A stretch of 64,000 nucleotides of DNA, from contig NZ_BMOO01000006.1 of the NCBI RefSeq assembly GCF_014647115.1, forward strand, positions 1 through 64,000, in the 5' to 3' direction. The DNA is from Halarchaeum rubridurum (GTDB taxonomy: Archaea > Halobacteriota > Halobacteria > Halobacteriales > Halobacteriaceae). Position 1 is the stretch's first letter, and every line of letters starts with the position of its first letter. The notes below the pieces were generated by a model. That model had not been told where the DNA came from. It was given only the letters and a program-made list of their open reading frames with translations, and made no database searches. This document shows positions 1 to 64,000 of this stretch, piece after piece. A program made the position numbers and the translations under genes.

Positions 1-66
1 GTCGTCTATAACATCAAGCGGGCTGTGAAACAGTGAATTCCACCGCCGTATGGCGATTCAACACAG
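1..66 (+). mobile_element. 3' end of an IS5-type insertion sequence
   Basis: Frame 1 reads the last residues of a transposase-like protein (VVYNIKRAVKQ then stop at 34-36), followed by a non-coding tail ending in attcaacacagc. The same terminus (ctattcaacacagc) closes the MITE at 8953-9077, so the two appear to share a transposase family. The rest of the element lies outside the window, so neither the left end nor a target duplication can be seen. Family assignment is from general resemblance of the ending and is moderate. Confidence 0.5.
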
Positions 67-369
67 CCTGCGAAAGAGAATATCCATCTCGTAGCATGTC
101 GAACTCTCGTACCGGTCGTGGGCCTCGAAGCGAAAGTAGGCCAGCGGGATCGAACAGACGAACTGCTCAACCGAGTCATGATCAGGGTGCGTAAACCAGA
201 CACCCGAGACGACTCGAACATCCGATTCTAACCCAGCGAGCGAGGTGCGATCGTACAGCGGTGTCGAGTCATATTCGGGCCACTTGACGTGCTGGTGTGC
301 GATTCGTCGAAAGACGCTGCGCCGAAACTCGCGAGTCGCAACCACTACAGAAGAATAGCCCGGAGACAC
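58..369 (-). pseudogene. hypothetical protein cut by the IS end
   Basis: A 103-codon frame whose last codons lie inside the IS terminus at 54-66, so the natural C-terminus has been replaced by IS sequence. The product (MSPGYSSVVVATREF...) is not recognised. The middle, around VSGVWFTHPDHDS, looks like ordinary folded protein, not shadow coding. It is best taken as the fragment of a gene truncated by insertion; the N-terminus may also be incomplete. No function is proposed. Confidence 0.4.
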
Positions 370-551
370 TCAAGAGTCCGTCCAACCGACCCGTAGAGGA
401 AGAGTTCTGTGCTCTGTTGGATCCCTCAATCGCGAACAGGACTGGTGCAGCTAATCGTTAGATATAGCTGATTCGACTTTCAACACGTGCCAGCGCCGCC
501 TCCCCTTAACCTTATCCTGAACAACAGAGACAGAGATGCTGTTAAGCTTGC

Positions 552-755
552 TCAATGCGCCTCAGATTCAGTTCCTGTCGCTAAGGATACAATAAGACCG
601 ATGATGAGAACGCCAACAACGCCTAGAAGTCCCTGAATAACCAGTTTCACACTACCTGATTTTGCTGGGCCGGGGTACATGAGGAAGAGAACTGTGATTA
701 CGAATAGCAGTACAGTCATGAGACCGACACTGGCGTCTCCGAGAATTTTATTCAT
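552..755 (-). CDS. small two-helix membrane protein
   Basis: 67 residues. Two hydrophobic segments are visible, about residues 9-28 (VGLMTVLLFVITVLFLMY) and 37-60 (VIQGLLGVVGVLIIGLIV), joined by a short polar linker containing PGPAKSGS, with an acidic tail. It is divergent from the cox-cluster pair starting at 986, and a MITE (778-902) has inserted between the two, 15 bp from the duplicated target. Function is unknown. The clean hydrophobic pattern and separate promoter space make it likely real. Confidence 0.55.
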   Translation of the reverse strand: MNKILGDASVGLMTVLLFVITVLFLMYPGPAKSGSVKLVIQGLLGVVGVLIIGLIVSLATGTESEAH

Positions 756-777
756 AGCCGTATTTTTGGAGATGGGT

Positions 778-902
778 GGCTTTGTTGAAATCCTTTAGAG
801 TTGACAGTGGACAGAGCCCTTCTTCTCATCGGATTCTACGGATACAATGAAAAACTAGCGCCTCAGAAAATCGCAAGACGGCAAGAGGGTTTCAACAGAG
901 CC
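778..902. mobile_element. 125-bp IS6-type MITE with perfect 8-bp TSD
   Basis: Terminal inverted repeats ggctttgttgaaatcct (left) and the reverse complement of the right end, ggctctgttgaaaccct, match at 14 of 17 positions. The element is flanked on both sides by agatgggt (770-777 and 903-910), an exact 8-bp target duplication. No coding capacity. The ggctctgttgaaa terminus and 8-bp duplication fit IS6-family elements of halophiles. It sits in the divergent intergenic region between 552-755 and 986-1342 and may have separated or supplied promoter elements. Confidence 0.85.
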
Positions 903-985
903 AGATGGGTTATTATCTCATTCGGATTCTGAACGCTCAGTTGTGCGACCGGTCGGCTCTTATATCGGTCGTCCAAAGGGGGTGT

Positions 986-1342
986 ATGGCTGAGAGTGGT
1001 CTTGCAGCAGGCTACCAACGATCGAGTCCATGGCCCGTCTTCCTTGCGCTTGGACTTGTCCTTTCCGAGGTTGGCGTCTTCCTTGCGGGTGTACTCCTCC
1101 CGGTCGCAGTCGGTGGACTCCTACTTCTCGAGATGTATATTATCGGAATCTTCAGAGAATCCGGGTATGCACGTACGCTCTCGCGCCCAGCCCTTGGAAT
1201 CGGGAGTCTCTTCACAACGGCCGGACTCGTATTACTCGCGGCAACAACATATTGGATACGCGGCGTTACAGTGCTCGCTGCTGGTGTCCTAGCAGCTATC
1301 GGTGCAATTGTGTGCTGGCTCTACGAGACACGTCAACTATGA
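986..1342 (+). CDS. cox-cluster membrane protein (DUF7541-like)
   Basis: 118 residues with four hydrophobic segments (residues about 15-33, 36-52, 69-85, 88-108) and a short polar N-terminus MAESGLAAGYQRSSPW. This start is preferred over 905 because codons before it run into the MITE target duplication, and because a TATA-like cttatatc lies about 25 bp upstream, giving a leaderless transcript. Its stop overlaps the next start (ATGA at 1339-1342), so the two are translationally coupled. Similar small proteins occur next to haloarchaeal cytochrome c oxidase genes; no oxidase is visible here. The precise role is unknown. Confidence 0.65.
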   Translation: MAESGLAAGYQRSSPWPVFLALGLVLSEVGVFLAGVLLPVAVGGLLLLEMYIIGIFRESGYARTLSRPALGIGSLFTTAGLVLLAATTYWIRGVTVLAAGVLAAIGAIVCWLYETRQL

Positions 1343-1620
1343 GTGAGCGTGCCCCAACCCGATCCGGTTCTCATATCGTAATCGCGATGCTCATCGTCGC
1401 CATTCTTACAGCCGCTGGATTCGGATACGCGGTCGGTGCCTCCGTCCTTCAGAGCGCTGTTGAGAAAGGGATAGAGGCGACGCTTGGTCCGATATCGTTC
1501 GCACTCTCCCCATTCAACCTCTTCCTCTACGGGATGATTTCGGTCAGCATTGGGATGGCCGTCATACTGGGTATTGTGTTCTTCCTCTCGAAGTATGATA
1601 CTGCGTCCCTGAGAGACTAG
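1339..1620 (+). CDS. cox-cluster membrane protein (DUF7520-like)
   Basis: 93 residues, beginning MSERAPTRSGSHIV, with two hydrophobic stretches (about residues 13-36 and 60-83) and a short charged tail ending SLRD. Overlaps the preceding gene by 4 bp and converges on the CPBP protease gene with another 4-bp overlap of stop codons (1617-1620). The order small membrane protein, small membrane protein, CPBP protease resembles the segment called cox cluster in haloarchaeal chromosomes. Family name is recalled, not searched. No catalytic motif is visible. Confidence 0.6.
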   Translation: MSERAPTRSGSHIVIAMLIVAILTAAGFGYAVGASVLQSAVEKGIEATLGPISFALSPFNLFLYGMISVSIGMAVILGIVFFLSKYDTASLRD

Positions 1621-2357
1621 CCGAGAAGCACTGCGGGTGCTGAAGAGAGAGAGAAATACGCGACGCCGAATTGGACCGCGTTATACGTCGCATGAACAAG
1701 TGCTGGGACGGCGAGGTTCTCTGTATATTCGTAGAGGACACCGAGGACGAGTGCGATGAGGAACACACCACCGAGGTAGACAAGCTTTCCGTCGCCGGAG
1801 AGCGAAGAGACATGCAGAACTGCGAAGGTTGCACTCGCGATCGGGATCGCAACAATCGGTGTGAACTCGCTACGGAGCCGTCCTTGGATGGCGCCACGGA
1901 AGAGCAATTCCTCGCCAGGCCCAACAAGGAGGTAGGAGAGCGGGATCATGAGGAGGAGGACGGCGGGGTTTTCGGCTGCCGTAGTCACGACTTGGTTTGT
2001 CGCCGAATCAAGCCCGAGGAAACTCGCCGTCATGGAGAGACCGACCCAAAGCGCGAGTGTCGCGACACTTCCAGCGGCGATAATCGCGAGATCACGCCGC
2101 GATGGAACCGCTACCGGGAGTGGTGGAGATGTATTGCCAAGTCGGCTGTAGAGGAGCGCGACCCCTCCAAACGCAATACCTTGGAGAAGTGTGGCGCTAA
2201 GTACGAGTTGAATAGCGGGACGGTCAAAGACCGGAATACCAACAGCAGTGAGGAGTCCGGCTCCCGTCGCGACGAGGAGTGTACCGACACCGAACCCAAC
2301 AATAGCGAGTGCGATGGTGAGAGTCACCGATCGGACACGGTCCGAGATCGCATTCAT
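1617..2357 (-). CDS. CPBP-family intramembrane glutamic endopeptidase
   Basis: 246 residues from the ATG at 2357 (MNAISDRVRSV). The upstream ATG at 2408 only adds a polar extension, so it is not preferred. Several membrane helices surround the diagnostic motif PGEELLFRGAIQGRL (EExxxR), followed by a helix ending FAVLHV and the HATYN histidine near the C-terminus. These are the catalytic Glu and His residues of the Rce1/CPBP (ABI) family. Archaeal members are multipass membrane proteases whose substrates are mostly unknown. It ends against the two cox-cluster-type genes transcribed towards it. Confidence 0.85.
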   Translation of the reverse strand: MNAISDRVRSVTLTIALAIVGFGVGTLLVATGAGLLTAVGIPVFDRPAIQLVLSATLLQGIAFGGVALLYSRLGNTSPPLPVAVPSRRDLAIIAAGSVATLALWVGLSMTASFLGLDSATNQVVTTAAENPAVLLLMIPLSYLLVGPGEELLFRGAIQGRLRSEFTPIVAIPIASATFAVLHVSSLSGDGKLVYLGGVFLIALVLGVLYEYTENLAVPALVHATYNAVQFGVAYFSLSSAPAVLLG

Positions 2358-2535
2358 ACACAAAGATGTGCGTTGGCCGTAGAAATGCGGGTCGGTCTTG
2401 ACCATCACTCTATTATATACGAATCAGTTCACCCAGCTGAAATAATAATATGGAGGGTTAAATTGGCAATACAGGCCATATAGACCGTTTCAGTTAACAG
2501 GTGGATTAATAACTGTATGGTGGTTATCTCCGAGT

Positions 2536-5130
2536 ATGAGCGATCCACCAGCATCAGCACACGACCATAATCACGACGATGACGACCATGATTACGACCA
2601 CGATCATGGCCACGAGCATGATGAGCCAGTGGCGGACCTGTTGAACGGAGAGGTAGTACAGTTGTCCGTTCCGGAGATGGACTGCCCGTCCTGTGCCGGG
2701 AAAGTCCGGAACAGCGTGCAGCAACTCGACGCCGTCGAGACGGTCGACCCGCAGATTACCACCGGCACCCTCACCGTCCGCTACGAGGAGGGAGAAACCA
2801 CGCCAGAGGCCATCGCCGAGCGCGTCAAGGAGGCCGGCTATACCGTCGAATCTGGCGTCGGTGAGACGACCGAGACGTTCACCGTTCCGGAGATGGACTG
2901 CCCGTCCTGCGCGGGGAAGGTTGAGAACGCCCTCGATAACCTCACTGGCGTCAGCACCTATCAAACCCAACCCACGACTGGGAAAGTCGTCGTCACGTAC
3001 GACCAGGCGCACGTGTCGGCTGACGACGTGACACGGGCGATCGAGAGCGCTGGCTACGACGTCACTAAGACGACGGTCTCCGGGGAGGGAGGGAGTAGTG
3101 GACTGGCAGAGACGGACGGGGTCTGGCAGAGTGATCGCGCGACGAAGACATGGATTAGCGGTGGGTTTGTCGCGCTCGGCCTGCTCTTCGGGTTCCTCCT
3201 GAGCGGCCAGAACGCCACGCTCCTCTCGGCGCCGATTCCCCTCTCGCTCGCGGACGGCCTCTTCCTCGCCGCCGTCGCCGTCGGCGGCCAGGAGATTCTC
3301 GAGGGCGGCTACTACTCGCTGCGCAACCGGAACCTCGACATCGACCTCCTGATGTCCATCGCGATTACCGGGGCGCTCGTCGTCAGCGTCGGCTTCGACG
3401 AGGGTCTCTACATGGAGGCCGCGATGCTCGCCTTCCTCTTCAGCGTCGCCGAACTCCTCGAACGCTACTCGATGGACAAGGCCCGCAACTCCCTGCAGGA
3501 GTTGATGGACCTCTCCCCGGACGAGGCCACCGTCAAGCGCGACGGCGAAACCGTCACCGTGCCGGTCGACGATGTCCGCGTCGGCGATATCGTCGTGGTG
3601 CGGCCGGGCGAGAAGATTCCGATGGACGGCGAGGTCAGCGTCGGCGAGAGCGCGGTCAATCAGGCCCCCATCACCGGCGAGTCCGTACCCGTCGACAAGA
3701 CGGACGGCGACGAGGTGTACGCGGGCACCATCAACGAGGAGGGCTACCTCGAAGTCCGAGTCACCTCCGAGGCCGGGGACAACACGCTCTCGCGCATCAT
3801 CGAGATGGTCGAGGACGCACAGGCGAACAAGACCGAGCGCGAGCAGTTCGTCGAGCGCTTCGCGGGCTACTACACCCCGGTCGTCGTCGCGTTCGCCGTC
3901 CTCGTCACCCTCGGCACGCCGTTCGTCCTCGGGGCGACCTGGACGCAGTCCATCGTCTATGGCCTCACCTTACTCGTGCTTGCGTGCCCGTGCGCGTTCG
4001 TCATCTCGACGCCGGTGTCGGTGGTGTCGGGCATCACGAGCGCCGCGAAGAACGGCGTCCTCATCAAGGGCGGGAGTCACCTCGAAGCGATGGGCGACGT
4101 CGAGGCCGTCGCGCTCGACAAGACCGGCACGCTCACCAAAGGCGAACTCGCTGTGACGGACGTCATTCCGCTCAACGAGAACACCGAGGACGACGTCCTG
4201 CGGTGTGCGCGCGGCCTCGAATCGCGCTCCGAACATCCCATCGGCGCAGCCATCGTCGACCACGCCGCGGAGAACGACGTCGGGAAGCGCTCGGTCTCCG
4301 AGTTCGAGAGCGTCACCGGGAAGGGCGTGCGCGCCGACCTGGACGGCGAGACGCACTACGCGGGCAAGCCGGGGTTCTTCGAGGAACTCGGCTTCGACCT
4401 CTCGCACGTCCACGCCGTCACCGACGGCGGGGTCGTCACGCAGACCAGCCAGCGCCTCTGCGAGCGGAACAACTGTCTCGACCTCCTCGAGGACACCATC
4501 CCCGACCTCCAATCCGAGGGGAAGACGGTGATTCTCGTCGGGACGGAGGACGAACTGGAGGGCGTCATCGCCGTCGCGGACGAAGTCCGCCCCGAAGCGC
4601 GTCGCGCCGTCGCGCGCCTGCACGACCTCGGCGTCGAACACGTCGTGATGCTCACCGGCGACAACGAGCGCACCGCACGCGCCATCGCCGAGGAGGTCGG
4701 CGTTGATGAGTTCCGCGCGGAACTCCTGCCCGACGAGAAGGTCGAAGCCATCCAGGACCTCGACGGCGAGTACGACGGGGTCGCGATGGTTGGCGACGGC
4801 GTGAACGACGCACCGGCGCTCGCAACGGCGACTGTCGGTGTCGCAATGGGTGCGGCCGGCACGGACACCGCCCTCGAGACGGCGGACATCGCGCTGATGA
4901 GCGACGACCTCGCACGCCTCCCCTACCTCTACGAACTGTCGCACGACGCGAACGGCGTGATTCGGCAGAACGTCTGGACGAGTCTCAGCGCGAAAGCCGC
5001 CCTCGCGCTCGCCGTGCCTTTTGGCCTCGTCCCCATCTGGGCGGCCGTCCTCGTCGGCGATGCCGGGATGACGCTCGGCGTCACCGGCAACGCGATGCGC
5101 CTCTCCCGAATCACCCCCGAGGACGACTAG
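2536..5130 (+). CDS. zinc/cadmium-type heavy-metal P-type ATPase
   Basis: 864 residues; exports divalent soft metals across the cell membrane using ATP. A His/Asp-rich head (residues about 5-30) precedes two HMA domains, each with EMDCPSC (about 46-52 and 118-124). Then come the membrane helices, the actuator TGES (about 380), the transport motif ACPCAF in helix 6 (about 482-487), the phosphorylation site DKTGTLTKGE (about 528) and the hinge GDGVNDAP (about 753). The Asp in the penultimate helix (LVGDAGMT) is typical of Zn/Cd/Pb pumps (ZntA/CadA), whereas copper pumps have a Met-Ser pair. It heads a same-strand cassette with a CDF carrier and a second ATPase, so zinc or cadmium resistance is the likely role. 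Confidence 0.93.
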   Translation: MSDPPASAHDHNHDDDDHDYDHDHGHEHDEPVADLLNGEVVQLSVPEMDCPSCAGKVRNSVQQLDAVETVDPQITTGTLTVRYEEGETTPEAIAERVKEAGYTVESGVGETTETFTVPEMDCPSCAGKVENALDNLTGVSTYQTQPTTGKVVVTYDQAHVSADDVTRAIESAGYDVTKTTVSGEGGSSGLAETDGVWQSDRATKTWISGGFVALGLLFGFLLSGQNATLLSAPIPLSLADGLFLAAVAVGGQEILEGGYYSLRNRNLDIDLLMSIAITGALVVSVGFDEGLYMEAAMLAFLFSVAELLERYSMDKARNSLQELMDLSPDEATVKRDGETVTVPVDDVRVGDIVVVRPGEKIPMDGEVSVGESAVNQAPITGESVPVDKTDGDEVYAGTINEEGYLEVRVTSEAGDNTLSRIIEMVEDAQANKTEREQFVERFAGYYTPVVVAFAVLVTLGTPFVLGATWTQSIVYGLTLLVLACPCAFVISTPVSVVSGITSAAKNGVLIKGGSHLEAMGDVEAVALDKTGTLTKGELAVTDVIPLNENTEDDVLRCARGLESRSEHPIGAAIVDHAAENDVGKRSVSEFESVTGKGVRADLDGETHYAGKPGFFEELGFDLSHVHAVTDGGVVTQTSQRLCERNNCLDLLEDTIPDLQSEGKTVILVGTEDELEGVIAVADEVRPEARRAVARLHDLGVEHVVMLTGDNERTARAIAEEVGVDEFRAELLPDEKVEAIQDLDGEYDGVAMVGDGVNDAPALATATVGVAMGAAGTDTALETADIALMSDDLARLPYLYELSHDANGVIRQNVWTSLSAKAALALAVPFGLVPIWAAVLVGDAGMTLGVTGNAMRLSRITPEDD

Positions 5131-5188
5131 AGCGCTCACCCAGTCGCACTACACTCTCACTGATGCGCTTCCACTCGTTCCCAAACTA

Positions 5189-6121
5189 ATGGAGAGCCAC
5201 AACCATGACACGACGACAGATTCAGACCACGACCACGGCGACGGCAACCACACCGAGCCGCGAAGTATACGTAAACTCGGCGTCGTCGCCGCGATTAACA
5301 CGGCTGGCTTCGTCATCGAACTCGCCGGTGGTCTCCTGTTCGGATCGCTTGCACTCCTGAGCGACGCCGTCCACATGCTCTTCGATGCGCTGTCGTATCT
5401 GATGGCGTTTGCAGCCACCTATGTCGCCGACCGGTACGAGGAGCGCGATTTGTGGACGTACGGACTCCACCGACTCGAACCGTTCGCCGCCCTCCTCAAC
5501 GGGGTGCTCCTCGTCCCGATGGCGCTCGTCATCCTCTACGAGTCCTACCAGCGATTCTACAACCCCGTCGACCTCGACCCGACGATGACCATCCTCCTCG
5601 CCACGGGGGGCCTCGTCGTCAACGTCGCGTCCGTCGGCTACCTCCACGGTGACGAACTCAGCTTGAACGAACGTGGTGCGTTCTACCATCTGCTCGGCGA
5701 TACCGGAGCGTCCGTCGCAGTCATCATCTCAACCGCCATCGTCGCCGTCTTCGAGATCCGCATGGTAGACCCGATCACGGCCGCGCTCATCGCTGTCGTC
5801 ATCATCTGGTCGGCATACACCGTGTTGCGTGACAGCCTCGACCTCCTCCTCGAACGTAGCCCGATTCCGATCGCCGACCTGCAGGCATCCCTCATGTCGA
5901 TCGAGAGCGTTGAGGCGGTCGAGGACTGCCACGTCTGGCAGGTCTGTAGTCGGCTTACCATCGGGACAGTTCGAGTCAAGGTCTCAGTCGATTCGCTCAA
6001 TACCCAAGAGGAGCTACGGGCGACTATCCACGAGAGACTCCGCGACGCCGGCCTTGACCACGTCACTGTCGAACTCGTGAACGAAGCAACGACGCACCGC
6101 ACAACTACCCATACACATTAG
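5189..6121 (+). CDS. cation diffusion facilitator, CzcD-like
   Basis: 310 residues with a His/Asp-rich head (MESHNHDTTTDSDHDHGDGN) and a His-rich tail (THRTTTHTH), both typical of zinc carriers. Six membrane helices are visible. Helix 2 holds DAVHMLFDAL (HxxxD) and helix 5 holds HLLGDTGAS (HxxxD), giving the two-His, two-Asp zinc site of the CzcD/ZnT group. A soluble C-terminal domain of about 90 residues follows, containing the CHVW segment. These proteins exchange cytoplasmic zinc for protons. The 58-bp gap after the CPC ATPase suggests cotranscription and joint zinc/cadmium export. Confidence 0.92.
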   Translation: MESHNHDTTTDSDHDHGDGNHTEPRSIRKLGVVAAINTAGFVIELAGGLLFGSLALLSDAVHMLFDALSYLMAFAATYVADRYEERDLWTYGLHRLEPFAALLNGVLLVPMALVILYESYQRFYNPVDLDPTMTILLATGGLVVNVASVGYLHGDELSLNERGAFYHLLGDTGASVAVIISTAIVAVFEIRMVDPITAALIAVVIIWSAYTVLRDSLDLLLERSPIPIADLQASLMSIESVEAVEDCHVWQVCSRLTIGTVRVKVSVDSLNTQEELRATIHERLRDAGLDHVTVELVNEATTHRTTTHTH

Positions 6122-6200
6122 CGACCGTGACGCCCACCATGATCCAGAGACACACCCCGCTAGCTCAGGCGCGTCTCCGTTCGGACTCTACGAGGCGACC

Positions 6201-8540
6201 GTGACTACGTGTTCGTTCTGCGGCCGCGAGATCGATAGCGAGCCGATTCGTGATAACGGGGAGGTGTTCTGCTCGCGTGGCTGCCAACAGGGGGAGACGA
6301 GAACCAGTGGCGCACACATCGAACACACTCCTGAGACAACGCAGCAGACTGACGGCGAGACGGCGTATTTCTCGATCAGCGGCATGCATACGCACGCATG
6401 CGAGTCGTATCTCGAGCGACGCGCCGTGACACTCGATGGCGTCAACGGTGCGTCCGCGAGCTATACGGCCGAGATGATGCGCGTCAGCTACGACCCCGAG
6501 GCGGTTGAGCGTGACACCATCGAGGACACACTTTCTGCATGGGGATATCGAGCCTCTGCGCCCACACCAGAGGAAACCCCCGCCGACCGGAACGACTTCG
6601 ACTTCGACCATCTCCGCACGATTTTCTCCGTGATTGCCGTCGCACCCATCTACATCATCTATGCTGCCTTCTTCTACCCCGTCTATCTCGGACTCCTTCC
6701 GACCTCCTCACTCGATAATCACGCAATCGTTACTGGTCTCTACGGGCCTGTCGCGATGTTCACCACGATCACTATCTTCGGCGTCGGATTCCCCATCCTC
6801 CGGTCGGCCTACATCAGTCTCCACGAACGCCAGCTTACCGTCGACGTCCTCATCTCCATCACTGCGGTGAGCGCCTACGCGTACTCCATGGTCTCACTGC
6901 TCTATCTCGACCGTCTCTACCTCTTCTTCGATATCGCGACGGCAGTCATCGTTCTCGCGACAATCGGGAATCACGCCCGTGCCCGATATAAACGCCAGGC
7001 GGTCGAAGACCTCACCGAGTTCGTCGACGAGACAGAGACCGCTGCACGCCGCCTCCTTGAGGACGGGACAACGACGGTCGTCCCACCCGAGGACTGCACG
7101 ACTGGGGATCGGCTTCTCGTCCGGCCGGGCGAACGAATCCCACTTGACGGCACGATCGTCGATGGCCGCGGAACGGTTAACGAGGCGCTCATCACTGGCG
7201 AGGCACGACCCCAGCGGAAAGTCGTCGGCGACACGGTCATCGGTGGCTCCATTGCCGCCGACGGCTCATTCGAAATCACGGTCGACGAGGGGGCGACGAG
7301 CACACTCGACCGACTCCGCGACCTCGTCTGGGATCTCCAGACCGAACAGTCCCCGGCCGAGCGGCTCACGAACCGTGTGACAGCAATCTACATCCCGGTT
7401 GTCTGTGTCTTCGCACTCGTCACACTCGGTGCGTGGACGGTTGCTGGCGCGCCAGCCGAACCCGCACTTCGGACGGCACTCACCGTGCTGATTATCGCCT
7501 GCCCCGTCTCCCTCAGCCTCGTCACACCACTCGCCGTCGGTCGTGGGCTCTCAACGGCTGCCGAGCGAGACGTCCCGGTTTTTGATCAGACGATCCTTGA
7601 ACGGGTGACCGACGCAGACGTCATCGCGTTCGACAAGACCGGAACACTCACCACCGGCGAAATGCGTGTCGCCGCCGTCCACGCAGTTGAGGAGTGCGAT
7701 AGTAAGGCGGTTCTTCGGCGGGCAGCGGCCGTCGAGTCACGTTCGAGCCACCCGATTGCCGCCGCAATCCGCGACCGTGCACCGGACCGCTCACAAGCGG
7801 TTACGTCGTTCGAACGGTACCGCTACGGTGTCGTGGCCGACGTGGACGCGTCGCGGACGGCCGTCGGAAACCCCGCACTCTTCGACGACCTCAACTGGAG
7901 CATTCCCGAAGCCATCCGTGACACAATCGACCGTGTCCGTGACCGTGGTGAGCTCCCAACGGTCGTCGGCTGGGAGGGGACCGCAACAGGCGTGATCACA
8001 CTCGAAGATCAGCCCCGCGAGAAGTGGACGGAAACTGTCGCGGAGCTCGCGGCCGACGACCGACAGATCGTGGTCATCACGGGCGATGATTCACGCGTTG
8101 CACGGCAGTTCGAGGCACACCCGGACGTCTCCAAGGTCTACGCGGACGTCCCACCAGAAGCGAAAGAAGAGCTCGTCCGTCGCCTCCGCGATGAGGGTGT
8201 CGTCGCAATGGTGGGGGACGGGACGAACGACGCACCAGCGCTTGCCGCTGCTGATCTCGGTGTGGCGATGGTCTCCGGAAGTGACTTCACCGTGACTGTC
8301 GCGGACGCTCTCGTAACGGCCGACGATCTGACGCCGTTCCGCGATCTCTTCGGAATCGCGCGTGGGACGCGGCGTCGCCTTCTCGAAAATCTCGGACTCG
8401 CTCTCACAGTGCCTGCTATCGGTGTCCCGCTCGCTGCCGTTGGGTTCGTCACACCGCTCGTCGCGACGACGCTAATGGCGACCGGAACCATACTCGTGCT
8501 CGCAAACAGCTACCGCCCCCTCACCAGCAACTTGTGTTGA
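6201..8540 (+). CDS. atypical CPV-type heavy-metal P-type ATPase
   Basis: 779 residues from a GTG start. The N-terminus carries a Cys4 metal site (CSFCGREI...CSRGC), resembling a TRASH-type knuckle. It is followed by an HMA-like fold (about 53-115) in which the usual CxxC has become GMHTHAC. Catalytic motifs are present: DKTGTLTTGE (about 477) and GDGTNDAPAL (about 672). Two motifs deviate: the helix-6 motif is ACPVSL where most pumps have CPC, and the actuator loop reads TGEA instead of TGES. Related pumps exist in haloarchaea. The substrate cannot be read from sequence; the context suggests a soft metal. Same-strand placement after the CDF gene supports one cassette. Confidence 0.85.
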   Translation: MTTCSFCGREIDSEPIRDNGEVFCSRGCQQGETRTSGAHIEHTPETTQQTDGETAYFSISGMHTHACESYLERRAVTLDGVNGASASYTAEMMRVSYDPEAVERDTIEDTLSAWGYRASAPTPEETPADRNDFDFDHLRTIFSVIAVAPIYIIYAAFFYPVYLGLLPTSSLDNHAIVTGLYGPVAMFTTITIFGVGFPILRSAYISLHERQLTVDVLISITAVSAYAYSMVSLLYLDRLYLFFDIATAVIVLATIGNHARARYKRQAVEDLTEFVDETETAARRLLEDGTTTVVPPEDCTTGDRLLVRPGERIPLDGTIVDGRGTVNEALITGEARPQRKVVGDTVIGGSIAADGSFEITVDEGATSTLDRLRDLVWDLQTEQSPAERLTNRVTAIYIPVVCVFALVTLGAWTVAGAPAEPALRTALTVLIIACPVSLSLVTPLAVGRGLSTAAERDVPVFDQTILERVTDADVIAFDKTGTLTTGEMRVAAVHAVEECDSKAVLRRAAAVESRSSHPIAAAIRDRAPDRSQAVTSFERYRYGVVADVDASRTAVGNPALFDDLNWSIPEAIRDTIDRVRDRGELPTVVGWEGTATGVITLEDQPREKWTETVAELAADDRQIVVITGDDSRVARQFEAHPDVSKVYADVPPEAKEELVRRLRDEGVVAMVGDGTNDAPALAAADLGVAMVSGSDFTVTVADALVTADDLTPFRDLFGIARGTRRRLLENLGLALTVPAIGVPLAAVGFVTPLVATTLMATGTILVLANSYRPLTSNLC

Positions 8541-8562
8541 CATCCTCCCGCGCCTGAAGACA
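8536..8562 (+). repeat. possible IS200/IS605-type end remnant
   Basis: The stretch gttgacatcctcccgcgcc overlapping the stop of the CPV ATPase resembles the GACATCCTCCC endings common at TnpB-bearing IS605-type elements of halophiles. No tnpA or tnpB reading frame is nearby. If it is a real end, the ATPase 3' end may have been altered by insertion and loss of such an element. The call rests on short similarity only. Confidence 0.25.
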
Positions 8563-8619
8563 TCCCCAGAACGCTTAGTGGTTAGGGGAAGTTATGGAGG
8601 TGGCGCCTGATATGAGAGT

Positions 8620-8952
8620 ATGCCCGGAGATCGCCGCAAAGAGATCGTCCGTCACCTCAGTGAGGACGATCTCGACCGGCTCCTTGCGGAGTCTACTGAC
8701 GAGAAACTCACTGAGCGGCTGATCTTCGTCAAACGTCTCTACAAGGGAGCGACGCTGGAGGACGCTGCCGACGATGTCGGCAGGTCCTCCGGGACGGGAA
8801 CACGCTGGGGCCCGCCGGTGGAACGAAGGTGGTCTCGGTCTCCTGATGCCGAACTTCGGGGGCGGCAGGCCCCCGAAGCTCGGCGACGACCAACGCGAGC
8901 ACCTCTTGGAACTCCTTCGTGACGGCCAACCGTGGAAGAAACAGCAAATACA
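8620..8952 (+). pseudogene. IS630-family transposase N-terminal fragment, frameshifted
   Basis: The start MPGDRRKEIVRHLSEDDLDR followed by KRLYKGATLEDAADDVG is the N-terminal helix-turn-helix of an IS630-type transposase. Around 8808-8815 an extra base shifts the frame: the natural continuation RRWNEGGLGLLMPNFGGG and RPPKLGDDQREHLLELL is found one frame over. The fragment then stops where the MITE at 8953 begins, after QPWKKQ. The DDE catalytic domain is absent. This is a dead remnant. Confidence 0.8.
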
Positions 8953-9077
8953 GCTCTGTTGAATAGCGGTGATTGGGCTGGCGAGCAGATTATGAGTCGG
9001 CTCGTGAGCGGGTGACTCCCAAGGTCTCAAAATCGGGGTCACTTGACTCCCACTCAGAGTTCGCTATTCAACACAGC
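8953..9077. mobile_element. 125-bp IS5-type MITE
   Basis: Left end gctctgttgaatagcg (8953-8968) and the reverse complement of the right end, gctgtgttgaatagcg (9062-9077), match at 15 of 16 positions. It carries no ORF of its own and interrupts the IS630 remnant. The right terminus matches the IS end at position 54-66 of the window, suggesting a common transposase. No clear target duplication is seen, so flanking sequence may have been rearranged or an adjacent deletion may have occurred. Confidence 0.7.
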
Positions 9078-9113
9078 ACTGAACTCTACTATAGTAGCAA
9101 TTCACTTCGATCG

Positions 9114-10523
9114 CTACTCCGTGATCAGTCCAACGACGTCATTGACGGTCAACAGGTGAAGATCGTCCCGTTCCGATTCGGCTTCCTTGACTGCGGATGA
9201 GAATCCAGACCGACTGAATAGCGCATACGTGTACTCTGGGTCACCACCGCTGTCTGGATGCCAGTCTACTTTTGGGGCTTCAGATTCGAGTCGACTGAGA
9301 ACGTCATATCCAACCGCGTCCTGTTGGAATTTTGCCTCACCGACGAGGAGTGTCGCTCCATTCGTCGGCGCAACGATGTCGATCTCGCTTCCGCTCCCAT
9401 CCCACCAGTTCCCGGGCTCCTCTACGAAACGATACTCGTCACCGAATGCGTATAAGACAGCACGCTGGCATAACTGTTCGAACGTCCCACTGACGAAGTC
9501 TGGCAGTTCTGGGTCGATGAGGTCGATATAAGCGTCCTCACCATATACCTCGTACCGCGCTGTCCGCCCATAGACGAATCTGAACCAGAACCGGAATAAT
9601 GGATCTGTAATCGTATACCGGCCTTTCCGGCTTCGATCTGGGTCGACGGTGACCGGGTAGTCTCGTTCAATAATGCGCAAGTCATTCAGTCGGTTGAGAT
9701 AATAGCCGACACTACTATTACTGATTCCGGCACCCTGGGCGACTTCGTTCTTGACTCGGTTTCCTTCCGCAAGCGACTTTAATATCGCAAAATACCGGTC
9801 AACTTCGTCCAGTTCTCGGTGGAGCACGTTTTCAGGCTCCTCGTGGAGCCCTCCATCACGCCGTAACAGCGTTCTCGTGACGTTCTCCTCAAGTGTCTCG
9901 TGATCTTCGACGGCTCGCAAATACTCTGGCGTCCCGCCGAAGACACCGTAGGTCATCACCTGTTCAACGGGGGAATAATCAGCGAAAAACGACATCGCCG
10001 CCTCAAAGTGAAGTGGGCCAACTTCGATTTCCCCGTTCGGGTTCTTGGCGACGCGACCGTACAACGGCGCTGTTCCTTCAAGCGCATACTCATGCATCAT
10101 TCCGATAGCGGACCCGGTCAGCACGAAGGTCGTTGCAGTTTTCTCAGCGGTATGGTCCCAGACGCGCTGCAAGATCGATGGGAGTGCGTCCGTTTGCTCA
10201 ACAAGATACGGAAACTCGTCGACGATGATGACTGCATCCTGCTCGGCAAGAAATTCGAAGAGCGGTTCCCACTCTTCACGGATCCGCGTGATCCCTGGAT
10301 ACACCTCGGCAGCGTCGTTGATGAACGAGGAAATCTGCTGGTCTGCAGTCCCTCTAGTCGCCTGGTAGTAGACGGCGTCGTTGCGGTCTCGGATCGACTC
10401 GATTGCGAGCGTCGTTTTCCCCATTCGCCGTCGTCCCCAAACTACCGCCAGTGCTGCCGTATCGCTCTCGTAGAGTTTCTCGAGGCGTTTTAGTTCCCGT
10501 TTCCGGTTTACAAATCCAGTCAT
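9114..10523 (-). CDS. archaeal AAA ATPase with DUF234-type C-terminus
   Basis: 469 residues from the ATG at 10523 (MTGFVNRKRELKRL); an in-frame GTG lies three codons earlier. The N-terminal half is an archaeal STAND-like ATPase with Walker A GRRRMGKTT (about 31-39) and Walker B IIVDEFPYL (about 96-104). It is followed by a winged-helix region (NEVAQGAGISNSSVGYYLN) and a C-terminal DUF234 nuclease-like domain with DIVAPTNGATLLVGEAKF, which keeps a D...ExK arrangement. Such proteins are frequent on archaeal plasmids and near mobile DNA. The biological role is not established; a selfish or defence function is possible. Confidence 0.8.
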   Translation of the reverse strand: MTGFVNRKRELKRLEKLYESDTAALAVVWGRRRMGKTTLAIESIRDRNDAVYYQATRGTADQQISSFINDAAEVYPGITRIREEWEPLFEFLAEQDAVIIVDEFPYLVEQTDALPSILQRVWDHTAEKTATTFVLTGSAIGMMHEYALEGTAPLYGRVAKNPNGEIEVGPLHFEAAMSFFADYSPVEQVMTYGVFGGTPEYLRAVEDHETLEENVTRTLLRRDGGLHEEPENVLHRELDEVDRYFAILKSLAEGNRVKNEVAQGAGISNSSVGYYLNRLNDLRIIERDYPVTVDPDRSRKGRYTITDPLFRFWFRFVYGRTARYEVYGEDAYIDLIDPELPDFVSGTFEQLCQRAVLYAFGDEYRFVEEPGNWWDGSGSEIDIVAPTNGATLLVGEAKFQQDAVGYDVLSRLESEAPKVDWHPDSGGDPEYTYALFSRSGFSSAVKEAESERDDLHLLTVNDVVGLITE

Positions 10524-10648
10524 GGTGCTCACTTTGAGGGGAGCACGTAAAACTGTTCCTCTAAAAGAGTTTGAACTAACTTAGTTTAGACTAACGTATC
10601 TTCGGCACCCATAAACGAGTTCTTGATGCTGTAGTATTCCAATATCAG

Positions 10649-11023
10649 TTAGTTATCGGGGTCAAGCCCGCGTCCTTCCATAATTAACTCTCCGAGGCGC
10701 TCGGGATTCTCGATAGCCATTCGATAGAGCGCATCATGGATTTCGCGCGTCTCAACATTCTTGACGCCTCGTGTGACGAGAAACGGCTGCACCTCGGCCG
10801 TATCAATCTGCTGGAATTTTTCGAGAATATCCTCGCGCGGGTACGTTGAATACTGACGAACGTCTTCCGTTCCAAATGGTGGCTCTTCCTTCGGATCCAC
10901 CACTTCCTCGCTAGTGGTGTCCTCTACTGACGGTTCTGTCTGCTCCACGTCTTCGACTGACTCCTGGTCGGCCGGATCGTCGTCTGCATCTTCTGCGCTT
11001 TCCCCAAGGTCAAATCCACTCAT
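10649..11023 (-). CDS. ParA-partner protein, unknown
   Basis: 124 residues, very acidic in the first half (DLGESAEDADDDPADQ). The C-terminal part, PFLVTRGVKNVETREIHDALY, looks like a compact folded module. Its ATG overlaps the stop of the ParA gene by 4 bp, the usual arrangement for the second gene of a partition pair. By position it may be the adaptor or centromere-binding partner of ParA, but no ParB-type helix-turn-helix is recognisable, so that is inference. No homology is claimed. Confidence 0.6.
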   Translation of the reverse strand: MSGFDLGESAEDADDDPADQESVEDVEQTEPSVEDTTSEEVVDPKEEPPFGTEDVRQYSTYPREDILEKFQQIDTAEVQPFLVTRGVKNVETREIHDALYRMAIENPERLGELIMEGRGLDPDN

Positions 11024-11973
11024 GCCTGAATCCCTCCATTCTCGACGATATCAGCAAGCGTTTCGAAATGTGCTAACTGCGCGTTCTCTGGGTTGTACGC
11101 TGTCAGCGGCTGGCGTTCCTCGTAGGCGTCCCCGAACTCGCCGGAATGCCGAATCCCTGGCTTGAGATGGAGATCACCGTTATCGATCTGTTCCCACTGG
11201 TCGGGCGTAATTCGTGCGAACGGCGGGATGTGTTCGTCCAGAACTGTCTCAACGTCGACGCCGTCATGAAGTTCGGGCTGGCTGCCCGTCCAGTCGGCAC
11301 GGCGGCCAGCTTCAAGGTAGGCAGCAAAGGTAGGGTCAGTGTTCATCGCCTCAAGCAGGTTGCGATCCTTCGTCCGCTGGTCGATTCGCTGTGAGAGATT
11401 GTTCGGTATAGTCGCTAGAATCTCGAAATCGAAGGCTTGCCGAATATCCATCACGAGCTTCTTTGAGGTTTCTCGCAGGCCGTTCAACGCTTCTGGAGCC
11501 GGCATAAGCGGGAGAATCGCATTTGGTGCGCCGACGACAGCGTTGTTTACGAGCTTGTTTCGCGAACCCGGGACGTCAAAGAGGATATAATCGTAGTCAT
11601 TTCCAAGCAATGGGTCGACGAGCTCGTTTTTGAGTTTCATATCGCTCGCGAACACGTCGTCGCGGGCGAGATCGTCATTGACGCGTTCAAGGTTAAGTGC
11701 GGGAACGAAGTCGAAGCCGTAACCAGGATGCTTGATTATTTGTTGAGGGTCGGTTTCATTGAGGAGGACGTCTCCGAGGTCGGCTTTATCTTCGTCTTCG
11801 CGCGTATAGTAGCCAAGTCCGGTGGAGAGGTGGCCTGCTGGGTCAAGGTCTGCGACGAGGACGTTGTGACCTCGGTTGCCGAGAACGCCGCCAAGCGTGT
11901 TCGCACAGATTGATTTGCCGAATCCACCTTTGAGCATCGCAAATGATACGGCGCGTGGTGTTGGCCCGTTCAT
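11020..11973 (-). CDS. parA: ParA-family partition ATPase
   Basis: 317 residues. Deviant Walker A KGGFGKSICA near the N-terminus (about 15-24), ADLDPAGHLSTGLGYY (about 42-57), and Walker B YILFDVPGS (about 132-140) identify a ParA/MinD-superfamily ATPase for segregation of low-copy replicons. It is upstream of, and overlaps, the small acidic gene ending at 10649. Repeats of ataatttctataa lie just before its start (11978-11990 and 12032-12044) and could be operator or centromere sites. The nearby Orc1/Cdc6 origin supports a plasmid maintenance role. Confidence 0.9.
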   Translation of the reverse strand: MNGPTPRAVSFAMLKGGFGKSICANTLGGVLGNRGHNVLVADLDPAGHLSTGLGYYTREDEDKADLGDVLLNETDPQQIIKHPGYGFDFVPALNLERVNDDLARDDVFASDMKLKNELVDPLLGNDYDYILFDVPGSRNKLVNNAVVGAPNAILPLMPAPEALNGLRETSKKLVMDIRQAFDFEILATIPNNLSQRIDQRTKDRNLLEAMNTDPTFAAYLEAGRRADWTGSQPELHDGVDVETVLDEHIPPFARITPDQWEQIDNGDLHLKPGIRHSGEFGDAYEERQPLTAYNPENAQLAHFETLADIVENGGIQA

Positions 11974-11977
11974 TGTG

Positions 11978-12044
11978 ATAATTTCTATAATTCACACCAT
12001 CTTAAAACCTTGCGCGACCTTGAGAGATTGTATAATTTCTATAA
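11978..12044. promoter_or_regulatory. 13-bp repeats upstream of parA
   Basis: The sequence ataatttctataa occurs exactly at 11978-11990 and 12032-12044, 54 bp apart. A diverged inverted version (attataggaatttct) lies near 12156-12170. The repeats start 5 bp from the ParA start codon and sit in an AT-rich island. Their position suggests operator and/or parS-like centromere sites for the ParA pair. The repeat is observed; the role is inferred. Confidence 0.5.
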
Positions 12045-12768
12045 AGTATAAGATGTAGAGGAGAGACGTGGATGTTGAATCCAGTATATGCATTTCGGGA
12101 ATTTTGTAAACCATGCAGATTTTAGAATTTTTGTAGTTTCCAAGATTTTCAAAAATTATAGGAATTTCTAAGATGCTACGATGACTAGAGCGGAAGATGG
12201 TGGCTCACAGAAGACCGATATATCGGACAAGGGTTGCCTGATACGAGGGAGTGAGGTACCACGGGTGGGGTGGGCCGTGGCTTCGCCGTAGTCTCTGGCA
12301 CGAGGGCGCGACACAGGCCCGGCGCACCGCGTCGTATCCCGGAGTGGGGTGCGCGGGTTTTGCGAGGCTGATAACGTGGGTTCCATCTCACAGTAGGGCG
12401 TCCAGATAGTTGAAAACAGGGACGCAGCCGAGCCCACGCGCTTCACCCCCGCCCCACCGTGGGCGGGGAACTCCCGCTGTCTCTCCTTTAGATTCGGGAT
12501 TCCCCACTACGAGCAATACCGAGCCAGACGCTCTTGCGCGGGGTTCCAATGGGAGATTCCTCCAAGACACTCACGGACTGGGCTACCTGATCATCCTGCA
12601 TCGGAGCGAGCTTAATGTACCCTCCACGCTGTTCAACTTGCTGTCGGTTACGGATGTGTGTCTTCATGGTCGGGTGAAGGCAATCAAGATCGCCTCTGCC
12701 CATCCTGGGCGTGAAAAAACCGGCATATAAGGATCGATCACTCACAATTCTTCTCTCGGACGGGAACA

Positions 12769-12795
12769 CCCACACCCCGTGTGCGAGATGAAATC
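12769..12795 (-). repeat. ORB-like repeat, inverted copy
   Basis: Reverse complement reads gatttcatctcgcacacgg followed by ggtgtgggt. It shares the core cgcacacggggtgtg with the copies at 13095, 13471 and 15041-15300, and faces them across the AT-rich segment, as expected for paired origin recognition boxes. Confidence 0.7.
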
Positions 12796-12894
12796 TCTAT
12801 GAGGACTGCAGGCTGATTTCAGTAAGAGCGACTGATTTGGACGCATAGTCCAGAAAATAGGAGGTAGAAGCCCTCATCCAATTGTTTAGTCTTA

Positions 12895-13010
12895 TCCTGT
12901 AGTAAGAGGAAGATTTATTACTTTATCGACTCAACCAGACCCGTAATGCAATTACAAAACAAGCAAGATAATTTATTATTAGATATTAATACATTTTATG
13001 CTGACTATCT
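12895..13010. other. AT-rich candidate DNA unwinding element
   Basis: A strongly AT-rich stretch, including gataatttattattagata and aatacattttatg, in an otherwise GC-rich replicon. It is flanked by oppositely oriented ORB-like repeats at 12769 and 13095. Position and composition suggest the site of initial melting; this is inference from organisation. Confidence 0.55.
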
Positions 13011-13094
13011 GTAGAGGCTCTACAATGCAAATATTGGACCTCTAACCCCCTAAATCACTATTTCTCCTCTTCAGATTAGTCTGCACCACTTCCG

Positions 13095-13117
13095 GTTTCA
13101 TTTCGCACACGGGGTGT
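13095..13117 (+). repeat. ORB-like repeat
   Basis: Reads ggtttcatttcgcacacgg then ggtgtg. Same core as the other origin 1 repeats. It is direct in orientation relative to orc1/cdc6 and lies 18 bp before the 10-bp target duplication of the MITE at 13135. Confidence 0.7.
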
Positions 13118-13134
13118 GGGGGTAGTCGCTAAAC

Positions 13135-13357
13135 CATTCGTCTTTAGCTAAGACTAGTAGTAATATTTTAACTCTGTATTATTCCCTGTAGTATTAGAAG
13201 AGCGAAACCAGGGACTGAGACGCTCTTGCTACTGAGAATAGGCAGTCCACGGCGTCTGAAAACCGTGTTTTTGCCCCGTATCGAACGTGTTGCGACGTAA
13301 TTCGCCTGTGAAACGCAGCTGTTCGGTATTACTGTGAGTATTAGCTAAAGACGAATG
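13135..13357. mobile_element. 223-bp ISH8-type MITE with perfect 10-bp TSD
   Basis: The ends are cattcgtctttagctaag (left) and, as reverse complement of the right end, cattcgtctttagctaat. They are flanked by gtcgctaaac on both sides (13125-13134 and 13358-13367), an exact 10-bp duplication. The same terminal repeat bounds the full-length IS at 30707-32377, which could have supplied transposase in trans. No ORF. It lies between two ORB-like repeats and so has lengthened origin 1. Confidence 0.88.
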
Positions 13358-13470
13358 GTCGCTAAACTTACTGCAAGTACGTCCCGCTCCTGATCTCATT
13401 TTGCAGACGGGCTACCGATTCTCTTTTGGGTAAATCAGTTCCTCACCCTTGTTTCCCCCGACCTGTTCGA

Positions 13471-13500
13471 GATTTCATTTCGCACACGGGGTGTGTCCCC
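13471..13500 (+). repeat. ORB-like repeat upstream of orc1/cdc6
   Basis: Reads gatttcatttcgcacacgg then ggtgtgtcccc, including the trailing tcccc seen in the tandem array at 15143-15300. It lies about 140 bp before the initiator start codon. Confidence 0.7.
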
Positions 13501-13640
13501 CTCAAAATTGATTTTGCCCGCGGTCATCAACATCATCTCCACAGGGTGCTATAGAAGGCCTGAAACGCTTGTAAATAGATGATTTAATCTGGCACACGGT
13601 CACCCATATCTATTTACGCGAGGCTGCTCACACCAGTACT

Positions 13641-15005
13641 ATGACAGACCGAGACGGGGTATCGGAGGACGACGGACAGTCCTCACTCTCGCAGTCTATC
13701 AAGGGGCGTCTCCAAGAGGGTGCGAAGAACTCCGTCTTCCGTGAGAAGGCACTCCTTGATCCCGACACCGTAATCGATGAGGACCGAATTGTCGGTCGCG
13801 ACCAGCAGCTTGATGACGTCATCACGTACCTCCGCCCGACTCTCCAAGGGAACCGCCCGCCAAATATGCTACTCTATGGGCCCTCTGGCACGGGGAAATC
13901 GCTCATCATCAACGCGGTCTGCGAGCAAGTTGCTGAACTCGCTGAATCGCAGGGCAGTCGATTCGGTGTTATCAACATTAACTGCCAGACGATCAAATCG
14001 CACGACCGCGCCGTCTACCGGCTTGTCGAACGTGCTGCAACTCAAGCTGAGGTTGATCCAGGTGTGCCGCAGAGTGGGGTCTCGACTGACCAGAAGCTCG
14101 GCCGCTTCTACGATATTCTGAGCGAGCACTTCGACTCGGTCATTATTATCCTCGACGAAATCGATCTTCTCATTGGTCGACAGCGTGACCCAAACGAGGA
14201 GCCTGCATACTCGAAACTTCTCTATCAGCTTTCTCGTGCGTCGCAGCTTGGGCGCATCGATGGGGATGTCTCCGTCGCCGCGCTCACAAACGACCCGCGG
14301 TTCATGGAGGAACTCGACGGGCGTGCTGAGAGCTCATTCAACCCACAAGACGTTGTCTTCTCAGACTACGATGCGAACCAGCTTCAAGTGATCCTTGCAC
14401 GGCGGAAGGATGCCTATCATGATGAGGTTCTTGAGGATGGGATTATCCCGTTGAGTTCTGCGTTCGCCGCTCAGGATCATGGTGATGCTCGGAAAGCGAT
14501 TGATCTCTTTCGGAAAGCGGGAGAGATTGCGGACCGCCGTGGTGACAATGAGGTTGCTGAGGAACATGTTCGTGACGCCCAGACGGAAGCTGAGCGGGAT
14601 CGAACGCTGGCGCAGATGAAGGGTCTGTCCTCGCAGAAGAAAATCTCTCTTTATGCGACGGCAGTTGTCCCGATCTACTCAAGACGCAATCTCACGGCAG
14701 TTCCAACTACTATCGCGTACCGTGTGTACCAGTATCTCACTGAGATGCTTGGCGTTGACGAGAAATCCCGGGACTCCTATCTCCGGTATATGAGTGAGGC
14801 GGAGACATACAATTTTGTCACGACAGAAAAACGAGGGAGAGGCTACGGAAATGGTGTTCATAAGGAGTACACTTTGGTTGATGACCCTGAGGTTGTCGCA
14901 GAGACGCTTCAGGCTGACGTTCGTCTTAAGGAGGCTATGGAGGACGAGGACCTCATCCAATCTGTGGTTAACGCACAAGTCACTGAGTTCTTTGAGGGGA
15001 AGTAG
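13641..15005 (+). CDS. orc1/cdc6: Orc1/Cdc6-family replication initiator (origin 1)
   Basis: 454 residues. AAA+ Walker A LYGPSGTGKSLII (about 75-87), Walker B IIILDEIDLLIG (about 172-183), sensor-type segment ALTNDPRFMEEL, and a C-terminal winged helix. Family members bind ORB repeats and load the replicative helicase. A TATA-like atctatttac lies about 27-35 bp before the ATG, suggesting a leaderless transcript. ORB-like repeats lie on both sides (12769-13500 and 15041-15300), which assigns this initiator to origin 1. Confidence 0.93.
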   Translation: MTDRDGVSEDDGQSSLSQSIKGRLQEGAKNSVFREKALLDPDTVIDEDRIVGRDQQLDDVITYLRPTLQGNRPPNMLLYGPSGTGKSLIINAVCEQVAELAESQGSRFGVININCQTIKSHDRAVYRLVERAATQAEVDPGVPQSGVSTDQKLGRFYDILSEHFDSVIIILDEIDLLIGRQRDPNEEPAYSKLLYQLSRASQLGRIDGDVSVAALTNDPRFMEELDGRAESSFNPQDVVFSDYDANQLQVILARRKDAYHDEVLEDGIIPLSSAFAAQDHGDARKAIDLFRKAGEIADRRGDNEVAEEHVRDAQTEAERDRTLAQMKGLSSQKKISLYATAVVPIYSRRNLTAVPTTIAYRVYQYLTEMLGVDEKSRDSYLRYMSEAETYNFVTTEKRGRGYGNGVHKEYTLVDDPEVVAETLQADVRLKEAMEDEDLIQSVVNAQVTEFFEGK

Positions 15006-15040
15006 CTATAGGAGGGTTCTATAGCTAGATATCGAGGGTC

Positions 15041-15063
15041 TACATTTCGCACACGGGGTGTCT
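15041..15063 (+). repeat. ORB-like repeat downstream of orc1/cdc6
   Basis: tacatttcgcacacggggtg then tct. It lies 36 bp after the initiator stop and about 100 bp before the tandem array of the same core. Confidence 0.65.
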
Positions 15064-15142
15064 GACGAATCTTGTTTGTCAGCTACACCGAATTGGCGTG
15101 GTGAGGGATCGTCTTATTCCTGATTGTGTCTCTCTCACACTA

Positions 15143-15300
15143 TTTCATCTCGCACACGGGGTGTGTCCCCCCATCTCCACTTTCAGATTTCATCTCGCAC
15201 ACGGGGTGTGTCCCCCCATCTCCACTTTCAGATTTCATCTCGCACACGGGGTGTGTCCCCCCATCTCCACTTTCAGATTTCATCTCGCACATGGGGTGTC
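15143..15300 (+). repeat. 45-bp tandem ORB-like array
   Basis: Four copies of a unit beginning tttcatctcgcacacgg, with cores starting at 15151, 15196, 15241 and 15286, an exact 45-bp period. Units include ggtgtgtcccccc and a spacer atctccactttcag. The last copy has one substitution (cacatgggg) and is cut short. Direct tandem ORB-like repeats behind an initiator gene are typical of plasmid iterons, which both start and limit replication. The role is inferred from position and core identity with the upstream repeats. Confidence 0.8.
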
Positions 15301-15306
15301 CCCCGA

Positions 15307-15639
15307 CTAGCCTGTCTCTTCATCGTCGCCGCTGACCGGACCTTTATACCGAGAGCGAACTTTCTCGCCATCACGCCACTGCCAGTAGTAGTAGCGGTTA
15401 CCGTTGATTTCTTTGGTGGTAAGCGTCGCTCGCGTCGGAACGTCGTCCGGCAGCTCTTTGGGACGATCCTCTACTTCGTCCTGGTTTTCCTCTGTAAGTC
15501 GAGTCTCTCGCTCACGGTACTGGGTGAGCGCGTCGGCATAGCGCTCAACCGCTCGGAGTTCCTCCGCTGAACAGCACTCTATCGATTCGACAAGGTCGCG
15601 TGAGAGCTTCTGTGGTGGTTTCGGTGGTGAATCGGACAT
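15307..15639 (-). CDS. conserved haloarchaeal protein (DUF6788-like)
   Basis: 110 residues. An N-terminal helical half (SRDLVESIECCSAEELRAVE) is followed by an arginine/glutamate-rich linker and a short beta-like motif NGNRYYYWQWRDGEK then VRSRYKGP, which resembles DUF6788 proteins of plasmids and proviruses. It ends 6 bp after the 45-bp repeat array. The start is 13 bp from a 42-bp dyad (15652-15692) whose proximal arm provides a ttaa at roughly the TATA distance, so the dyad may be its operator. Function is unknown. Confidence 0.65.
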   Translation of the reverse strand: MSDSPPKPPQKLSRDLVESIECCSAEELRAVERYADALTQYRERETRLTEENQDEVEDRPKELPDDVPTRATLTTKEINGNRYYYWQWRDGEKVRSRYKGPVSGDDEETG

Positions 15640-15651
15640 CGTGTAGTCGTC

Positions 15652-15692
15652 TTAACCAACAGACACGGGAATTGCTTAGATGTGTTGGTTAA
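15652..15692. repeat. 42-bp-class dyad, copy 1 (41 bp)
   Basis: Arms ttaaccaaca (15652-15661) and tgttggttaa (15683-15692) separated by 21 bp. It lies 13 bp upstream of the gene starting at 15639. One of six copies in the window; the other five have 22-bp spacers. Confidence 0.85.
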
Positions 15693-15834
15693 CACTCTCA
15701 GCCAACTCTTCAATTTCGAGTCGAACGGGCTCTCCGCCGAGACTAACTCAGGCTCCGATCTGTCCCTGTCAGCTACCGCATTCTGATACTCTCACCCCTA
15801 CTTATATGTGATCGATGGACGAACTCGATGCTGT

Positions 15835-16002
15835 ATGTCGGATCTTGTTGTCAAAGCTGCGGTGAAGGATGCACTGGCAGAGAAGAACGCTGCTGGCGAT
15901 TTCTACGAGGCGCTGGACGAGGAGGTCGAAGAACTGCTCGAGGAAGCAGGGGCACGCGCTGAGGCGAACAGCCGCAAGACGGTCCAGCCGCGCGACCTCT
16001 AA
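15835..16002 (+). CDS. histone-fold-like small protein (DUF1931-type)
   Basis: 55 residues from the ATG at 15835; the upstream in-frame ATG at 15808 is less likely because a TATA-like cttatatg at about 15801 gives a leaderless transcript at 15835. The sequence MSDLVVKAAVKDALAEKNAA...KTVQPRDL is typical of a short haloarchaeal family with a histone-like helix pattern, ending in the characteristic KTVQPRDL. Members are thought to be DNA-associated, but the function is not settled. The plasmid copy could alter chromatin or simply duplicate a chromosomal gene. Confidence 0.75.
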   Translation: MSDLVVKAAVKDALAEKNAAGDFYEALDEEVEELLEEAGARAEANSRKTVQPRDL

Positions 16003-16068
16003 ACTGGCTCTCAACGGCCTTTTCCCAACTCTCACCGCCTGACCGCTAGCTGGCCGTGCCCACCACTG

Positions 16069-16110
16069 TTAACCAACAATGACCTGCCCTCGCAGTCTCA
16101 TGTTGGTTAA
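16069..16110. repeat. 42-bp dyad, copy 2
   Basis: Arms ttaaccaaca (16069-16078) and tgttggttaa (16101-16110), 22-bp spacer. It lies between convergent genes and contains the stop codon of the minus-strand SWIM gene, so at this place it cannot be a promoter operator for either neighbour. Confidence 0.85.
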
Positions 16111-16922
16111 CTCTCCGACCTCGGAATTTCGGGAAGTCGGCCATCCGGCCGTGGGACTCGTCCGTGCTTAATCTCGTAGTCGACGCGACGGAGGTGCTTG
16201 CAACTGCCGTCAGGTTCTCGCTTCTGGTAGTCCGGACAGGTACACGTCTCGGCGATGATGTCGACGTCGTAGATGCTTCCCGAGGCTGAGCGAACCTCGT
16301 ACTGGCCGCCCTTCGCAAGGAGGGAGACGTCCATCTCCTCGTCGATCGCGCGCTGCGTTCGGGCTTCGAGGCCTCCCGTCTGCGCTTGGTCGCTCACGGC
16401 TTCGCGAGCTCGGACGTCGCCCGCACAGCCACCGTCAGTCGCGACGGCCTGTGTGTCTCGTTCGAGGCGCTCGTCGAGTCGGTCCTCAACGGGGTGGCCG
16501 AGTGGCCAGCAGTAGTGGACTTCGCGACGGCTCTGATACTCGTAGGCGCCGACGTCAACGGCGTCGCCCGACCAGACGCGCCAGGCGCCGAGCGCACCTA
16601 TCACGTCGCTGATTGCTCGTGGGACGTGTGCGACGTCGTCGGGGTAGAAGACGCGAAATCGCGTGCAGTCCTCTCGGACGGGCATTTCGTCCCACCAAGA
16701 GACCGTCGAGCGCCAGGTGTCCGCCATCGCCGCGTCCCTCCCGTACCCGACGGTCACGTCGACTGCCGGTGAGCGCGGGCCGGCGTCGCCTTCGAGGAGA
16801 CGAAGGACGGCATACCGCAGGTATTCGTGGAGCGAGTTATCGACGCCGTTCGCGACCGCCGGGTAGTTGTTCGCGACGTGCACCGCTTCGTTGAGCAGCG
16901 TTGCCAGATCATGTTCGGGCAT
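16107..16922 (-). CDS. SWIM zinc-finger protein
   Basis: 271 residues from the ATG at 16922 (MPEHDLATLLNEA); an earlier in-frame ATG at 16970 lies inside the gacaaac hairpin element and is rejected. Near the C-terminus ETCTCPDYQKREPDGSCKH gives the CxC...CxH metal site of a SWIM domain, used in DNA or protein binding. The N-terminal part contains tryptophan-rich STVSWWDEMP and YCWPLG, and is not recognised. Such SWIM proteins are common on haloarchaeal plasmids. The promoter region holds both repeated signatures (hairpin 16943-16972 and dyad 16974-17015). Confidence 0.75.
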   Translation of the reverse strand: MPEHDLATLLNEAVHVANNYPAVANGVDNSLHEYLRYAVLRLLEGDAGPRSPAVDVTVGYGRDAAMADTWRSTVSWWDEMPVREDCTRFRVFYPDDVAHVPRAISDVIGALGAWRVWSGDAVDVGAYEYQSRREVHYCWPLGHPVEDRLDERLERDTQAVATDGGCAGDVRAREAVSDQAQTGGLEARTQRAIDEEMDVSLLAKGGQYEVRSASGSIYDVDIIAETCTCPDYQKREPDGSCKHLRRVDYEIKHGRVPRPDGRLPEIPRSES

Positions 16923-16942
16923 CGCTTGGAACGGGGGTCTGT

Positions 16943-16972
16943 GCGCCCCGCCCCTCGCGGGCGCTGACAAAC
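16943..16972 (-). promoter_or_regulatory. gacaaac hairpin element, copy 1
   Basis: Plus-strand gcgccccgcccctcgcgggc then gctgacaaac, 21 bp upstream of the SWIM gene start. It directly abuts dyad copy 3. Member of a seven-copy set. Confidence 0.65.
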
Positions 16973-16973
16973 C

Positions 16974-17015
16974 TTAACCAACGCTCGCATCGGAATCACG
17001 CAGACTGTTGGTTAA
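16974..17015. repeat. 42-bp dyad, copy 3
   Basis: Arms ttaaccaacg (16974-16983, one mismatch) and tgttggttaa (17006-17015), 22-bp spacer, about 52 bp upstream of the SWIM gene start at 16922. Confidence 0.85.
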
Positions 17016-17113
17016 GAGTGGCTGGAAGCGTGGCCGCTCTCTGTACTCCGTCTTGCAGAACCGGGTCCCCAGTTCCGGTGAGTCGTGGGCGTCTGAAATA
17101 GAGTAGGCTGGAC

Positions 17114-17284
17114 TCAGAACGCGTTTTTAAGCTCTACAAGCGCGAGTATGATAGCAATAGCGCCGAATAGTAGGCCGATTGTGCCGAGGAGTTGATTTCG
17201 CGGAACAACGGTTGTTTGTGACACGACGAGCAGGGCCATCAATATCACGTGGAGGGCAAGCAGGCGGTCAGTCCGATCTGACAT
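17114..17284 (-). CDS. small membrane protein
   Basis: 56 residues from the internal ATG at 17284 (MSDRTDRLLAL), five codons inside the longest frame. Two hydrophobic segments (LLALHVILMALLVVSQ and LGTIGLLFGAIAIILALVEL) with a short NQ loop. It is downstream of the PadR-type regulator on the same strand and may be its target or partner. No function is known. Confidence 0.55.
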   Translation of the reverse strand: MSDRTDRLLALHVILMALLVVSQTTVVPRNQLLGTIGLLFGAIAIILALVELKNAF

Positions 17285-17423
17285 ACCACACCTATTCAAC
17301 AGTCCGACATAGCCGTTCGGTTGTACTCTCCTTCATACCGGCTGCTTCATCGACTCCGACTGAAGAGCCCATATTGTCAACGACCGATACTCCGACTGCT
17401 TCAGGACGGATAGTGAGAATGAC

Positions 17424-17699
17424 CTACAGGTCGACGTACTGGTTTTCCCACTCGCGGCGGGCCTCAAGCTCGCGGCGGCCGCGTCGCGTGAGCGCGTAGG
17501 AGTTCGTTCGGTCGTCGATCTTCCCCTTGTCGACGAGTCCCTTCTCGACGAGGGTGTCGAGGTTCGGATAGAGGCGGCCGTGGTGGACTTCCGTCTCGTA
17601 GTACGTTTCGAGTTCGTCCTTGATGGCGAGGCCGTGCTGCTCGTCCAGCCCCGCGATAACGTAGAGGAGGTCACGCTGAAAGCCAGTGAGATCGTTCAT
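17424..17699 (-). CDS. PadR-family transcriptional regulator
   Basis: 91 residues, a single winged helix-turn-helix of the PadR type: MNDLTGFQRDLLYVIAGLDE, then GLAIKDELE and the wing HHGRLYPNLDTLVEKGLV, ending in the basic YALTRRGRRELEAR helix. Short PadR proteins of this form are frequent in haloarchaea and act as dimeric repressors of neighbouring genes. The small membrane protein gene at 17114-17284 follows on the same strand. No effector domain is visible. Confidence 0.85.
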   Translation of the reverse strand: MNDLTGFQRDLLYVIAGLDEQHGLAIKDELETYYETEVHHGRLYPNLDTLVEKGLVDKGKIDDRTNSYALTRRGRRELEARREWENQYVDL

Positions 17700-17840
17700 T
17701 ATCTTCTTTTAGACCTGTCGGCTTATTAGCGCATCGGATACGACCAACGCCGATGGTTTACCCATGATACACGCGGGTTGCCACCGATTCCTATTGGATA
17801 TGCAACTATTCGAATTGCGTTACGCGAGGAATTTGGGTCG

Positions 17841-18776
17841 CTATGCGGTTTCAGAATCAACGACGTCGATGAGTTGCTCGGCCGTCCGGCTAATGCGGCT
17901 GAGCCGCTCCCGGATTGCCTCCGGGTCGTCACCGGCCCAGGCGGCGAGGTAGAACGATGAATTACTCGTGTCGAGGCCATAGTGTCGGCCGACGATGTAC
18001 GCGACGGCCTCGGCTTCGAGTTCCTGTTCGGATCGCGCTAGTGGGTCGCTGATGGCGCCATGCAGGAGGGCGTGCGCGAGTTCGTGGACGAGCGTCACCG
18101 CGAGGTCAGCCTCGTTCGCACGATTCCGAACCGCAACGAGTGGTGGTTCATCCGACTGACGTGGCTTGCAGATGCCTTCGGCCTGTCCATGGATCCACTC
18201 GTCGGCGTCGACGATGCGCACCTCGACGTCGAGTTCCGAAGCTGCGTCTTCGAGGACGGTGACGAGGGTGCCAGCGTCGCCGGTCGCCGTCGTCTCGAGT
18301 TCGGGGAGTGGCTCGCCCTCGGTCTGTGAGACATCGAAGACCGATGCCGGTCGAAAGCCGACGAGTCCCTCTGACCACTCTTCGGGTGGCGTCTCGTCGT
18401 ACGCACAGTCGCTTTGTTCGTGGTAGCTCGGCGAGTTCCCGCACTCTGGGCACTGCTTCGCGATGATGGGTGCCCAGATCCAGATGGCGCTCTCACCCTC
18501 CTGGACGTATCGGTCGAACTCCTCCTGCCACGCTCGGTAGCCCGCGACTCTCGTCGCCTCCGGACACTGGAGGTGGATCAGGAGGGTGTTCCGGTAGGAG
18601 TAATCGTGGAACCGACTCTGCACCTCGAGCCACTCTTGGAACGCCTCGCTTCCGCGTGCCTCTTCGACGTGCGTGATGAGGTCCTCAACCCACGCCTCGA
18701 TCGTTTCGGTCATCGATTCGCTTCGCGAGCTCGAGTCCTCGAACGCGACTGCTGACTCTGTGTGTGCGTCACTCAT
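17841..18776 (-). CDS. ArdC-like antirestriction metallopeptidase
   Basis: 311 residues. The N-terminal ssDNA-binding-like region carries the ArdC signature SYRNTLLIHLQCPEATRVAGYRAW (about 56-79), and a Cys4-type insert CPECGNSPS...SDC follows. The C-terminal M78-like peptidase has HELAHALLHG (about 229-238) with a downstream acidic segment SEQELEAEAVAYIV. ArdC proteins travel on conjugative plasmids and protect incoming DNA from restriction. The gene is preceded by gacaaac hairpin copy 2. It fits the plasmid transfer character of the region. Confidence 0.85.
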   Translation of the reverse strand: MSDAHTESAVAFEDSSSRSESMTETIEAWVEDLITHVEEARGSEAFQEWLEVQSRFHDYSYRNTLLIHLQCPEATRVAGYRAWQEEFDRYVQEGESAIWIWAPIIAKQCPECGNSPSYHEQSDCAYDETPPEEWSEGLVGFRPASVFDVSQTEGEPLPELETTATGDAGTLVTVLEDAASELDVEVRIVDADEWIHGQAEGICKPRQSDEPPLVAVRNRANEADLAVTLVHELAHALLHGAISDPLARSEQELEAEAVAYIVGRHYGLDTSNSSFYLAAWAGDDPEAIRERLSRISRTAEQLIDVVDSETA

Positions 18777-18802
18777 GGATTTGGTCGCGACGACGCGCCT
18801 CG

Positions 18803-18836
18803 TGGGCGCGCCCGCACCCCTCCCGGGCCAACAAAC
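18803..18836 (-). promoter_or_regulatory. gacaaac hairpin element, copy 2
   Basis: Plus-strand gggcgcgcccgcacccctcc then cgggccaacaaac, 27 bp upstream of the ArdC-like start at 18776. The terminal box is caacaaac, one base off the consensus. Confidence 0.6.
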
Positions 18837-18990
18837 TCTGGCGCTGTGTCCCGATCGACGTCACTGCTTTTTCGAGTCGGCAGCAAGGACTCATCGCTCG
18901 ATGCTGTCGCTGAGGAATTTGCCGGCGCCGTTCTCTTGGCCGCCGACACAGAACCAGAATCTACACGGCGTTCTCTCCCGAGCGTACGGT

Positions 18991-19266
18991 ATGGCTAAGA
19001 CCGTCGACGACCTCCGAAACGAGATCCGGGTCGCCACGGGCCGCTTCGAGCGAGAGATTTCGGCGACGTTCACGAAAGAGGACCTCGCCGCCATCTGCGA
19101 TGCCGTCGGCTACGAGATCGACGCCAACTCGCTGCCGCCGACAGCACAGATGCGCGCCGGTATCCTCGCGAGGATCGATGAACGCGACGACGATGCGACG
19201 AATGAGATCGGTCGGGCATTCCGGAAGGGCGAACTCGAAGCGATTGCCGACGCGCTCAGCGAGTAG
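18991..19266 (+). CDS. conserved small protein, unknown
   Basis: 91 residues from the ATG at 18991 (MAKTVDDLRNEIRVATG). The longer upstream frame covers the divergent promoter of the ArdC-like gene and is not used. It contains an internal repeat: FTKEDLAAICDAVG near residue 28 and FRKGELEAIADALS at the C-terminus, two similar helix pairs. This looks like a small helical, possibly DNA-binding or adaptor protein. It is divergent from the ArdC-like gene. Not assigned to a family. Confidence 0.6.
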   Translation: MAKTVDDLRNEIRVATGRFEREISATFTKEDLAAICDAVGYEIDANSLPPTAQMRAGILARIDERDDDATNEIGRAFRKGELEAIADALSE

Positions 19267-19308
19267 CTTTTCTCCCTCTCACTAACTGTCCATGTCGGGT
19301 AGTCGCAG

Positions 19309-19611
19309 CTAGTCGTCGAAGAGGCAGCGTGTTGCGGCGCGCTCACCAGTGAGTGTCTGCTGGTCGTCGTCGGTGTCGGGGAAGAGTACGGCCTGTTCGT
19401 CATCCTCATTTGAGTCTTGTACTTCGGGGCGGTCGTCGACGCCGAACTCGCTGGCCTCGGGTCGATCGCGTCGTGATTCGCGGTCGCGATGGTCGACGTC
19501 GGCGCCGAAATCCTCGAGAGACGTTTCGACGCTCGACTCCTGGACTTCGAGCCCGCCATTGTCACTGAATGCTGCTTGATGGTGGACTTCCGGATCTGGT
19601 GTGTCGCTCAT
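19309..19611 (-). CDS. acidic protein, unknown
   Basis: 100 residues from the ATG at 19611 (MSDTPDPEVHHQAAFSDNGG). The composition is dominated by Asp, Glu, Arg and Ser with few hydrophobic residues, so much of it is probably disordered; the C-terminus TLTGERAATRCLFDD is the only ordered-looking part. It is the distal member of a run of minus-strand small genes (20624 to 19309). No family recognised. Confidence 0.5.
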   Translation of the reverse strand: MSDTPDPEVHHQAAFSDNGGLEVQESSVETSLEDFGADVDHRDRESRRDRPEASEFGVDDRPEVQDSNEDDEQAVLFPDTDDDQQTLTGERAATRCLFDD

Positions 19612-19683
19612 CATTGAATGCCTCCACCCTCTTGGGTGGCTCGATAAACGTCTCGTCGGGCCACACACTGAGGCGCCGACTAT

Positions 19684-19896
19684 CTAGCTCTCGTCTCGGA
19701 CTTTCGCGGCTTGCTGCGCGAGCAAGTGGAGGATGGGCTCACGATTCTGATGCGCGTTCTCGTACGCGACACACTCCCGGACAGTCTCGACGTCAGGAAT
19801 CGTCACGATACAGGCGCGGAGGACGTCGAAGCTTGCCGGCGTAAGTCGTTGTTCGGGCGTGAGTGTGCTCGCATTCTCGCTCTCTTGGTTGGGCAT
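19684..19896 (-). CDS. small haloarchaeal plasmid protein
   Basis: 70 residues from the ATG at 19896 (MPNQESENASTLTPEQRL). Helical pattern SFDVLRACIVTIPDVETV and ENREPILHLLAQQAAKV-like tail (residues NREPILHLLAQQA). The gacaaac hairpin lies 5 bp upstream of this start, closer than at its other copies, and the start at 19929 would fall inside it. Product function unknown. Confidence 0.55.
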   Translation of the reverse strand: MPNQESENASTLTPEQRLTPASFDVLRACIVTIPDVETVRECVAYENAHQNREPILHLLAQQAAKVRDES

Positions 19897-19900
19897 GATG

Positions 19901-19931
19901 GACGCCTCGCCCGCTCCCGGCGTCGACAAAC
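19901..19931 (-). promoter_or_regulatory. gacaaac hairpin element, copy 3
   Basis: Plus-strand gacgcctcgcccgctcccgg then cgtcgacaaac, just upstream of the gene starting at 19896. Confidence 0.6.
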
Positions 19932-19958
19932 CGATATCGAGAGCTTTCGGTGTTGTTT

Positions 19959-20222
19959 CTACTCAAGTTCAGCCTCGGGTTGAATTTGGCGTGCGTCGTC
20001 GGCGAGCCGATGCAGATACTCGCGAAGCACGTCCATGTCCTCTCGCGCGTCGGCGAGTGTCTCGGCTTTCACTTTGCCCGTGATCTTGTCTTCGTCGCGT
20101 GTTCCGGAGCCGCGTTTGAGTTGGACGGTGATCGAGACGCCGATGTCGGTACGTTCGACGTGCTGGGTTTCAGTCGGCTGTTCGGCGCGTGCGTCGCTCG
20201 AAGAGTCAGTCGTATCGGACAT
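19959..20222 (-). CDS. conserved haloarchaeal protein (DUF7389-like)
   Basis: 87 residues. A disordered N-terminus (MSDTTDSSSDARAEQPTE) leads to DIGVSITVQLKRGSGTRDED and a helix ADAREDMDVLREYLHRLADD, giving a small alpha-beta protein. This pattern matches a short haloarchaeal family that I recall as DUF7389, with only moderate certainty. It is 18 bp downstream of the DUF6166-like gene on the same strand, so the two are probably cotranscribed. Confidence 0.6.
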   Translation of the reverse strand: MSDTTDSSSDARAEQPTETQHVERTDIGVSITVQLKRGSGTRDEDKITGKVKAETLADAREDMDVLREYLHRLADDARQIQPEAELE

Positions 20223-20240
20223 CGTTGGTGTGAGAGATGG

Positions 20241-20624
20241 CTAGGCAGTCGGTGCGACGTCGTCGTGGAGGACGTGTTCGATATCGGCGTCGGTGAGCGT
20301 CCAGGTGCCGTCGGCGCCGTACTCGAGTTGGCTGATGACCTCATCTTTGAACGTCTGATAGTGTTCGCGGGCGAGCGCCGCGTTGTCGGTGTAGTCGAGG
20401 AGGACGGCGAGTGCGAGCTGTGCCGGGCCACTCCCGCGATAGCCGACGGCGAACCCGCTCGGACTATGCCGGGCAATCTGGAGGCTGCGCTCCGGCGTGA
20501 GGCGCTCCCCACCGGGATGCGTCGTCACGACCATCTCTCCCTGCTCCCGGGAGCCAATGTAGCGAATCTCGTTCTGGTGGTGTGTCGTCTGTGCCGTCGC
20601 GTGATCGTCGAAAGTTCCACTCAT
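20241..20624 (-). CDS. DUF6166-like protein
   Basis: 127 residues from the ATG at 20624 (MSGTFDDHATA). The segment GFAVGYRGSGPAQLALAVLL then DYTDNAALAREHYQTFKDEV is characteristic of DUF6166 proteins of archaeal and bacterial plasmids, whose function is not known. It appears to lead a short minus-strand operon with the 87-residue gene. Its promoter region contains a hairpin element (20651-20681) and a dyad (20708-20749); the dyad arm places a ttaaa where a TATA box would give transcription starting at the hairpin. Confidence 0.7.
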   Translation of the reverse strand: MSGTFDDHATAQTTHHQNEIRYIGSREQGEMVVTTHPGGERLTPERSLQIARHSPSGFAVGYRGSGPAQLALAVLLDYTDNAALAREHYQTFKDEVISQLEYGADGTWTLTDADIEHVLHDDVAPTA

Positions 20625-20650
20625 CGTTCGGTTCGAGAGCACCACTCAGG

Positions 20651-20681
20651 CACTCCCGCACCCCTCTCGGGGGCGACAAAC
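20651..20681 (-). promoter_or_regulatory. gacaaac hairpin element, copy 4
   Basis: Plus-strand cactcccgcacccctctcgg then gggcgacaaac. The ccccnnnngggg stem is clearest here. 27 bp upstream of the start at 20624. Confidence 0.7.
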
Positions 20682-20707
20682 ACGACGGCGGTCTCGGCCC
20701 ACCCAGT

Positions 20708-20749
20708 TTAACCAACACAGTCTCGGCCCTACTGCTACTTGTTGGTTAA
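20708..20749. repeat. 42-bp dyad, copy 4
   Basis: Perfect arms ttaaccaaca (20708-20717) and tgttggttaa (20740-20749), 22-bp spacer, 84 bp upstream of the DUF6166-like start. Confidence 0.88.
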
Positions 20750-20814
20750 CACGCCACTAGACGAATTCCTAATACTGCCTCTGAGAGCTTGAAACGGTAT
20801 CAAAGTGGATATTT

Positions 20815-20838
20815 ACACTTTGCACACGGGGTGTCTAC
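20815..20838 (+). repeat. isolated ORB-like repeat
   Basis: Contains ttgcacacggggtgtctac, matching the origin 1 core but about 5.5 kb from the array. It overlaps the stop codon of the zinc-ribbon gene at 20835. Confidence 0.55.
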
Positions 20839-21014
20839 ACGTCGCTCGTCTTGGAAAGTTCTTTTTCGAAGTAGCAGTCGGCACACCGTTGATCACCCTG
20901 TGCAGCGTAGACTGGGTCCGCCGGCACCGTCTGACAACTCGTACAGTAGCCGAAGGCAGTTTTCGGGATTGGCTTCTGCCACGGCGGCCGTCGACGAGTC
21001 GTGTGGCCCGCCAT
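20835..21014 (-). CDS. small zinc-ribbon protein
   Basis: 59 residues from the ATG at 21014 (MAGHTTRRRPPWQKP). Two CxxC knuckles, CTSC and CADC, 18 residues apart, form a probable single zinc ribbon. The start lies 3 bp after the stop of the upstream gene (21017-21511), so they are cotranscribed. Probable nucleic-acid or protein-binding module; no specific role is inferred. Confidence 0.6.
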   Translation of the reverse strand: MAGHTTRRRPPWQKPIPKTAFGYCTSCQTVPADPVYAAQGDQRCADCYFEKELSKTSDV

Positions 21015-21016
21015 CG

Positions 21017-21511
21017 TTAGTAGTGGACGTCGGCGGGGACGATCCAACATGACTCGGCGCCGTCGAGAATCCTGTGGAGCCGCTCCCGGTCGCGAATCCC
21101 CTGTTCGTACTCGTCGTAGAGGACAACCGATGGCCCACGATAGGCGCCAAGGTTGTGGCAGGCATGCCGGACGAGGTCCTCGTCACGCATGATTGCCTCG
21201 TCGTCGAGTTCGTCCAAGCCCTCGCGAACAGCAGCGAGGTTCTGTTCGAACGCCTCAATGGTCGCCTCCCAGCCGGCCTCCAAGAGGTCTTCACCGGCGT
21301 CCGATTCGACCGGCGCCGCGGCCGGCTGCTCACCCCATCGCCCCTCGCCCGCCCCGGTGACGTCCGTCTCGTCAAACGTCACGTAGTAGTCGAACACGGC
21401 GTCGGCGTCTGGGGTGACGCCAACCAGTCGGTCGAACGCAGATGAGCCTGCCGCCAGTGCTTCGTCGCGTATCGATGCCTCCACTAATGCGTAGATGAGC
21501 ATGTGCATCAT
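21017..21511 (-). CDS. conserved haloarchaeal plasmid protein
   Basis: 164 residues from the ATG at 21511 (MMHMLIYALVEASIRDEAL); nearby ATGs at 21508 and 21502 are also possible, and the upstream frame is rejected because it covers the hairpin element. The sequence is mixed alpha-beta with an acidic centre (EDLLEAGWEATIEAFEQNL) and a C-terminal SCWIVPADVHY. The phrase VVLYDEYEQGIRDRERLHRI suggests a compact domain. Not recognised beyond haloarchaeal plasmids. Confidence 0.55.
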   Translation of the reverse strand: MMHMLIYALVEASIRDEALAAGSSAFDRLVGVTPDADAVFDYYVTFDETDVTGAGEGRWGEQPAAAPVESDAGEDLLEAGWEATIEAFEQNLAAVREGLDELDDEAIMRDEDLVRHACHNLGAYRGPSVVLYDEYEQGIRDRERLHRILDGAESCWIVPADVHY

Positions 21512-21533
21512 CGAGTCCGACGCACACCGTTTA

Positions 21534-21564
21534 GGCGCGCGTCGCCACTCTCCGCGCGACAAAC
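21534..21564 (-). promoter_or_regulatory. gacaaac hairpin element, copy 5 (degenerate)
   Basis: Plus-strand gcgcgcgtcgccactctccg then cgcgacaaac, 23 bp upstream of the start at 21511. The stem is weaker than in other copies. Confidence 0.5.
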
Positions 21565-21695
21565 TCCTCAGAGACTACCGCAGGAGACAGGATTTTCCTG
21601 TGATGGGGCGATTTATACTCGACATCTGGTGTGTCTCGCCGTCGTCGTCGTACTCCTGCTGGTGCGACGTTGAGCGTTAGATAGAGAGGTCTAAC

Positions 21696-21917
21696 TTAAC
21701 GGCCGTAGAGTAAGTACGAGAATAGAGAAAATGCCAGTATTGCACTGATAAAGAAGATGACTAATCCGAGAAATCCAGACCACATCGTCCCCACAACAGC
21801 GCCGAAAACAAATCCGACAATAGCCGAGCCGAGTAGAAGGATAGCTCCCATCTGCCACTCTGCAAGAAATGCCACAACCTTTTCTCTCATACCATCACTT
21901 ACCTTTTCCTCTCCCAT
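21696..21917 (-). CDS. small two-helix membrane protein
   Basis: 73 residues. A charged head MGEEKVSDGMREKVVAFLAE is followed by two long hydrophobic segments (about 26-44 and 48-68) separated by WSG. No motif indicates function. The surrounding DNA is AT-richer than the neighbouring genes, suggesting a different origin. Confidence 0.5.
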   Translation of the reverse strand: MGEEKVSDGMREKVVAFLAEWQMGAILLLGSAIVGFVFGAVVGTMWSGFLGLVIFFISAILAFSLFSYLLYGR

Positions 21918-22336
21918 ACTGGTACCTTTATTATATATTCGAATAGTCTTTTCGACAGTAGATATACAGTCTGGTTCGGCCTCGTCGCGCTGGAATTATC
22001 TACACCCCCGATTCGGTTAATACAGGCGACTAATCTCTCGGTTTGTCAGGCGGCTGCTGGAATGTTCGGAGCGATAGCGCTCGCAATGAATAAATCTGCG
22101 ATAAAAAGAAGAAATGCAAATCCGCCGCTGAACTCGTGGGTATCAGTAGTGAGTGATGCATAAACGTACGCAGACAGACATATCACTATAATTCAAGAAA
22201 TTGGATGTAAGTCAATAAGTCCACTGGAACCGCATGTTCAGTAGACCTGCGTCCCGATACAATCGCAGACCCACCTAATGGTTGTTTCATCTAATATATC
22301 GCAGCAGGAAAGATAACGGTCTATCTGCGCTCCGGG
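21918..22336. other. intergenic, no feature recognised
   Basis: About 420 bp of AT-richer DNA between a small membrane protein and the zinc-ribbon gene. No ORF, repeat copy or strong hairpin was seen. Confidence 0.5.
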
Positions 22337-23200
22337 TTACGATGGGTTCGGGCCATGGCGTGGTGCCCCACAGACTCGACAGTCCCAGATTGGCTGCCCA
22401 GCCCACTGTTCAACTGGACCGGTTTCGGCGCCGCGGAAACGATGAGTGGTTTCGCGCTCGCAGCGTCGACACATGAGTGTCTCCCGCGTCGGCGTCGCGG
22501 ACGACTGCCGCTCTGCATCATCGCGACGCGACGGCTGTTGGAGTGCGAGCGCGGGAACGAGCCAGAGAGCATCCTCTGCTTGCTCACGCACTGTGCTGAG
22601 TCGCTGCCGCGAGTTGATCGCGTTCCCGGCACGGTCGTAGAGGTAGGTCGCGTGTCCACCCGAACCTTCGCCGTCCTCCCACTGTGTTCGCCTACATACC
22701 TGCTGAAGAAGGTGTTCGCCGACGTCGCTCTCGACTTGGACGACGTCGGGAAGGCTGCCCCATCGTTTGGTGAGCGTTCGCGACGGCGAGCCATCACCAT
22801 CCGCGACGAGCTCGCACTCGTGGATCGCGGTGTCGCCCTTCGTAACGAGGAGTGAGTGTGCGGCGGTCCCCTTCGCGAGCGCCGCGTACTCCGTTCGTGC
22901 TGGGACGAGCGTGAAGACGAGGTGGAGGAACTCCAACTCTGTCTCCTCCCCCTCTTGAATCGGTGTCTTCGACGCCGCGTGTTCGCGGCGACACGACGCA
23001 CACCGCTCACTCGTCGGTGGTACGGACTGACCACACTCGAGACACGTCGACGATGCCTGTACAGACTCAGGATAGTCAGTACTCGCCAACTGGTCGCGTG
23101 GCTCCTCGTCTTGTTCGAGGACGTGGTCCGGCTCTCGGGTCGTTTCGCCGTGGGGCTGAAACGCCTCGTCGTCGCGACGACGGTCCGGGTGTTGCGTCAC
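22337..23200 (-). CDS. zinc-ribbon protein, unknown
   Basis: 287 residues from a GTG at 23200 with gggag just upstream. The longer ATG frame (to 23422) runs into the TFB gene and is rejected. The first ribbon is CLECGQSVPPTSERCASC (about 48-65). A central domain of about 150 residues contains WGSLPDVVQVESDVGEHLLQ. A C-terminal pair CRRC...CRVCG forms the second ribbon. This resembles haloarchaeal proteins sometimes labelled biosurfactant-type, a name without mechanistic meaning. It lies 67 bp downstream of the TFB gene, so possibly cotranscribed. Confidence 0.6.
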   Translation of the reverse strand: MTQHPDRRRDDEAFQPHGETTREPDHVLEQDEEPRDQLASTDYPESVQASSTCLECGQSVPPTSERCASCRREHAASKTPIQEGEETELEFLHLVFTLVPARTEYAALAKGTAAHSLLVTKGDTAIHECELVADGDGSPSRTLTKRWGSLPDVVQVESDVGEHLLQQVCRRTQWEDGEGSGGHATYLYDRAGNAINSRQRLSTVREQAEDALWLVPALALQQPSRRDDAERQSSATPTRETLMCRRCERETTHRFRGAETGPVEQWAGQPIWDCRVCGAPRHGPNPS

Positions 23201-23267
23201 ACTCCCTTTGCCCTCGTCTTCCAGTATAAACCTGAGCGGGGCTCCGCTCAATTTCCGCGCCACCAAG

Positions 23268-24188
23268 CTACTCGAGTTCGTTACGGAGTGTATCGCGATG
23301 CCCGCGAACTGTGTTGGCCGCGACACCGGCGATGTCGGCGACCGCGGCCTGCGTGAGTCGATAGTCAGCCCGCTGTGCAGCCTGATAGAGGCAGGCTGCC
23401 GCGAATCCCGGTGGTGACGCACCGTGGACGATCTGTGTCTCTTCAGCCCGCTCTGCGAGTGTCCGTGCGCGCCGCCGTACCGCGTCCGGAACGTCGAGAT
23501 TGGAGGCGAAACGTGGGAGGTACGCGTGTGGCTGCATCGGCTGGGCTGGCAGTCCGAGTTCCTCGTTCAGGGTCGCGTAGGCGTTCGTCACGCGATTCTC
23601 GCCGACACGTGCGGCCGCGACGACGTCCGCGAGTTGGAGTGAGCGGCCGTTGCACCGGCAGGCGGCATAGACGCTCGCCGCTGCTACCGCCTCGATGGAT
23701 CGTCCATGGAGGAGTCCCTCGGAGTGGGCGCTGCGGAAGAGCTGGCACGCCTGCTCCTGGAGCGTGTCGTCGATGTCGAGCACGCTCGCGACTCGCTGTA
23801 CCTCTCCAAGTCCGTGGCTCAGGTTTCGCTCCTGTTTGGAACGGAACCGCCCCCGTTTCTGCTCGCGGCATAGTCGGCCGAGCTGCCGGCGCTTCTTCGC
23901 CGAGAGCGTGTTCCCCCTCCCGTCGCGTTTCCGCCCGATCGTCGTCGAGAGTCCTCGGTCGTGGCGCGATGTCGTCAATGGAGCACCTGTTCGTTCAGTC
24001 TCCTCCTCGTACACCGGCTCGCCGCCATGGTCAATTGCGTGCTCTGCCAAGACGAGTCCGCACGCCTCGCAGACCGTCTCCACCGTGTTCGTCTCCACTC
24101 GCCCATCGCACTCCGGGCAGCCATTCGTCTGGTCGTCAGCCTGGACGTCCTCGTCGAACCCGTTCGCGTAGATCTCTCTCGAAGCCAT
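23268..24188 (-). CDS. tfb: transcription initiation factor TFB
   Basis: 306 residues from the ATG at 24188 (MASREIYANGF). The N-terminal zinc ribbon CPECDGRVETNTVETVCEAC is followed by a B-finger-type linker (DRGLSTTIGRKRDGRGN) and two cyclin repeats (start VASVLDIDDTLQ, and FASNLDVPDAVRRR). It is therefore a complete TFIIB homologue that recruits RNA polymerase to TATA/BRE promoters. Haloarchaea have several TFBs, and plasmid-borne ones can bias transcription. gacaaac hairpin copy 6 lies 40 bp upstream. Confidence 0.93.
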   Translation of the reverse strand: MASREIYANGFDEDVQADDQTNGCPECDGRVETNTVETVCEACGLVLAEHAIDHGGEPVYEEETERTGAPLTTSRHDRGLSTTIGRKRDGRGNTLSAKKRRQLGRLCREQKRGRFRSKQERNLSHGLGEVQRVASVLDIDDTLQEQACQLFRSAHSEGLLHGRSIEAVAAASVYAACRCNGRSLQLADVVAAARVGENRVTNAYATLNEELGLPAQPMQPHAYLPRFASNLDVPDAVRRRARTLAERAEETQIVHGASPPGFAAACLYQAAQRADYRLTQAAVADIAGVAANTVRGHRDTLRNELE

Positions 24189-24227
24189 CTCGATCACGAG
24201 GCATCCGCGGAATGAGTCGGTCCGCCG

Positions 24228-24258
24228 AACCCCTCACCCCTCTCTGGGGGTGACAAAC
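24228..24258 (-). promoter_or_regulatory. gacaaac hairpin element, copy 6
   Basis: Plus-strand aacccctcacccctctctgg then gggtgacaaac, 40 bp upstream of the TFB start at 24188. Confidence 0.65.
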
Positions 24259-24273
24259 AGACTGTGGAGTCAG

Positions 24274-24720
24274 CTAGTCAGTCCAGAAGCCACGCTGGCG
24301 GTCCTCAACTTCGCTCAAGACTGCTGCAAGAACGTCCCGCCAGTCAGCGGGATGGCTGGTATCCTCCCCCGGCGTCGGCGCGTCCGGCCCTGGGTGAATG
24401 TGATCTAGCGCGTTGTGCGTCGAGGGATGCCGATCCCATCGATGGTCGAACTCGCTCTCGGCATGGCTTTCGTGGTAGTGGATGGAGAACGTTCCATTCT
24501 CAAACCAGACGATGTCGAGACGTGCCTCGTCAACCTGTACTGGATAGAGCGCGGAATCGAAGACACAGACGAGCCGCTCTGGTGCGGTCGGCGGCGATTC
24601 CTCAATTCGAGCGAAGCGAGCGTCGTTTCCGAGACGGTCGGCGATGATCGAGAGCCGTTCGAAATCGACTGGTGCACCATCATCGACGTTGAGCTCGGGC
24701 GTCTCGCCACCGTCGCTCAT
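24274..24720 (-). CDS. TumE-like (DUF6516-type) protein
   Basis: 148 residues. The segment RLVCVFDSALYPVQVDEARL then DIVWFENGTFSIHYHES and FDHRWDRHPSTHNALDHIHP resembles haloarchaeal proteins annotated as toxin TumE-type. Its start overlaps the stop of the upstream HTH gene by 4 bp (24717-24720), as expected of a coupled pair. Toxicity is inference from family resemblance and arrangement; no catalytic residues can be assigned. Confidence 0.65.
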   Translation of the reverse strand: MSDGGETPELNVDDGAPVDFERLSIIADRLGNDARFARIEESPPTAPERLVCVFDSALYPVQVDEARLDIVWFENGTFSIHYHESHAESEFDHRWDRHPSTHNALDHIHPGPDAPTPGEDTSHPADWRDVLAAVLSEVEDRQRGFWTD

Positions 24721-25292
24721 GCCGGCGACTGCTGGCCAGCAGCACCGTCGTCCACACCAGTGAGCGCGCGTTCGAGGAGTGCGATCCGCCGTCGCGTCGT
24801 CATCCAGAGAGAGACGTCCTCCCAGACGTCCTCTACTCGCTGGTCGTGTTCCCGTGCGTACGCCGTGATCGAGACGTCCTCGGGTGCGTCGACGTCGAAC
24901 TCGGTCGCGTACGATTCATCGCGGTCCGTCGCAGCCTGGAGGAACTCGAGCAGTTCGTCCTGCGAGTACTGCTCTTGGAGGTGCTGTATGCGTCGCCACT
25001 GGAGATATGCCTCGTTGCGCTCGTACGTCGCCGGCGACTCCGTCACCCGCGTGACGACGCCCATGCGCTCGAACCACTCCAAGTACTCACGTGCGGCATC
25101 CACACCATGCTCGGCACGCTCCGCGACCTCCTCGACAGTCGTTGGGCTATCGAGAGTCAGGATCGCATCAAAGAAGTCGTCGCGCGTCCGTCCTCCGCGG
25201 ACGACGTCCTCGGGTGGTGTGAGCGCATCGAAATCCGGAGCGTTCCGCTGCTCCGCCGCGTCGGCTTGCAACTCCTCACGCGGTTTCTTCAT
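24717..25292 (-). CDS. HTH regulator/antitoxin-type protein (DUF7342-like)
   Basis: 191 residues from the ATG at 25292 (MKKPREELQADAAEQ); the longer upstream frame covers the operator region. A winged helix is visible around SPTTVEEVAERAEHGVDAAR and EYLEWFERMGVV, with a helical C-terminal half (EDVSITAYAREHDQRVEDVW). The family is the usual partner of TumE-like proteins in haloarchaea. A TATA-like element about 30 bp upstream makes the transcript nearly leaderless, and a perfect 20-bp palindrome (25331-25350) adjoins it, so autoregulation is likely. Confidence 0.7.
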   Translation of the reverse strand: MKKPREELQADAAEQRNAPDFDALTPPEDVVRGGRTRDDFFDAILTLDSPTTVEEVAERAEHGVDAAREYLEWFERMGVVTRVTESPATYERNEAYLQWRRIQHLQEQYSQDELLEFLQAATDRDESYATEFDVDAPEDVSITAYAREHDQRVEDVWEDVSLWMTTRRRIALLERALTGVDDGAAGQQSPA

Positions 25293-25330
25293 ACTACTCC
25301 CAACGCAATCAGACGGGATAAATATTCCTC

Positions 25331-25350
25331 TAGACGGAATATTCCGTCTA
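25331..25350. promoter_or_regulatory. perfect 20-bp palindrome, probable operator
   Basis: tagacggaatattccgtcta is a perfect dyad. It lies immediately upstream of the TATA-like gaatatttatcc (25317-25328, minus strand) of the HTH gene starting at 25292, and it contains the stop codon of the HicB-like gene. The position suits an autoregulatory site of the DUF7342-like protein. Confidence 0.7.
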
Positions 25351-25614
25351 CTTGAGGAAGTCCGGACGGTCGGTGTCGCGAGTCGTGGTCGCCTCGGGGT
25401 CGATCCCCAACTCGCGGAGCTCCGCATCGGTCGGTTCGTGACCGATCTCGCCCTTGTGGAGCGCGACTGCCTCATCGAGATTCTCGAGGGCGTCTACTCG
25501 TGACTTTCCTTGGGTCGTGACGCCGGTCTCGACGTCCGTCGCGATCCACCAATCGTCCTCCCGCCACAGCCGAATCTCCCCCGGACGCGGACTCTCCTTC
25601 GACGACCCAGCCAT
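25348..25614 (-). CDS. HicB-family antitoxin-like protein, orphan
   Basis: 88 residues. The HicB partial RNase-H-like fold is visible in REDDWWIATDVETGVTTQGK then SRVDALENLDEAVALH, the standard two-strand and helix pattern of this family. No HicA-type toxin (short, basic, with the GSH motif) is found on either side, so this is an orphan or an antitoxin for a distant partner. A 42-bp dyad lies 75 bp upstream. It ends inside the palindrome that precedes the DUF7342-like gene. Confidence 0.8.
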   Translation of the reverse strand: MAGSSKESPRPGEIRLWREDDWWIATDVETGVTTQGKSRVDALENLDEAVALHKGEIGHEPTDAELRELGIDPEATTTRDTDRPDFLK

Positions 25615-25688
25615 TATCGTCCAATTCGGCCGCTAGCCGGTAAGTATCCGATGCTGCCGTCAACCCGTTGTGTGGAGCGGGACCGGTT

Positions 25689-25730
25689 TTAACCAACACT
25701 CGGGGGTACTCCCGGCTCAGTGTTGGTTAA
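25689..25730. repeat. 42-bp dyad, copy 5
   Basis: Perfect arms ttaaccaaca (25689-25698) and tgttggttaa (25721-25730), 22-bp spacer, upstream of the HicB-like gene. Confidence 0.88.
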
Positions 25731-25957
25731 GCGAAGCAGCCCCCCATTGTTTCCGGAGTAGAGTCCAGTGACTGCCGTGGCCAGCCAGTCCCACACACCA
25801 CTTTTCACGAGTGTTTGTGAGTAAATAGCATAGTAATGGCTGGTAGGGAGACACCACTTTGCATCTGTTAGGACGCCCAGGATGACGACTGCAATCACAG
25901 AGAGTGACTCTGGGGTCTCGTCCCCGGTGATAATCGTATCACCGTCCCCGCCGCCAT

Positions 25958-26040
25958 GTTATGAAACGGTGGGGATGGTTCCCAGAAGAGCAGGGGGAAT
26001 CGCTAGGCATGGCTGAAATTGCTGAAACGGTGGGGGTGTT
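25958..26040 (+). repeat. origin 2 repeats (family a) behind the second orc1/cdc6
   Basis: Two copies: gttatgaaacggtggggatg at 25958-25977 and gctgaaacggtgggggtgtt at 26021-26040. They share tgaaacggtgggg with the tgaaatggtggtgggg repeats on the far side of the initiator gene. The rest of the 25731-26081 gap holds no gene I can support. Confidence 0.6.
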
Positions 26041-26081
26041 GGCCGAGTGAATAGGGTGTTGAAAGTTGCCCGGCGACAAGA

Positions 26082-27407
26082 CTACGTATTCGGTTGATCA
26101 GCACCGATATGCTCGAAATCAATATCTGCGAATCGAGCCGTGTTCTTGAGAACTTCGACAGCGATCTCGGTGTCGACCTGAAGTTGATATTCCCATGCTG
26201 GCCCACCAATTGAGCCTGCAGTCACCTTTTCGCCATCGGCGATCCCTTGCATATCGAGTTCTCTGAGATGGTCTTTGAACCGCCGCTGGCCGAGTTTGTC
26301 GGCGTCAATTCGGGAGGCAATACGTTTGTACACGCCGTAGATTGGTTTGGCGCGGACAGGCGCATCGCCGGAGAGTTCTAGTGCAGTAAGGGCGGCAAGG
26401 GCAAGATGTGCTTGTGTCGTCATATCTCGCATTGCCTCAACGACGGCTTCGCGCTCGACGAGTTCTTGGGCTTCGCGTGCGTGGTCCGCGCTGACATGAT
26501 TATCGCCGTCTTTATCCGCCAGTTCACCAGCCTTGCGAAGGTATTTGATCGCCTGGCGAGCGTCTCCTGTGTCCTGTGCTGAAAGTGCGGCGATGAGTGG
26601 TATCACATCGTCAGTCAGGACGCTACTCCGGAACAGATATTCCTGGCCGGATTGGTCGATCTCCACCACAGTTCCGTCCGGCTCTCTATCGGCGTTGAGC
26701 TCGTTGACAGGGATGAGTTCCGTATCGCGGAACGCCTTTGCTGCGCGCCGGCGGAGAATCTGTTGGAGTTGTGTCGCATCATATGGTGAGAAGAGCACAG
26801 AATCGTCGTAGAGTGAGCTTTTCACTTTCGGGCTGAGATTATCGCGCCACTGTAGATCGTTACTGATGCCGATAATGCTGGGAAAGACGTGGTCCTCAAC
26901 GTAGTCTTGAGCCCGAGCTCGAGGGAGGCTATAGAGTATCCGATCATCGTCACCGAGTGTATCGATTTCGTCAAGCACGATGATGATCGTGCCACCGATG
27001 TCGTTCATCGCTTCGAACATCATATCCATCACGACATCGGTCGCGTAACCTGTGGGACGGCTATCGCCTGTGAGTGATTGGTAGATTCGGGAGGCGGCTT
27101 TATATGACGTTGAGAGATCGTGAGACTCACAGGAGACATACGCAGTCGTGAGATCGAGGTGATCTGATTCTTGTTCGGCGTGTGCTTGGAGTTCTGCGAG
27201 CTTCGCTTTCGCAGCAGCCGTTTTTCCCTGTCCGGCTTTCCCGTGGAGAAACACGTTGTTGGCTCCGACTCCTCGGGCTGCAGGAGCTAATGACATATGG
27301 AGATCTTCCATCTCATCGGATCGCTCAGGAAGCTCATCAGGGCGATATTCTTCCCGGAGAACTTCCTCTCGTTGGAAGATCGGCGAAGTATTCGAGAACC
27401 CAGTCAT
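26082..27407 (-). CDS. orc1/cdc6: Orc1/Cdc6-family replication initiator (origin 2)
   Basis: 441 residues. AAA+ Walker A LHGKAGQGKTAAAKA (about 53-67), Walker B IIIVLDEIDTLG (about 136-147) and a C-terminal winged helix (about 340-430). It is clearly divergent from the initiator at 13641. Repeats with the core tgaaatggtggtgggg lie on its 5' side (27504-28266) and related ones on its 3' side (25958-26040), whereas the cgcacacgggg repeats do not occur here. So each initiator appears to have its own binding-site family. Confidence 0.93.
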   Translation of the reverse strand: MTGFSNTSPIFQREEVLREEYRPDELPERSDEMEDLHMSLAPAARGVGANNVFLHGKAGQGKTAAAKAKLAELQAHAEQESDHLDLTTAYVSCESHDLSTSYKAASRIYQSLTGDSRPTGYATDVVMDMMFEAMNDIGGTIIIVLDEIDTLGDDDRILYSLPRARAQDYVEDHVFPSIIGISNDLQWRDNLSPKVKSSLYDDSVLFSPYDATQLQQILRRRAAKAFRDTELIPVNELNADREPDGTVVEIDQSGQEYLFRSSVLTDDVIPLIAALSAQDTGDARQAIKYLRKAGELADKDGDNHVSADHAREAQELVEREAVVEAMRDMTTQAHLALAALTALELSGDAPVRAKPIYGVYKRIASRIDADKLGQRRFKDHLRELDMQGIADGEKVTAGSIGGPAWEYQLQVDTEIAVEVLKNTARFADIDFEHIGADQPNT

Positions 27408-27503
27408 ATATGGAACCCACTGAGCGAGAATTCATAAAACCCCAGTTTCAGGAACGACAGAAATGTCCTCAATGGTGGGTGTATCCAAGAGCGTGAGGTA
27501 CAC

Positions 27504-27534
27504 CACACCCCCACCACCATTTCAGCAATTCCTG
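27504..27534 (-). repeat. origin 2 ORB-like repeat (family a), inverted
   Basis: Reverse complement reads ggaattgctgaaatggtggt then gggggtgtg. It pairs with the direct copy at 27803 across the AT-rich segment, the arrangement expected of an Orc-bound origin core. Confidence 0.7.
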
Positions 27535-27644
27535 CGTGGGATAGAGGGAGAGTTCTTTGAATGCAGGCAAACTTAGCGAACTGTCAAAATACGCACGGTG
27601 AGCCGTGGAACGTTCGAGTTAGCCGAGATAGGAATGAGGGGCTC

Positions 27645-27785
27645 TATTATATATTATAACGTTTTCGTCTAGTAATAGTAAGTATAGCAGTAACAGGCTG
27701 TTACCACGGATATAAACACTCCAATCACCCCTATTTGTTTTATTTATATACTACTACTCTTTTTGAGTCTCTTCCGATATTTTGC
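27645..27785. other. AT-rich candidate unwinding element of origin 2
   Basis: Includes attatatattataacgtttt and tttgttttatttatatacta. Flanked by the oppositely oriented family a repeats at 27504 and 27803. Role inferred from composition and placement. Confidence 0.55.
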
Positions 27786-27802
27786 TCCTCCTCCTAATTC
27801 GC

Positions 27803-27830
27803 GAGAATTGCTGAAATGGTGGTGGGGGTC
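27803..27830 (+). repeat. origin 2 ORB-like repeat (family a)
   Basis: gagaattgctgaaatggtgg then tgggggtc; the best match to the inverted copy at 27504. Confidence 0.7.
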
Positions 27831-28058
27831 TCGTAATTCCATAGCCACCTTATCCATAGTGGGTCGTAGTTGCCCCTGCAGCTATAGTAGTGGTTAGAAA
27901 CTTATAATGATAGCCGTAAAGCCGAGTGTATTCGCTGATCCTTGAAGATCTAGCGTGAGGGGGAAGTAGATATCCCCGGTGATCACTATAACTGGACCGC
28001 TGAAACAGTGCGGTTCCCTGTATCACTGTTTGAGGTCGCTCCCCCCTCGGCTTGAGGC

Positions 28059-28084
28059 GAAATTCGTGAAATAGTGGTGTCCCC
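28059..28084 (+). repeat. origin 2 ORB-like repeat (family a)
   Basis: cgaaattcgtgaaatagtgg then tgtcccc; one variant base in the core. Confidence 0.6.
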
Positions 28085-28240
28085 TTATCTTTCAAATTCG
28101 TCTCTTGCTCTTCTCTCGACTCGAATCTCGAGGCCGTGGTAGTAGCCCTCGCTGGAAAGCGTATATCTCACCGTCTCTCGAAGATCTGGGGAAAGACGTG
28201 AGGAGATTCTTTTGGGCTCCCCATAGCTACCCCCCTCGCT

Positions 28241-28266
28241 AAATTGATGAAATGGTGGTGGGTGTT
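28241..28266 (+). repeat. origin 2 ORB-like repeat (family a)
   Basis: aaattgatgaaatggtggtg then ggtgtt; direct orientation. Confidence 0.65.
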
Positions 28267-28412
28267 CTCCCTAGACCGACGCCTACTTCGTATAACAACC
28301 AGACCACGTCAGCCAACCAGCAAACCGCTAGTGGTCTGCGGATACTGTTTGTCCCGCCTCCTCTTAGTCGCTTTCCACGTATTAGGATGTTTCTCACCGT
28401 TCTCCGGCTCTT

Positions 28413-28436
28413 ACTCGTGCAATCTGGGGGGTCCGC
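28413..28436 (+). repeat. origin 2 repeat, family b
   Basis: actcgtgcaatctggggggt then cc. Shares ctcgtgcaatctgggg with the copy at 28811. Confidence 0.55.
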
Positions 28437-28810
28437 TGTCGCCGCGAAAGACAACGAGTGCTCGCCGAGCAATCAACTAGCAGGCGGCAACACAAAACAC
28501 GACTGCGATGACACCATCACCGAAGCATACGTTGCGGCAATTCGTGACCACGTCAATCGCGGCCAGCTCCGGAATCGGATTCATGACTAGCCGACTCATG
28601 CCTGCCTGGTGCTTGCAGGTGTCGCTCACGCAATCGAATCAACCCCAGCCTAACACTCGAAACGACCTCTGTCTCCCCCATCTCGGAATATAGCGATATA
28701 CACGCTCTTTGACCGCTAAGAACGCCGTCTATGGAATACAGAGGGGTCGTTTCGAGTGCTTCAGGGGACGGTCTCTCTAGTTCTGTGGCGACAGTCGCTC
28801 GGTCGCTAAC

Positions 28811-28832
28811 TCGTGCAATCTGGGGTCCCCTA
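28811..28832 (+). repeat. origin 2 repeat, family b
   Basis: ctcgtgcaatctggggtccc; direct orientation, about 400 bp from the preceding copy. Confidence 0.55.
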
Positions 28833-28921
28833 CTTATCCATAGCGCGCCGTCGATCCCTGTCTCAGAGATCGCCCCGCGAAGCGTACGTTGAGACACGTC
28901 GACTGAGACTCGCGGATTTTT

Positions 28922-28990
28922 GCACTGGAAATTCTACTCCCCACTGGAAACACCACCCGGGGGTAGTGGCACTGGAACCACCACTCTTGC
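28922..28990 (+). repeat. triple cactggaa repeat
   Basis: cactggaaa at 28922, cactggaaac at 28941 and cactggaacc at 28969, the middle one followed by accacccggggg. This resembles the tggaaac...ggggg layout of chromosomal haloarchaeal ORBs as I recall it; similarity not tested. Confidence 0.45.
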
Positions 28991-28997
28991 TCCCAGC

Positions 28998-29039
28998 TTA
29001 ACCAACACTCCGCGCATTACTGCTCGTACTGTTGGTTAA
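28998..29039. repeat. 42-bp dyad, copy 6
   Basis: Perfect arms ttaaccaaca (28998-29007) and tgttggttaa (29030-29039), 22-bp spacer. It lies inside origin region 2, not next to any supported gene. Confidence 0.88.
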
Positions 29040-29157
29040 CGCGATGGCGCGCTCTCACAGATTCGTTGTATCCGCCAGATTGGGTGCTCCACTGACCGGC
29101 AGCAGTCCTCCCCAGTCGTCGACGTGACCTTCTCGCAGAGACTCACGAAATACGAGG

Positions 29158-29186
29158 GTGGCACCCCCCAGATTTCATGAGTCTCT
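29158..29186 (-). repeat. origin 2 repeat, family b, inverted
   Basis: Reverse complement contains ctcatgaaatctggggggtg. It faces the direct copy at 29391 about 230 bp away. Confidence 0.55.
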
Positions 29187-29390
29187 CTTGCCCTTCGGAC
29201 GGGCTTTGAGGGGCTACAGCCCCATCTCCGGTTGGTTGTGGTGTCGATAACTGTTTCCGACGAGTAGTTGCTCCAGTCTGCGAGTGGTGAAAGCTCCGGA
29301 AACGGTGGAGGGGATGGACCCGTGCTTCGGCACCCAACTCTGTGAACTCGTCCCATATTATGCGGACACGGTGGGGTGTGTATCCTTGAC

Positions 29391-29419
29391 TTCTCATGAA
29401 ATGTGGGGGGTCCCCCTAC
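29391..29419 (+). repeat. origin 2 repeat, family b
   Basis: ctcatgaaatgtggggggtc then cccct; one substitution relative to the inverted copy at 29158. Confidence 0.55.
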
Positions 29420-30719
29420 TGCAATCCCCGTGATATGACGTGAATCCCGCATTAGCACTCCCTTCGTGGAACATCCCCTCAAGAGTCCTGCGTACGGCGC
29501 CGTCGTTCGCGACGACCCTGCACATCGCGGCGCCCGTTGACGACTTTCAGCACGTCGAACCTCCATGAACCCTCGCCGTTGATTGATTCACCCTTGTATC
29601 AGCATCTGCCCAGCGAGCAGCTTGGCTCAGCCCCACTCTGAAACGGGGGGTAGATAGCGATCAGTGCTTGGGGAGCGGTGCGGGCTCGAAGTCGAAGTCC
29701 GTCCGATTAGCGGGTGCGTCCTCAGGAATCTCCTTGTGGTTGAGGAGGGCGTCTGGGTATGCATCGTAGGCGAGTCCAATGAGGAGGGCTTCGACCTCCG
29801 CAAGGTAGGCTGGATAGCCGTATGGTCCGGGATACTCGGCTGGATCCCACGCGCGCACCCAGAGGTAGAGTTCGTCTGTGAGCTGGTGGGTGCCGTCTTC
29901 GACGAGTTCGCTCGCCCAGCTCAGCTTCTTCGATGCCTCCCCGAACACTGTCTCCGAGAGCTCACCAACGTGCCAGTAACTTCCGTCTCCCCAGCGGGCG
30001 AAACTCCGCGTCCCGTCGCGATTCTGCGCGATCTCCTCGAAGTTCGCGCTCACCTCGTTCTTCTTCCCGTACGCTTCCGCCTTCCCGATATATCGCGGCA
30101 CGATATCACCCGGATCGGGGTCGTCTTCGTCGGCGAGCTGGTAGAGTACATAGAGGAGGCCGTTCGGGCCGTCGGTCACTCCATCCTCGTCGACGCATTT
30201 CCGCCCCTCGCTGCGGATTCGGTCGTCGATTTCGGCCGTCCGCTCGAACACCGTCGAGGATCCGATCTCGGTCAACGACACCGTCAAGTCCGCGTCCGTC
30301 TCGAACAGTGGGATCGGATCCGCCAGCGATTCGTCCTGCAGCTCCGCGTGAATCGTCTCCCTGACCCAGGCCTCCCAGAGGTCAGCCTTCGTCTCCCCAT
30401 CGCGGTCACGCGTCGGCGGTTCCCCGGCCAGCATCGCTTCCTCGCTATGATCGTCCGTGTCGAACGCAACCCATTCCGGCCCAAGCGCGCCCATGCGTTG
30501 TGCGACGCGATTCGGGACGAAATCCCGATTCGCCAAGACACGATCGAACCCCGGATACGAGTGCGCGAGCCCCACCAGTTTCCCCTCGAGCTCGTGGCGA
30601 TACGTCGGATAGCCATACGGGCCCGTTTCGATGTCGTCGACGTCGACGACCCACGCGCAGAGTGGCGCCGTCGACTGCTCGTAGACGGTGGCGATATGGT
30701 CGTACTCATTCGTCTTTAG

Positions 30720-32263
30720 CTAAGACTCACACCTCGGTTGTGTAGCGGTAGCGAGCGTCTCCTGTAAGACCGGTCGTTGCTGGTGAATCTTCTGAGCATC
30801 CTCGATCAGCCGCTCCAGCAACGGCGGTGGTGAGTAACCGAGATACTCACCGAGTTCGTGGAGGATGAGCTGGGCGTGCGACCGGAAGGTCGCCGCCCAG
30901 CGTTCTGGCGGAAACACGATCTCGTCATCAGCCTGCTCGGTCACCAGATCCAACAGCTCACGACTCACCAGCAGCGACAGCAACGCCGCATACAGCAGAA
31001 TTCTCACGATATCCGGGTCGCTTGTGTCGAACTCGTCCAACTCGTACTGCGTCTTCAGTTCACGAAACAGCGTTTCTACCTCCCACCGACACCGATACAG
31101 CGTTGCTAAATCCTCCGGGAAGAACTCCTCTCGCGATAGATTCGTGATATACAGATGGTAGTCGTCGGCGTCCTCGTCACGGACGCCGACGACGCGGAAC
31201 CGCTTCGTGTCCAGCGACCGCGTTCCTTCGTACTGGCCTCGCTTGAACTCCGCTTCGACCTCAACGTCGATGTACTTCCGAGAGAGATCATCGACCACAT
31301 CGTGGATCTGCTTGCCCTCTAACAGCGTGTCATAGAACTCTTCACATGGTATAGTCATATTCATTATCTTTTTAAAGAGTAACAACCGTAAAAGAGCGTG
31401 CACTAGGTGCACGACGCTTAGGATCATTCAAATATGAGTGTTTTATTCTCGTATAGTGACTCTTCTTGCTTCGTTGGCGTTATTCGACGTAGCGACCGTG
31501 ATTTCTATGAAGCCGCAGACAGCAGGCTTGGAGTCGGTAACGCTGAATCCGTCGATAGCCATGAGAACAGTTCTATGACACCCTCCTCTAAGGGAATGGC
31601 GCGCCCGCGCCATTCCCGTAATTCCTCCGTTATCACCGGATTCGCGTTCTGCTTCAGCCGACTCACGAAGTAGCCGTCGTTCTCGTCGATTAACGCGAAC
31701 CGGCGGTACTTGAAGTACGCTAGATCGAACAGAACGAGCCGTCCTTGGAGCCACGAGCCCGTTTTGAACAGCGTGCTGTCGTGCGCTTTTTCGTCGGTCA
31801 CGTCGAGTCGTTCAATCGTCTGCTCGGTGGCGTTGTGGAGCAGGTGGAGCTTCGCTCCAGCCTGCTCCTCGTGACGGGCTTGGAACTCATCAGAGAGGAA
31901 TTCGTGCAACCGCAACACCGTTCCATCAGCGATCATCACGTCTCTGAATCGGTCGATATCAGCGTCAACAGCGTTGGGAACAGCGACCTCGTCGAGACCA
32001 CGCTCGACGAGGTCGCGGAGATACTCTGCCAACGTCGGCGTCAACCGCTGATGGAATCCACCGGGAGAGATCGTTTCATCAGCTGTGGAGTTGTAGCAGC
32101 GTCTGAACCCGGCGAGTGTTCGGCTCTCGCCTGCGGCGAAGCCGAACACGAGCGCCCACACGAGGACGGGAATCTGAAGCTTGCCCTCTCGCTCGACCAC
32201 GCCGAGTTCCTCGGCGTGCTCTTCGAGGAACTCGGAGGGAAAGAGAGTAGTGAGCCGACGCAT
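30720..32263 (-). pseudogene. ISH8-type transposase interrupted by a MITE
   Basis: The N-terminal part from the ATG at 32263 (MRRLTTLFPSEFLEEHAEEL) holds the DDE elements MIADGTVLRLHEFL and LFDLAYFKYRRFALI. The C-terminal part holds CRWEVETLFRELKTQYELDE, the YREK-like Glu region. Removing 31323-31584 and one 7-bp duplicate restores a continuous frame through RAIPLEGKQIHD, giving 424 residues. As it stands the protein is truncated after IPLEEG, so the IS cannot move by itself. Its stop codon lies within the terminal repeat. Confidence 0.88.
31323..31584. mobile_element. 262-bp MITE inside the transposase
   Basis: Inverted ends cagcgtgtcatagaact and (reverse complement of right) agggtgtcatagaactg, flanked by cctctaa on both sides (31316-31322 and 31585-31591), a 7-bp duplication. 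It carries no transposase but has an internal hairpin gtgcactaggtgcac near 31400. The 7-bp duplication suggests an ISH11/IS5-type source, which is inference. It is the innermost layer of a two-step nested insertion. Confidence 0.8.
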
Positions 32264-32798
32264 AATTCCCGATGAGGAGGCTCTGTTGGACACAGCTACG
32301 CCTCCTCATTCCTCCCGAAAAGTAGCCTCGATAAGTCGCTGCTATCACGCGGTTTCTGGCTTAGCTAAAGACGGATGTGGTCGTACTTCCCGTAGCTCCC
32401 CCAGGAGCCATCATCCTCCCAGTCACCGATCGGCACCGCATCACGGAGCCGCCGGAAATGCTCAAGCAGCCGACTCGCAACGCTTCCCGTTTCGCCGATA
32501 TAGACCGGGCGAATCGACTGTGGGCCATCAACCGGCTCTTCGAGCAGATAGAGCAGGTAGAGATAGTCCCCAGATCCCCGGCCGAGGCGATATGCATCGT
32601 ATGCCTCAGTCATCTCGAGTTCCGGCCCGGAGGCGTCGATCATCCGGACGGGATCCGGCGTCTCCACGTCGCGAATATCCGAGAGCACCGTCGCCTCAAC
32701 CCACGCCTCCCAGACATCCGCCTTCGTTCGCTCCATCACTATGCTTCAAGTATCGGCCTCAGACATACAAAAACACTCGGCACAACCGGCAATCGAAA

Positions 32799-33431
32799 CT
32801 ACTGCAGCACGACGTGGACATCAGCGTCGGCACTCCACTCACGGAACATCCGTTCGAGATACGCGAGCGCTTCCTCGTCACTCGCGAAGACGCCCCGATC
32901 GAGGAAGTCCCCGACGATGGCTTTCAGTGTGTCGAACTCCCCACGCACGTACTCGTCGTTAGTGGGGTCGCCGTCGCGCCAGGTGACCGTGCGCAGTGCG
33001 CCATGGCCGACGGTTGGCGCACGGCGCGCCGTCGTCGCGACGTCCTCCAACCCGAACCAGAACACCCGATACGCCCTCACCCGCAACTGCCAGTCGTCAC
33101 AGCGCACGACGTAGAACGCCTCGTGAGCGAGGTAGTCGACGTACTCTTGGCGGATCTTCCGAAGGCTGAGGCCAACAGCACACGGCTCAACCCCGACTCG
33201 TGTCGGTATCTGACTCTCCTCGCACCCCGATGTCGGAATCTCGCCATCTGCGGCGGTTCGTAAGCACTCATAGATGTGTTTCGTCCACTCGTTCCCGCTC
33301 GTGTACGCCCCGAATGGCGTCTCCAGCGTGAGCAGCTGCTTCAACTGGAGGTTTTTCGCCCCGCGATGCGAGTAGTGGAGGTTGTACTGTCCGTCTGATC
33401 GTTCGTAGGCAACGAGAGCGCGATGACCCAT
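32799..33431 (-). CDS. DUF6735-like haloarchaeal protein
   Basis: 210 residues. The N-terminus MGHRALVAYERSDGQYNLHY then SHRGAKNLQL is diagnostic of this haloarchaeal plasmid family (recalled as DUF6735). A middle region with EYVDYLAHEAFYVVRCDDWQ and YRVFWFGLEDV and a helical C-terminus (EALAYLERMFREW) complete a protein of normal length. Function is unknown. It is preceded by gacaaac hairpin copy 7, and a decayed duplicate of its 5' end lies at about 33960-34090. Confidence 0.75.
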   Translation of the reverse strand: MGHRALVAYERSDGQYNLHYSHRGAKNLQLKQLLTLETPFGAYTSGNEWTKHIYECLRTAADGEIPTSGCEESQIPTRVGVEPCAVGLSLRKIRQEYVDYLAHEAFYVVRCDDWQLRVRAYRVFWFGLEDVATTARRAPTVGHGALRTVTWRDGDPTNDEYVRGEFDTLKAIVGDFLDRGVFASDEEALAYLERMFREWSADADVHVVLQ

Positions 33432-33455
33432 ACTGACTCCGCGCGACGCCTTTCA

Positions 33456-33488
33456 GGACGCCCCGCACCCTTACAGGGGCGACAAAAC
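33456..33488 (-). promoter_or_regulatory. gacaaac hairpin element, copy 7
   Basis: Plus-strand ggacgccccgcacccttaca then ggggcgacaaaac, 25 bp upstream of the DUF6735-like start at 33431. Confidence 0.65.
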
Positions 33489-33533
33489 TACAGACGATCG
33501 ACAGAGTGGGGACTACTCTGCGTTTCGTTCCCG

Positions 33534-33797
33534 TTATTCCGATCTCTCTGCAGGGACGAGATCGCGATGGCGAAACGAGACGCCGAGTACTTCGCCGGTC
33601 TGAGCATCTTTCAGCGTGTATGTATAGGTATCCAGCTCTCGGCCTGTTTCAGCACTCAGATCGTCCTCCATGACATCTACAACGATACAGACCAGCCCGT
33701 GGAATCGGCTATCGAGATCATCCTCAGCGAGATAAATCTCAACCCGGTCACCAACTGAGTACGATTCCGTCGCTGGATTCGGGATGTCTTCCATCAT
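33534..33797 (-). CDS. small beta-rich conserved protein
   Basis: 87 residues (MMEDIPNPATESYSVGDRVE). The SVGDRVEIYLAEDD start, a central GLVCIVVDVMEDDLSAETGR and the end GVSFRHRDLVPAE give an SH3-like, beta-rich pattern seen in many haloarchaeal hypothetical proteins. A second ATG follows immediately, and either may be used. No enzymatic motif is seen. Confidence 0.65.
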   Translation of the reverse strand: MMEDIPNPATESYSVGDRVEIYLAEDDLDSRFHGLVCIVVDVMEDDLSAETGRELDTYTYTLKDAQTGEVLGVSFRHRDLVPAERSE

Positions 33798-33959
33798 GCT
33801 CTTTCTTGCCCGCGGTCATATATGGGTTGGTGGCACTGTCTAGATCTGCAATAGGCGTCTCTCTGATTGGAACCTGTCTCTAACGATTGATCTAGTACCT
33901 ATAATTTTCAGATACTTGTAGGTACGATGCGTTGATTCATTTTTCCGTGTCCTCACCCA

Positions 33960-34090
33960 GCTCCGTCGTGTGCGCCGCGATGCGCGTAGTAGAGATTGTA
34001 CTGCTATCTGGTTGTTCGGAGACAACGGCAGCGCGATGACTTATCGTGAGTTCACGCGACGGCTCTGCGGACGTCCCTTCAATCCAGAAC
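33960..34090 (-). pseudogene. decayed duplicate of the DUF6735-like 5' end
   Basis: Plus-strand gatgcgcgtagtagagattg then tactg...cagcgcgatgac matches the segment at about 33366-33425 of the intact gene (gatgcgagtagtggaggttg then tactg...gagcgcgatgac). The reverse strand reads SHRAAVVSEQ after an ATA where the intact gene has ATG-GGT-CAT. The start is lost and the rest is absent. The remaining sequence between 33798 and 34109 carries no gene. Confidence 0.6.
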
Positions 34091-34109
34091 TATACTCTGG
34101 GGTAGTTGG

Positions 34110-36368
34110 TTAGTCGTCTGAGATAGCCTCCGCTATCTGCTGTCCACTTTCTGTATGGTTAGCGGTCTCTTTAGGTTCCAATACGATATTTGATACCGCT
34201 TCTCCTAATCGTCTCCCGGCAATTGGGGGGACAGCATTGCCGATCTGCCGAAACCAGCTAGTGAACGGGCCAAGGAAGATGTAATCGTCAGGGAAGGATT
34301 GTAGTCGAGCGGCTTCCCTTGGAGTAATCCCTCGATTCCGACGCTTATCTGCCCGATCTGGGTCATGGCGTGCATGTTCGTAGTAGTCTGGCAGGACATA
34401 CGCATTTGCGTCTTTCGCCAAATGCGCGACAATCGTTGGGGACGGCTCATCCCACTCCAGCATCCGGTATTTATCCTTGAATCGCGGTTTCTCTGCCGTC
34501 CCAACATCATATTCGATGTACTCGGCATACTCGCCATCTCCACCATACTTCACATCCCAGCCTGTGTCACCGGGGCTTAACGCTTCATCGAACAGTATCT
34601 GATCCTTGGACATTGGATGGTCGCGGGCCTGATGATTGAACTGTAACCGTGTTCCCGTTTCTAGGTCATTCGTGATTACGTACTTGCTCCGGTTCCCTTG
34701 AGTTGTCTCGGCCAGTACGCGCCCACCTTCTCCACGCCGGAGCCGCGACAACCCCGATAGGCCCTGTTGAATCGACGGTGCATCCTTGTTTATCGCAAGT
34801 CCATCTAGAATATCAGTGACCTCGTTGCTGTTCTCAGCAAGATCTTTTCGCACTCCGACCAGCAAAACGCGGTCGCGTTGCTGGGGAACGCCGAGTTCAC
34901 TCATGTCTTGAACCCGGAAGTCAACATAGTAGCCGGTTCCTGTCTCATCTAGTGCAGCGAGGTCCTCACGCACCCAATCGATCACACGGACACCGGTATT
35001 CCCGACTTCGTTCACCATTCCCTCCACGTTCTCCATCACGATTGCCTTTGGTCGTACCTCACTCACCACATTCACGTATCGGGTGTAGAGCGTGGTCCGA
35101 TCATCGTTGAGGATGCTGTAGTCATCATCGCTAGCGCGCCGTGAACGATAGCCGGCTTGCGAGAGAGATTGACAGGGTGGACCTCCGACGAGGATATCCG
35201 GCTGGCTAACTGCCTCTCGGATTCGATCCGCGACTGAAACCTCCCTAACATCTCCACAGACAACGTTCTCATGAGGAATCTCGGGATGGTTCAGACGATA
35301 GGTCGCGACCGCATCTGGCTCAATATCAATCGCCCACTGGATATCGTATCCAGCCTGTCTAAGTCCACAGGAGAGGCCACCCGCCCCTGCAAACAGATCG
35401 ACGACCGTCGGACCATCGCAGCCAGCCTGTTGCTCGCGAAGACGATGGGTAAGGAGAAACTTCCGTATCTCACAGGTTTCTCCACAGGCATCTGTTCCTG
35501 CCGTGACAGCGTGCGTTGCCAGTGCCCGATACAACGGCGCGATCAGCCGATCTGTCAGCTCTTCCTCCAAACCACTGTGGCGTACTGGCGGATTCTCGAC
35601 AGCGGCCGGGTCTAGGAGGCCCAACGCACCTAGAAGTTCATCGATCTGGGGGTCTGCAGGCCAGACTGGCTTGTCGAATGCAGTTTGGACAAGCCACCAT
35701 GCATCGGCCTCTGTGACCCCCGGAAGTGTGGCAAGGAAGTCGGCATACGTTTCGTACTGGACATTCGAAAAGCCACAGAGAGTAACGCCATCCGTGTAGT
35801 CCGTCCCAACGACGGCATCAAGGAGCGATTCGAGGCGAGTAACTCGATTTTCGCTGATGCCTTTCCGCACACAGACGTCATCTAGTGCGGCCGCTAACCC
35901 ATTGTGGTCCAATGCGCTGATCTCCGCCCACGTACCGTACGTTTCGCGCAGCCGAGCGATTGTCTGGCGTGACTCGCGCTGGAAAAACCGTGCAGCCGGT
36001 CCACTAGTTTCACTGCCGAGGGCCACGGCGGCGACTGCATCAAGCGGGTCGTCACTGTCGAGAAGTGGGTCGGCACACGGGCAGGGTGCTTCATCGTCGT
36101 TGGTGTGCTCACGGTTAATGAGCGTATACCGGCAGGTATCACCAGTTGCTCTTCGTCCCCGGGCTAGTCGCTCCGGGGTTGCGTCCGGGCACCCGACAGG
36201 CAGCATGTGGCCGCGGCGGGACCGGTGGCGTATATGAGCGGCTGTTAGAGTATCGATGAGGAGCTCGGCGCTATCGAGGAGGAGCTGGCGGTGGGCATCA
36301 CGCTCCGCGGTTGACGCAGTCCGGATCAGCGCCAATGGAGAATCGCGAGACGTGACCGAATCGGACAT
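34110..36368 (-). CDS. cytosine-5 DNA methyltransferase with glycosylase-like N-terminal domain
   Basis: 752 residues from the ATG at 36368 (MSDSVTSRDSPLALI). The C-terminal 430 residues form a complete C5 methylase: motif I DLFAGAGGLSCGL (about 324), GGPPCQSLS with the catalytic Cys (about 396), MENVEG (about 445), PQQRDRVLL (about 494) and GNAVPP (about 710). The N-terminal 300 residues are unusual. They contain ARFFQRESRQTIARLRETYG, a helix-hairpin-helix-like LPGVTEADAWWLVQ and DACGETCEIRKFLLTHRL, reminiscent of an EndoIII/HhH-GPD fold, though the catalytic Asp is not clear. It is divergent from a true HhH-GPD glycosylase gene at 36548. It may be a solitary modifier or part of the DISARM locus. 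Confidence 0.88.
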   Translation of the reverse strand: MSDSVTSRDSPLALIRTASTAERDAHRQLLLDSAELLIDTLTAAHIRHRSRRGHMLPVGCPDATPERLARGRRATGDTCRYTLINREHTNDDEAPCPCADPLLDSDDPLDAVAAVALGSETSGPAARFFQRESRQTIARLRETYGTWAEISALDHNGLAAALDDVCVRKGISENRVTRLESLLDAVVGTDYTDGVTLCGFSNVQYETYADFLATLPGVTEADAWWLVQTAFDKPVWPADPQIDELLGALGLLDPAAVENPPVRHSGLEEELTDRLIAPLYRALATHAVTAGTDACGETCEIRKFLLTHRLREQQAGCDGPTVVDLFAGAGGLSCGLRQAGYDIQWAIDIEPDAVATYRLNHPEIPHENVVCGDVREVSVADRIREAVSQPDILVGGPPCQSLSQAGYRSRRASDDDYSILNDDRTTLYTRYVNVVSEVRPKAIVMENVEGMVNEVGNTGVRVIDWVREDLAALDETGTGYYVDFRVQDMSELGVPQQRDRVLLVGVRKDLAENSNEVTDILDGLAINKDAPSIQQGLSGLSRLRRGEGGRVLAETTQGNRSKYVITNDLETGTRLQFNHQARDHPMSKDQILFDEALSPGDTGWDVKYGGDGEYAEYIEYDVGTAEKPRFKDKYRMLEWDEPSPTIVAHLAKDANAYVLPDYYEHARHDPDRADKRRNRGITPREAARLQSFPDDYIFLGPFTSWFRQIGNAVPPIAGRRLGEAVSNIVLEPKETANHTESGQQIAEAISDD

Positions 36369-36547
36369 ACAACATTGTACATCGGCACCAGGGATAAACC
36401 CCTGGATGATCTGTGAGCGTGACCGGAACCGTACCGCGATAACACCTGTAAACGGGTGTTCTGACGTGTGATCACAGGTAGGCCCTGTAACATTGTGCTC
36501 TTCACTGCCGATTCGCTCAAGGGGGATGGTCGTCAAAGTGAAGAGCA

Positions 36548-37339
36548 ATGCCGCTGGCACGGCTGCCGTTCGGGCGGACACAGGTGGGGACTGCTGAACT
36601 CCGGAGCCAGGTCGATATCTCCGCGGCTCGAGATGCGCTGAGGGAAGCTGGGGTTCCTAACGCTGCTGCGCGGATTGATGCAGTTCTCGATACAGTCCCG
36701 GATCTGCTAGCGTGGTTGGCAACACATGGGCGTACGTATCCATGGAGATATACGACTGATCCATGGCGTGTGTATGCGACCGAAATCCTCCTGCAGCGTA
36801 CCCGGGGTGACGCAGTCTTGGACGTCTATTCCCCATTTTTTGCGGCGTTCCCCACACCTGCGGCGCTGCTCGAAGCGGATGACGGCGTGATTCGTGACTT
36901 GGTACGATCGTTGGGATTCGTAAACCAGCGGCTACGCACGCTTCGGGAGGCTGCTGAACTCTGCGTGGTCGAGTATGATGGTGCTGTCCCGGCGGACTTG
37001 GAGGCATTGCAGCGGCCGTGGCGGGTCGGGCCGTACACGGCGCGGGCGTGCCTCCTGTTCGCATTCCACCAGCCCTTAGCACTCGTTGACGCGAACACGG
37101 CCCGGATCACGGGGCGTGTATTCGACTATCCACTGCCGTCGCAACCCCACAAAAGCACGGCTGTCTATCAGATTCTCGATACGCTTGTTCCAGACGACCC
37201 GGGCCTAGCTCGGGCGTTCAATTTCGCGCTTATCGACCTCGGAGCGTCGCGGTGTACAGACTCGACACCAGACTGTGACCAGTGCCCCCTCCAGTCAGGT
37301 TGTTTCTCTGGTAGTCGTGGCGGAACGGATGATGACTGA
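36548..37339 (+). CDS. HhH-GPD mismatch glycosylase (Mig/MutY type)
   Basis: 263 residues. EndoIII fold with HPWR-type start RTYPWRYTTDPWRVYATEIL and LLQRTRGDAV, the hairpin RPWRVGPYTARACL (about 155-168; Tyr where EndoIII has the catalytic Lys), the catalytic Asp in VDANTARITGR (about 179), and the iron-sulfur loop CTDSTPDCDQCPLQSGC (about 236-252). Tyr plus Asp is the arrangement of archaeal Mig T/G-mismatch glycosylases, which repair deaminated 5-methylcytosine; MutY-like adenine removal is the alternative. It is divergent from the cytosine methylase, with about 180 bp between starts, supporting the T/G role. Confidence 0.85.
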   Translation: MPLARLPFGRTQVGTAELRSQVDISAARDALREAGVPNAAARIDAVLDTVPDLLAWLATHGRTYPWRYTTDPWRVYATEILLQRTRGDAVLDVYSPFFAAFPTPAALLEADDGVIRDLVRSLGFVNQRLRTLREAAELCVVEYDGAVPADLEALQRPWRVGPYTARACLLFAFHQPLALVDANTARITGRVFDYPLPSQPHKSTAVYQILDTLVPDDPGLARAFNFALIDLGASRCTDSTPDCDQCPLQSGCFSGSRGGTDDD

Positions 37340-37709
37340 TATAACGGCTGACACGGCAGCTGTCCTCTGATGCGGGTTGTCAGTCTGGTCGCTGAACAGT
37401 CGATTGCGAGAGAGGTACTTGATATTGCCGTATGAATCGTGTGGTGCAAGCTGGTACGCACGCGTGTGCGAGCGCGGGTGGGAGCGCGAGCGCAACGCGC
37501 GGCCACACGCGCGAATCATCACCAACACTCAACCAGATCGCGCCCGAACTTGAGAGGGCGCGATCTGCCCCAAAGCTTATGCGGTCCGCTCCGGTGCGTA
37601 ATGGCATGGTTCCGCTGACCATCAGCACGAACCGCTGTGGCGGCGCTGCTAGCCTGCAGTGCCGTTCCACAGCGCGTTCCGACAGTACGACCGTGTCGTG
37701 TGGTAGTGA
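37340..37709. promoter_or_regulatory. DISARM upstream region with perfect 11-bp-stem hairpin
   Basis: About 370 bp without a supported gene. The main element is agatcgcgccc (37535-37545), a 10-base loop, and gggcgcgatct (37556-37566), a perfect 11-bp stem about 145 bp before the GHKL gene. It could be an operator or a transcript hairpin. An alternating cgcgtgtgcgagcgcgggtg stretch lies near 37460-37510. Confidence 0.5.
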
Positions 37710-40427
37710 ATGAGCGAGCGCGTGTGCCACGCGGGCACCGAGCTGAAAACGTTCGCCGACCGCTTCCTCACGGCGAACGACCCCAGCGAGGTCCACCGTG
37801 TCCTCGCTGACCTCGACGACGCGCACCGCGTTACGTGGGTGCCGCTGGGAAACGACGAGAACAACTATTCCGACGTCTACACGCAGGCCAGCTCCCCAAT
37901 GGCAGCGTTCACCGAACTCCCGCTGAACGCGGAGGACGCCCTCATGTTCCGGTTCTACGACGCGGCCGACGGCGTCGAACCGGATGCCTATTCATCGATG
38001 AAAGACGCCGTTGCCGCCGACTGGGTCAACCTCGACGACGCCGAACTCGAGATCATCGCCGACGGAACGAAACCCACTGACGGTAACCTGCTCAACCTGA
38101 CCGTCCGCGACAACGGGAAAGGCAAAACCCGTGAGAACTTCAGTGACTTCGTCGATCTTCACGCTCCCGGGCTGAAAAAACAGGAGTACGGGTTCCTGCA
38201 GGGCCAGTATGGTATGGGAAGCACCGCAGTCATGCAGTTCTGTGGAGACATCGAGGATGAGTACAACGAGAACGCGTTCAAATTTATTGCGAGCGCATCT
38301 CCCGACGCACCCGGCGAGTGGTCGTGGACACTCGTCCACGATAAACCCCGGAAAGGCCGCGTCGAATACCTCACCATCGACGGCGCGTTCCCCTCTTTCG
38401 ATGGCACGTTCGGCGGGGCACTCACCGAGAAATTCCGTGCAAACTACCCCGACAAGTACGACTTCGCTGCGAACACCACCACCCCCGATCCCCAGACGCA
38501 CGGATCGTTCATCAAGGTCTACGACTACCAGACAAACGCCGCGCGCTCGCTCATCAGCGGTGACGAGGGCTTCCGGCGGAAGTTTCAGCGCTCCGTCGTT
38601 GACTCCCCATACCCGATCCGGCTCACCGACATGCGGTACAACACGAAGCTCCCGCAGAGTACTACTCAGGGGTTCCTGCCGGATCTCCGCCACGGCTACG
38701 ATCACCTCCTCAAGGGAGAAGACCACCTCACCGTCGACACGGGCTCGGAAACGCTGGGTGAACGTGACATCACCGTATTGCTGTTCCACAGCGACGACGC
38801 CCTCGAGGATATCGACACCACCAGTCGGGGCAAGTCAAAGTTCGTCGCCGGTACCACCGGGCACAAGGACTCGGCCGGCCGAACAGGGATTCAGCGTGAC
38901 CACGCCGTGATGTTCACCATCAACGGCCAGACGCACGCCAGTAAGGGTGAATACTTCCTGAAGTCTCTTGGCTACTCAAAGGTCGCCTCAGACACGGTCG
39001 TGATTATAGAGTTCGACGACCTCGCGAACCTCGGCATGGTCAACCTATTTGGTGCATCTCGCGACACGCTCAAGGACTCCCCGCAGGCGAACAAGCTCAT
39101 CACTGCGCTCAAGGATGCACTTGACCGAAGCGACCTTCTCAGTGCCGAGGAGGACCGACGTCGGGCTAGCCGGGGGAATGCCGAGCGCGCGACCGACACC
39201 GAGACGTTCGCTGACTTCATCGAACGGAACCCCGAAATCGGGAACTACATGGCAACCGGGGAACGGGTTGATGCACCTCAAATTCGTCCGAGCGACCGCG
39301 GAGACGATACGCCTGCTGTGCCCGGTGCGTCCTCTCTCCGTGACCATACCGACCCCGGACACGACGACGGGGACGACACCGATGAATCCAGCGGGCCTCC
39401 GGCACCGAAACTCCCAACGTATCTCACGCCCATTAGCGGCTACCATCCCGGGACTGGCGACCACGATCTCTGGGATCCCGCTGACGGCGTGATGGCTGTG
39501 GACATGCCAGCGAACAGCCGGACAACGGTCCGGTTCGCCACGGACGCGCAGAGCGATTACCTTACGCGGGATATTCTGCGTGGATCGCTCACCGTTTCTC
39601 CGTCCGCGCAACTGCACGCGGTCGAACTCCAAGACGGCCTGCTCACTCTCACGCTCACCCCGGGTACTGGCGCCAGCCCCGGTGACGATTTCGCGCTCAC
39701 CGTCGAATTGACGCGTCCTGATCCTCGTGAATGCACGGCACTCAGTGATCCAGCTGACGCCTATCCCGGCGAGGATGCGGGAGCAGTGACGGACGGTGGA
39801 TCCATGGTTGACACGAGCCCGCTAACTGCGATGTGCCGTATCGACTACACCGAGCCGGAGCCATCGACGTCCGAGACGCCATCGACTGACAGCGAGGCGG
39901 ACGACTCCGAGGGGAGTGGCGAATCTGGGAGTGGTGACCGTAACGGCGAAAGTGGGGATGACGGCCAGACGGATGACTGGGGATTCGAGATGCCCGACAT
40001 CGCACGGGTCTACGAGGAGAATTGGCGGACTGACGACGACGAGAATCCGATTGTCCCTGACGAGTTCGACCGTGAGGCTGCGGCTCACTTCGACGAGCAC
40101 ACACTCATCCAGCTGGAGCCAAGTCGTGATGGCTCCATCAGCGGCCTCTCACTCACCATCAACATGGACGCGGCGCCGCTCCAGTCCTTTATCGTGAACC
40201 GCAACGTCAGGGACAATTGGAAGCCGTCCGTTGAGCGTCAGTACGAACTCGCGATGGTGTTCTACACCATCACCATGTACCGTGACTACGTCGCGGAGTA
40301 CGGTACGAGCCTCGAGGGCACGGATCTTATCACAGCTGACGTTGTAGCCCGCAGTATCAACGCTCTCGCTCCCACGATTATGCCGACCATCATCCCGGAC
40401 GACCAGCTCGACCGAATTACGGAATAA
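37710..40427 (+). CDS. GHKL-ATPase protein of the DISARM-like locus
   Basis: 905 residues. A Bergerat-fold ATPase is visible: N-box TELPLNAEDAL (about 69-79), G1 VRDNGKGKTREN (about 131-142) and G2 GQYGMGSTAV (about 165-174). This fold occurs in Hsp90, MutL, gyrase B and MORC-type defence proteins. After about residue 500 there is an acidic, disordered linker, a beta-rich segment with proline and Thr, and a second acidic stretch (TSETPSTDSEADDSEGSGES). The C-terminus (NRNVRDNWKPSVERQYEL) is helical. The stop lies 5 bp before the helicase start, so it is first in the operon. I do not know it as a standard DISARM subunit. It might act as an ATP-driven clamp or sensor. Confidence 0.8.
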   Translation: MSERVCHAGTELKTFADRFLTANDPSEVHRVLADLDDAHRVTWVPLGNDENNYSDVYTQASSPMAAFTELPLNAEDALMFRFYDAADGVEPDAYSSMKDAVAADWVNLDDAELEIIADGTKPTDGNLLNLTVRDNGKGKTRENFSDFVDLHAPGLKKQEYGFLQGQYGMGSTAVMQFCGDIEDEYNENAFKFIASASPDAPGEWSWTLVHDKPRKGRVEYLTIDGAFPSFDGTFGGALTEKFRANYPDKYDFAANTTTPDPQTHGSFIKVYDYQTNAARSLISGDEGFRRKFQRSVVDSPYPIRLTDMRYNTKLPQSTTQGFLPDLRHGYDHLLKGEDHLTVDTGSETLGERDITVLLFHSDDALEDIDTTSRGKSKFVAGTTGHKDSAGRTGIQRDHAVMFTINGQTHASKGEYFLKSLGYSKVASDTVVIIEFDDLANLGMVNLFGASRDTLKDSPQANKLITALKDALDRSDLLSAEEDRRRASRGNAERATDTETFADFIERNPEIGNYMATGERVDAPQIRPSDRGDDTPAVPGASSLRDHTDPGHDDGDDTDESSGPPAPKLPTYLTPISGYHPGTGDHDLWDPADGVMAVDMPANSRTTVRFATDAQSDYLTRDILRGSLTVSPSAQLHAVELQDGLLTLTLTPGTGASPGDDFALTVELTRPDPRECTALSDPADAYPGEDAGAVTDGGSMVDTSPLTAMCRIDYTEPEPSTSETPSTDSEADDSEGSGESGSGDRNGESGDDGQTDDWGFEMPDIARVYEENWRTDDDENPIVPDEFDREAAAHFDEHTLIQLEPSRDGSISGLSLTINMDAAPLQSFIVNRNVRDNWKPSVERQYELAMVFYTITMYRDYVAEYGTSLEGTDLITADVVARSINALAPTIMPTIIPDDQLDRITE

Positions 40428-40432
40428 TCACA

Positions 40433-43400
40433 ATGCCAGCAGGAAATACTACCGGGGCTGAACCCCCGTCTGACGACGAACGAATCGCCCGGCACCTCCG
40501 CGAGACGGTGCTGAAACAGGCTCGTGGCGATATCGACGAGCGAGTCCAGCGAGACTTCCCCAGTGAGCGGTTCTTCGCAGGCGCACTGGCGCCCGAAAGC
40601 GAGGACCAGCTTGACGATCCTGACGACGATCTCCAATCGAAGATGGAGCCGACTGGCCTCGGTGCCACCGTCCGCGTACGAGGTGGCACCGAAGGCGACG
40701 AGTTGATTCTCTCGGTCAACGCGAGCGTCTGGGTCCGTGTTAACCCCACGTATAGGGAGATGGTGAACCGCGACTCGTTTGTCGCGCTGGGAGACCGCGA
40801 CGAGGATGACGAGGGGGACAGCCTGCTCCCTGTCTTCGAGCGGATTGAGCTTGATATACCTCAGATCAAGATTCCAGCGTCTGTGCTCCAGACGTCGAGA
40901 CAGACCACTCCAGAAGTCGTTCAAGAGCGCGCCCGCGAAGCGTTCGAGACGGCCTTCACACACGCCCGCGAGTACGCCCGTGAGAACTACGACCTCTATG
41001 TCGAGACGGAGGACGACGACACTGTCCCGACGGCTGCACTGGCGGACGAGGAGAGCTTCCGTGGCTACCTTGCTGAACGGGCTGCCGAGGGAGACACGGT
41101 TCTTCCTGATTGGCATGCTGCTCTGACCGTTGAGGTAACGCCTGATGAGGAGAATGGTGGCGAGGGTGTCATCGTGGATCTCGAGATCGCCAACGAGGCG
41201 ATTCAGTCGCGTGATGATGCTATCTACACTATCCGGGATCCCACTCTGTTTGAGGTCGGGCTCGAACTGGAGACGACAGGTGATCTTGAGTTCGTTCCGT
41301 TCACTTTCGACCCGCTTCCCGAGGACTTCCGTTACAACCGCGATCTCTGGGGGCATGGGCGGAATTGTACCGTTACCGCACCCGACCGCAACGACCAGCA
41401 GGTGGACGAGGCGGGTATCCCGCCTGGACGTCGTGCCCCTGATGCAGCCCCGACGGCGACGCGGCTAGAGACACAGTTCATTCCGGAGTATCGCCAGCTC
41501 GTCTACGAATCAGCTGATCGCAACGTCGACGCGACGTTCGAGGTGCTTGCAGACCTAGAAAACGGCGGCTTCGACACTCTCGACCAAGTAGCGTCCAAGA
41601 TGCGCCAGTATCTCCGCGAGGAGTACGACGCCGCGCTCGAACAGTATCGCGAGCGCGATGACTGGAACGACGACCCTGAGACGGGCGATCTCGCTGACTT
41701 CAACGATGACCGTGCTGCGTTCGAGCGCGAGATCAAACGCTTCGAACGCGGGGTTGAGTGTCTCCGCCAGCATCTCGAAACGGTCGGGCGTGCGTTCGAA
41801 CTGATGAACGAGGCGATGGATCGGATGCACGAGTTCCCCGGCTGGCGTCTCTTCCAGCTGGTGTTCATCGTCATGGAGGTGCCCGACGTTGCGAGTCGTG
41901 AGTACGAGGAGTGGGCGGACGTTGACTGGCGCGATGGGACGACCGAAGACCGTGCGGAGGATGCCGATTCAGCCCTCGGTGTCGTTGACGTACTCTGGTT
42001 CCCGACGGGTGGTGGGAAGACCGAAGCGTTCCTCGGGGTCGCTGTCTGGAGTATGTTCTTCGACCGACTTCGGGGGAAGGACTTCGGCGTGACCGCCTGG
42101 ACGAAGTTCCCGCTCCGCCTGCTCTCCCTCCAGCAGTTCCAGCGGATGACGGAGACGGTGATGTACGCCGACCTCGTTCGCCGAGAACAATCAGATATTG
42201 GCTCCCATCCCTCCCGTCCGTTCTCGATGGGCTATCTCGTCGGTAAAGCGAACACGCCGAACGCCCTCACTGGATACGACAATAATAACCATCAGCGGTA
42301 TCAGGGAGCTTCTGGAGAGAGTCTCCGTCGTGAGGCGAAAGTCGTCCCCAGCTGTCCGGCCTGCGGCGCGGATGTCGAGGTTCGGATTACCGAGGACGAC
42401 CACCGGTTGACGCACTGCTGTACAGGTAGCAGCTTCGACTGTCCTTGGCAGTCACGCTCGCTGGACTCCGGTGAAACATATGCGGAGGAGGAACTTCCGG
42501 TCCACGTTGTCGACAACGAACTCTACCGGTACGCACCAACGATTCTCGCGGGCACGATCGACAAGATCACCGCCATCGGATATCAGCGGAAGTTCGCCCA
42601 TCTTATTACGGGTGAGATGACGCTAGAGTGCCCGATTCATGGGTTTGCGAGTCTCGATGAGTGTACTGAGAAGTATGGCTGTCCGATTGACCAAGACGAC
42701 TTTGCGGACATGGCTCGGCCCGTCGAACCCTACGACCCTGCGCCGTCGTTGATGGTTCCTGACGAGCTCCACCTGCTTGAAGAGAGCATGGGGAGTTTTG
42801 ACGGCCACTACGAGACGGGAGTGGCTAAACTTCAGGAGCTCGTTGATGCTGGGAAAACGAAAGTGATCGCACCGACAGCGACGATTACTGGATTCGAGGA
42901 CCAGGTGCATAACCTGTTCATGCGACCAGCCGAGCGGTTCCCTTCTCCAGGCCCGTACCTGCGTGAGAACTTCTACGCCCAAGAGCGGGCAGAGACTCAG
43001 CGGTACTATATTGGGCTGGTCCCTCACGGGAAAACCCACATTAACTCCATCATCGATCTTCTGTTCTACTACCACCGCGAGGTCCAGAATCTCTTCCGGA
43101 CGGCCCTGAATGAGCCAAGCCAAGTACTAACTGGCGCCGCACTGGAAGGGACGGACACGACAGCATCGCTTGAGGCTGACTCGATTGACGAGGTATTGGC
43201 GCTGCTCAGTTATTACAGCACCAGTATCACCTATCTCCTATCCAAGAAAGACGGTGACCGGCTAGACCAGTCCATCGTCTCCCAGCTCGACACATATCTT
43301 CAAGAAGACGGTCGGCCGCCACTCGCGTCCGAACGTATGACCGGTGGGACCGGGTTTGAGACCATCATGGAGGTTCTCGACATCGTGGAGAACCCATGGG

Positions 43401-44248
43401 ACGAGGAGGCTGACAAACAAATCCTCAACCGCCTGATCGACCGGGACGTGCTTGAGGAGGACGTGACCGACCAAGTGCTCTCACTCCGGAGCACGCTCGA
43501 GGCGAGTCTCGACGAAGAGAACGAGGTCGTCGACAGCGATCAATTCGACGTCGAGCGCGCCCGTGCGAGCGAGGACACGCGTGAGGCACTCGCGTGGCTG
43601 CTAGCGAGTCGTCTGAACACCATCACGGCGACAAACATGATCGCGCACGGGGTTGACGTTGACCGGTTCAATATGATGACGTTCTTCGGCATGCCTCGCG
43701 GGACTGCTGAATACATCCAGGCGAGTTCCCGGGCAGGGCGGTCGCGCCCTGGCCTCGTGTTCAACGTCGCCCACCCCATCCGGGAGCGTGACCTGAGCCA
43801 CTACCACTTCTTCGAGAAGTACCACGCCTTCCTCGATCGGCTGGTTGAACCGGTGCCGATCAACCGCTGGGCGAAAAACAGCGTCAAACAGACCCACCCA
43901 GGTCTGTTCATGGGGCTACTGCTCAACCACTACATGTACCGCGAAGGGGCGGGGAACCTCTACTTCGGCGACAACGCAGAGGCGTTCGCCGACTCCGTCG
44001 ACGAGGGAGAGCTCCGGCAGCAGATGCTCGGGATGTTCGGTGACCCGGACGACCACGAGGAGTTCCGGGGCGACATCGAGGATCTCACGAGAGACGCGCT
44101 CTCGCAGCTTCGTCTCGACGACGACCAGTGGACGAGTAGCCGTATCAAGCGCTCACCGATGCGCAGCCTCCGGGACGTCGACGAACAGCTTCCGATCCGG
44201 TCTGAATACCGCTATCGCGAGATCTTCGAGACCATGGACAACCGGTAA
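40433..44248 (+). CDS. drmA: DISARM helicase DrmA
   Basis: 1271 residues. Superfamily 2 helicase motifs: Walker A FPTGGGKTEAFLG (about 524-536), DEAH-box variant PDELHLLEE (about 774), motif III region APTATITG, and motif VI QASSRAGRSRPG (about 1092). A Cys cluster (CPACGADV...CCTGSSFDCPW) is inserted between the helicase halves. The long N-terminal part (about 500 residues) is not recognised. Length, order and the following DUF1998 protein match DrmA, the core DISARM helicase that with DrmB blocks phage DNA. It is translated right after the GHKL gene and 6 bp before drmB. Confidence 0.88.
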   Translation: MPAGNTTGAEPPSDDERIARHLRETVLKQARGDIDERVQRDFPSERFFAGALAPESEDQLDDPDDDLQSKMEPTGLGATVRVRGGTEGDELILSVNASVWVRVNPTYREMVNRDSFVALGDRDEDDEGDSLLPVFERIELDIPQIKIPASVLQTSRQTTPEVVQERAREAFETAFTHAREYARENYDLYVETEDDDTVPTAALADEESFRGYLAERAAEGDTVLPDWHAALTVEVTPDEENGGEGVIVDLEIANEAIQSRDDAIYTIRDPTLFEVGLELETTGDLEFVPFTFDPLPEDFRYNRDLWGHGRNCTVTAPDRNDQQVDEAGIPPGRRAPDAAPTATRLETQFIPEYRQLVYESADRNVDATFEVLADLENGGFDTLDQVASKMRQYLREEYDAALEQYRERDDWNDDPETGDLADFNDDRAAFEREIKRFERGVECLRQHLETVGRAFELMNEAMDRMHEFPGWRLFQLVFIVMEVPDVASREYEEWADVDWRDGTTEDRAEDADSALGVVDVLWFPTGGGKTEAFLGVAVWSMFFDRLRGKDFGVTAWTKFPLRLLSLQQFQRMTETVMYADLVRREQSDIGSHPSRPFSMGYLVGKANTPNALTGYDNNNHQRYQGASGESLRREAKVVPSCPACGADVEVRITEDDHRLTHCCTGSSFDCPWQSRSLDSGETYAEEELPVHVVDNELYRYAPTILAGTIDKITAIGYQRKFAHLITGEMTLECPIHGFASLDECTEKYGCPIDQDDFADMARPVEPYDPAPSLMVPDELHLLEESMGSFDGHYETGVAKLQELVDAGKTKVIAPTATITGFEDQVHNLFMRPAERFPSPGPYLRENFYAQERAETQRYYIGLVPHGKTHINSIIDLLFYYHREVQNLFRTALNEPSQVLTGAALEGTDTTASLEADSIDEVLALLSYYSTSITYLLSKKDGDRLDQSIVSQLDTYLQEDGRPPLASERMTGGTGFETIMEVLDIVENPWDEEADKQILNRLIDRDVLEEDVTDQVLSLRSTLEASLDEENEVVDSDQFDVERARASEDTREALAWLLASRLNTITATNMIAHGVDVDRFNMMTFFGMPRGTAEYIQASSRAGRSRPGLVFNVAHPIRERDLSHYHFFEKYHAFLDRLVEPVPINRWAKNSVKQTHPGLFMGLLLNHYMYREGAGNLYFGDNAEAFADSVDEGELRQQMLGMFGDPDDHEEFRGDIEDLTRDALSQLRLDDDQWTSSRIKRSPMRSLRDVDEQLPIRSEYRYREIFETMDNR

Positions 44249-44254
44249 TCAACA

Positions 44255-46216
44255 ATGAGCATGCAACGTAGCCGCCACCAGATCCTGTATCAGTTCCTTC
44301 CCGGGAACACGTTTGACTACAGCGACAAGCGCGGCATCTGGCAGGTGAACCGCCTCGAAACAACTGACGCAAGCGGCCAAGTCGACCGAGAGTATATCGT
44401 TGATCGTGTCTTCGCCCGGGCGAAGAACTGGGACGGCGGTGAACAGGGATTCACCTCAAGCAACTCGTCGCACTACGACTTCGCCGCCCCGGAGGAAGTG
44501 AAGGCCCGACCGTTCCCGACGACCTTCTACTGTACGAGCTGCCAGAAGGCCCACGGGTACTACTCCGCGGACGACCTCAGCGGGAAGAATCAGGCACTGA
44601 AGTGCCAACGCTCGGGCTGCAATGGCGACCTGAAGCAATACCAGTTCGTCAGCGTCCACAGCTGCGGCGAAATCAGACGGCTCTACCCACAGAAATGCCC
44701 CGAGCATGGCGACCAACACATCGTCCTCGATACACAGGACAGTCAGCGTGCCCAGAACTTCAAATGGCGCTGTAACATCTGTGGATGGAATACCCGCATA
44801 AGCTACTATCAGAACTGTGGCTGTGACTACGTCCCACCAGCCTATGCGGACGATCCGGACGAGGACAAGATGTACACCACCGTCCATCGTGCCGGTTCAA
44901 CGTACTACCCACACTACCTGACGACGGTCAACCTGCATACCTCGGGAATCGGGCACCTTCGCGGGAGTGAGGACGGCTCACGGAAGGCACTCGCCAAGCA
45001 TCTCGGACTCTCTGAGTCCCCGCTGCAGTCCGTCGACATGAACGAAGGGATCGAGGGCGCCGAAATCGACGACGACCGCAAGATCGAGGTCTACCAGACC
45101 GAACCCGAGGTCGAATCGCTCGACGAGGCCGAAGAATGGCTCCGTGAGCAGGGCGAAATCGATAGCCAGACCGTCGGTGAAGCCATCTCAGACCTGATTG
45201 ACTTGGATGGAGGCGAGAATTCTGAGGAGATGACGAATGCGGGGGACGAACTTCTCCAGTATGTGCTCAGTCTCGAGGAGCTCACCGCCCACACGATAGA
45301 GGAACTCGAGCAGGACGCTCGCCGTGAGGAGTTCCCACAGAAGGCCGATAAGATTTCGACCTACTCGGATGATCTTGAGCGGCTCGGGTTCAGGAACGTT
45401 CGCGTCATCGAGGACTTCCCCGTCCAGACGTTCGTCTACGGCTACACGCGTGGTGGCCGTGAGGAGGATGAAGCGCGACTGAACGCGTTCTCCCAGAACG
45501 CGAGCAGCGGTGACGGGACTCCGATCTTTGTCGACACCTCAGAAACCGAGGCGACGCAGTTCGACCTTGAGCCGGCCGCCGTGTTGCTCTGGCTAGCCGT
45601 CAACATTCCGGGAACAAGCGATGAGGATGCGGTTCGAGGCAGCATTACGCTTCCCGAAATCCCTGAGAATCCCGGGGAAGCCGACATCGAGCAGGCACGC
45701 GGTGTGATCGAGGAGTTCTCCGAGGCGGAGCAGTGGGCGTTCCTGCTGAACCACCTCGACCCGGTCGACCAATACGGTAGATTCGACACCACGACCGAAG
45801 ATACCGTTGAGGGCCAGGTGACGAAGTATGTGTTCGAGATGCTGCACACGCTCTCGCACATTCTGCTGAAGCAGGCGAGCACCATCAGCGGGTTCGACCG
45901 GACGAATCTGAGTGAGTTTCTCTTCCCGCGTGCGCTGTCACTGGTGATCTACACCAACAACCGCGAGGAGTTCAATATCGGTGGGATGACAACCATGGTC
46001 GAACAGCAGCTGGACGACCTTCTCGGCCAGGCAAAAGCCCACGGGAACGAATGCATGATGGACCCGGTCTGCTCCCAGCGGGATGGCGCGTGTCTATCCT
46101 GTCTCCATGTGAGCGAGATCAGCTGTTCGTACTTCAACCAGGTGCTCTGTCGGGACTACCTGTTCGGCAGCCGGCCGAACACTGACCGGTCAATCGAGGG
46201 CTTCTGGCGATTATAA
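44255..46216 (+). CDS. drmB: DISARM protein DrmB (DUF1998)
   Basis: 653 residues. A Zn-ribbon region near residues 90-190 (FYCTSCQKAHGYYS, CQRSGCNGDLKQY, CPEHG, RCNICGW) precedes an acidic central part. The C-terminal DUF1998 domain has HTLSHILLKQASTISGFD and the Cys-rich signature MDPVCSQRDGACLSCLHVSE then ISC. DUF1998 proteins accompany DrmA and form the DrmAB complex that is the minimal DISARM core. The gene starts 6 bp after drmA. Confidence 0.88.
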   Translation: MSMQRSRHQILYQFLPGNTFDYSDKRGIWQVNRLETTDASGQVDREYIVDRVFARAKNWDGGEQGFTSSNSSHYDFAAPEEVKARPFPTTFYCTSCQKAHGYYSADDLSGKNQALKCQRSGCNGDLKQYQFVSVHSCGEIRRLYPQKCPEHGDQHIVLDTQDSQRAQNFKWRCNICGWNTRISYYQNCGCDYVPPAYADDPDEDKMYTTVHRAGSTYYPHYLTTVNLHTSGIGHLRGSEDGSRKALAKHLGLSESPLQSVDMNEGIEGAEIDDDRKIEVYQTEPEVESLDEAEEWLREQGEIDSQTVGEAISDLIDLDGGENSEEMTNAGDELLQYVLSLEELTAHTIEELEQDARREEFPQKADKISTYSDDLERLGFRNVRVIEDFPVQTFVYGYTRGGREEDEARLNAFSQNASSGDGTPIFVDTSETEATQFDLEPAAVLLWLAVNIPGTSDEDAVRGSITLPEIPENPGEADIEQARGVIEEFSEAEQWAFLLNHLDPVDQYGRFDTTTEDTVEGQVTKYVFEMLHTLSHILLKQASTISGFDRTNLSEFLFPRALSLVIYTNNREEFNIGGMTTMVEQQLDDLLGQAKAHGNECMMDPVCSQRDGACLSCLHVSEISCSYFNQVLCRDYLFGSRPNTDRSIEGFWRL

Positions 46217-46243
46217 CAGGACAACACACCTCTTCTCTCTCAC

Positions 46244-47176
46244 ATGATGGATGAACACTGGTCAACCACTGACCGACTGCTCGCGATCGCGGATATCGTC
46301 GACAGAGAAGAAGCCCTTCTTGACGAGCTGGAGGGGATCTTCCTCGTCGCCGCTGGCCGATCACAGCGGCTGACACCTGCTACAGTGGCTCGAGATACAC
46401 AGCTCAGCCGTACCTCTGCAGCTGACCTGTTCCGGCAGCTGATCGAGTGCGAGGCCGTGCAGCGGGTGGGCTACGATGCCGAACTCGTGGAGGCACGCTT
46501 TACCGTTAATGCTAGCCGAACACGAGACATATTCGACCAGACCCGGAACGCAATCTCGATTGTGGAAGCCCACACGGATCGCGTGCCCCATACGACTGTG
46601 ACGCCGCTGGTCACGTTTCCCGATGATCCCGCATTCGGCGACACGACTGCGGCCTCCTTCGGTATGGACGGGCTGCTCTCAACACTCGCAAGCCAAGTCA
46701 AGCGGTGTGAGACGGAGATCATCCTGCTCTCCCCGTTCTTCGAGGGTGAAGGCCTCGGTCGGCTCGCGGATGTCCTGCTCGACGCGCTCGAACGGGGAGT
46801 CGACCTGACAATCGTGACGCGATACCTCGCGGATGCCGATTCACACAACTATGGCGTTATCAAGTCATTCGCTGACCAGGCCGCCGAGCGGGGGGTTTCC
46901 TCGCAACTGTCCCTCGTCGACTATACCGTCTGGGACGACAGTGTACCACCCGAAAAGCGAACGCAGAATGGAGAGAATCCCCGTTTCACACTCCACGCGA
47001 AGGTGATGCTATTCGACTCTGATGCGGCGTATGTCGGGAGCGCGAACGTCACCGACTACGGCTTCGACCGGTATCTCGAGCTGGGTGTTCTACTTGAGGG
47101 CGCGCAAGTCACGCCATATCGCGAACTCTGCAGGTTCTTGCTCGACTCGGAAGGAGCGGTGTCTATCTCCCTTTGA
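46244..47176 (+). CDS. drmC: DISARM phospholipase-D protein DrmC
   Basis: 310 residues. A single complete HKD motif, LHAKVMLFDSDAAYVGSANV (about 249-268), defines a phospholipase-D-superfamily hydrolase, here more probably a nuclease. The N-terminus LDELEGIFLVAAGRSQRLTP and VARDTQLSRTSAADLFRQL looks like a helix-turn-helix-type region. DrmC is a core gene in DISARM, although it is reported as dispensable in some systems. It starts 27 bp after drmB. Confidence 0.87.
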   Translation: MMDEHWSTTDRLLAIADIVDREEALLDELEGIFLVAAGRSQRLTPATVARDTQLSRTSAADLFRQLIECEAVQRVGYDAELVEARFTVNASRTRDIFDQTRNAISIVEAHTDRVPHTTVTPLVTFPDDPAFGDTTAASFGMDGLLSTLASQVKRCETEIILLSPFFEGEGLGRLADVLLDALERGVDLTIVTRYLADADSHNYGVIKSFADQAAERGVSSQLSLVDYTVWDDSVPPEKRTQNGENPRFTLHAKVMLFDSDAAYVGSANVTDYGFDRYLELGVLLEGAQVTPYRELCRFLLDSEGAVSISL

Positions 47177-47334
47177 GGCTGCACCCCTCCAGAACCGGTT
47201 TCGTGCAGAGTTATCGTCCCAGAATCGCCGGACTCGCGTACAGTCGGCATGGTGGGAAATATTAATCACGTGGAAGGACCCCAGTATAGTATAACTATCG
47301 CGCCCCCACTTACCGCGCTCCCCACTCGCCATCA

Positions 47335-50300
47335 ATGACAGAGTCAACCATCTATCGGACGAATCGCGACCTGTTCTCGAATCATTACCTCGATGATCAC
47401 CTCCGGGACACCGAACCCTGGAATGAGGTTACTGATGCCGAGGTTGAAGCGGCCTTCGAGGAGATTAACGAACTCCTCACCGAGAAACGCGACCGTGTCG
47501 AGGACTACAACGAGGCTCAGCTTGAGCGGAACGTTATTCGGCCGATCTTCGACATCCTCGGTGTCTCCTTCGAGATCGAGGAAACGGTTATGCGGAATTC
47601 GCGCCGCCCAGATTATGGCTTCTTCCCCAGTGCGGAGGCCGCTGATGCGGCATTCGACCGTGAGGACTTCTACGAGGAGGCCACTGCCGTCGCAGACGCG
47701 AAACGATGGGGGCGCAAACTCGATACGCGGGGTGAGGAGAAGCGTGACTTCGAGAACCCGAGCTATCAGATCCACCGCTATCTCCAAGAGACACCGCCCC
47801 AGTGGGCGGTCCTCACGAACGGTGAGAAGTGGCGGCTCTACTATGGGCCGACCAGCCATCGTCTGGACTCATTCTATGAGATCGACCTCCCGAAGCTTCT
47901 CGACGCCGTCGACGATGATGGGGACCTCGAGGCGTTCAAAGAGTTCTATCTCTTCTTCCGCCACGAAGCGTTCCTCCCTGACCAGTCGGGTGATTGCTTC
48001 CTCGACGACGTCTATGATGAGTCCAGTCTGTTCGCTGAGGATCTTGGTGAAGAACTCCAAGAGAATATCTATGAGGCGATTCGCGTTCTCGCTGAAGGCT
48101 TCCTCGACACCAACGACGGTTTGGACGAGGCGGATCTCGAGCTGGTTCACGACAGCTCGCTCATCTATCTCTATCGTCTGATCTTCGTCCTCTATGCGGA
48201 GAGTGAGGGGCGGAACCTCCTGCCCACGGACAACGAGATCTACAGTGGGAGCTACAGCCTGAACGACCTCAAACGGACCGTCGTTGAGAACCGGAGCAAG
48301 ACCCAGCAGCAGTACCAGGCATGGCAGACGAACCTCTGGGATCGACTTGAGGAGCTGTTCGTCCTCATCGACCAGGGGAGCCAGGGGCAGGGGATTCCGA
48401 AGGAGGACCTCTACATCCCCGCATACAACGGGGGGTTGTTCCGCACGAACCCGGACGCGGACGACAGCGTCGAGTCACAGTTCCTCGCATCCCACGAGGT
48501 CGGTGACGCTTACATCGCGGAAGTCATCGAACTGCTCACTCGCCATGAGGCCTCCGAGGGTGACGGCAAGGTGTTCGTCGACTACTCCTCACTCGACGAG
48601 CGGAACCTCGGGTCGATCTACGAGGGGCTGCTCGAGTACAAGCTCGACGTCGCTGCCGAGCCGCTGACTGTCGACGATGGGGAGTACGTCACCGCCGAGG
48701 ATGGTGACGCCATCACCGTCGAGGAAGGAGAGGTCTACCTCCGTACGGACGACGGCGAGCGCAAGGCCACGGGGTCGTACTACACCCCCGAATATGTCGT
48801 CGAGTACATCGTCGATGAGACGCTCGGCCCGCTCGTCGACGAGATCCGCGAAGACATGCTGGCTGAGAGCGCTCGCGGGGACGAGCGCGGCTTCGCCAAA
48901 GAGTTCGCCGACCGCGTCTTCGACCTGACGGTACTTGATCCCGCGATGGGCAGCGGGCACTTCCCCGTCAACGCGGTGGACTATCTCGCCCGAGAGATCA
49001 TCAACGCCCAGGAACAGCAGGACCGGCAGGCTCTCGACTCCGAAGACGCCGAGATCCGCTCTCCTACCACGGAAGAGGGTGAACTCCGGGACATTAACTG
49101 GGCTCGCCGCAAGGTAGCGCAGCGCTGTATCTACGGCGTTGACGTGAACCCGCTCGCCACGGAACTGGCGAAGGTCTCACTGTGGCTGCGCACCCTCGCT
49201 GCGGAGCAGCCGCTCGCGTTCCTCGACCACCACCTCAAGACGGGGAACTCCCTCGTCGGTAGCGATATCGAGGAGGTGCTCTCGGACGAGGACGACGGCG
49301 CCACGGAGGACGGCCAGCTCACCCTCCAGCAGTCCTTTGACCACACGCGCAAGCGTGCGATGAAGCACGTCACCGACCGCTTCCAGGACCTGCTCACTAT
49401 CGACAACGAGACGCTGGAGGACGCAAAGAAGATGGAGGCGGTCTACGACGACGTGCGCGAGGACCCCCTCTACCGGAAGCTGCTCGCGATGGCGAACGTC
49501 CACACCGCCGACGCGTTCGGCCTCGACGTCCCCGACGACGCCGACGAGCGGATGGCCCGTGCTCTCCACTCCGAAGCCTGGGAGAAAATCGAGCAGCAGG
49601 ACTGGTTCAAGAGCGCGCAGGCGATGGCCGAGGAGGAGCGGTTCTTCCACTGGGAGCTGGAGTTCCCGACCGCGTTCTACGACCAAGACGGGAGCCGGAA
49701 AGCGGATGCCGGGTTCGATGCAGTGATCGGGAATCCGCCATATAGTAAGCACTTGGACAGTCAGAGAAAGGACTATTTCAACAAAGTATTCACATATCAA
49801 AATTACCAACTTGACCAGTATCTATTATTCATAGAGAAAATCATAGGAGTGAAAAAACCGGCGCATAGTAGGGCTGGAATCATTACGCCGAATACATGGC
49901 TAACCAACCTAACCTTTGATAGAATAAGGGATCTTATATTTGGAGAGCAAGATATTGAGTCATTTATCACCTATTCAGAACCTGTTTTTCCTGAAGTAAC
50001 TGTGGAACCGACCACTATTATTTTCTCAAGTTCTTCTTCTGGGTCCCAGAATATTCGCATACGGAAAGCATCTGACGGAAATATAGTCCAAGAAACGACT
50101 ATTGGCCAAGAAGTGTTATGGGATGGATCGGGGTCAGTGAATATCTCTACTAATTTAGAAACAATATCTATAAAAAACAAGCTGTCTTCCCACACCAGAC
50201 TGTCCGATATCTGTGAGATAAATCTGGGTACAAAACCGTTCCAAGAAGGAAAGGGGAACCCTCCTCAAACGAAAAAAATAGTTGAAAATAAACCTTTTGT

Positions 50301-51450
50301 ATCGGAGGAGAAAGAGACGGAGGATTTCCGTCCTCTCTTGAGGGGGAGCTTGATTGATCGGTATATTATCAAATGGGATGGGGAATATTGGATCGAATTC
50401 GGAGATTGGTTAGCTGAACCCCGCTATTCGGCAGATTACGACGCAGATAAAAAGATAGTCACACGCCAAACTGGTGATTCACTAATATCGACTGTTGACG
50501 AGGAACAATTTATTGTGCGGAATAATATGTATACTATTCTCCCAAGAAAGGAGTCATATAATATTCACTTGATAAATGCGCTATACAATTCAAAGTTTTT
50601 GAATTGGTATTACCAGAATATTATAAATCCTGAGAAAGGAGAAACACTAGCGGAAGTGAGAAAGGGATATTTAGTGCAATTACCTCTTCCTGAAGAGGAT
50701 AATCAATATGTCGATGAACAGGAAACTGGCGAATCTCAGTTATCGACGGACTTGACTACGCTAATTGAGAAACAGAATATAGATTCATATGACAAATCAT
50801 GCCTCTGCTCTATAATCATAAGCTCATCAAAGAAACTCACTGATTTCAAAAACAAAAAGTTCAATCTCAACACCAATCTCCTCGACTACCTCGGCAACTA
50901 CGCCGACGGTCCCGACCTCCCCGATATCGGCCTGTTCCAGCCTACCGGCTCAAATATCCTTGACGCCACGACCGAAGAGTACGAGAAACTCCAGATTCAG
51001 CGCGCTCGCACGAAGCGCGACGGTTCGACCGTCACCATCGAGGCGACGGCGCGCTACAAGCCCGAGGACGAAGACGAGTTCGAGACCGACACCTATGGCT
51101 ACACCGAGACGGAGTTCCACGAGGCGTTCACGCTCACGAACCTGAGCGACGAGGAGGCCGCACTGGTCGAGGCGTTCGTCCCCGTCGCCGTCGATGAGGA
51201 GGTCGGCGGCTTCCGGGACAACGCCACCAAGACCAACTCACTCATCGACCGCCTGAAGGGGATGACCCTGCCCGATCCCGACGACGTCGCCGACGACCTC
51301 CAACGCTACATCGAGACGAAGGAACGCGCCGACGAACTCGACGAGAAGATCGAGAAGACTGACCAGCTTATCGACGAAATCGTCTATGACCTCTACGACC
51401 TGACTGATGAGGAGATCGAGATCGTGGAAGAAGCGGTCGCCGACAACTGA
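47335..51450 (+). CDS. drmMI: adenine-specific methylase DrmMI (Eco57I type)
   Basis: 1371 residues. The N-terminus has an HSDR-N/PD-(D/E)xK-like fold: LERNVIRPIFDILGV, RRPDYGFFPS (about 89) and AVADAKRWGRKLD (about 117). The gamma-class N6-adenine methylase has motif I LDPAMGSGHFPVNAVD (about 533) and motif IV GNPPYSKH (about 798). After NPPY, about 49738-50868 (residues 801-1178) is AT-rich with codon use unlike the rest, covering the presumed target-recognition domain; GC-rich coding resumes at NLLDYLGNYADG. It marks host DNA in class 1 DISARM. The nuclease-like N-terminus, if active, would make it a type IIG-like enzyme. Confidence 0.87.
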   Translation: MTESTIYRTNRDLFSNHYLDDHLRDTEPWNEVTDAEVEAAFEEINELLTEKRDRVEDYNEAQLERNVIRPIFDILGVSFEIEETVMRNSRRPDYGFFPSAEAADAAFDREDFYEEATAVADAKRWGRKLDTRGEEKRDFENPSYQIHRYLQETPPQWAVLTNGEKWRLYYGPTSHRLDSFYEIDLPKLLDAVDDDGDLEAFKEFYLFFRHEAFLPDQSGDCFLDDVYDESSLFAEDLGEELQENIYEAIRVLAEGFLDTNDGLDEADLELVHDSSLIYLYRLIFVLYAESEGRNLLPTDNEIYSGSYSLNDLKRTVVENRSKTQQQYQAWQTNLWDRLEELFVLIDQGSQGQGIPKEDLYIPAYNGGLFRTNPDADDSVESQFLASHEVGDAYIAEVIELLTRHEASEGDGKVFVDYSSLDERNLGSIYEGLLEYKLDVAAEPLTVDDGEYVTAEDGDAITVEEGEVYLRTDDGERKATGSYYTPEYVVEYIVDETLGPLVDEIREDMLAESARGDERGFAKEFADRVFDLTVLDPAMGSGHFPVNAVDYLAREIINAQEQQDRQALDSEDAEIRSPTTEEGELRDINWARRKVAQRCIYGVDVNPLATELAKVSLWLRTLAAEQPLAFLDHHLKTGNSLVGSDIEEVLSDEDDGATEDGQLTLQQSFDHTRKRAMKHVTDRFQDLLTIDNETLEDAKKMEAVYDDVREDPLYRKLLAMANVHTADAFGLDVPDDADERMARALHSEAWEKIEQQDWFKSAQAMAEEERFFHWELEFPTAFYDQDGSRKADAGFDAVIGNPPYSKHLDSQRKDYFNKVFTYQNYQLDQYLLFIEKIIGVKKPAHSRAGIITPNTWLTNLTFDRIRDLIFGEQDIESFITYSEPVFPEVTVEPTTIIFSSSSSGSQNIRIRKASDGNIVQETTIGQEVLWDGSGSVNISTNLETISIKNKLSSHTRLSDICEINLGTKPFQEGKGNPPQTKKIVENKPFVSEEKETEDFRPLLRGSLIDRYIIKWDGEYWIEFGDWLAEPRYSADYDADKKIVTRQTGDSLISTVDEEQFIVRNNMYTILPRKESYNIHLINALYNSKFLNWYYQNIINPEKGETLAEVRKGYLVQLPLPEEDNQYVDEQETGESQLSTDLTTLIEKQNIDSYDKSCLCSIIISSSKKLTDFKNKKFNLNTNLLDYLGNYADGPDLPDIGLFQPTGSNILDATTEEYEKLQIQRARTKRDGSTVTIEATARYKPEDEDEFETDTYGYTETEFHEAFTLTNLSDEEAALVEAFVPVAVDEEVGGFRDNATKTNSLIDRLKGMTLPDPDDVADDLQRYIETKERADELDEKIEKTDQLIDEIVYDLYDLTDEEIEIVEEAVADN

Positions 51451-51567
51451 ACACAGCGAGGCTCCTCACCCGACGCGTTTCGCGTGACCGATCGCCGGTC
51501 GGGGGTTCTGAGGCTATGGAACCCCTCTCCCGGGGAGGCTGCCGATACTCCGTGGCCTACTGGCGGT

Positions 51568-53148
51568 TCAACATCCGGGCCCGGACGTTTCCTCCGGGTC
51601 CAGTGTGATCTCGCGTGACACAGGAGTACCGTGTCGACCTGGTCGGAAGTGATTCCGAAGCCAGTCGACAAACGGGGTAATGTCGTCGACACGCCCCGAT
51701 GGCTCCCGTCGATGATTACGCCGACCATCGTGGTCACCGTATCCCGGTACGCTGAGCGACGCGATCTCCTTGGGGATCTCGGTACCGTCGTCGCCGAAGT
51801 AGTAGTAATCAGCCGACAGCAGCACTTTCTCGCGGTCCCCCTGCTTCTTGACGTCGGTCTGGTAGTTGTCTAGGCTGTGTCCCCCCTCTGCAAGCTGGAA
51901 GTACGCACCGCCGACGTGCGTGTAGCACAGGTCATCGTCGACGTATCCTCGCTCGTAACTCTCGGTCGGGGCGGCCCCGGAGTCATCCGGTAGCTGATCA
52001 CCGCTGACGCGTTCGATCCTCTCAACCATCTCACGTGGGGCGTAGATATTGTCTCCGCGCGGGTTCTCATCTTCGTCCGGTCGACGGTGCTCGAACCGTT
52101 CGTCCACGAAGTACTCTTTCATCGACAGTGTCTGTTCGACTCGGAACGCGTGGACAATCTGCCGAGACGAGTCATGATCCGATCCGCCGACACCGACTAC
52201 CCAGTCACCGACCTTCGTTGAACTCCGGATCATGGGTTTACAGGTGGCGAGTGAGAGCAGCCCGTTCTTGATATGTGGCGCAAACCCACTATCTGAATCA
52301 ACTACATAGGACCGCAATTTCGGCCTCCCTGAGGCCGCTTCTTGGTCATCTGTACTCTCAAGATACACCTTCGGTGGACTATAACGTCTCCCTGCCTCTA
52401 CCTCTACGTCGCTATCCAGCCAGTCACGAACTTCCCCCGGTGATCCTCGAATCTTCTTCGGGTTCGATCGCTTCAGATCTGTCGCGTTCAGGCCGAGTAG
52501 GTCCTCAGCGACACCAAGTGGCCGGTATTTCTGAAACCACGAACTATCTGTTCCCGTGGCCGTCGCACTGGAGAGGGACACAGCTCGATCCAGCAGTCGA
52601 CTCTGATCAGGGTCACCAGAGACGATGACTGGATATCGGTCTCGATCTGGATCACTCGGATGGAGCGTTTCAGGACCGAGGCCTTCCCGTTTTACGTGGG
52701 CATTATTGGAGAACTTCTTGAGGAGTCCGCCACGATCGCTCGGCGATAGCCCTTCCAAGTCGTGGACTGCTTGGACAGTAAAATACCCGATAGCGTACAT
52801 ACGCGGGCGATCAAGACCGTCCGTCGGCTTGAGTCCGGCACAGAATACCAGCAAATCACCCGATTCCATCTTATTCAGTGAAGCACACTTGTTGTCGCCA
52901 ACTTCACCGTAGGTGTATGTCTCGAACTCAGGGTCCATGTGAACAGGTCTGTTCGTACCAACCCCAACAAATTCCGGAGGAGACTCCCCAATGCGCGAAT
53001 CGAGATCATGGTAGTTCCTTGGTTCAGAGGTGTCACAACTGTCCGGAATCGGAATGTAGTCGAACTCGCTCGAACGAGCTACTGGCCCGAGTCCCTTTCC
53101 TCCAGCATCGGTCGAGTCGAGTCCGACGCGAATCAGATAACTAGTCAT
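51568..53148 (-). CDS. Nmad3-like nucleotide-modification-associated protein
   Basis: 526 residues from the ATG at 53148 (MTSYLIRVGLDSTDAGGKG). The opening LIRVGLDSTDAGG...FDYIPIPDS and later HMDPEFETYTYGEVGDNKCA resemble the putative nucleotide modification associated domain 3 family. A second part around NGLLSLATCKPMIRSSTKVG and DWVVGVGGS resembles the same family's C-terminal half. It lies on the opposite strand between drmMI and drmD. The role is unknown; the name reflects co-occurrence with DNA-modification genes in other genomes. Confidence 0.7.
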   Translation of the reverse strand: MTSYLIRVGLDSTDAGGKGLGPVARSSEFDYIPIPDSCDTSEPRNYHDLDSRIGESPPEFVGVGTNRPVHMDPEFETYTYGEVGDNKCASLNKMESGDLLVFCAGLKPTDGLDRPRMYAIGYFTVQAVHDLEGLSPSDRGGLLKKFSNNAHVKREGLGPETLHPSDPDRDRYPVIVSGDPDQSRLLDRAVSLSSATATGTDSSWFQKYRPLGVAEDLLGLNATDLKRSNPKKIRGSPGEVRDWLDSDVEVEAGRRYSPPKVYLESTDDQEAASGRPKLRSYVVDSDSGFAPHIKNGLLSLATCKPMIRSSTKVGDWVVGVGGSDHDSSRQIVHAFRVEQTLSMKEYFVDERFEHRRPDEDENPRGDNIYAPREMVERIERVSGDQLPDDSGAAPTESYERGYVDDDLCYTHVGGAYFQLAEGGHSLDNYQTDVKKQGDREKVLLSADYYYFGDDGTEIPKEIASLSVPGYGDHDGRRNHRREPSGRVDDITPFVDWLRNHFRPGRHGTPVSREITLDPEETSGPGC

Positions 53149-53274
53149 GATACGAACTATCCAGCATTGATAATAATGGTTTGGCTTCGATAGTTCGGAT
53201 TCTGTATCTGAAGATAACCAACCGACTATCACACACGAAGAGATTAACATCACTAATCACGTTTGCTTTCAGCA

Positions 53275-56217
53275 GTGTCTGATTGCGACTGTGGCTTCGA
53301 AATCGGTGACCGGGTCAGCTTCGCAGGTGGCGAAGGGGAGATCGTCAAAATCAACCATCGCGACTCCGGAGAGTGCCTACTCCACATTCTCACCGACGAC
53401 GATACATCGAAAAAGCTCCCTGCTGCAGTCGCCGACCTGATCGACAGCAGCGACGCCCTGCTCGAGAAGGGGGAGTTCGACGATCCCGAGCGGTTCAACC
53501 TCCGTGCCCGCGCGGCCGAGCTCGACCTCGCTCACCGGCAGGACCGATTCGTCGCCCTTGAGAACAACCGGATCGACATCGCGCCCCACCAGGTAAAGGC
53601 CGCCCACGAAATTCTCACCTCCTACGACCACCGCTACCTCATCGGTGACGAGGTGGGCCTCGGAAAGACCATCGAGGCCGCTATCGTTATTGAGGAGCTC
53701 GCGGCGCGTGGGCAGGCCGACCGTGTGCTCATCGTCGCCCCAGCGCCGCTTACGACACAGTGGCAAGAGGAGCTCCGCGAGAAGTTCGACACGAACTACG
53801 TCATCTACGACCGCGACTACGTCCAGGCGAAGAAGGACGCCCACCCCTCTGAGAACGTCTGGTCACACGAGGACCGCATCATCACCTCCATCGACTTCGC
53901 CAAGCAGGAGGATATGCGCTCGGCGCTGAAGAACATCCAAGAGGACTGGGATATCGCACTCTTCGATGAGTCCCACCACCTCACCGCACGCCGCGAGGGA
54001 AAACGCGGCGTCGACAAGACCGACCGCTATCGCGTCGGGGAAGTCGTCTCTGAAACCTCGGACGGCCTGCTGTTCCTGACTGGAACTCCACACAACGGCA
54101 AACGCGACCAGTTCTACTTCATGATCTCGCTGCTTGACCAGTACCGCTTCCGCGACGAGCATGACGTGAACAAGGAGGGGCTCACGGATCTCATGATTCG
54201 CCGTCTCAAAGACGAGATGTATGAGGCAGACGGATCCCCGATGTTCCCCGAGAAGAACATTCAGACGCTTCCCGTCGAATTCACCGAGCAGGAACGCGAA
54301 CTCTACGAGGATATCACAGAATACATCACTGAGCACTATAATCTCGCCAGCCGAGAGGAAAACGACGCTGCGGGCTTCGCGATGGTGCTGTATCAGAAGC
54401 GGCTTGTCTCTTCGATCTACGCGATTCAGCAGTCACTCCGAAACCGGATGGAGTCAATCAAGGCAGGCGGTGCTGACCTAGGTGACCTCTCACCGGTCAC
54501 GAAGAGTCTTCTCGACGAGTACCGCGATGACCCAGAGATGTTGACCGAGGCACAGCGCGAGAAGGTTGAGGAGGAACTCGGCGCCGCTGCTGCCTCTACA
54601 GACCCTGCTAAGATCGACGAAGAGCTCTCGATGGTCAAAGACCTCTACAACCAGGCGAAAGCAATCCAAGTCGACTCGAAAGCAGAACGTCTGCGGGAAT
54701 ACGTCGACGGCATTCTCGCCGAGGACCCGGAGGAGAAAATCCTCATCTTCACCGAGTACACGGACACTCTCGAATATCTCAAGGGCCGGGTCTTCGACGA
54801 CAGAGATATCGCTGAGATCTACGGTGACCTCTCGCAGTCCCAACGCCAACAACAGTTCGAGAAATTCGAGGGACCAGCGAACGTGATGCTTGCGACTGAC
54901 GCCGCCAGAGAGGGGCTAAACCTGCAATTTGCCCACATCATGGTGAACTACGACCTGCCGTGGAACCCGACGCGGATCGACCAACGTATCGGGCGCCTCC
55001 ACCGCTATGGCCAGGATGAGACCGTCGAGATCCGGAATCTGTTCTTCAAAGACACCAGAGAGAGCACGATTCTTGAGCGGCTACTGGAGAAGATTGACGA
55101 GATCGAGGAAACACTCGGCATGAGCTCTGACGTGCTAGGGCTGGTCCTCGACGATGTCGACCTTGAGGAGCAGATCATGTCCGCGCTTGCGAGCGGTGAG
55201 AGTCCCGACGACGTCGCCGATGACCTCGAACAGATAGTTGAGGACCAAGAGAAGGCTGTCCGCCGCGTTGACGACGAGCTTCTTATCCGCGATAAGTTCG
55301 ACCTGAGCAAGGAAGATAAGGAGATCCTGGATATTGTCGAAGAGAGTGCTGAAGACACAGTTGGGGAAGCGGACGTGGCGTATCTCGTCGAGACCGTCTG
55401 CCGCGAGTTTGGTGGGGGGCTCGTCAACCGACGCCTAGGCCCTGCTGAAAATGGCGACGAGGTCTTCGATCTCGTCATGCCCGAGGAGCTGACTGGTGAC
55501 GATGTCCAGAGCCGGTACGACGGTGCCACATTTGATCGAGAGAACGCTCTCGCAGACGAGGATCTCGAATTCATCACGCTGGATCACTCCGCTGTTCGGG
55601 CGATGATGGCGTACTGTCTAGACACGGACGCTGTTGGTGGCCAAACAGCAGTACTTACTACAGGGGAAGGCATGGACACGCCTGGACTGCTCTGCCATTA
55701 CCGGATTGGCTATCTCTCTGGGACCGGCGACACTGTCACCGAGCGACTCGTCCAAGTGTACGTTACGCCGAACGGGCACACACGAACTGAGGATATTGAC
55801 ATTACTGGTGGCCTCCCCCCGGCATCTGTGGAGGAGTATCCTGTGGTTGACGCTGTCAGTGCTGAGGCCGAACGACTTGTCGAGACTGCAGAAGAGGTGG
55901 CGTGGGATCTCATCGATGACTTGGCTGAAGAAGCTCGCGCCGAGCGGGAACGGGAGGTCGGGATTCGGAGAGAGCACGCAAAGAACTACTTTGAGCACCG
56001 AATCGAGGATCTTGAAGAGCAAATCAGGACATTTGAGGAGCGTGACAGGGCGGGTGAGGACATGAGTGCGGTCCTCGCGAAGCACCGGAGTGAGCTTGCC
56101 ACTCTCCGAGAGAAGAAAAACGCTGAATTAGCACGGCTTGACGGTGAGAAACAGGTTGTGCCGGATGAGCCGGAACTTGTGAATATGGCGGTCGTTATCG
56201 ACGCCTTTGAGGACTGA
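53275..56217 (+). CDS. drmD: SNF2-family helicase DrmD
   Basis: 980 residues from the GTG at 53275 (read MSDCDCGFEIGDRVSF); a TTG four codons earlier is an alternative. SNF2 motifs: Walker A DEVGLGKTIEAAIV (about 125), DESHHL (about 232), FLTGTPHNGKRDQF, LIFTEYTDTLEYLKG (about 492) and QRIGRLHRYGQ (about 570). The C-terminus is coiled-coil-like (EHRIEDLEEQIRTFEERDRA). DrmD with DrmMI defines class 1 DISARM, which this locus follows except for additions. The order is rearranged: it sits after the Nmad3-like gene. Confidence 0.87.
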   Translation: MSDCDCGFEIGDRVSFAGGEGEIVKINHRDSGECLLHILTDDDTSKKLPAAVADLIDSSDALLEKGEFDDPERFNLRARAAELDLAHRQDRFVALENNRIDIAPHQVKAAHEILTSYDHRYLIGDEVGLGKTIEAAIVIEELAARGQADRVLIVAPAPLTTQWQEELREKFDTNYVIYDRDYVQAKKDAHPSENVWSHEDRIITSIDFAKQEDMRSALKNIQEDWDIALFDESHHLTARREGKRGVDKTDRYRVGEVVSETSDGLLFLTGTPHNGKRDQFYFMISLLDQYRFRDEHDVNKEGLTDLMIRRLKDEMYEADGSPMFPEKNIQTLPVEFTEQERELYEDITEYITEHYNLASREENDAAGFAMVLYQKRLVSSIYAIQQSLRNRMESIKAGGADLGDLSPVTKSLLDEYRDDPEMLTEAQREKVEEELGAAAASTDPAKIDEELSMVKDLYNQAKAIQVDSKAERLREYVDGILAEDPEEKILIFTEYTDTLEYLKGRVFDDRDIAEIYGDLSQSQRQQQFEKFEGPANVMLATDAAREGLNLQFAHIMVNYDLPWNPTRIDQRIGRLHRYGQDETVEIRNLFFKDTRESTILERLLEKIDEIEETLGMSSDVLGLVLDDVDLEEQIMSALASGESPDDVADDLEQIVEDQEKAVRRVDDELLIRDKFDLSKEDKEILDIVEESAEDTVGEADVAYLVETVCREFGGGLVNRRLGPAENGDEVFDLVMPEELTGDDVQSRYDGATFDRENALADEDLEFITLDHSAVRAMMAYCLDTDAVGGQTAVLTTGEGMDTPGLLCHYRIGYLSGTGDTVTERLVQVYVTPNGHTRTEDIDITGGLPPASVEEYPVVDAVSAEAERLVETAEEVAWDLIDDLAEEARAEREREVGIRREHAKNYFEHRIEDLEEQIRTFEERDRAGEDMSAVLAKHRSELATLREKKNAELARLDGEKQVVPDEPELVNMAVVIDAFED

Positions 56218-56264
56218 CTGCGTTTCCGAATCGCTTTCCACGTTCCGGGTGCAGTACTATTGCA

Positions 56265-57629
56265 ATGGGTACTCAGCCATCTGCATTCGATCTCTTCTGT
56301 GGTGCTGGCGGGCTCACTGAGGGGCTCAAGCGAGCTGGCTATCACGTATGCTGGGCAATTGACCATGATGCCGCAGCTGTCGAAACCTACCAGGAGAACC
56401 ACGGTGGCCACGCTATCGAGGCGGATATTCGAAAGACGGATCCTGCTGTCGATGGCCCAGATATTGAACCGGGTGAGCTTGACCTCCTTGCAGGTGGCCC
56501 CCCGTGCCCTTCTTTTTCCACGATTGGCCGGTCGAAGCTGGGCTCCCTTGAGGACCGCTCTGTAGACGATGACGATCGAAATGTGCTATATCTCGATTTC
56601 CTACGGTATGTGGATCACTTTCGGCCACGAGCGTTCGTGATGGAGAACGTCCCCGGGATGCTCTCAGATACTGCCACTGTCGAGTCTGGTACTATCCAAG
56701 AATCACTCCCGGTTGGGACAGAGCAAGAGACGGAACGACACCCGGTCGGCGAAGAAATCCCCATCCCCGAGATCATCCTCGATGAGATGGCCAGTCTCGG
56801 CTATACTGCGGACTACTTTCTTCTTGATGCAGCGCAGTTCGGGGTTCCACAGCACCGAGAGCGGCTTTTCTTCGTCGGGCGTCGAACTGGGGAGACACTT
56901 CCGGATTTCGAACGATGGCGAACACACCGCGAACCTCACCGTCGTGAAAGAGAGCAGCCGATGACGATCCGTCCTGAACTCAAGGATGGAGATACTGCTC
57001 AGGAGACGCTTGGCGAGGATCATCCGGGGTCACTGCCGTCATTCAAACCCGATCGGAAGCAACGGCAGCCATATCTGACGGTGGCAGATGCGATTATGGA
57101 TCTCCCTCCAATTTCGCCGGAGGGAGAGATGCCGCCGAGCCAAGCGACTGAGTATACACTCCCACCAATCTCGCCGTATCAAGAATGGGTACGCAATATT
57201 CCCGACGGAGACTGCTGGGAAGACCAGCCGCTTCGAAACCACGAAGCACGATGGCACAACCATCTCGATCTCTCGATTTACAAGCTCCTCGGGCACGGTG
57301 TCGGGTGGAATATCGGCCAAGTGAGCACCGAGATTCAGCCGTATCGGGACGACATCTTCCCAGATAAGTACAAGAAGCAGAATCCGGCGCAGCCCGCATC
57401 AACGATCCTCGCCCACATTCAGAAGGACGGCCACATGTATATCCATCCAACTGAGGCGCGTTCGCTCTCGCCCCGGGAGGCTGCTCGCCTCCAGTCATTC
57501 AGGGATACATACTGGTTCCCTGAAAGTCGGACGAACGCCTATCGCCTGATTGGGAATGCCGTTCCGCCGCGGTTAGGAGAGGCCGTTGGGACCGCGATCA
57601 AAGAAGTAGTTCTTGGTAGCGACGATTAG
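56265..57629 (+). CDS. drmMII: cytosine-5 DNA methyltransferase (DrmMII type)
   Basis: 454 residues. C5 motifs: I FDLFCGAGGLTEGLKRAGY (about 8-26), IV GGPPCPSFSTIGRS with the catalytic Cys (about 78), VI MENVPGML (about 126), VIII PQHRERLFFVG (about 194) and X GNAVPPRLGEA near the end. It starts 47 bp after drmD on the same strand, so it belongs to the operon. In the literature DrmMII marks class 2 DISARM while DrmMI and DrmD mark class 1; both being present here makes a hybrid. A mobile cassette begins 9 bp after the stop. Confidence 0.88.
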   Translation: MGTQPSAFDLFCGAGGLTEGLKRAGYHVCWAIDHDAAAVETYQENHGGHAIEADIRKTDPAVDGPDIEPGELDLLAGGPPCPSFSTIGRSKLGSLEDRSVDDDDRNVLYLDFLRYVDHFRPRAFVMENVPGMLSDTATVESGTIQESLPVGTEQETERHPVGEEIPIPEIILDEMASLGYTADYFLLDAAQFGVPQHRERLFFVGRRTGETLPDFERWRTHREPHRREREQPMTIRPELKDGDTAQETLGEDHPGSLPSFKPDRKQRQPYLTVADAIMDLPPISPEGEMPPSQATEYTLPPISPYQEWVRNIPDGDCWEDQPLRNHEARWHNHLDLSIYKLLGHGVGWNIGQVSTEIQPYRDDIFPDKYKKQNPAQPASTILAHIQKDGHMYIHPTEARSLSPREAARLQSFRDTYWFPESRTNAYRLIGNAVPPRLGEAVGTAIKEVVLGSDD

Positions 57630-57638
57630 TTAGATAAG

Positions 57639-58064
57639 GCTCTGTTGATACCCTCATCTATTGATAGCTTCGACGTGACCGATACACAGCGCTTATGCAG
57701 CAATTTCTTCGACCAATTATGCGAGATATACGTGGAGCTTGCTGCCAGAATCAGGATGATTTATTGAGTCGAGGAAATCGCTCGTATTACTCCTAATAGA
57801 GTCTTTTGTTTCCACCATTCCACCATGAATTCTATCTGTTTCTGAGGGGGTGTCTACCGTTCTAATCTCGTGCTGATGATCTTTGTTGGGGGTCTTGTAG
57901 ACCTTTGCAACGTCTTTTCCTTGGCTTGTCCGAACTTCCGCAAGCAGTTTCGCCACATCACTTACATTGACATCTGCCACTGAAAACCTAGCGGTGGTGA
58001 GTGCACTTTCTATATTCAGCACGCCCCCAGAGTTATATCAGCGATTGAGAGTTTCAACAGAGCG
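57639..58064. mobile_element. 426-bp IS6-type cassette with cargo ORF and perfect 8-bp TSD
   Basis: Left end ggctctgttgataccctca, right end (reverse complement) cgctctgttgaaactctca. The flanks are ttagataa at 57631-57638 and 58065-58072, an exact 8-bp duplication. It resembles the MITE at 778-902 in termini, but it contains a 101-codon minus-strand frame and no transposase. The left copy of the duplication starts 2 bp after the stop codon of the cytosine methylase. Confidence 0.85.
57717..58022 (-). CDS. cargo protein of the 426-bp cassette, unknown
   Basis: 101 residues from a GTG at 58022 (MLNIESALTTARFSVADV); a GTG at 57980 (VADVNVSDVAKLLAEV) is an alternative start that fits the TATA-like gatataac near 58035 better. 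The sequence is hydrophilic with the segment KDVAKVYKTPNKDHQHEIRT and looks protein-like, but matches nothing I recognise. It is fully enclosed by the terminal repeats. It may be an internal relic of a larger element or a genuine passenger gene. Confidence 0.45.
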   Translation of the reverse strand: MLNIESALTTARFSVADVNVSDVAKLLAEVRTSQGKDVAKVYKTPNKDHQHEIRTVDTPSETDRIHGGMVETKDSIRSNTSDFLDSINHPDSGSKLHVYLA

Positions 58065-58244
58065 TTAGATAACTTATCGGATTATATTGCCGTATTTTTC
58101 CGATTAAACTGGCCAACCAAGAGTCTCGAGAAGTATACAAGGCACGATATTTCAAATACGCCACCTTATATATTAAATCCAGAAGTGACGTGACTCATGG
58201 TCTTGTTTGCTCGGTTTTCGCGAATTTCAGTAGTGCCTGCTTCG

Positions 58245-59633
58245 CTATCGGCTCCGATTATGATGTGGGCAGAGAACCCGGGCATTTTCGAGAATAGTCT
58301 GTCCGCCTTGAGAATGCTCCTCGATGTGATCAGCGTCCCAATTGCTCCACGAGACTTTCGCCTCCTCCTCGGTTTTCCCCTCCTCTAAGCACATCTCACA
58401 GATACGGTCACTCTCGATGAAGAGCTTAATTCGCTGTGCTCGAGAGAATGCTCGTTGGCTGTCCGTCTCTTGAATATTCGGTTCCGCCTCCCAGAACGCG
58501 TTTTCGAGGATGTAATGCCGCTTATTGACCGCTCCCCGGTTCTGCTGCCGAGCCTCCTTGAACTGGAGCATCTCACTGTCGTCTGGGTCCTCGACTTCGA
58601 ACCGCTTGAACCAGCTTTCAGTGAACTCCCGAACTTCATCGTAGTTGTTTCGCCCGAAGTTATAGTCTCCAAACTCTAACTCACGGATAAGCGAGTATAG
58701 GCTGAGGATGAAATACTCCTTGTTCAAGAACTCTATTTCGTCGTTTGAGTTTTTGAGATCGGTGTCGCGGTACAGTTCTGTGAGCAGATCTAGCATCTGC
58801 TGGACACGCTGGATCTCGTCGCGTTGTTTGAACTCTTCTAAGTCCTCGTGAACGCTAAGCCCCTCACGTGTACAGTCGAATAATTTAGTGACTTCTTTGC
58901 CGGTGACCTTTGTTGGGCCTTCATCAATCTCAATTAGGATGAAACGAGCGAGGAGTGAAAGCTGCTGGAGCCGGTCGTTATTCCGTGCAAGGAGGGTAAA
59001 GAACTCATGGCGATTCGGGTTGTTGTCGCGGCTCTCGTAATTTTTTCGGTCGAAACTGATATCGTCTGCCATCCGGACGATGAAGTTCCGAACAGGGCTG
59101 TAGGTCTTACTGTGGTTCTTCTCAATGTTAGTCAGGTGCTCCCCCTGCTGGAGTCGCCAGAAGACCTTGGTTGCTAATTCTTGGTGCTGTTTATCATCGG
59201 GGTCATCGATCCCTCTCAGTTTGATGACTTTAAGTGAACATTGGGAGTCGATATACTCCCGGACGTCCTCACTGAGTTCCGAGTATTGCTTCCCTGCGAT
59301 CTCGTGATCCGGATTGAGTTCGCGGAGTTCTGGGCTATCTGGGAGTGCAAACTCATCCTCGAAGAACTCTTGAATCGCGGTGATTCGTTGTTGGCCGTCG
59401 ACGACTTCGAGACGGAGGTCGTTACCGTTGAGGACGACTTGTCGGAGGACAACAGGTGGGACGTAGAGTTGGCGAACAAAGCTGTCGATTAGCTCCTTTT
59501 TCTTCCCAGTATCCCAGACGGTTTTTCGCTGGTAGGGTGGTCGCTTAACGAAGTACTCACCATCGTTGTGGAACTTGCTGATGTCCCAGTCTTCGTCGTT
59601 CGCATTAAGTGGGTCATTGACGTAGATAGCCAT
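58245..59633 (-). CDS. DUF262-HNH nuclease (GmrSD-like)
   Basis: 462 residues. The N-terminal DUF262 (GmrS-type NTPase/ParB-like) has PPYQRKTVWDTGKKKELIDS and LEVVDGQQRITAIQEFF (about 75-91). A central helical part follows. The C-terminal HNH nuclease comprises CEMCLEEGKTEEEAKV and WDADHIEEHSQGGQTILENA then RVLCPHHN, with its Cys pairs (CEMC and LCPHHN). This is the layout of single-chain type IV restriction enzymes that cut modified DNA. Next to three methylases, its specificity must avoid self DNA. It is on the strand opposite to the DISARM operon. Confidence 0.85.
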   Translation of the reverse strand: MAIYVNDPLNANDEDWDISKFHNDGEYFVKRPPYQRKTVWDTGKKKELIDSFVRQLYVPPVVLRQVVLNGNDLRLEVVDGQQRITAIQEFFEDEFALPDSPELRELNPDHEIAGKQYSELSEDVREYIDSQCSLKVIKLRGIDDPDDKQHQELATKVFWRLQQGEHLTNIEKNHSKTYSPVRNFIVRMADDISFDRKNYESRDNNPNRHEFFTLLARNNDRLQQLSLLARFILIEIDEGPTKVTGKEVTKLFDCTREGLSVHEDLEEFKQRDEIQRVQQMLDLLTELYRDTDLKNSNDEIEFLNKEYFILSLYSLIRELEFGDYNFGRNNYDEVREFTESWFKRFEVEDPDDSEMLQFKEARQQNRGAVNKRHYILENAFWEAEPNIQETDSQRAFSRAQRIKLFIESDRICEMCLEEGKTEEEAKVSWSNWDADHIEEHSQGGQTILENARVLCPHHNRSR

Positions 59634-59944
59634 AGTATTCCAGTATAGACACTACCATCATAATAGTCCGGTTGTCACGACGTCGAATTGAGGTAGACTC
59701 ACAGTCCACCAGACGGCGAAGGTCTGCAGGAGGATTCTCGCTGAGACGGTTCTCGATGAACCAACTAAGCCTCGACTAGTGTGACTATGCTCTTTGCCTG
59801 CCAGGCTGTCGACGTTCCGTGGAGCATGTCGAGCCTGGTGAGTAGGGTGAACAACCTTTGCCTCACTACAACTGGTTCCATATCCAACTCGTAGTAGAGA
59901 AACACTAGCGAAGGTGGCTAGACTATATTGTCCTCCCTTTGTTT
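59634..59944. other. intergenic, no feature recognised
   Basis: About 310 bp between the DUF262-HNH gene start and the end of the next gene. No ORF, strong hairpin, repeat copy or tRNA-like fold was seen. Confidence 0.5.
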
Positions 59945-61024
59945 TTAGAACCCAGAAAATAAAGAGTCGGATTCAGGTTGTGTATTCTCCCAATCCATCG
60001 TAGACTTCAACACAAGTGGCTTCCCTGATGAGCCACCGCCCGTGACAGATTTCGGGATGATTTTCGCAACCCCGTCCAATATTTCTGATCCGGTGTCTGA
60101 AGCTTTATTGGTCTGATCCTCAGCGAATTCGTACCCCTCGTAATCAGAAATATCAAAGGTTGGACGGTCGCTGGTGAGTGACTCAGCATCAGATTGGACC
60201 GCAGTAAATTGTGGTTCTTCTCTGAAACCGTTCACTTGGGTGGTAATCCACTTTGCTTTCTCGGTGGTGATAATATCGTCAAACAGGGCCTCACGGAGCT
60301 CCCAGTGGACTTCACTCATGAAGAACGCGACGAAGCGGTCACCTCCGTAGCGCCCAAGACGAAATAGGGTCCCACTACGGGCGAAGAAGAGCTTATGCGT
60401 TCCTTTCCACGCGAGCTTGAATGGCGCACCAACCCACATCAGACCCGCTTCAAGACAGAGACAGCCGATGCTTAGCACAAACTCGATGTATTTCATTCGC
60501 TGCCCCTTCGATAGGCCATCGACGAACTCAGTGGAACTCCTAACCGCAGTCGCGAACGCCTCCGCCTTCTTGAGAACATTGTTCACGCTCCCAATGAGCG
60601 GCGCGTAGTGCACTACGATGTCGGCGCGCTTTCCGACTGAATTTAGCAAGCTTTCATCGATCACCCCAGCCAGATCTCGCTCATGCAGTACTTCGACAAG
60701 CCGACTGAACGACCGGAGATCTGAACGCGCAGCTGAAGCCCCCTCTACGACTGCTGCGATATCCGCTGCCGAATACTGGTTAAGTGCGTCGGACGCGGAT
60801 TGCTCCAATTCATGAATCTCCTTCGCGGCGTTCCATGCTTCTTTTTGCCGTCCTTTTGGCTTTTCCAGATAACCAACCGACGCAGGGACCTTACCTACAT
60901 CAAACTGGTAGCTATCGCTGGCTCTCTGCTCTGCCGTCACTGCTGAAGAAGCAAGTAGCGGTGTCATTACTGCTCCACCGGCTCCCTTTATCAATGTCCG
61001 CCGCCGAATGGATTCAGATTGCAA
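59945..61024 (-). CDS. possibly Tat-exported protein, unknown
   Basis: 359 residues. The N-terminus RRRTLIKGAGGAVMTPLLAS resembles a twin-arginine signal (three Arg followed by a hydrophobic stretch and AVTA). The mature part has helical segments (NQYSAADIAAVVEGASAARS) and a hydrophobic patch around IEFVLSIGCLCLEAGLMWVG. The C-terminus is polar. The DNA is AT-richer than the nearby genes. Family unknown; a defence-associated exported protein is possible but unsupported. Confidence 0.6.
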   Translation of the reverse strand: MQSESIRRRTLIKGAGGAVMTPLLASSAVTAEQRASDSYQFDVGKVPASVGYLEKPKGRQKEAWNAAKEIHELEQSASDALNQYSAADIAAVVEGASAARSDLRSFSRLVEVLHERDLAGVIDESLLNSVGKRADIVVHYAPLIGSVNNVLKKAEAFATAVRSSTEFVDGLSKGQRMKYIEFVLSIGCLCLEAGLMWVGAPFKLAWKGTHKLFFARSGTLFRLGRYGGDRFVAFFMSEVHWELREALFDDIITTEKAKWITTQVNGFREEPQFTAVQSDAESLTSDRPTFDISDYEGYEFAEDQTNKASDTGSEILDGVAKIIPKSVTGGGSSGKPLVLKSTMDWENTQPESDSLFSGF

Positions 61025-61111
61025 TAGAGATATGGATGATGTGTCGGAGTATATTCTTTATCCCTGATCGTCGAAGACTCTACCAAAGTAACGCTGCTTC
61101 CAGAGGGGTAG

Positions 61112-61318
61112 GTCTGCGCTATCTATGGAGTCACCGAGCGGTTCACGCTGAAGACGAAGTACTTCTACGACGAGGAGAATCTCGAAGCGTTCCGCGAGGA
61201 GTACGCCGCGATGCCGCTTCACGAGAAGGCGATGGAGAACAAGTGGCTGGCCGGGGGAAGCGTTGTCGCGACGCTGCTGCTCGTCGTCGGACTACTCGTG
61301 ATCGGCGGCATCATCTAA
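61112..61318 (+). pseudogene. C-terminal fragment of a membrane protein
   Basis: An open frame with no start codon at its beginning (a stop is at 61109) reads ERFTLKTKYFYDEENLEAF, then HEKAMENKWLAGG and the hydrophobic helix VVATLLLVVGLLVIGGII before the stop. It looks like the tail of a larger membrane protein whose upstream part has been lost. No parent protein can be named. Confidence 0.5.
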
Positions 61319-61354
61319 CCCGTCGCAATTTTCCGCCAGACTGCGGGGTTGGTG

Positions 61355-62305
61355 TTACGAGACACCGTACTGCTCTTTGAGCGCCATATATTCGTCCTTC
61401 TTTGGGAGGATGACTGGCAGATCATCTGTTCTGTCGAAGTCGCCCTGAAGTGGCCGATACAACGCTTTCACAGTGGGTTCCAAGTCGTACCACTGTGCGG
61501 TCTCGACGAGTGTCTCCTGATCGATATCCCCCGCCTCGATCAGCAGCATCGAATAGCTGACCCGCCGAGATCCGCTATCCAGAAGGAGTGTATGGCACAC
61601 GACTTCAGCAGCCGTTAGCTCCTCACCTGGAGCATACCAGAACGGAGGCTCGCCGGCGAGGAAAAACTGTAGACCATACGCTGCAAACCGACCCAGTCCA
61701 GTCATCTCCCAGTCCGGAGCTGCTTTGAGTGCGTCCGTATCCTCAGTGGTCTGTACGCGGACGAGGGATCGGTTCGGATCGCACCACGCGATCGTGGCGC
61801 TGGGGGCGATTTCCCGGGCTCGTGCTCGATGTTCGTGTTCTACGGCGGCCTGAGCGAACGCCAACAGGGGCGAGACTTCGTCACGGAGGGCGTACTTCGA
61901 ATCGGATTGGGAGAGTAGTGCTCGGTGCTTGAGCGGCGATAACGCGCTATGGACACCTTGTCGAGTGATTCCGAGCCGGTCTGCGATATCAGCAATGTGT
62001 CGTGGTCTATCGAGATACCAACACACGCGGAGTGTGGCTGGGGAGAGCAGTTCCGTCCAGTCCACGTGGCTGAACTCCGACTGCAGCGTTCGATACGCTT
62101 CGGTAACTCGATGTTCCGCGATGCGGACACGACGCTGATTGCTGGACCCACGGGTTTCTGTGAGCAATCCCCCTGCGAGCAATTCGTCGAGTACGTCGTA
62201 CAGATGGTCACGTGAATATCCGGTTTCGGCCGCGAGTTCCGCCGGTGTTGCTTCACGGCCGGTACTCAGCGCGTCAAGCACCGCGAGTCCGGCCTTCGAA
62301 ATCAT
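61355..62305 (-). CDS. winged-helix transcriptional regulator
   Basis: 316 residues from the ATG at 62305 (MISKAGLAVLDALSTGREAT); the longer frame upstream is non-coding. Two HTH units are visible: TPAELAAETGYSRDHLYDVL near the start and PRHIADIADRLGITRQGVHS near residue 110. A C-terminal ligand-like region (WCDPNRSLVRVQ, PPFWYAPGEELTA) follows. A TATA-like tatttatatac lies about 30 bp upstream. This is an ArsR/TrmB-type architecture common in haloarchaea. The target is not known; it is convergent on the remnant at 61112. Confidence 0.7.
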   Translation of the reverse strand: MISKAGLAVLDALSTGREATPAELAAETGYSRDHLYDVLDELLAGGLLTETRGSSNQRRVRIAEHRVTEAYRTLQSEFSHVDWTELLSPATLRVCWYLDRPRHIADIADRLGITRQGVHSALSPLKHRALLSQSDSKYALRDEVSPLLAFAQAAVEHEHRARAREIAPSATIAWCDPNRSLVRVQTTEDTDALKAAPDWEMTGLGRFAAYGLQFFLAGEPPFWYAPGEELTAAEVVCHTLLLDSGSRRVSYSMLLIEAGDIDQETLVETAQWYDLEPTVKALYRPLQGDFDRTDDLPVILPKKDEYMALKEQYGVS

Positions 62306-62349
62306 CTGGGTCTTTCTAAACCCTAAGTATATAAATACGATTTGGGATT

Positions 62350-62631
62350 TTACTTGACGACTGCTTCGTCCCGGACCAGTTCTGCGAGCGCGTCCTCGAG
62401 CGACCCGTGGAACTGCCAACTCGCCTGCTCGAAGGCCTCGTCGGTCGGGCCGTCCCAGCGAGGGAACGCGGAGTGACCGCTCACTTTGACTGTCCACTCG
62501 GTCGGCTCGTCGAACGGGTTCTCCGTCGGGAGTTCCACGACGGAGAGGTACTCCTCGTCGCCGTGGATGCCATCGGCCGGATTCTCGATGCCGTGTCCGA
62601 GCAGGAACAGCGGCTGGTCGAGGTGCTCCAT
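62350..62631 (-). CDS. small conserved haloarchaeal protein
   Basis: 93 residues (MEHLDQPLFLLGHGIENPAD). It contains EYLSVVELPTENPFDEPTEW and the tail GSLEDALAELVRDEAVVK, a small acidic alpha-beta protein with no recognised motif. It lies just upstream of the HTH gene on the same strand (45 bp gap) and could be cotranscribed. The ISH3-type element begins just beyond its start. Confidence 0.55.
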   Translation of the reverse strand: MEHLDQPLFLLGHGIENPADGIHGDEEYLSVVELPTENPFDEPTEWTVKVSGHSAFPRWDGPTDEAFEQASWQFHGSLEDALAELVRDEAVVK

Positions 62632-62700
62632 ATTCGGTAGTTCCCATCAAGTCAGGGGATAGTCACAACTGATGAGGTTAGATTCTCGGGAAGCGTCTGG

Positions 62701-63882
62701 ATGGGTGTTGTGAAATCGCTATACCATCCAGACACTGTTCTTACGGCCTCTGACCTTGAAACCTTAGCGGAGGATCTCCTCTCAGAGATACCGATCCCCG
62801 GAGTCGAAGGCTGCGGCTTCGACTCCGGGATCATCCGTCGAACACTCCTGCAAGCCGCTGTCGATCAGAAATCCATCAAGGCTGTCACCGACACCACTCG
62901 TGGAACCTACTCCGACGATTACACCCTCAAACAACTGCACACCGTTCCAGCAGACGACCTCGAACCCGCTGTCAACGACATCTTCGCTCAACAGGCGGCG
63001 ATGATCCTCGGCCCCGGCCCGAGGATCATCTGCCTCGACTTCGTCGATATCCACTACCACGGTTGTCCACACGCTGACGCTAGCGAACTCTGTCACACGA
63101 AACCCCGCGATGGCACCAGCAAGTGCCATCGCTACCTCGCTGGATTCGTCCTCTGCCGGGCGAAACCACTTGTCGTTGCAGTCACTCCCGTCCGTGGTGA
63201 TGAATCGAAAAGCGACGCGGTCGAGCGACTGCTCGACCACGTCGCGGCCCTCCCGTTCACCGTGGCTGGACTTCTCGCCTACCGCGGCTTCTACAACGGC
63301 GCATCAATCGAGCGACTGGATGCCCTGGCACCAGTCGCTCTTCCGATCGTCCGCCGTGGGAAGCAGATGGCCGAGAAACTGGACACGACCGTCTCTTACT
63401 GGACAGAGTACGTGATGTACAAGGGAAGCGAGCGGGAACTGCGCTTCCCGCTCGCGGTCTGTGTCTCCTACCAACAAGGCAACCGAGGGAAACACGGGTT
63501 GCTCGTGCGGGCCTACGTGGCGTGCGATCTGACTGATCGCACGCCGAAGGAAGTCGAAGCTCTCTACCAGAAACGCTCAGCCATCGAGACAGCCTTCCGG
63601 ACGATGCGTGAAGCGCGTGCGCGGACAAGTACAACCGATCCAGCCGTTCGGTTGTTGTTCATCCTCGTGAGCTTCCTGCTACGGAACCTCTGGGTGATTG
63701 TCCGATGGGGCGTGCTCGCCACGCCGCGACGCGGCGGGCGAGCACTACCCGTCTGGTTCCGCTTCGAGGTGTTCCGGGAGTGGGTTGATCACGCTCTTGA
63801 CGACACCTTGAGCCGGAAGTGGGAAGCACCAACCAACGGTGTCGGAATCCCGGCGATCTACAGCGCGCTGGACGCGGGCTGA
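62701..63882 (+). CDS. ISH3-family transposase
   Basis: 393 residues. The start MGVVKSLYHPDTVLTASDLE and the IRRTLLQAAVDQKSIKAVTD block are typical of ISH3-type transposases. DDE residues are visible in CLDFVDIHYHG (about 117-127), LAYRGFYNG and SAIETAFRTMREARAR. Full length, so probably functional. The terminal repeats could not be located with certainty; the right end may lie beyond the window. It is the last gene of the window. Confidence 0.88.
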   Translation: MGVVKSLYHPDTVLTASDLETLAEDLLSEIPIPGVEGCGFDSGIIRRTLLQAAVDQKSIKAVTDTTRGTYSDDYTLKQLHTVPADDLEPAVNDIFAQQAAMILGPGPRIICLDFVDIHYHGCPHADASELCHTKPRDGTSKCHRYLAGFVLCRAKPLVVAVTPVRGDESKSDAVERLLDHVAALPFTVAGLLAYRGFYNGASIERLDALAPVALPIVRRGKQMAEKLDTTVSYWTEYVMYKGSERELRFPLAVCVSYQQGNRGKHGLLVRAYVACDLTDRTPKEVEALYQKRSAIETAFRTMREARARTSTTDPAVRLLFILVSFLLRNLWVIVRWGVLATPRRGGRALPVWFRFEVFREWVDHALDDTLSRKWEAPTNGVGIPAIYSALDAG

Positions 63883-64000
63883 AGCTGCCCGCGTCCAGCG
63901 GCAGCCCTGTACATGAGCGACAGCTTCGCCTCTTGTCTGGGCTGACGGCGCTCTCACTGGCGTGAGACCGCCGTCTTTGTTCGACTCGATGAATCGGTCG

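What the first reader, a model, noticed from the sequence alone, without database searches (positions are those of the whole stretch)
34110..57629. Hybrid DISARM-like locus with extra ATPase, two cytosine methylases and Nmad3-like gene
DrmA, DrmB, DrmC, DrmMI and DrmD are recognisable by motifs (class 1), but the operon also carries a DrmMII-type C5 methylase (a class 2 marker), a GHKL-ATPase as first gene and an Nmad3-like gene on the opposite strand, with another C5 methylase/glycosylase pair just upstream. The observed tight spacing (5, 6 and 27 bp) supports an operon for the first four genes. That this is a functional variant is inference.
Basis: partly seen in the sequence, partly recalled or inferred. 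Interest (0 to 1): 0.85.

Follow-up and report, generated by a model that had tools for sequence, protein, structure and literature searches.

The report
Haloarchaeal DISARM defence with GHKL clamp
This salt-loving archaeon carries a complete, divergent class 1 DISARM antivirus gene cluster in which an extra clamp-type ATPase gene has been built in front of the core helicase gene and inherited with it in several unrelated species, so the ATPase is probably a working part of the defence, while the odd opposite-strand gene looks like exchangeable cargo.

Summary
Window 34110-57629 encodes C5-MTase, HhH glycosylase, GHKL ATPase, DrmA, DrmB, DrmC, DrmMI, Nmad3-Nmad2 (opposite strand), DrmD and a second C5-MTase, all open. 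It meets PADLOC's definition of class 1 DISARM. DrmMI plus DrmMII is not a class hybrid: the characterised Serratia DISARM has both. I found 16 relatives: a haloarchaeal subtype with DrmABC, DrmMI, DrmD and two C5-MTases, often with a Mig-like T:G glycosylase. In the window's nine-locus DrmA clade, six have an intact GHKL gene directly before drmA, one a frameshifted copy, one a remnant, one none; the eight other loci lack it. GHKL and DrmA trees agree, GHKL is under purifying selection (dN/dS about 0.12-0.16), and its adjacency to drmA survives rearrangement of the other genes. A distant relative sits just before the YprA helicase of an ARMADA-like operon. Most likely GHKL is a MutL/MORC-like clamp acting with DrmAB; that mechanism is inferred. 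Nmad3-Nmad2 is cargo in a slot that usually holds an SRA-like-HNH nuclease. New variant of a known kind.

The parts
34110..36368 (-). C5-cytosine MTase 1 (753 aa, start revised): invariant N-terminal 4 Cys, EndoIII-like HhH domain, then C5-MTase with PCQ, ENV, QxRxR and GNA motifs
   Evidence: Pfam PF00145; alignment of 13 homologues; N-terminal domain to EndoIII in the PDB 7e-5; present in all 17 loci
36548..37339 (+). Mig/MutY-type HhH DNA glycosylase with C-x6-C-x2-C-x5-C [4Fe4S] ligands, probably a T:G mismatch thymine glycosylase
   Evidence: best PDB match 1kea, G-T mismatch repair enzyme, 3e-46; alignment
37710..40427 (+). GHKL-S5 clamp ATPase (paraMORC-like), 905 aa, first gene of the DrmABC operon
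   Evidence: invariant E69/N73/D76, D134-G136-G138, G165/G168/G170; AF2 model matches GRP94, GyrB, MORC3, SMCHD1, TopoVI-B, prob 1.0; recurs upstream of drmA
40433..44248 (+). DrmA, YprA-family SF2 helicase
   Evidence: PADLOC DrmA 4e-156; PDB 7s9v chain A, both RecA domains
44255..46216 (+). DrmB (MZB/DUF1998)
   Evidence: PADLOC 2e-53; PDB 7s9v chain B 5e-6
46244..47176 (+). DrmC, PLD-family (HxKx4D) nuclease
   Evidence: PADLOC 2e-13, PLDc_2 2e-11
47335..51450 (+). DrmMI, Eco57I/PglX-like adenine MTase with TaqI_C specificity domain (NPPY)
   Evidence: PADLOC DrmMI 5e-95; Pfam; its tree disagrees with DrmA's
51568..53148 (-). Nmad3-Nmad2 fusion (about 526 aa, start revised), cargo in the DrmMI-DrmD interval; possible EVE/PUA-like modified-base reader
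   Evidence: Pfam; weak Foldseek matches to EVE and McrB-N domains; the same slot holds AspBHI_N-HNH in 8 relatives
53263..56217 (+). DrmD/BrxHII-type RapA-like SNF2 helicase
   Evidence: NCBIfam DrmD 8e-127; PADLOC BrxHII 4e-165, DrmD 3e-112
56265..57629 (+). C5-cytosine MTase 2 (DrmMII)
   Evidence: PADLOC DrmMII 1e-81, generic MTase_II 5e-85; Pfam
58245..59633 (-). GmrSD_N-HNH type IV restriction-like gene adjoining the locus (neighbour, membership uncertain)
   Evidence: Pfam; a different GmrSD lies inside the related locus G349

Best explanation
A complete class 1 DISARM of a distinct haloarchaeal subtype, in which a GHKL-S5 clamp ATPase has become part of the DrmABC operon. DrmMI (adenine) and two C5-MTases mark self DNA; the Mig-like glycosylase repairs T:G mismatches arising from deaminated m5C; DrmAB, with DrmD and the DrmC nuclease, attack unmarked DNA. 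The GHKL dimer most likely acts like MutL or MORC: ATP binding closes a clamp on incoming DNA, and it recruits, licenses or unlocks the DrmAB helicase. Nmad3-Nmad2 is an exchangeable passenger in a slot that usually holds an SRA-like-HNH modification-dependent nuclease. SHOWN: gene identities, conserved motifs, recurrence, congruent GHKL and DrmA trees, purifying selection, fold of the GHKL protein. INFERRED: antivirus activity, the methylation marks, the coupling of clamp to helicase, the roles of the glycosylase and of Nmad.
For: All five class 1 components found, no DrmE (definition). 16 relatives share the core. GHKL lies directly before drmA in six loci, plus one frameshifted copy and one remnant, of a nine-locus clade, and in none of eight outside it. 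GHKL and DrmA trees agree: G102 first, then the window, then the rest. In G102 the GHKL-drmABC block persists although drmMI and drmD point the other way, as in the GHKL-less clade. GHKL dN/dS 0.12-0.16. Six of the eight genomes with close GHKL are among the 15 with this DrmA, of 391 (P 3e-8, not corrected for kinship). Independent case: a GHKL 30% alike directly before the YprA helicase of an ARMADA-like operon. GHKL/paraMORC proteins with SF2 helicases and methylases are established in restriction systems (PMC2292703), and a paraMORC3-type ATPase is essential for phage defence in VcSduA (PMC12137116).
Against: The DrmA-GHKL association probably arose once and spread horizontally, so six loci are not six independent events. 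It was lost or decayed in three of nine loci, so it is dispensable or conditional. The GHKL family occurs elsewhere with MTases and no DrmA (G091, G152, own genome C4, bacteria). No interaction was modelled and no activity tested. NCBIfam cut-offs for DrmA, B, C and D are not reached.
Confidence: 0.6

Rival explanations
1. The GHKL gene belongs to a separate restriction-modification cassette (GHKL plus C5-MTases and glycosylase) that merely sits beside DISARM in a defence island.
For: G091 holds a stand-alone run GHKL-DrmMII-C5MT1 with no drmABC; a Bacteroidota locus has GHKL with a Mig-like glycosylase and a C5-MTase and no Drm helicase; the window genome has another GHKL beside an N4/N6 MTase.
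Against: The C5-MTases are present in all eight GHKL-less DISARM loci outside the clade, so they did not arrive with GHKL; in G102 GHKL is with drmABC while the C5-MTases lie beyond drmD; GHKL is within a few bases of drmA in most loci.
Confidence: 0.2
2. GHKL is a regulator, chaperone or safety catch that restrains DrmAB on host DNA rather than an attack component.
For: It is encoded just ahead of DrmA, its fold resembles Hsp90 as well as GyrB and MORC, and loci without it exist, as expected of a modifier.
Against: Nothing tested here distinguishes it; if it were needed to prevent self-harm, G284 and DL31, which lack it, should not keep open drmABC genes.
Confidence: 0.15
3. Nmad3-Nmad2 and the two C5-MTases hypermodify host DNA, so the locus is a base-hypermodification system joined to DISARM.
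For: Pfam names the domains nucleotide-modification associated; Nmad3 also lies in two other loci of the subtype (G233 by Pfam; G260 by similarity).
Against: No base-synthesis enzymes in the locus; the fusion is absent from the other 16 DISARM loci; the weak fold matches are to base readers, not enzymes.
Confidence: 0.05

Closest known systems
DISARM class 1 (Serratia operon; DrmAB cryo-EM, PMC9142583)
   Same: DrmA, B, C, D, MI and a C5-MTase; DrmA and DrmB match PDB 7s9v
   Different: Divergent: DrmA, B, C and D all score below the NCBIfam cut-offs; extra HhH-fused C5-MTase, Mig-like glycosylase and GHKL ATPase; SRA-like-HNH or Nmad cargo
MORC/paraMORC GHKL ATPases of restriction systems (PMC2292703)
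   Same: GHKL+S5 ATPase encoded with SF2 helicases, C5-MTases and nucleases
   Different: The helicase types named there (Rad25-like, SWI2/SNF2, a third SF2 group) do not include DrmA/YprA by name; long C-terminal extension; no sequence match to any PDB chain
ARMADA (PMC12458937)
   Same: [quoted passage not shown] one haloarchaeal ARMADA-like operon (G050) also has GHKL directly before YprA
   Different: The window's YprA homologue is DrmA with separate DrmB and DrmC; no DruE-like helicase. The preprint's main text does not mention GHKL
Mig.Mth thymine glycosylase (PDB 1kea)
   Same: HhH + [4Fe4S] glycosylase, 3e-46, encoded beside a C5-MTase
   Different: Part of a DISARM locus; about 50 extra N-terminal residues
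VcSduA, a paraMORC3-Shedu defence protein (PMC12137116)
   Same: GHKL ATPase needed for antiphage defence
   Different: There GHKL is fused to its nuclease; here it stands alone before a helicase operon

Membership tests
DISARM class 1 (PADLOC type I definition) | DrmA, DrmB, DrmC, DrmD and DrmMI all present | tested here: met
   PADLOC profiles 4e-156, 2e-53, 2e-13, 3e-112, 5e-95; definition from PMC9252829. DrmD scores higher as BrxHII in PADLOC.
DISARM class 1 (PADLOC type I definition) | DrmE absent | tested here: met
   no DrmE match shown for the ten locus proteins
DISARM, NCBIfam curated models | scores above curated cut-offs | tested here: not met
   DrmA 398 of 950 bits, DrmB 75 of 240, DrmC 57 of 133, DrmD 425 of 610: a divergent branch
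DISARM | restricts viruses | not testable with these tools
   needs a bench test
DISARM class 2 | DrmE and DrmMII | tested here: not met
   DrmMII present, DrmE absent
GHKL-S5 ATPases | N-box ExxxNxxD, DxGxG and GxxGxG motifs | tested here: met
   invariant in 13 homologues
GHKL-S5 ATPases | GHKL plus S5/transducer fold | tested here: met
   Foldseek to GRP94 1e-10, GyrB 43K 4e-8, MORC3 8e-8; model pLDDT 69
MORC/paraMORC (a named subfamily) | phylogenetic placement within a described MORC or paraMORC subfamily | not tested
   no reference sequences of those subfamilies were aligned
ARMADA | DruE/ARMADA-type YprA helicase | tested here: not met
   all ten PADLOC families matched by the window helicase are DrmA; no DruE
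BREX type 2 | PglZ with PglW, BrxHII and PglX | tested here: not met
   [quoted passage not shown] no PglZ among the locus proteins
Mig-type T:G glycosylase | HhH-GPD with [4Fe4S] ligands and closest solved relative Mig | tested here: met
   C236/C243/C246/C252 invariant, 1kea best; substrate not tested
EVE/PUA-like modified-base readers (for Nmad3-Nmad2) | PUA-like fold | tested here: inconclusive
   the first seven Foldseek hits are mostly EVE-type or McrB-N domains, but E 0.1-0.5 and probability at most 0.69

The most novel reading that the evidence does not exclude
A MORC-like clamp ATPase is an essential gate of a YprA-helicase defence: 'GHKL + YprA helicase' is a module assembled independently in DISARM and in ARMADA, which would tie prokaryotic helicase immunity mechanistically to MORC/MutL clamp silencing and repair.
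Probability: 0.25. Interest if true: 0.75.

Novelty: new variant of a known kind. Interest (0 to 1): 0.55.

Why it matters
How DrmAB is aimed at non-self DNA and kept off the host is still open (PMC9142583). A clamp ATPase co-inherited with the DrmABC operon offers a natural, genetically separable handle on that question: the same subtype exists with and without GHKL, so its effect can be tested by removal. It also shows a haloarchaeal DISARM branch that public records label only as hypothetical or helicase proteins, and it extends the link between GHKL/MORC ATPases and restriction systems to the YprA helicases.

Tried and rejected
Hybrid class 1/2: rejected (Serratia has both MTases; no DrmE). 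GHKL as a DrmE homologue in the same position: a DrmE-like 919-aa protein directly before drmA in G115 shows no similarity to GHKL. Viral origin of GHKL or Nmad: no GHKL relative in IMG/VR contigs, no Nmad match in 50,697 phage records. Sequence search of the PDB with the GHKL and Nmad profiles: nothing for GHKL, only chance-level for Nmad. Profile comparison of the C5-MTase N-terminal domain with the Mig-like protein: only a 20-column weak match, although a PDB profile search finds EndoIII. Looking for more ARMADA-GHKL pairs with the G050 GHKL protein: 15 genomes matched, 14 of them already known, no new pair (the single new match, in G030, is weak and its surroundings were not read).
Full report
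WHAT IS THERE. The window belongs to a 2.8-Mb haloarchaeal genome (contig C6, 93 kb), and the same 64 kb holds two Orc1/Cdc6 genes, two P-type heavy-metal ATPases and a transposase, which suggests a plasmid-like replicon. PADLOC gives DrmA 4e-156, DrmB 2e-53, DrmC 2e-13, DrmMI 5e-95, DrmD 3e-112, and C5-MTases that match DrmMII at 5e-62 and 1e-81; Pfam gives HhH-GPD, Nmad3, Nmad2, Eco57I, SNF2 and PLD domains. The spacings 5, 6 and 27 bp are exact. NCBIfam names the same families but below its cut-offs, so this is a divergent branch that such annotation would not call DISARM; related public records indeed say 'hypothetical protein' and 'helicase-related protein'.

CLASS. By the published definition (DrmA, B, C, D, MI; no DrmE) this is class 1. 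The presence of a DrmMII-type C5-MTase is not a class mixture: the Serratia operon used for the DrmAB structures also has both an adenine and a cytosine methyltransferase (PMC9142583). DrmA aligns with the Serratia DrmA over both RecA domains and DrmB with the Serratia DrmB.

RELATIVES. In 391 haloarchaeal genomes the window DrmA finds 14 others at about 56-92% identity, then a drop to 49% and below. Two more came from plasmids, Halarchaeum sp. CBA1220 and halophilic archaeon DL31. All 17 loci have DrmA, DrmB and the first C5-MTase, and DrmC wherever the contig reaches it; all that are not cut off by contig ends also have DrmMI, DrmD and the second C5-MTase. The Mig-like glycosylase is intact in six (window, G213, G145, G208, G233, G159) and split or partial in G034 and G092. 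This is a stable subtype.

GHKL. The 905-aa protein has invariant GHKL motifs across 13 homologues down to 23% identity, and its AlphaFold model, though of moderate confidence (pLDDT 69), matches Hsp90/GRP94, GyrB, MORC3, SMCHD1 and topoisomerase VI-B with probability 1.0. It lies directly before drmA in the window, Natrinema gari (G092), Natronobeatus ordinarius (G213), G255, G102 and Halarchaeum, at distances from a 4-nt overlap (longest-ORF starts) to about 35 bp. It is split by a frameshift in Natrinema pallidum (G034; possibly an assembly error), reduced to a 61-aa C-terminal remnant in DL31, and absent in G284. It is absent in all eight loci outside that DrmA clade. The GHKL and DrmA trees agree where resolved, so the gene was most simply gained once and inherited with drmA. 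In G102 the other genes keep the divergent arrangement of the GHKL-less clade, yet GHKL still precedes drmA. dN/dS is 0.12-0.16 for GHKL and 0.04-0.07 for DrmA: maintained, but evolving faster, like DrmMI.

GHKL ELSEWHERE. More distant GHKL genes sit beside N4/N6 MTases (own genome C4, G140, G149), beside MTase, REase and GmrSD genes (G111, G152), and with C5MT1 and DrmMII but no DISARM helicase (G091). In G050 a GHKL gene lies 93 bp before a DruE/YprA helicase in an ARMADA-like operon with BrxHII-like, PglX-like, REase and OLD-type genes. Bacterial relatives commonly pair with an MTase; one Bacteroidota locus pairs it with a Mig-like glycosylase and a C5-MTase. This fits the paraMORC pattern described in 2008 (PMC2292703).

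C5-MTASES AND GLYCOSYLASE. The first C5-MTase has an N-terminal four-cysteine cluster and a domain whose profile finds endonuclease III (7e-5), conserved in 13 homologues. The separate HhH protein is closest to Mig, the G-T mismatch enzyme 1kea (3e-46), with the MutY/EndoIII cluster spacing. That Mig-type enzymes beside C5-MTases repair deaminated m5C rests on established knowledge of Mig.Mth, not on a test here.

NMAD SLOT. In the interval between drmMI and drmD eight relatives have an AspBHI_N (SRA-like) plus HNH protein, and one a remnant of it. In the window the slot holds Nmad3-Nmad2 instead; in G260 it holds an Nmad3-like protein (31% over about 190 aa); in G233 an Nmad3 protein lies elsewhere in the locus. 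Nmad3-like matches are common in haloarchaea (265 of 391 genomes). The AlphaFold model (pLDDT 77) gives only weak Foldseek matches, but the leading ones are mostly EVE and McrB N-terminal domains, readers of modified bases. GmrSD genes, another modification-dependent type, lie inside G349 and beside the window locus. The theme may be that DISARM against unmarked DNA is paired with a device against modified DNA; this is inference.

MECHANISM. From the Serratia work, DrmAB is autoinhibited, loads on 5'-overhang DNA and is less active on m5C DNA (PMC9142583). MutL, a GHKL protein, links mark and mismatch recognition to helicase and nuclease (PMC2292703). The simplest reading is that GHKL does the same for DrmAB and DrmC: a clamp that closes on incoming DNA and recruits or unlocks the helicase. 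Its absence in half of the subtype shows that it modifies rather than defines DISARM.

LIMITS. The GHKL-DrmA link is probably one origin spread by transfer, so its recurrence shows maintenance rather than repeated invention; the ARMADA case is the only independent one found. The hypergeometric P (3e-8) ignores kinship. No complex was modelled and nothing was tested at the bench. Gene calls in relatives come from a simple ORF script, and several loci are cut by contig ends.

Noticed in passing
own genome G000 C4:190631-194062 (L059:632-4063): A second GHKL ATPase (about 30% identical to the window's) in tandem with an N4/N6 MTase; the same pair occurs in G140 and G149.
   Followed up: partly
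G091 C1, L043:1147-7704: Low-GC3 three-gene run GHKL-DrmMII-C5MT1 without any DISARM helicase: either a stand-alone cassette or a DISARM remnant.
   Followed up: partly
G050 C1, L044:146-17707: ARMADA-like operon with REase_II, OLD-type ATPase-TOPRIM and GHKL genes between the PglX-like MTase and the YprA helicase.
   Followed up: partly
window 47335-51450 and relatives: The DrmMI tree disagrees strongly with the DrmA and DrmD trees (e.g. G034 with G260, DL31 with G188): recombination or specificity swapping of the adenine MTase.
   Followed up: partly
window 51568-51600 (C-terminus of Nmad3-Nmad2): Relatives end in a conserved terminal Cys (GPGC, GSGC or GTGC in window, G024, G097, G260; TNC in G334); meaning unknown.
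   Followed up: no
window 58245-59633 (-): GmrSD_N-HNH gene right after the locus.
   Followed up: no
L181:9965-18840 (uncultured Cenarchaeum MAG): A distant GHKL gene lies about 3 kb from a full DrmA gene on the other strand.
   Followed up: partly
L140:6910-18888 (G138) and L137:8200-19371 (G141): A different haloarchaeal DISARM-like type: drmABC followed by three 505-567-aa proteins with no PADLOC match (tested for G138); G138 has a Mig-like glycosylase directly before drmA.
   Followed up: no
window 13641-15005, 26082-27407, 2536-5130, 6201-8540: Two Orc1/Cdc6 genes and two heavy-metal P-type ATPases: plasmid-like context.
   Followed up: no
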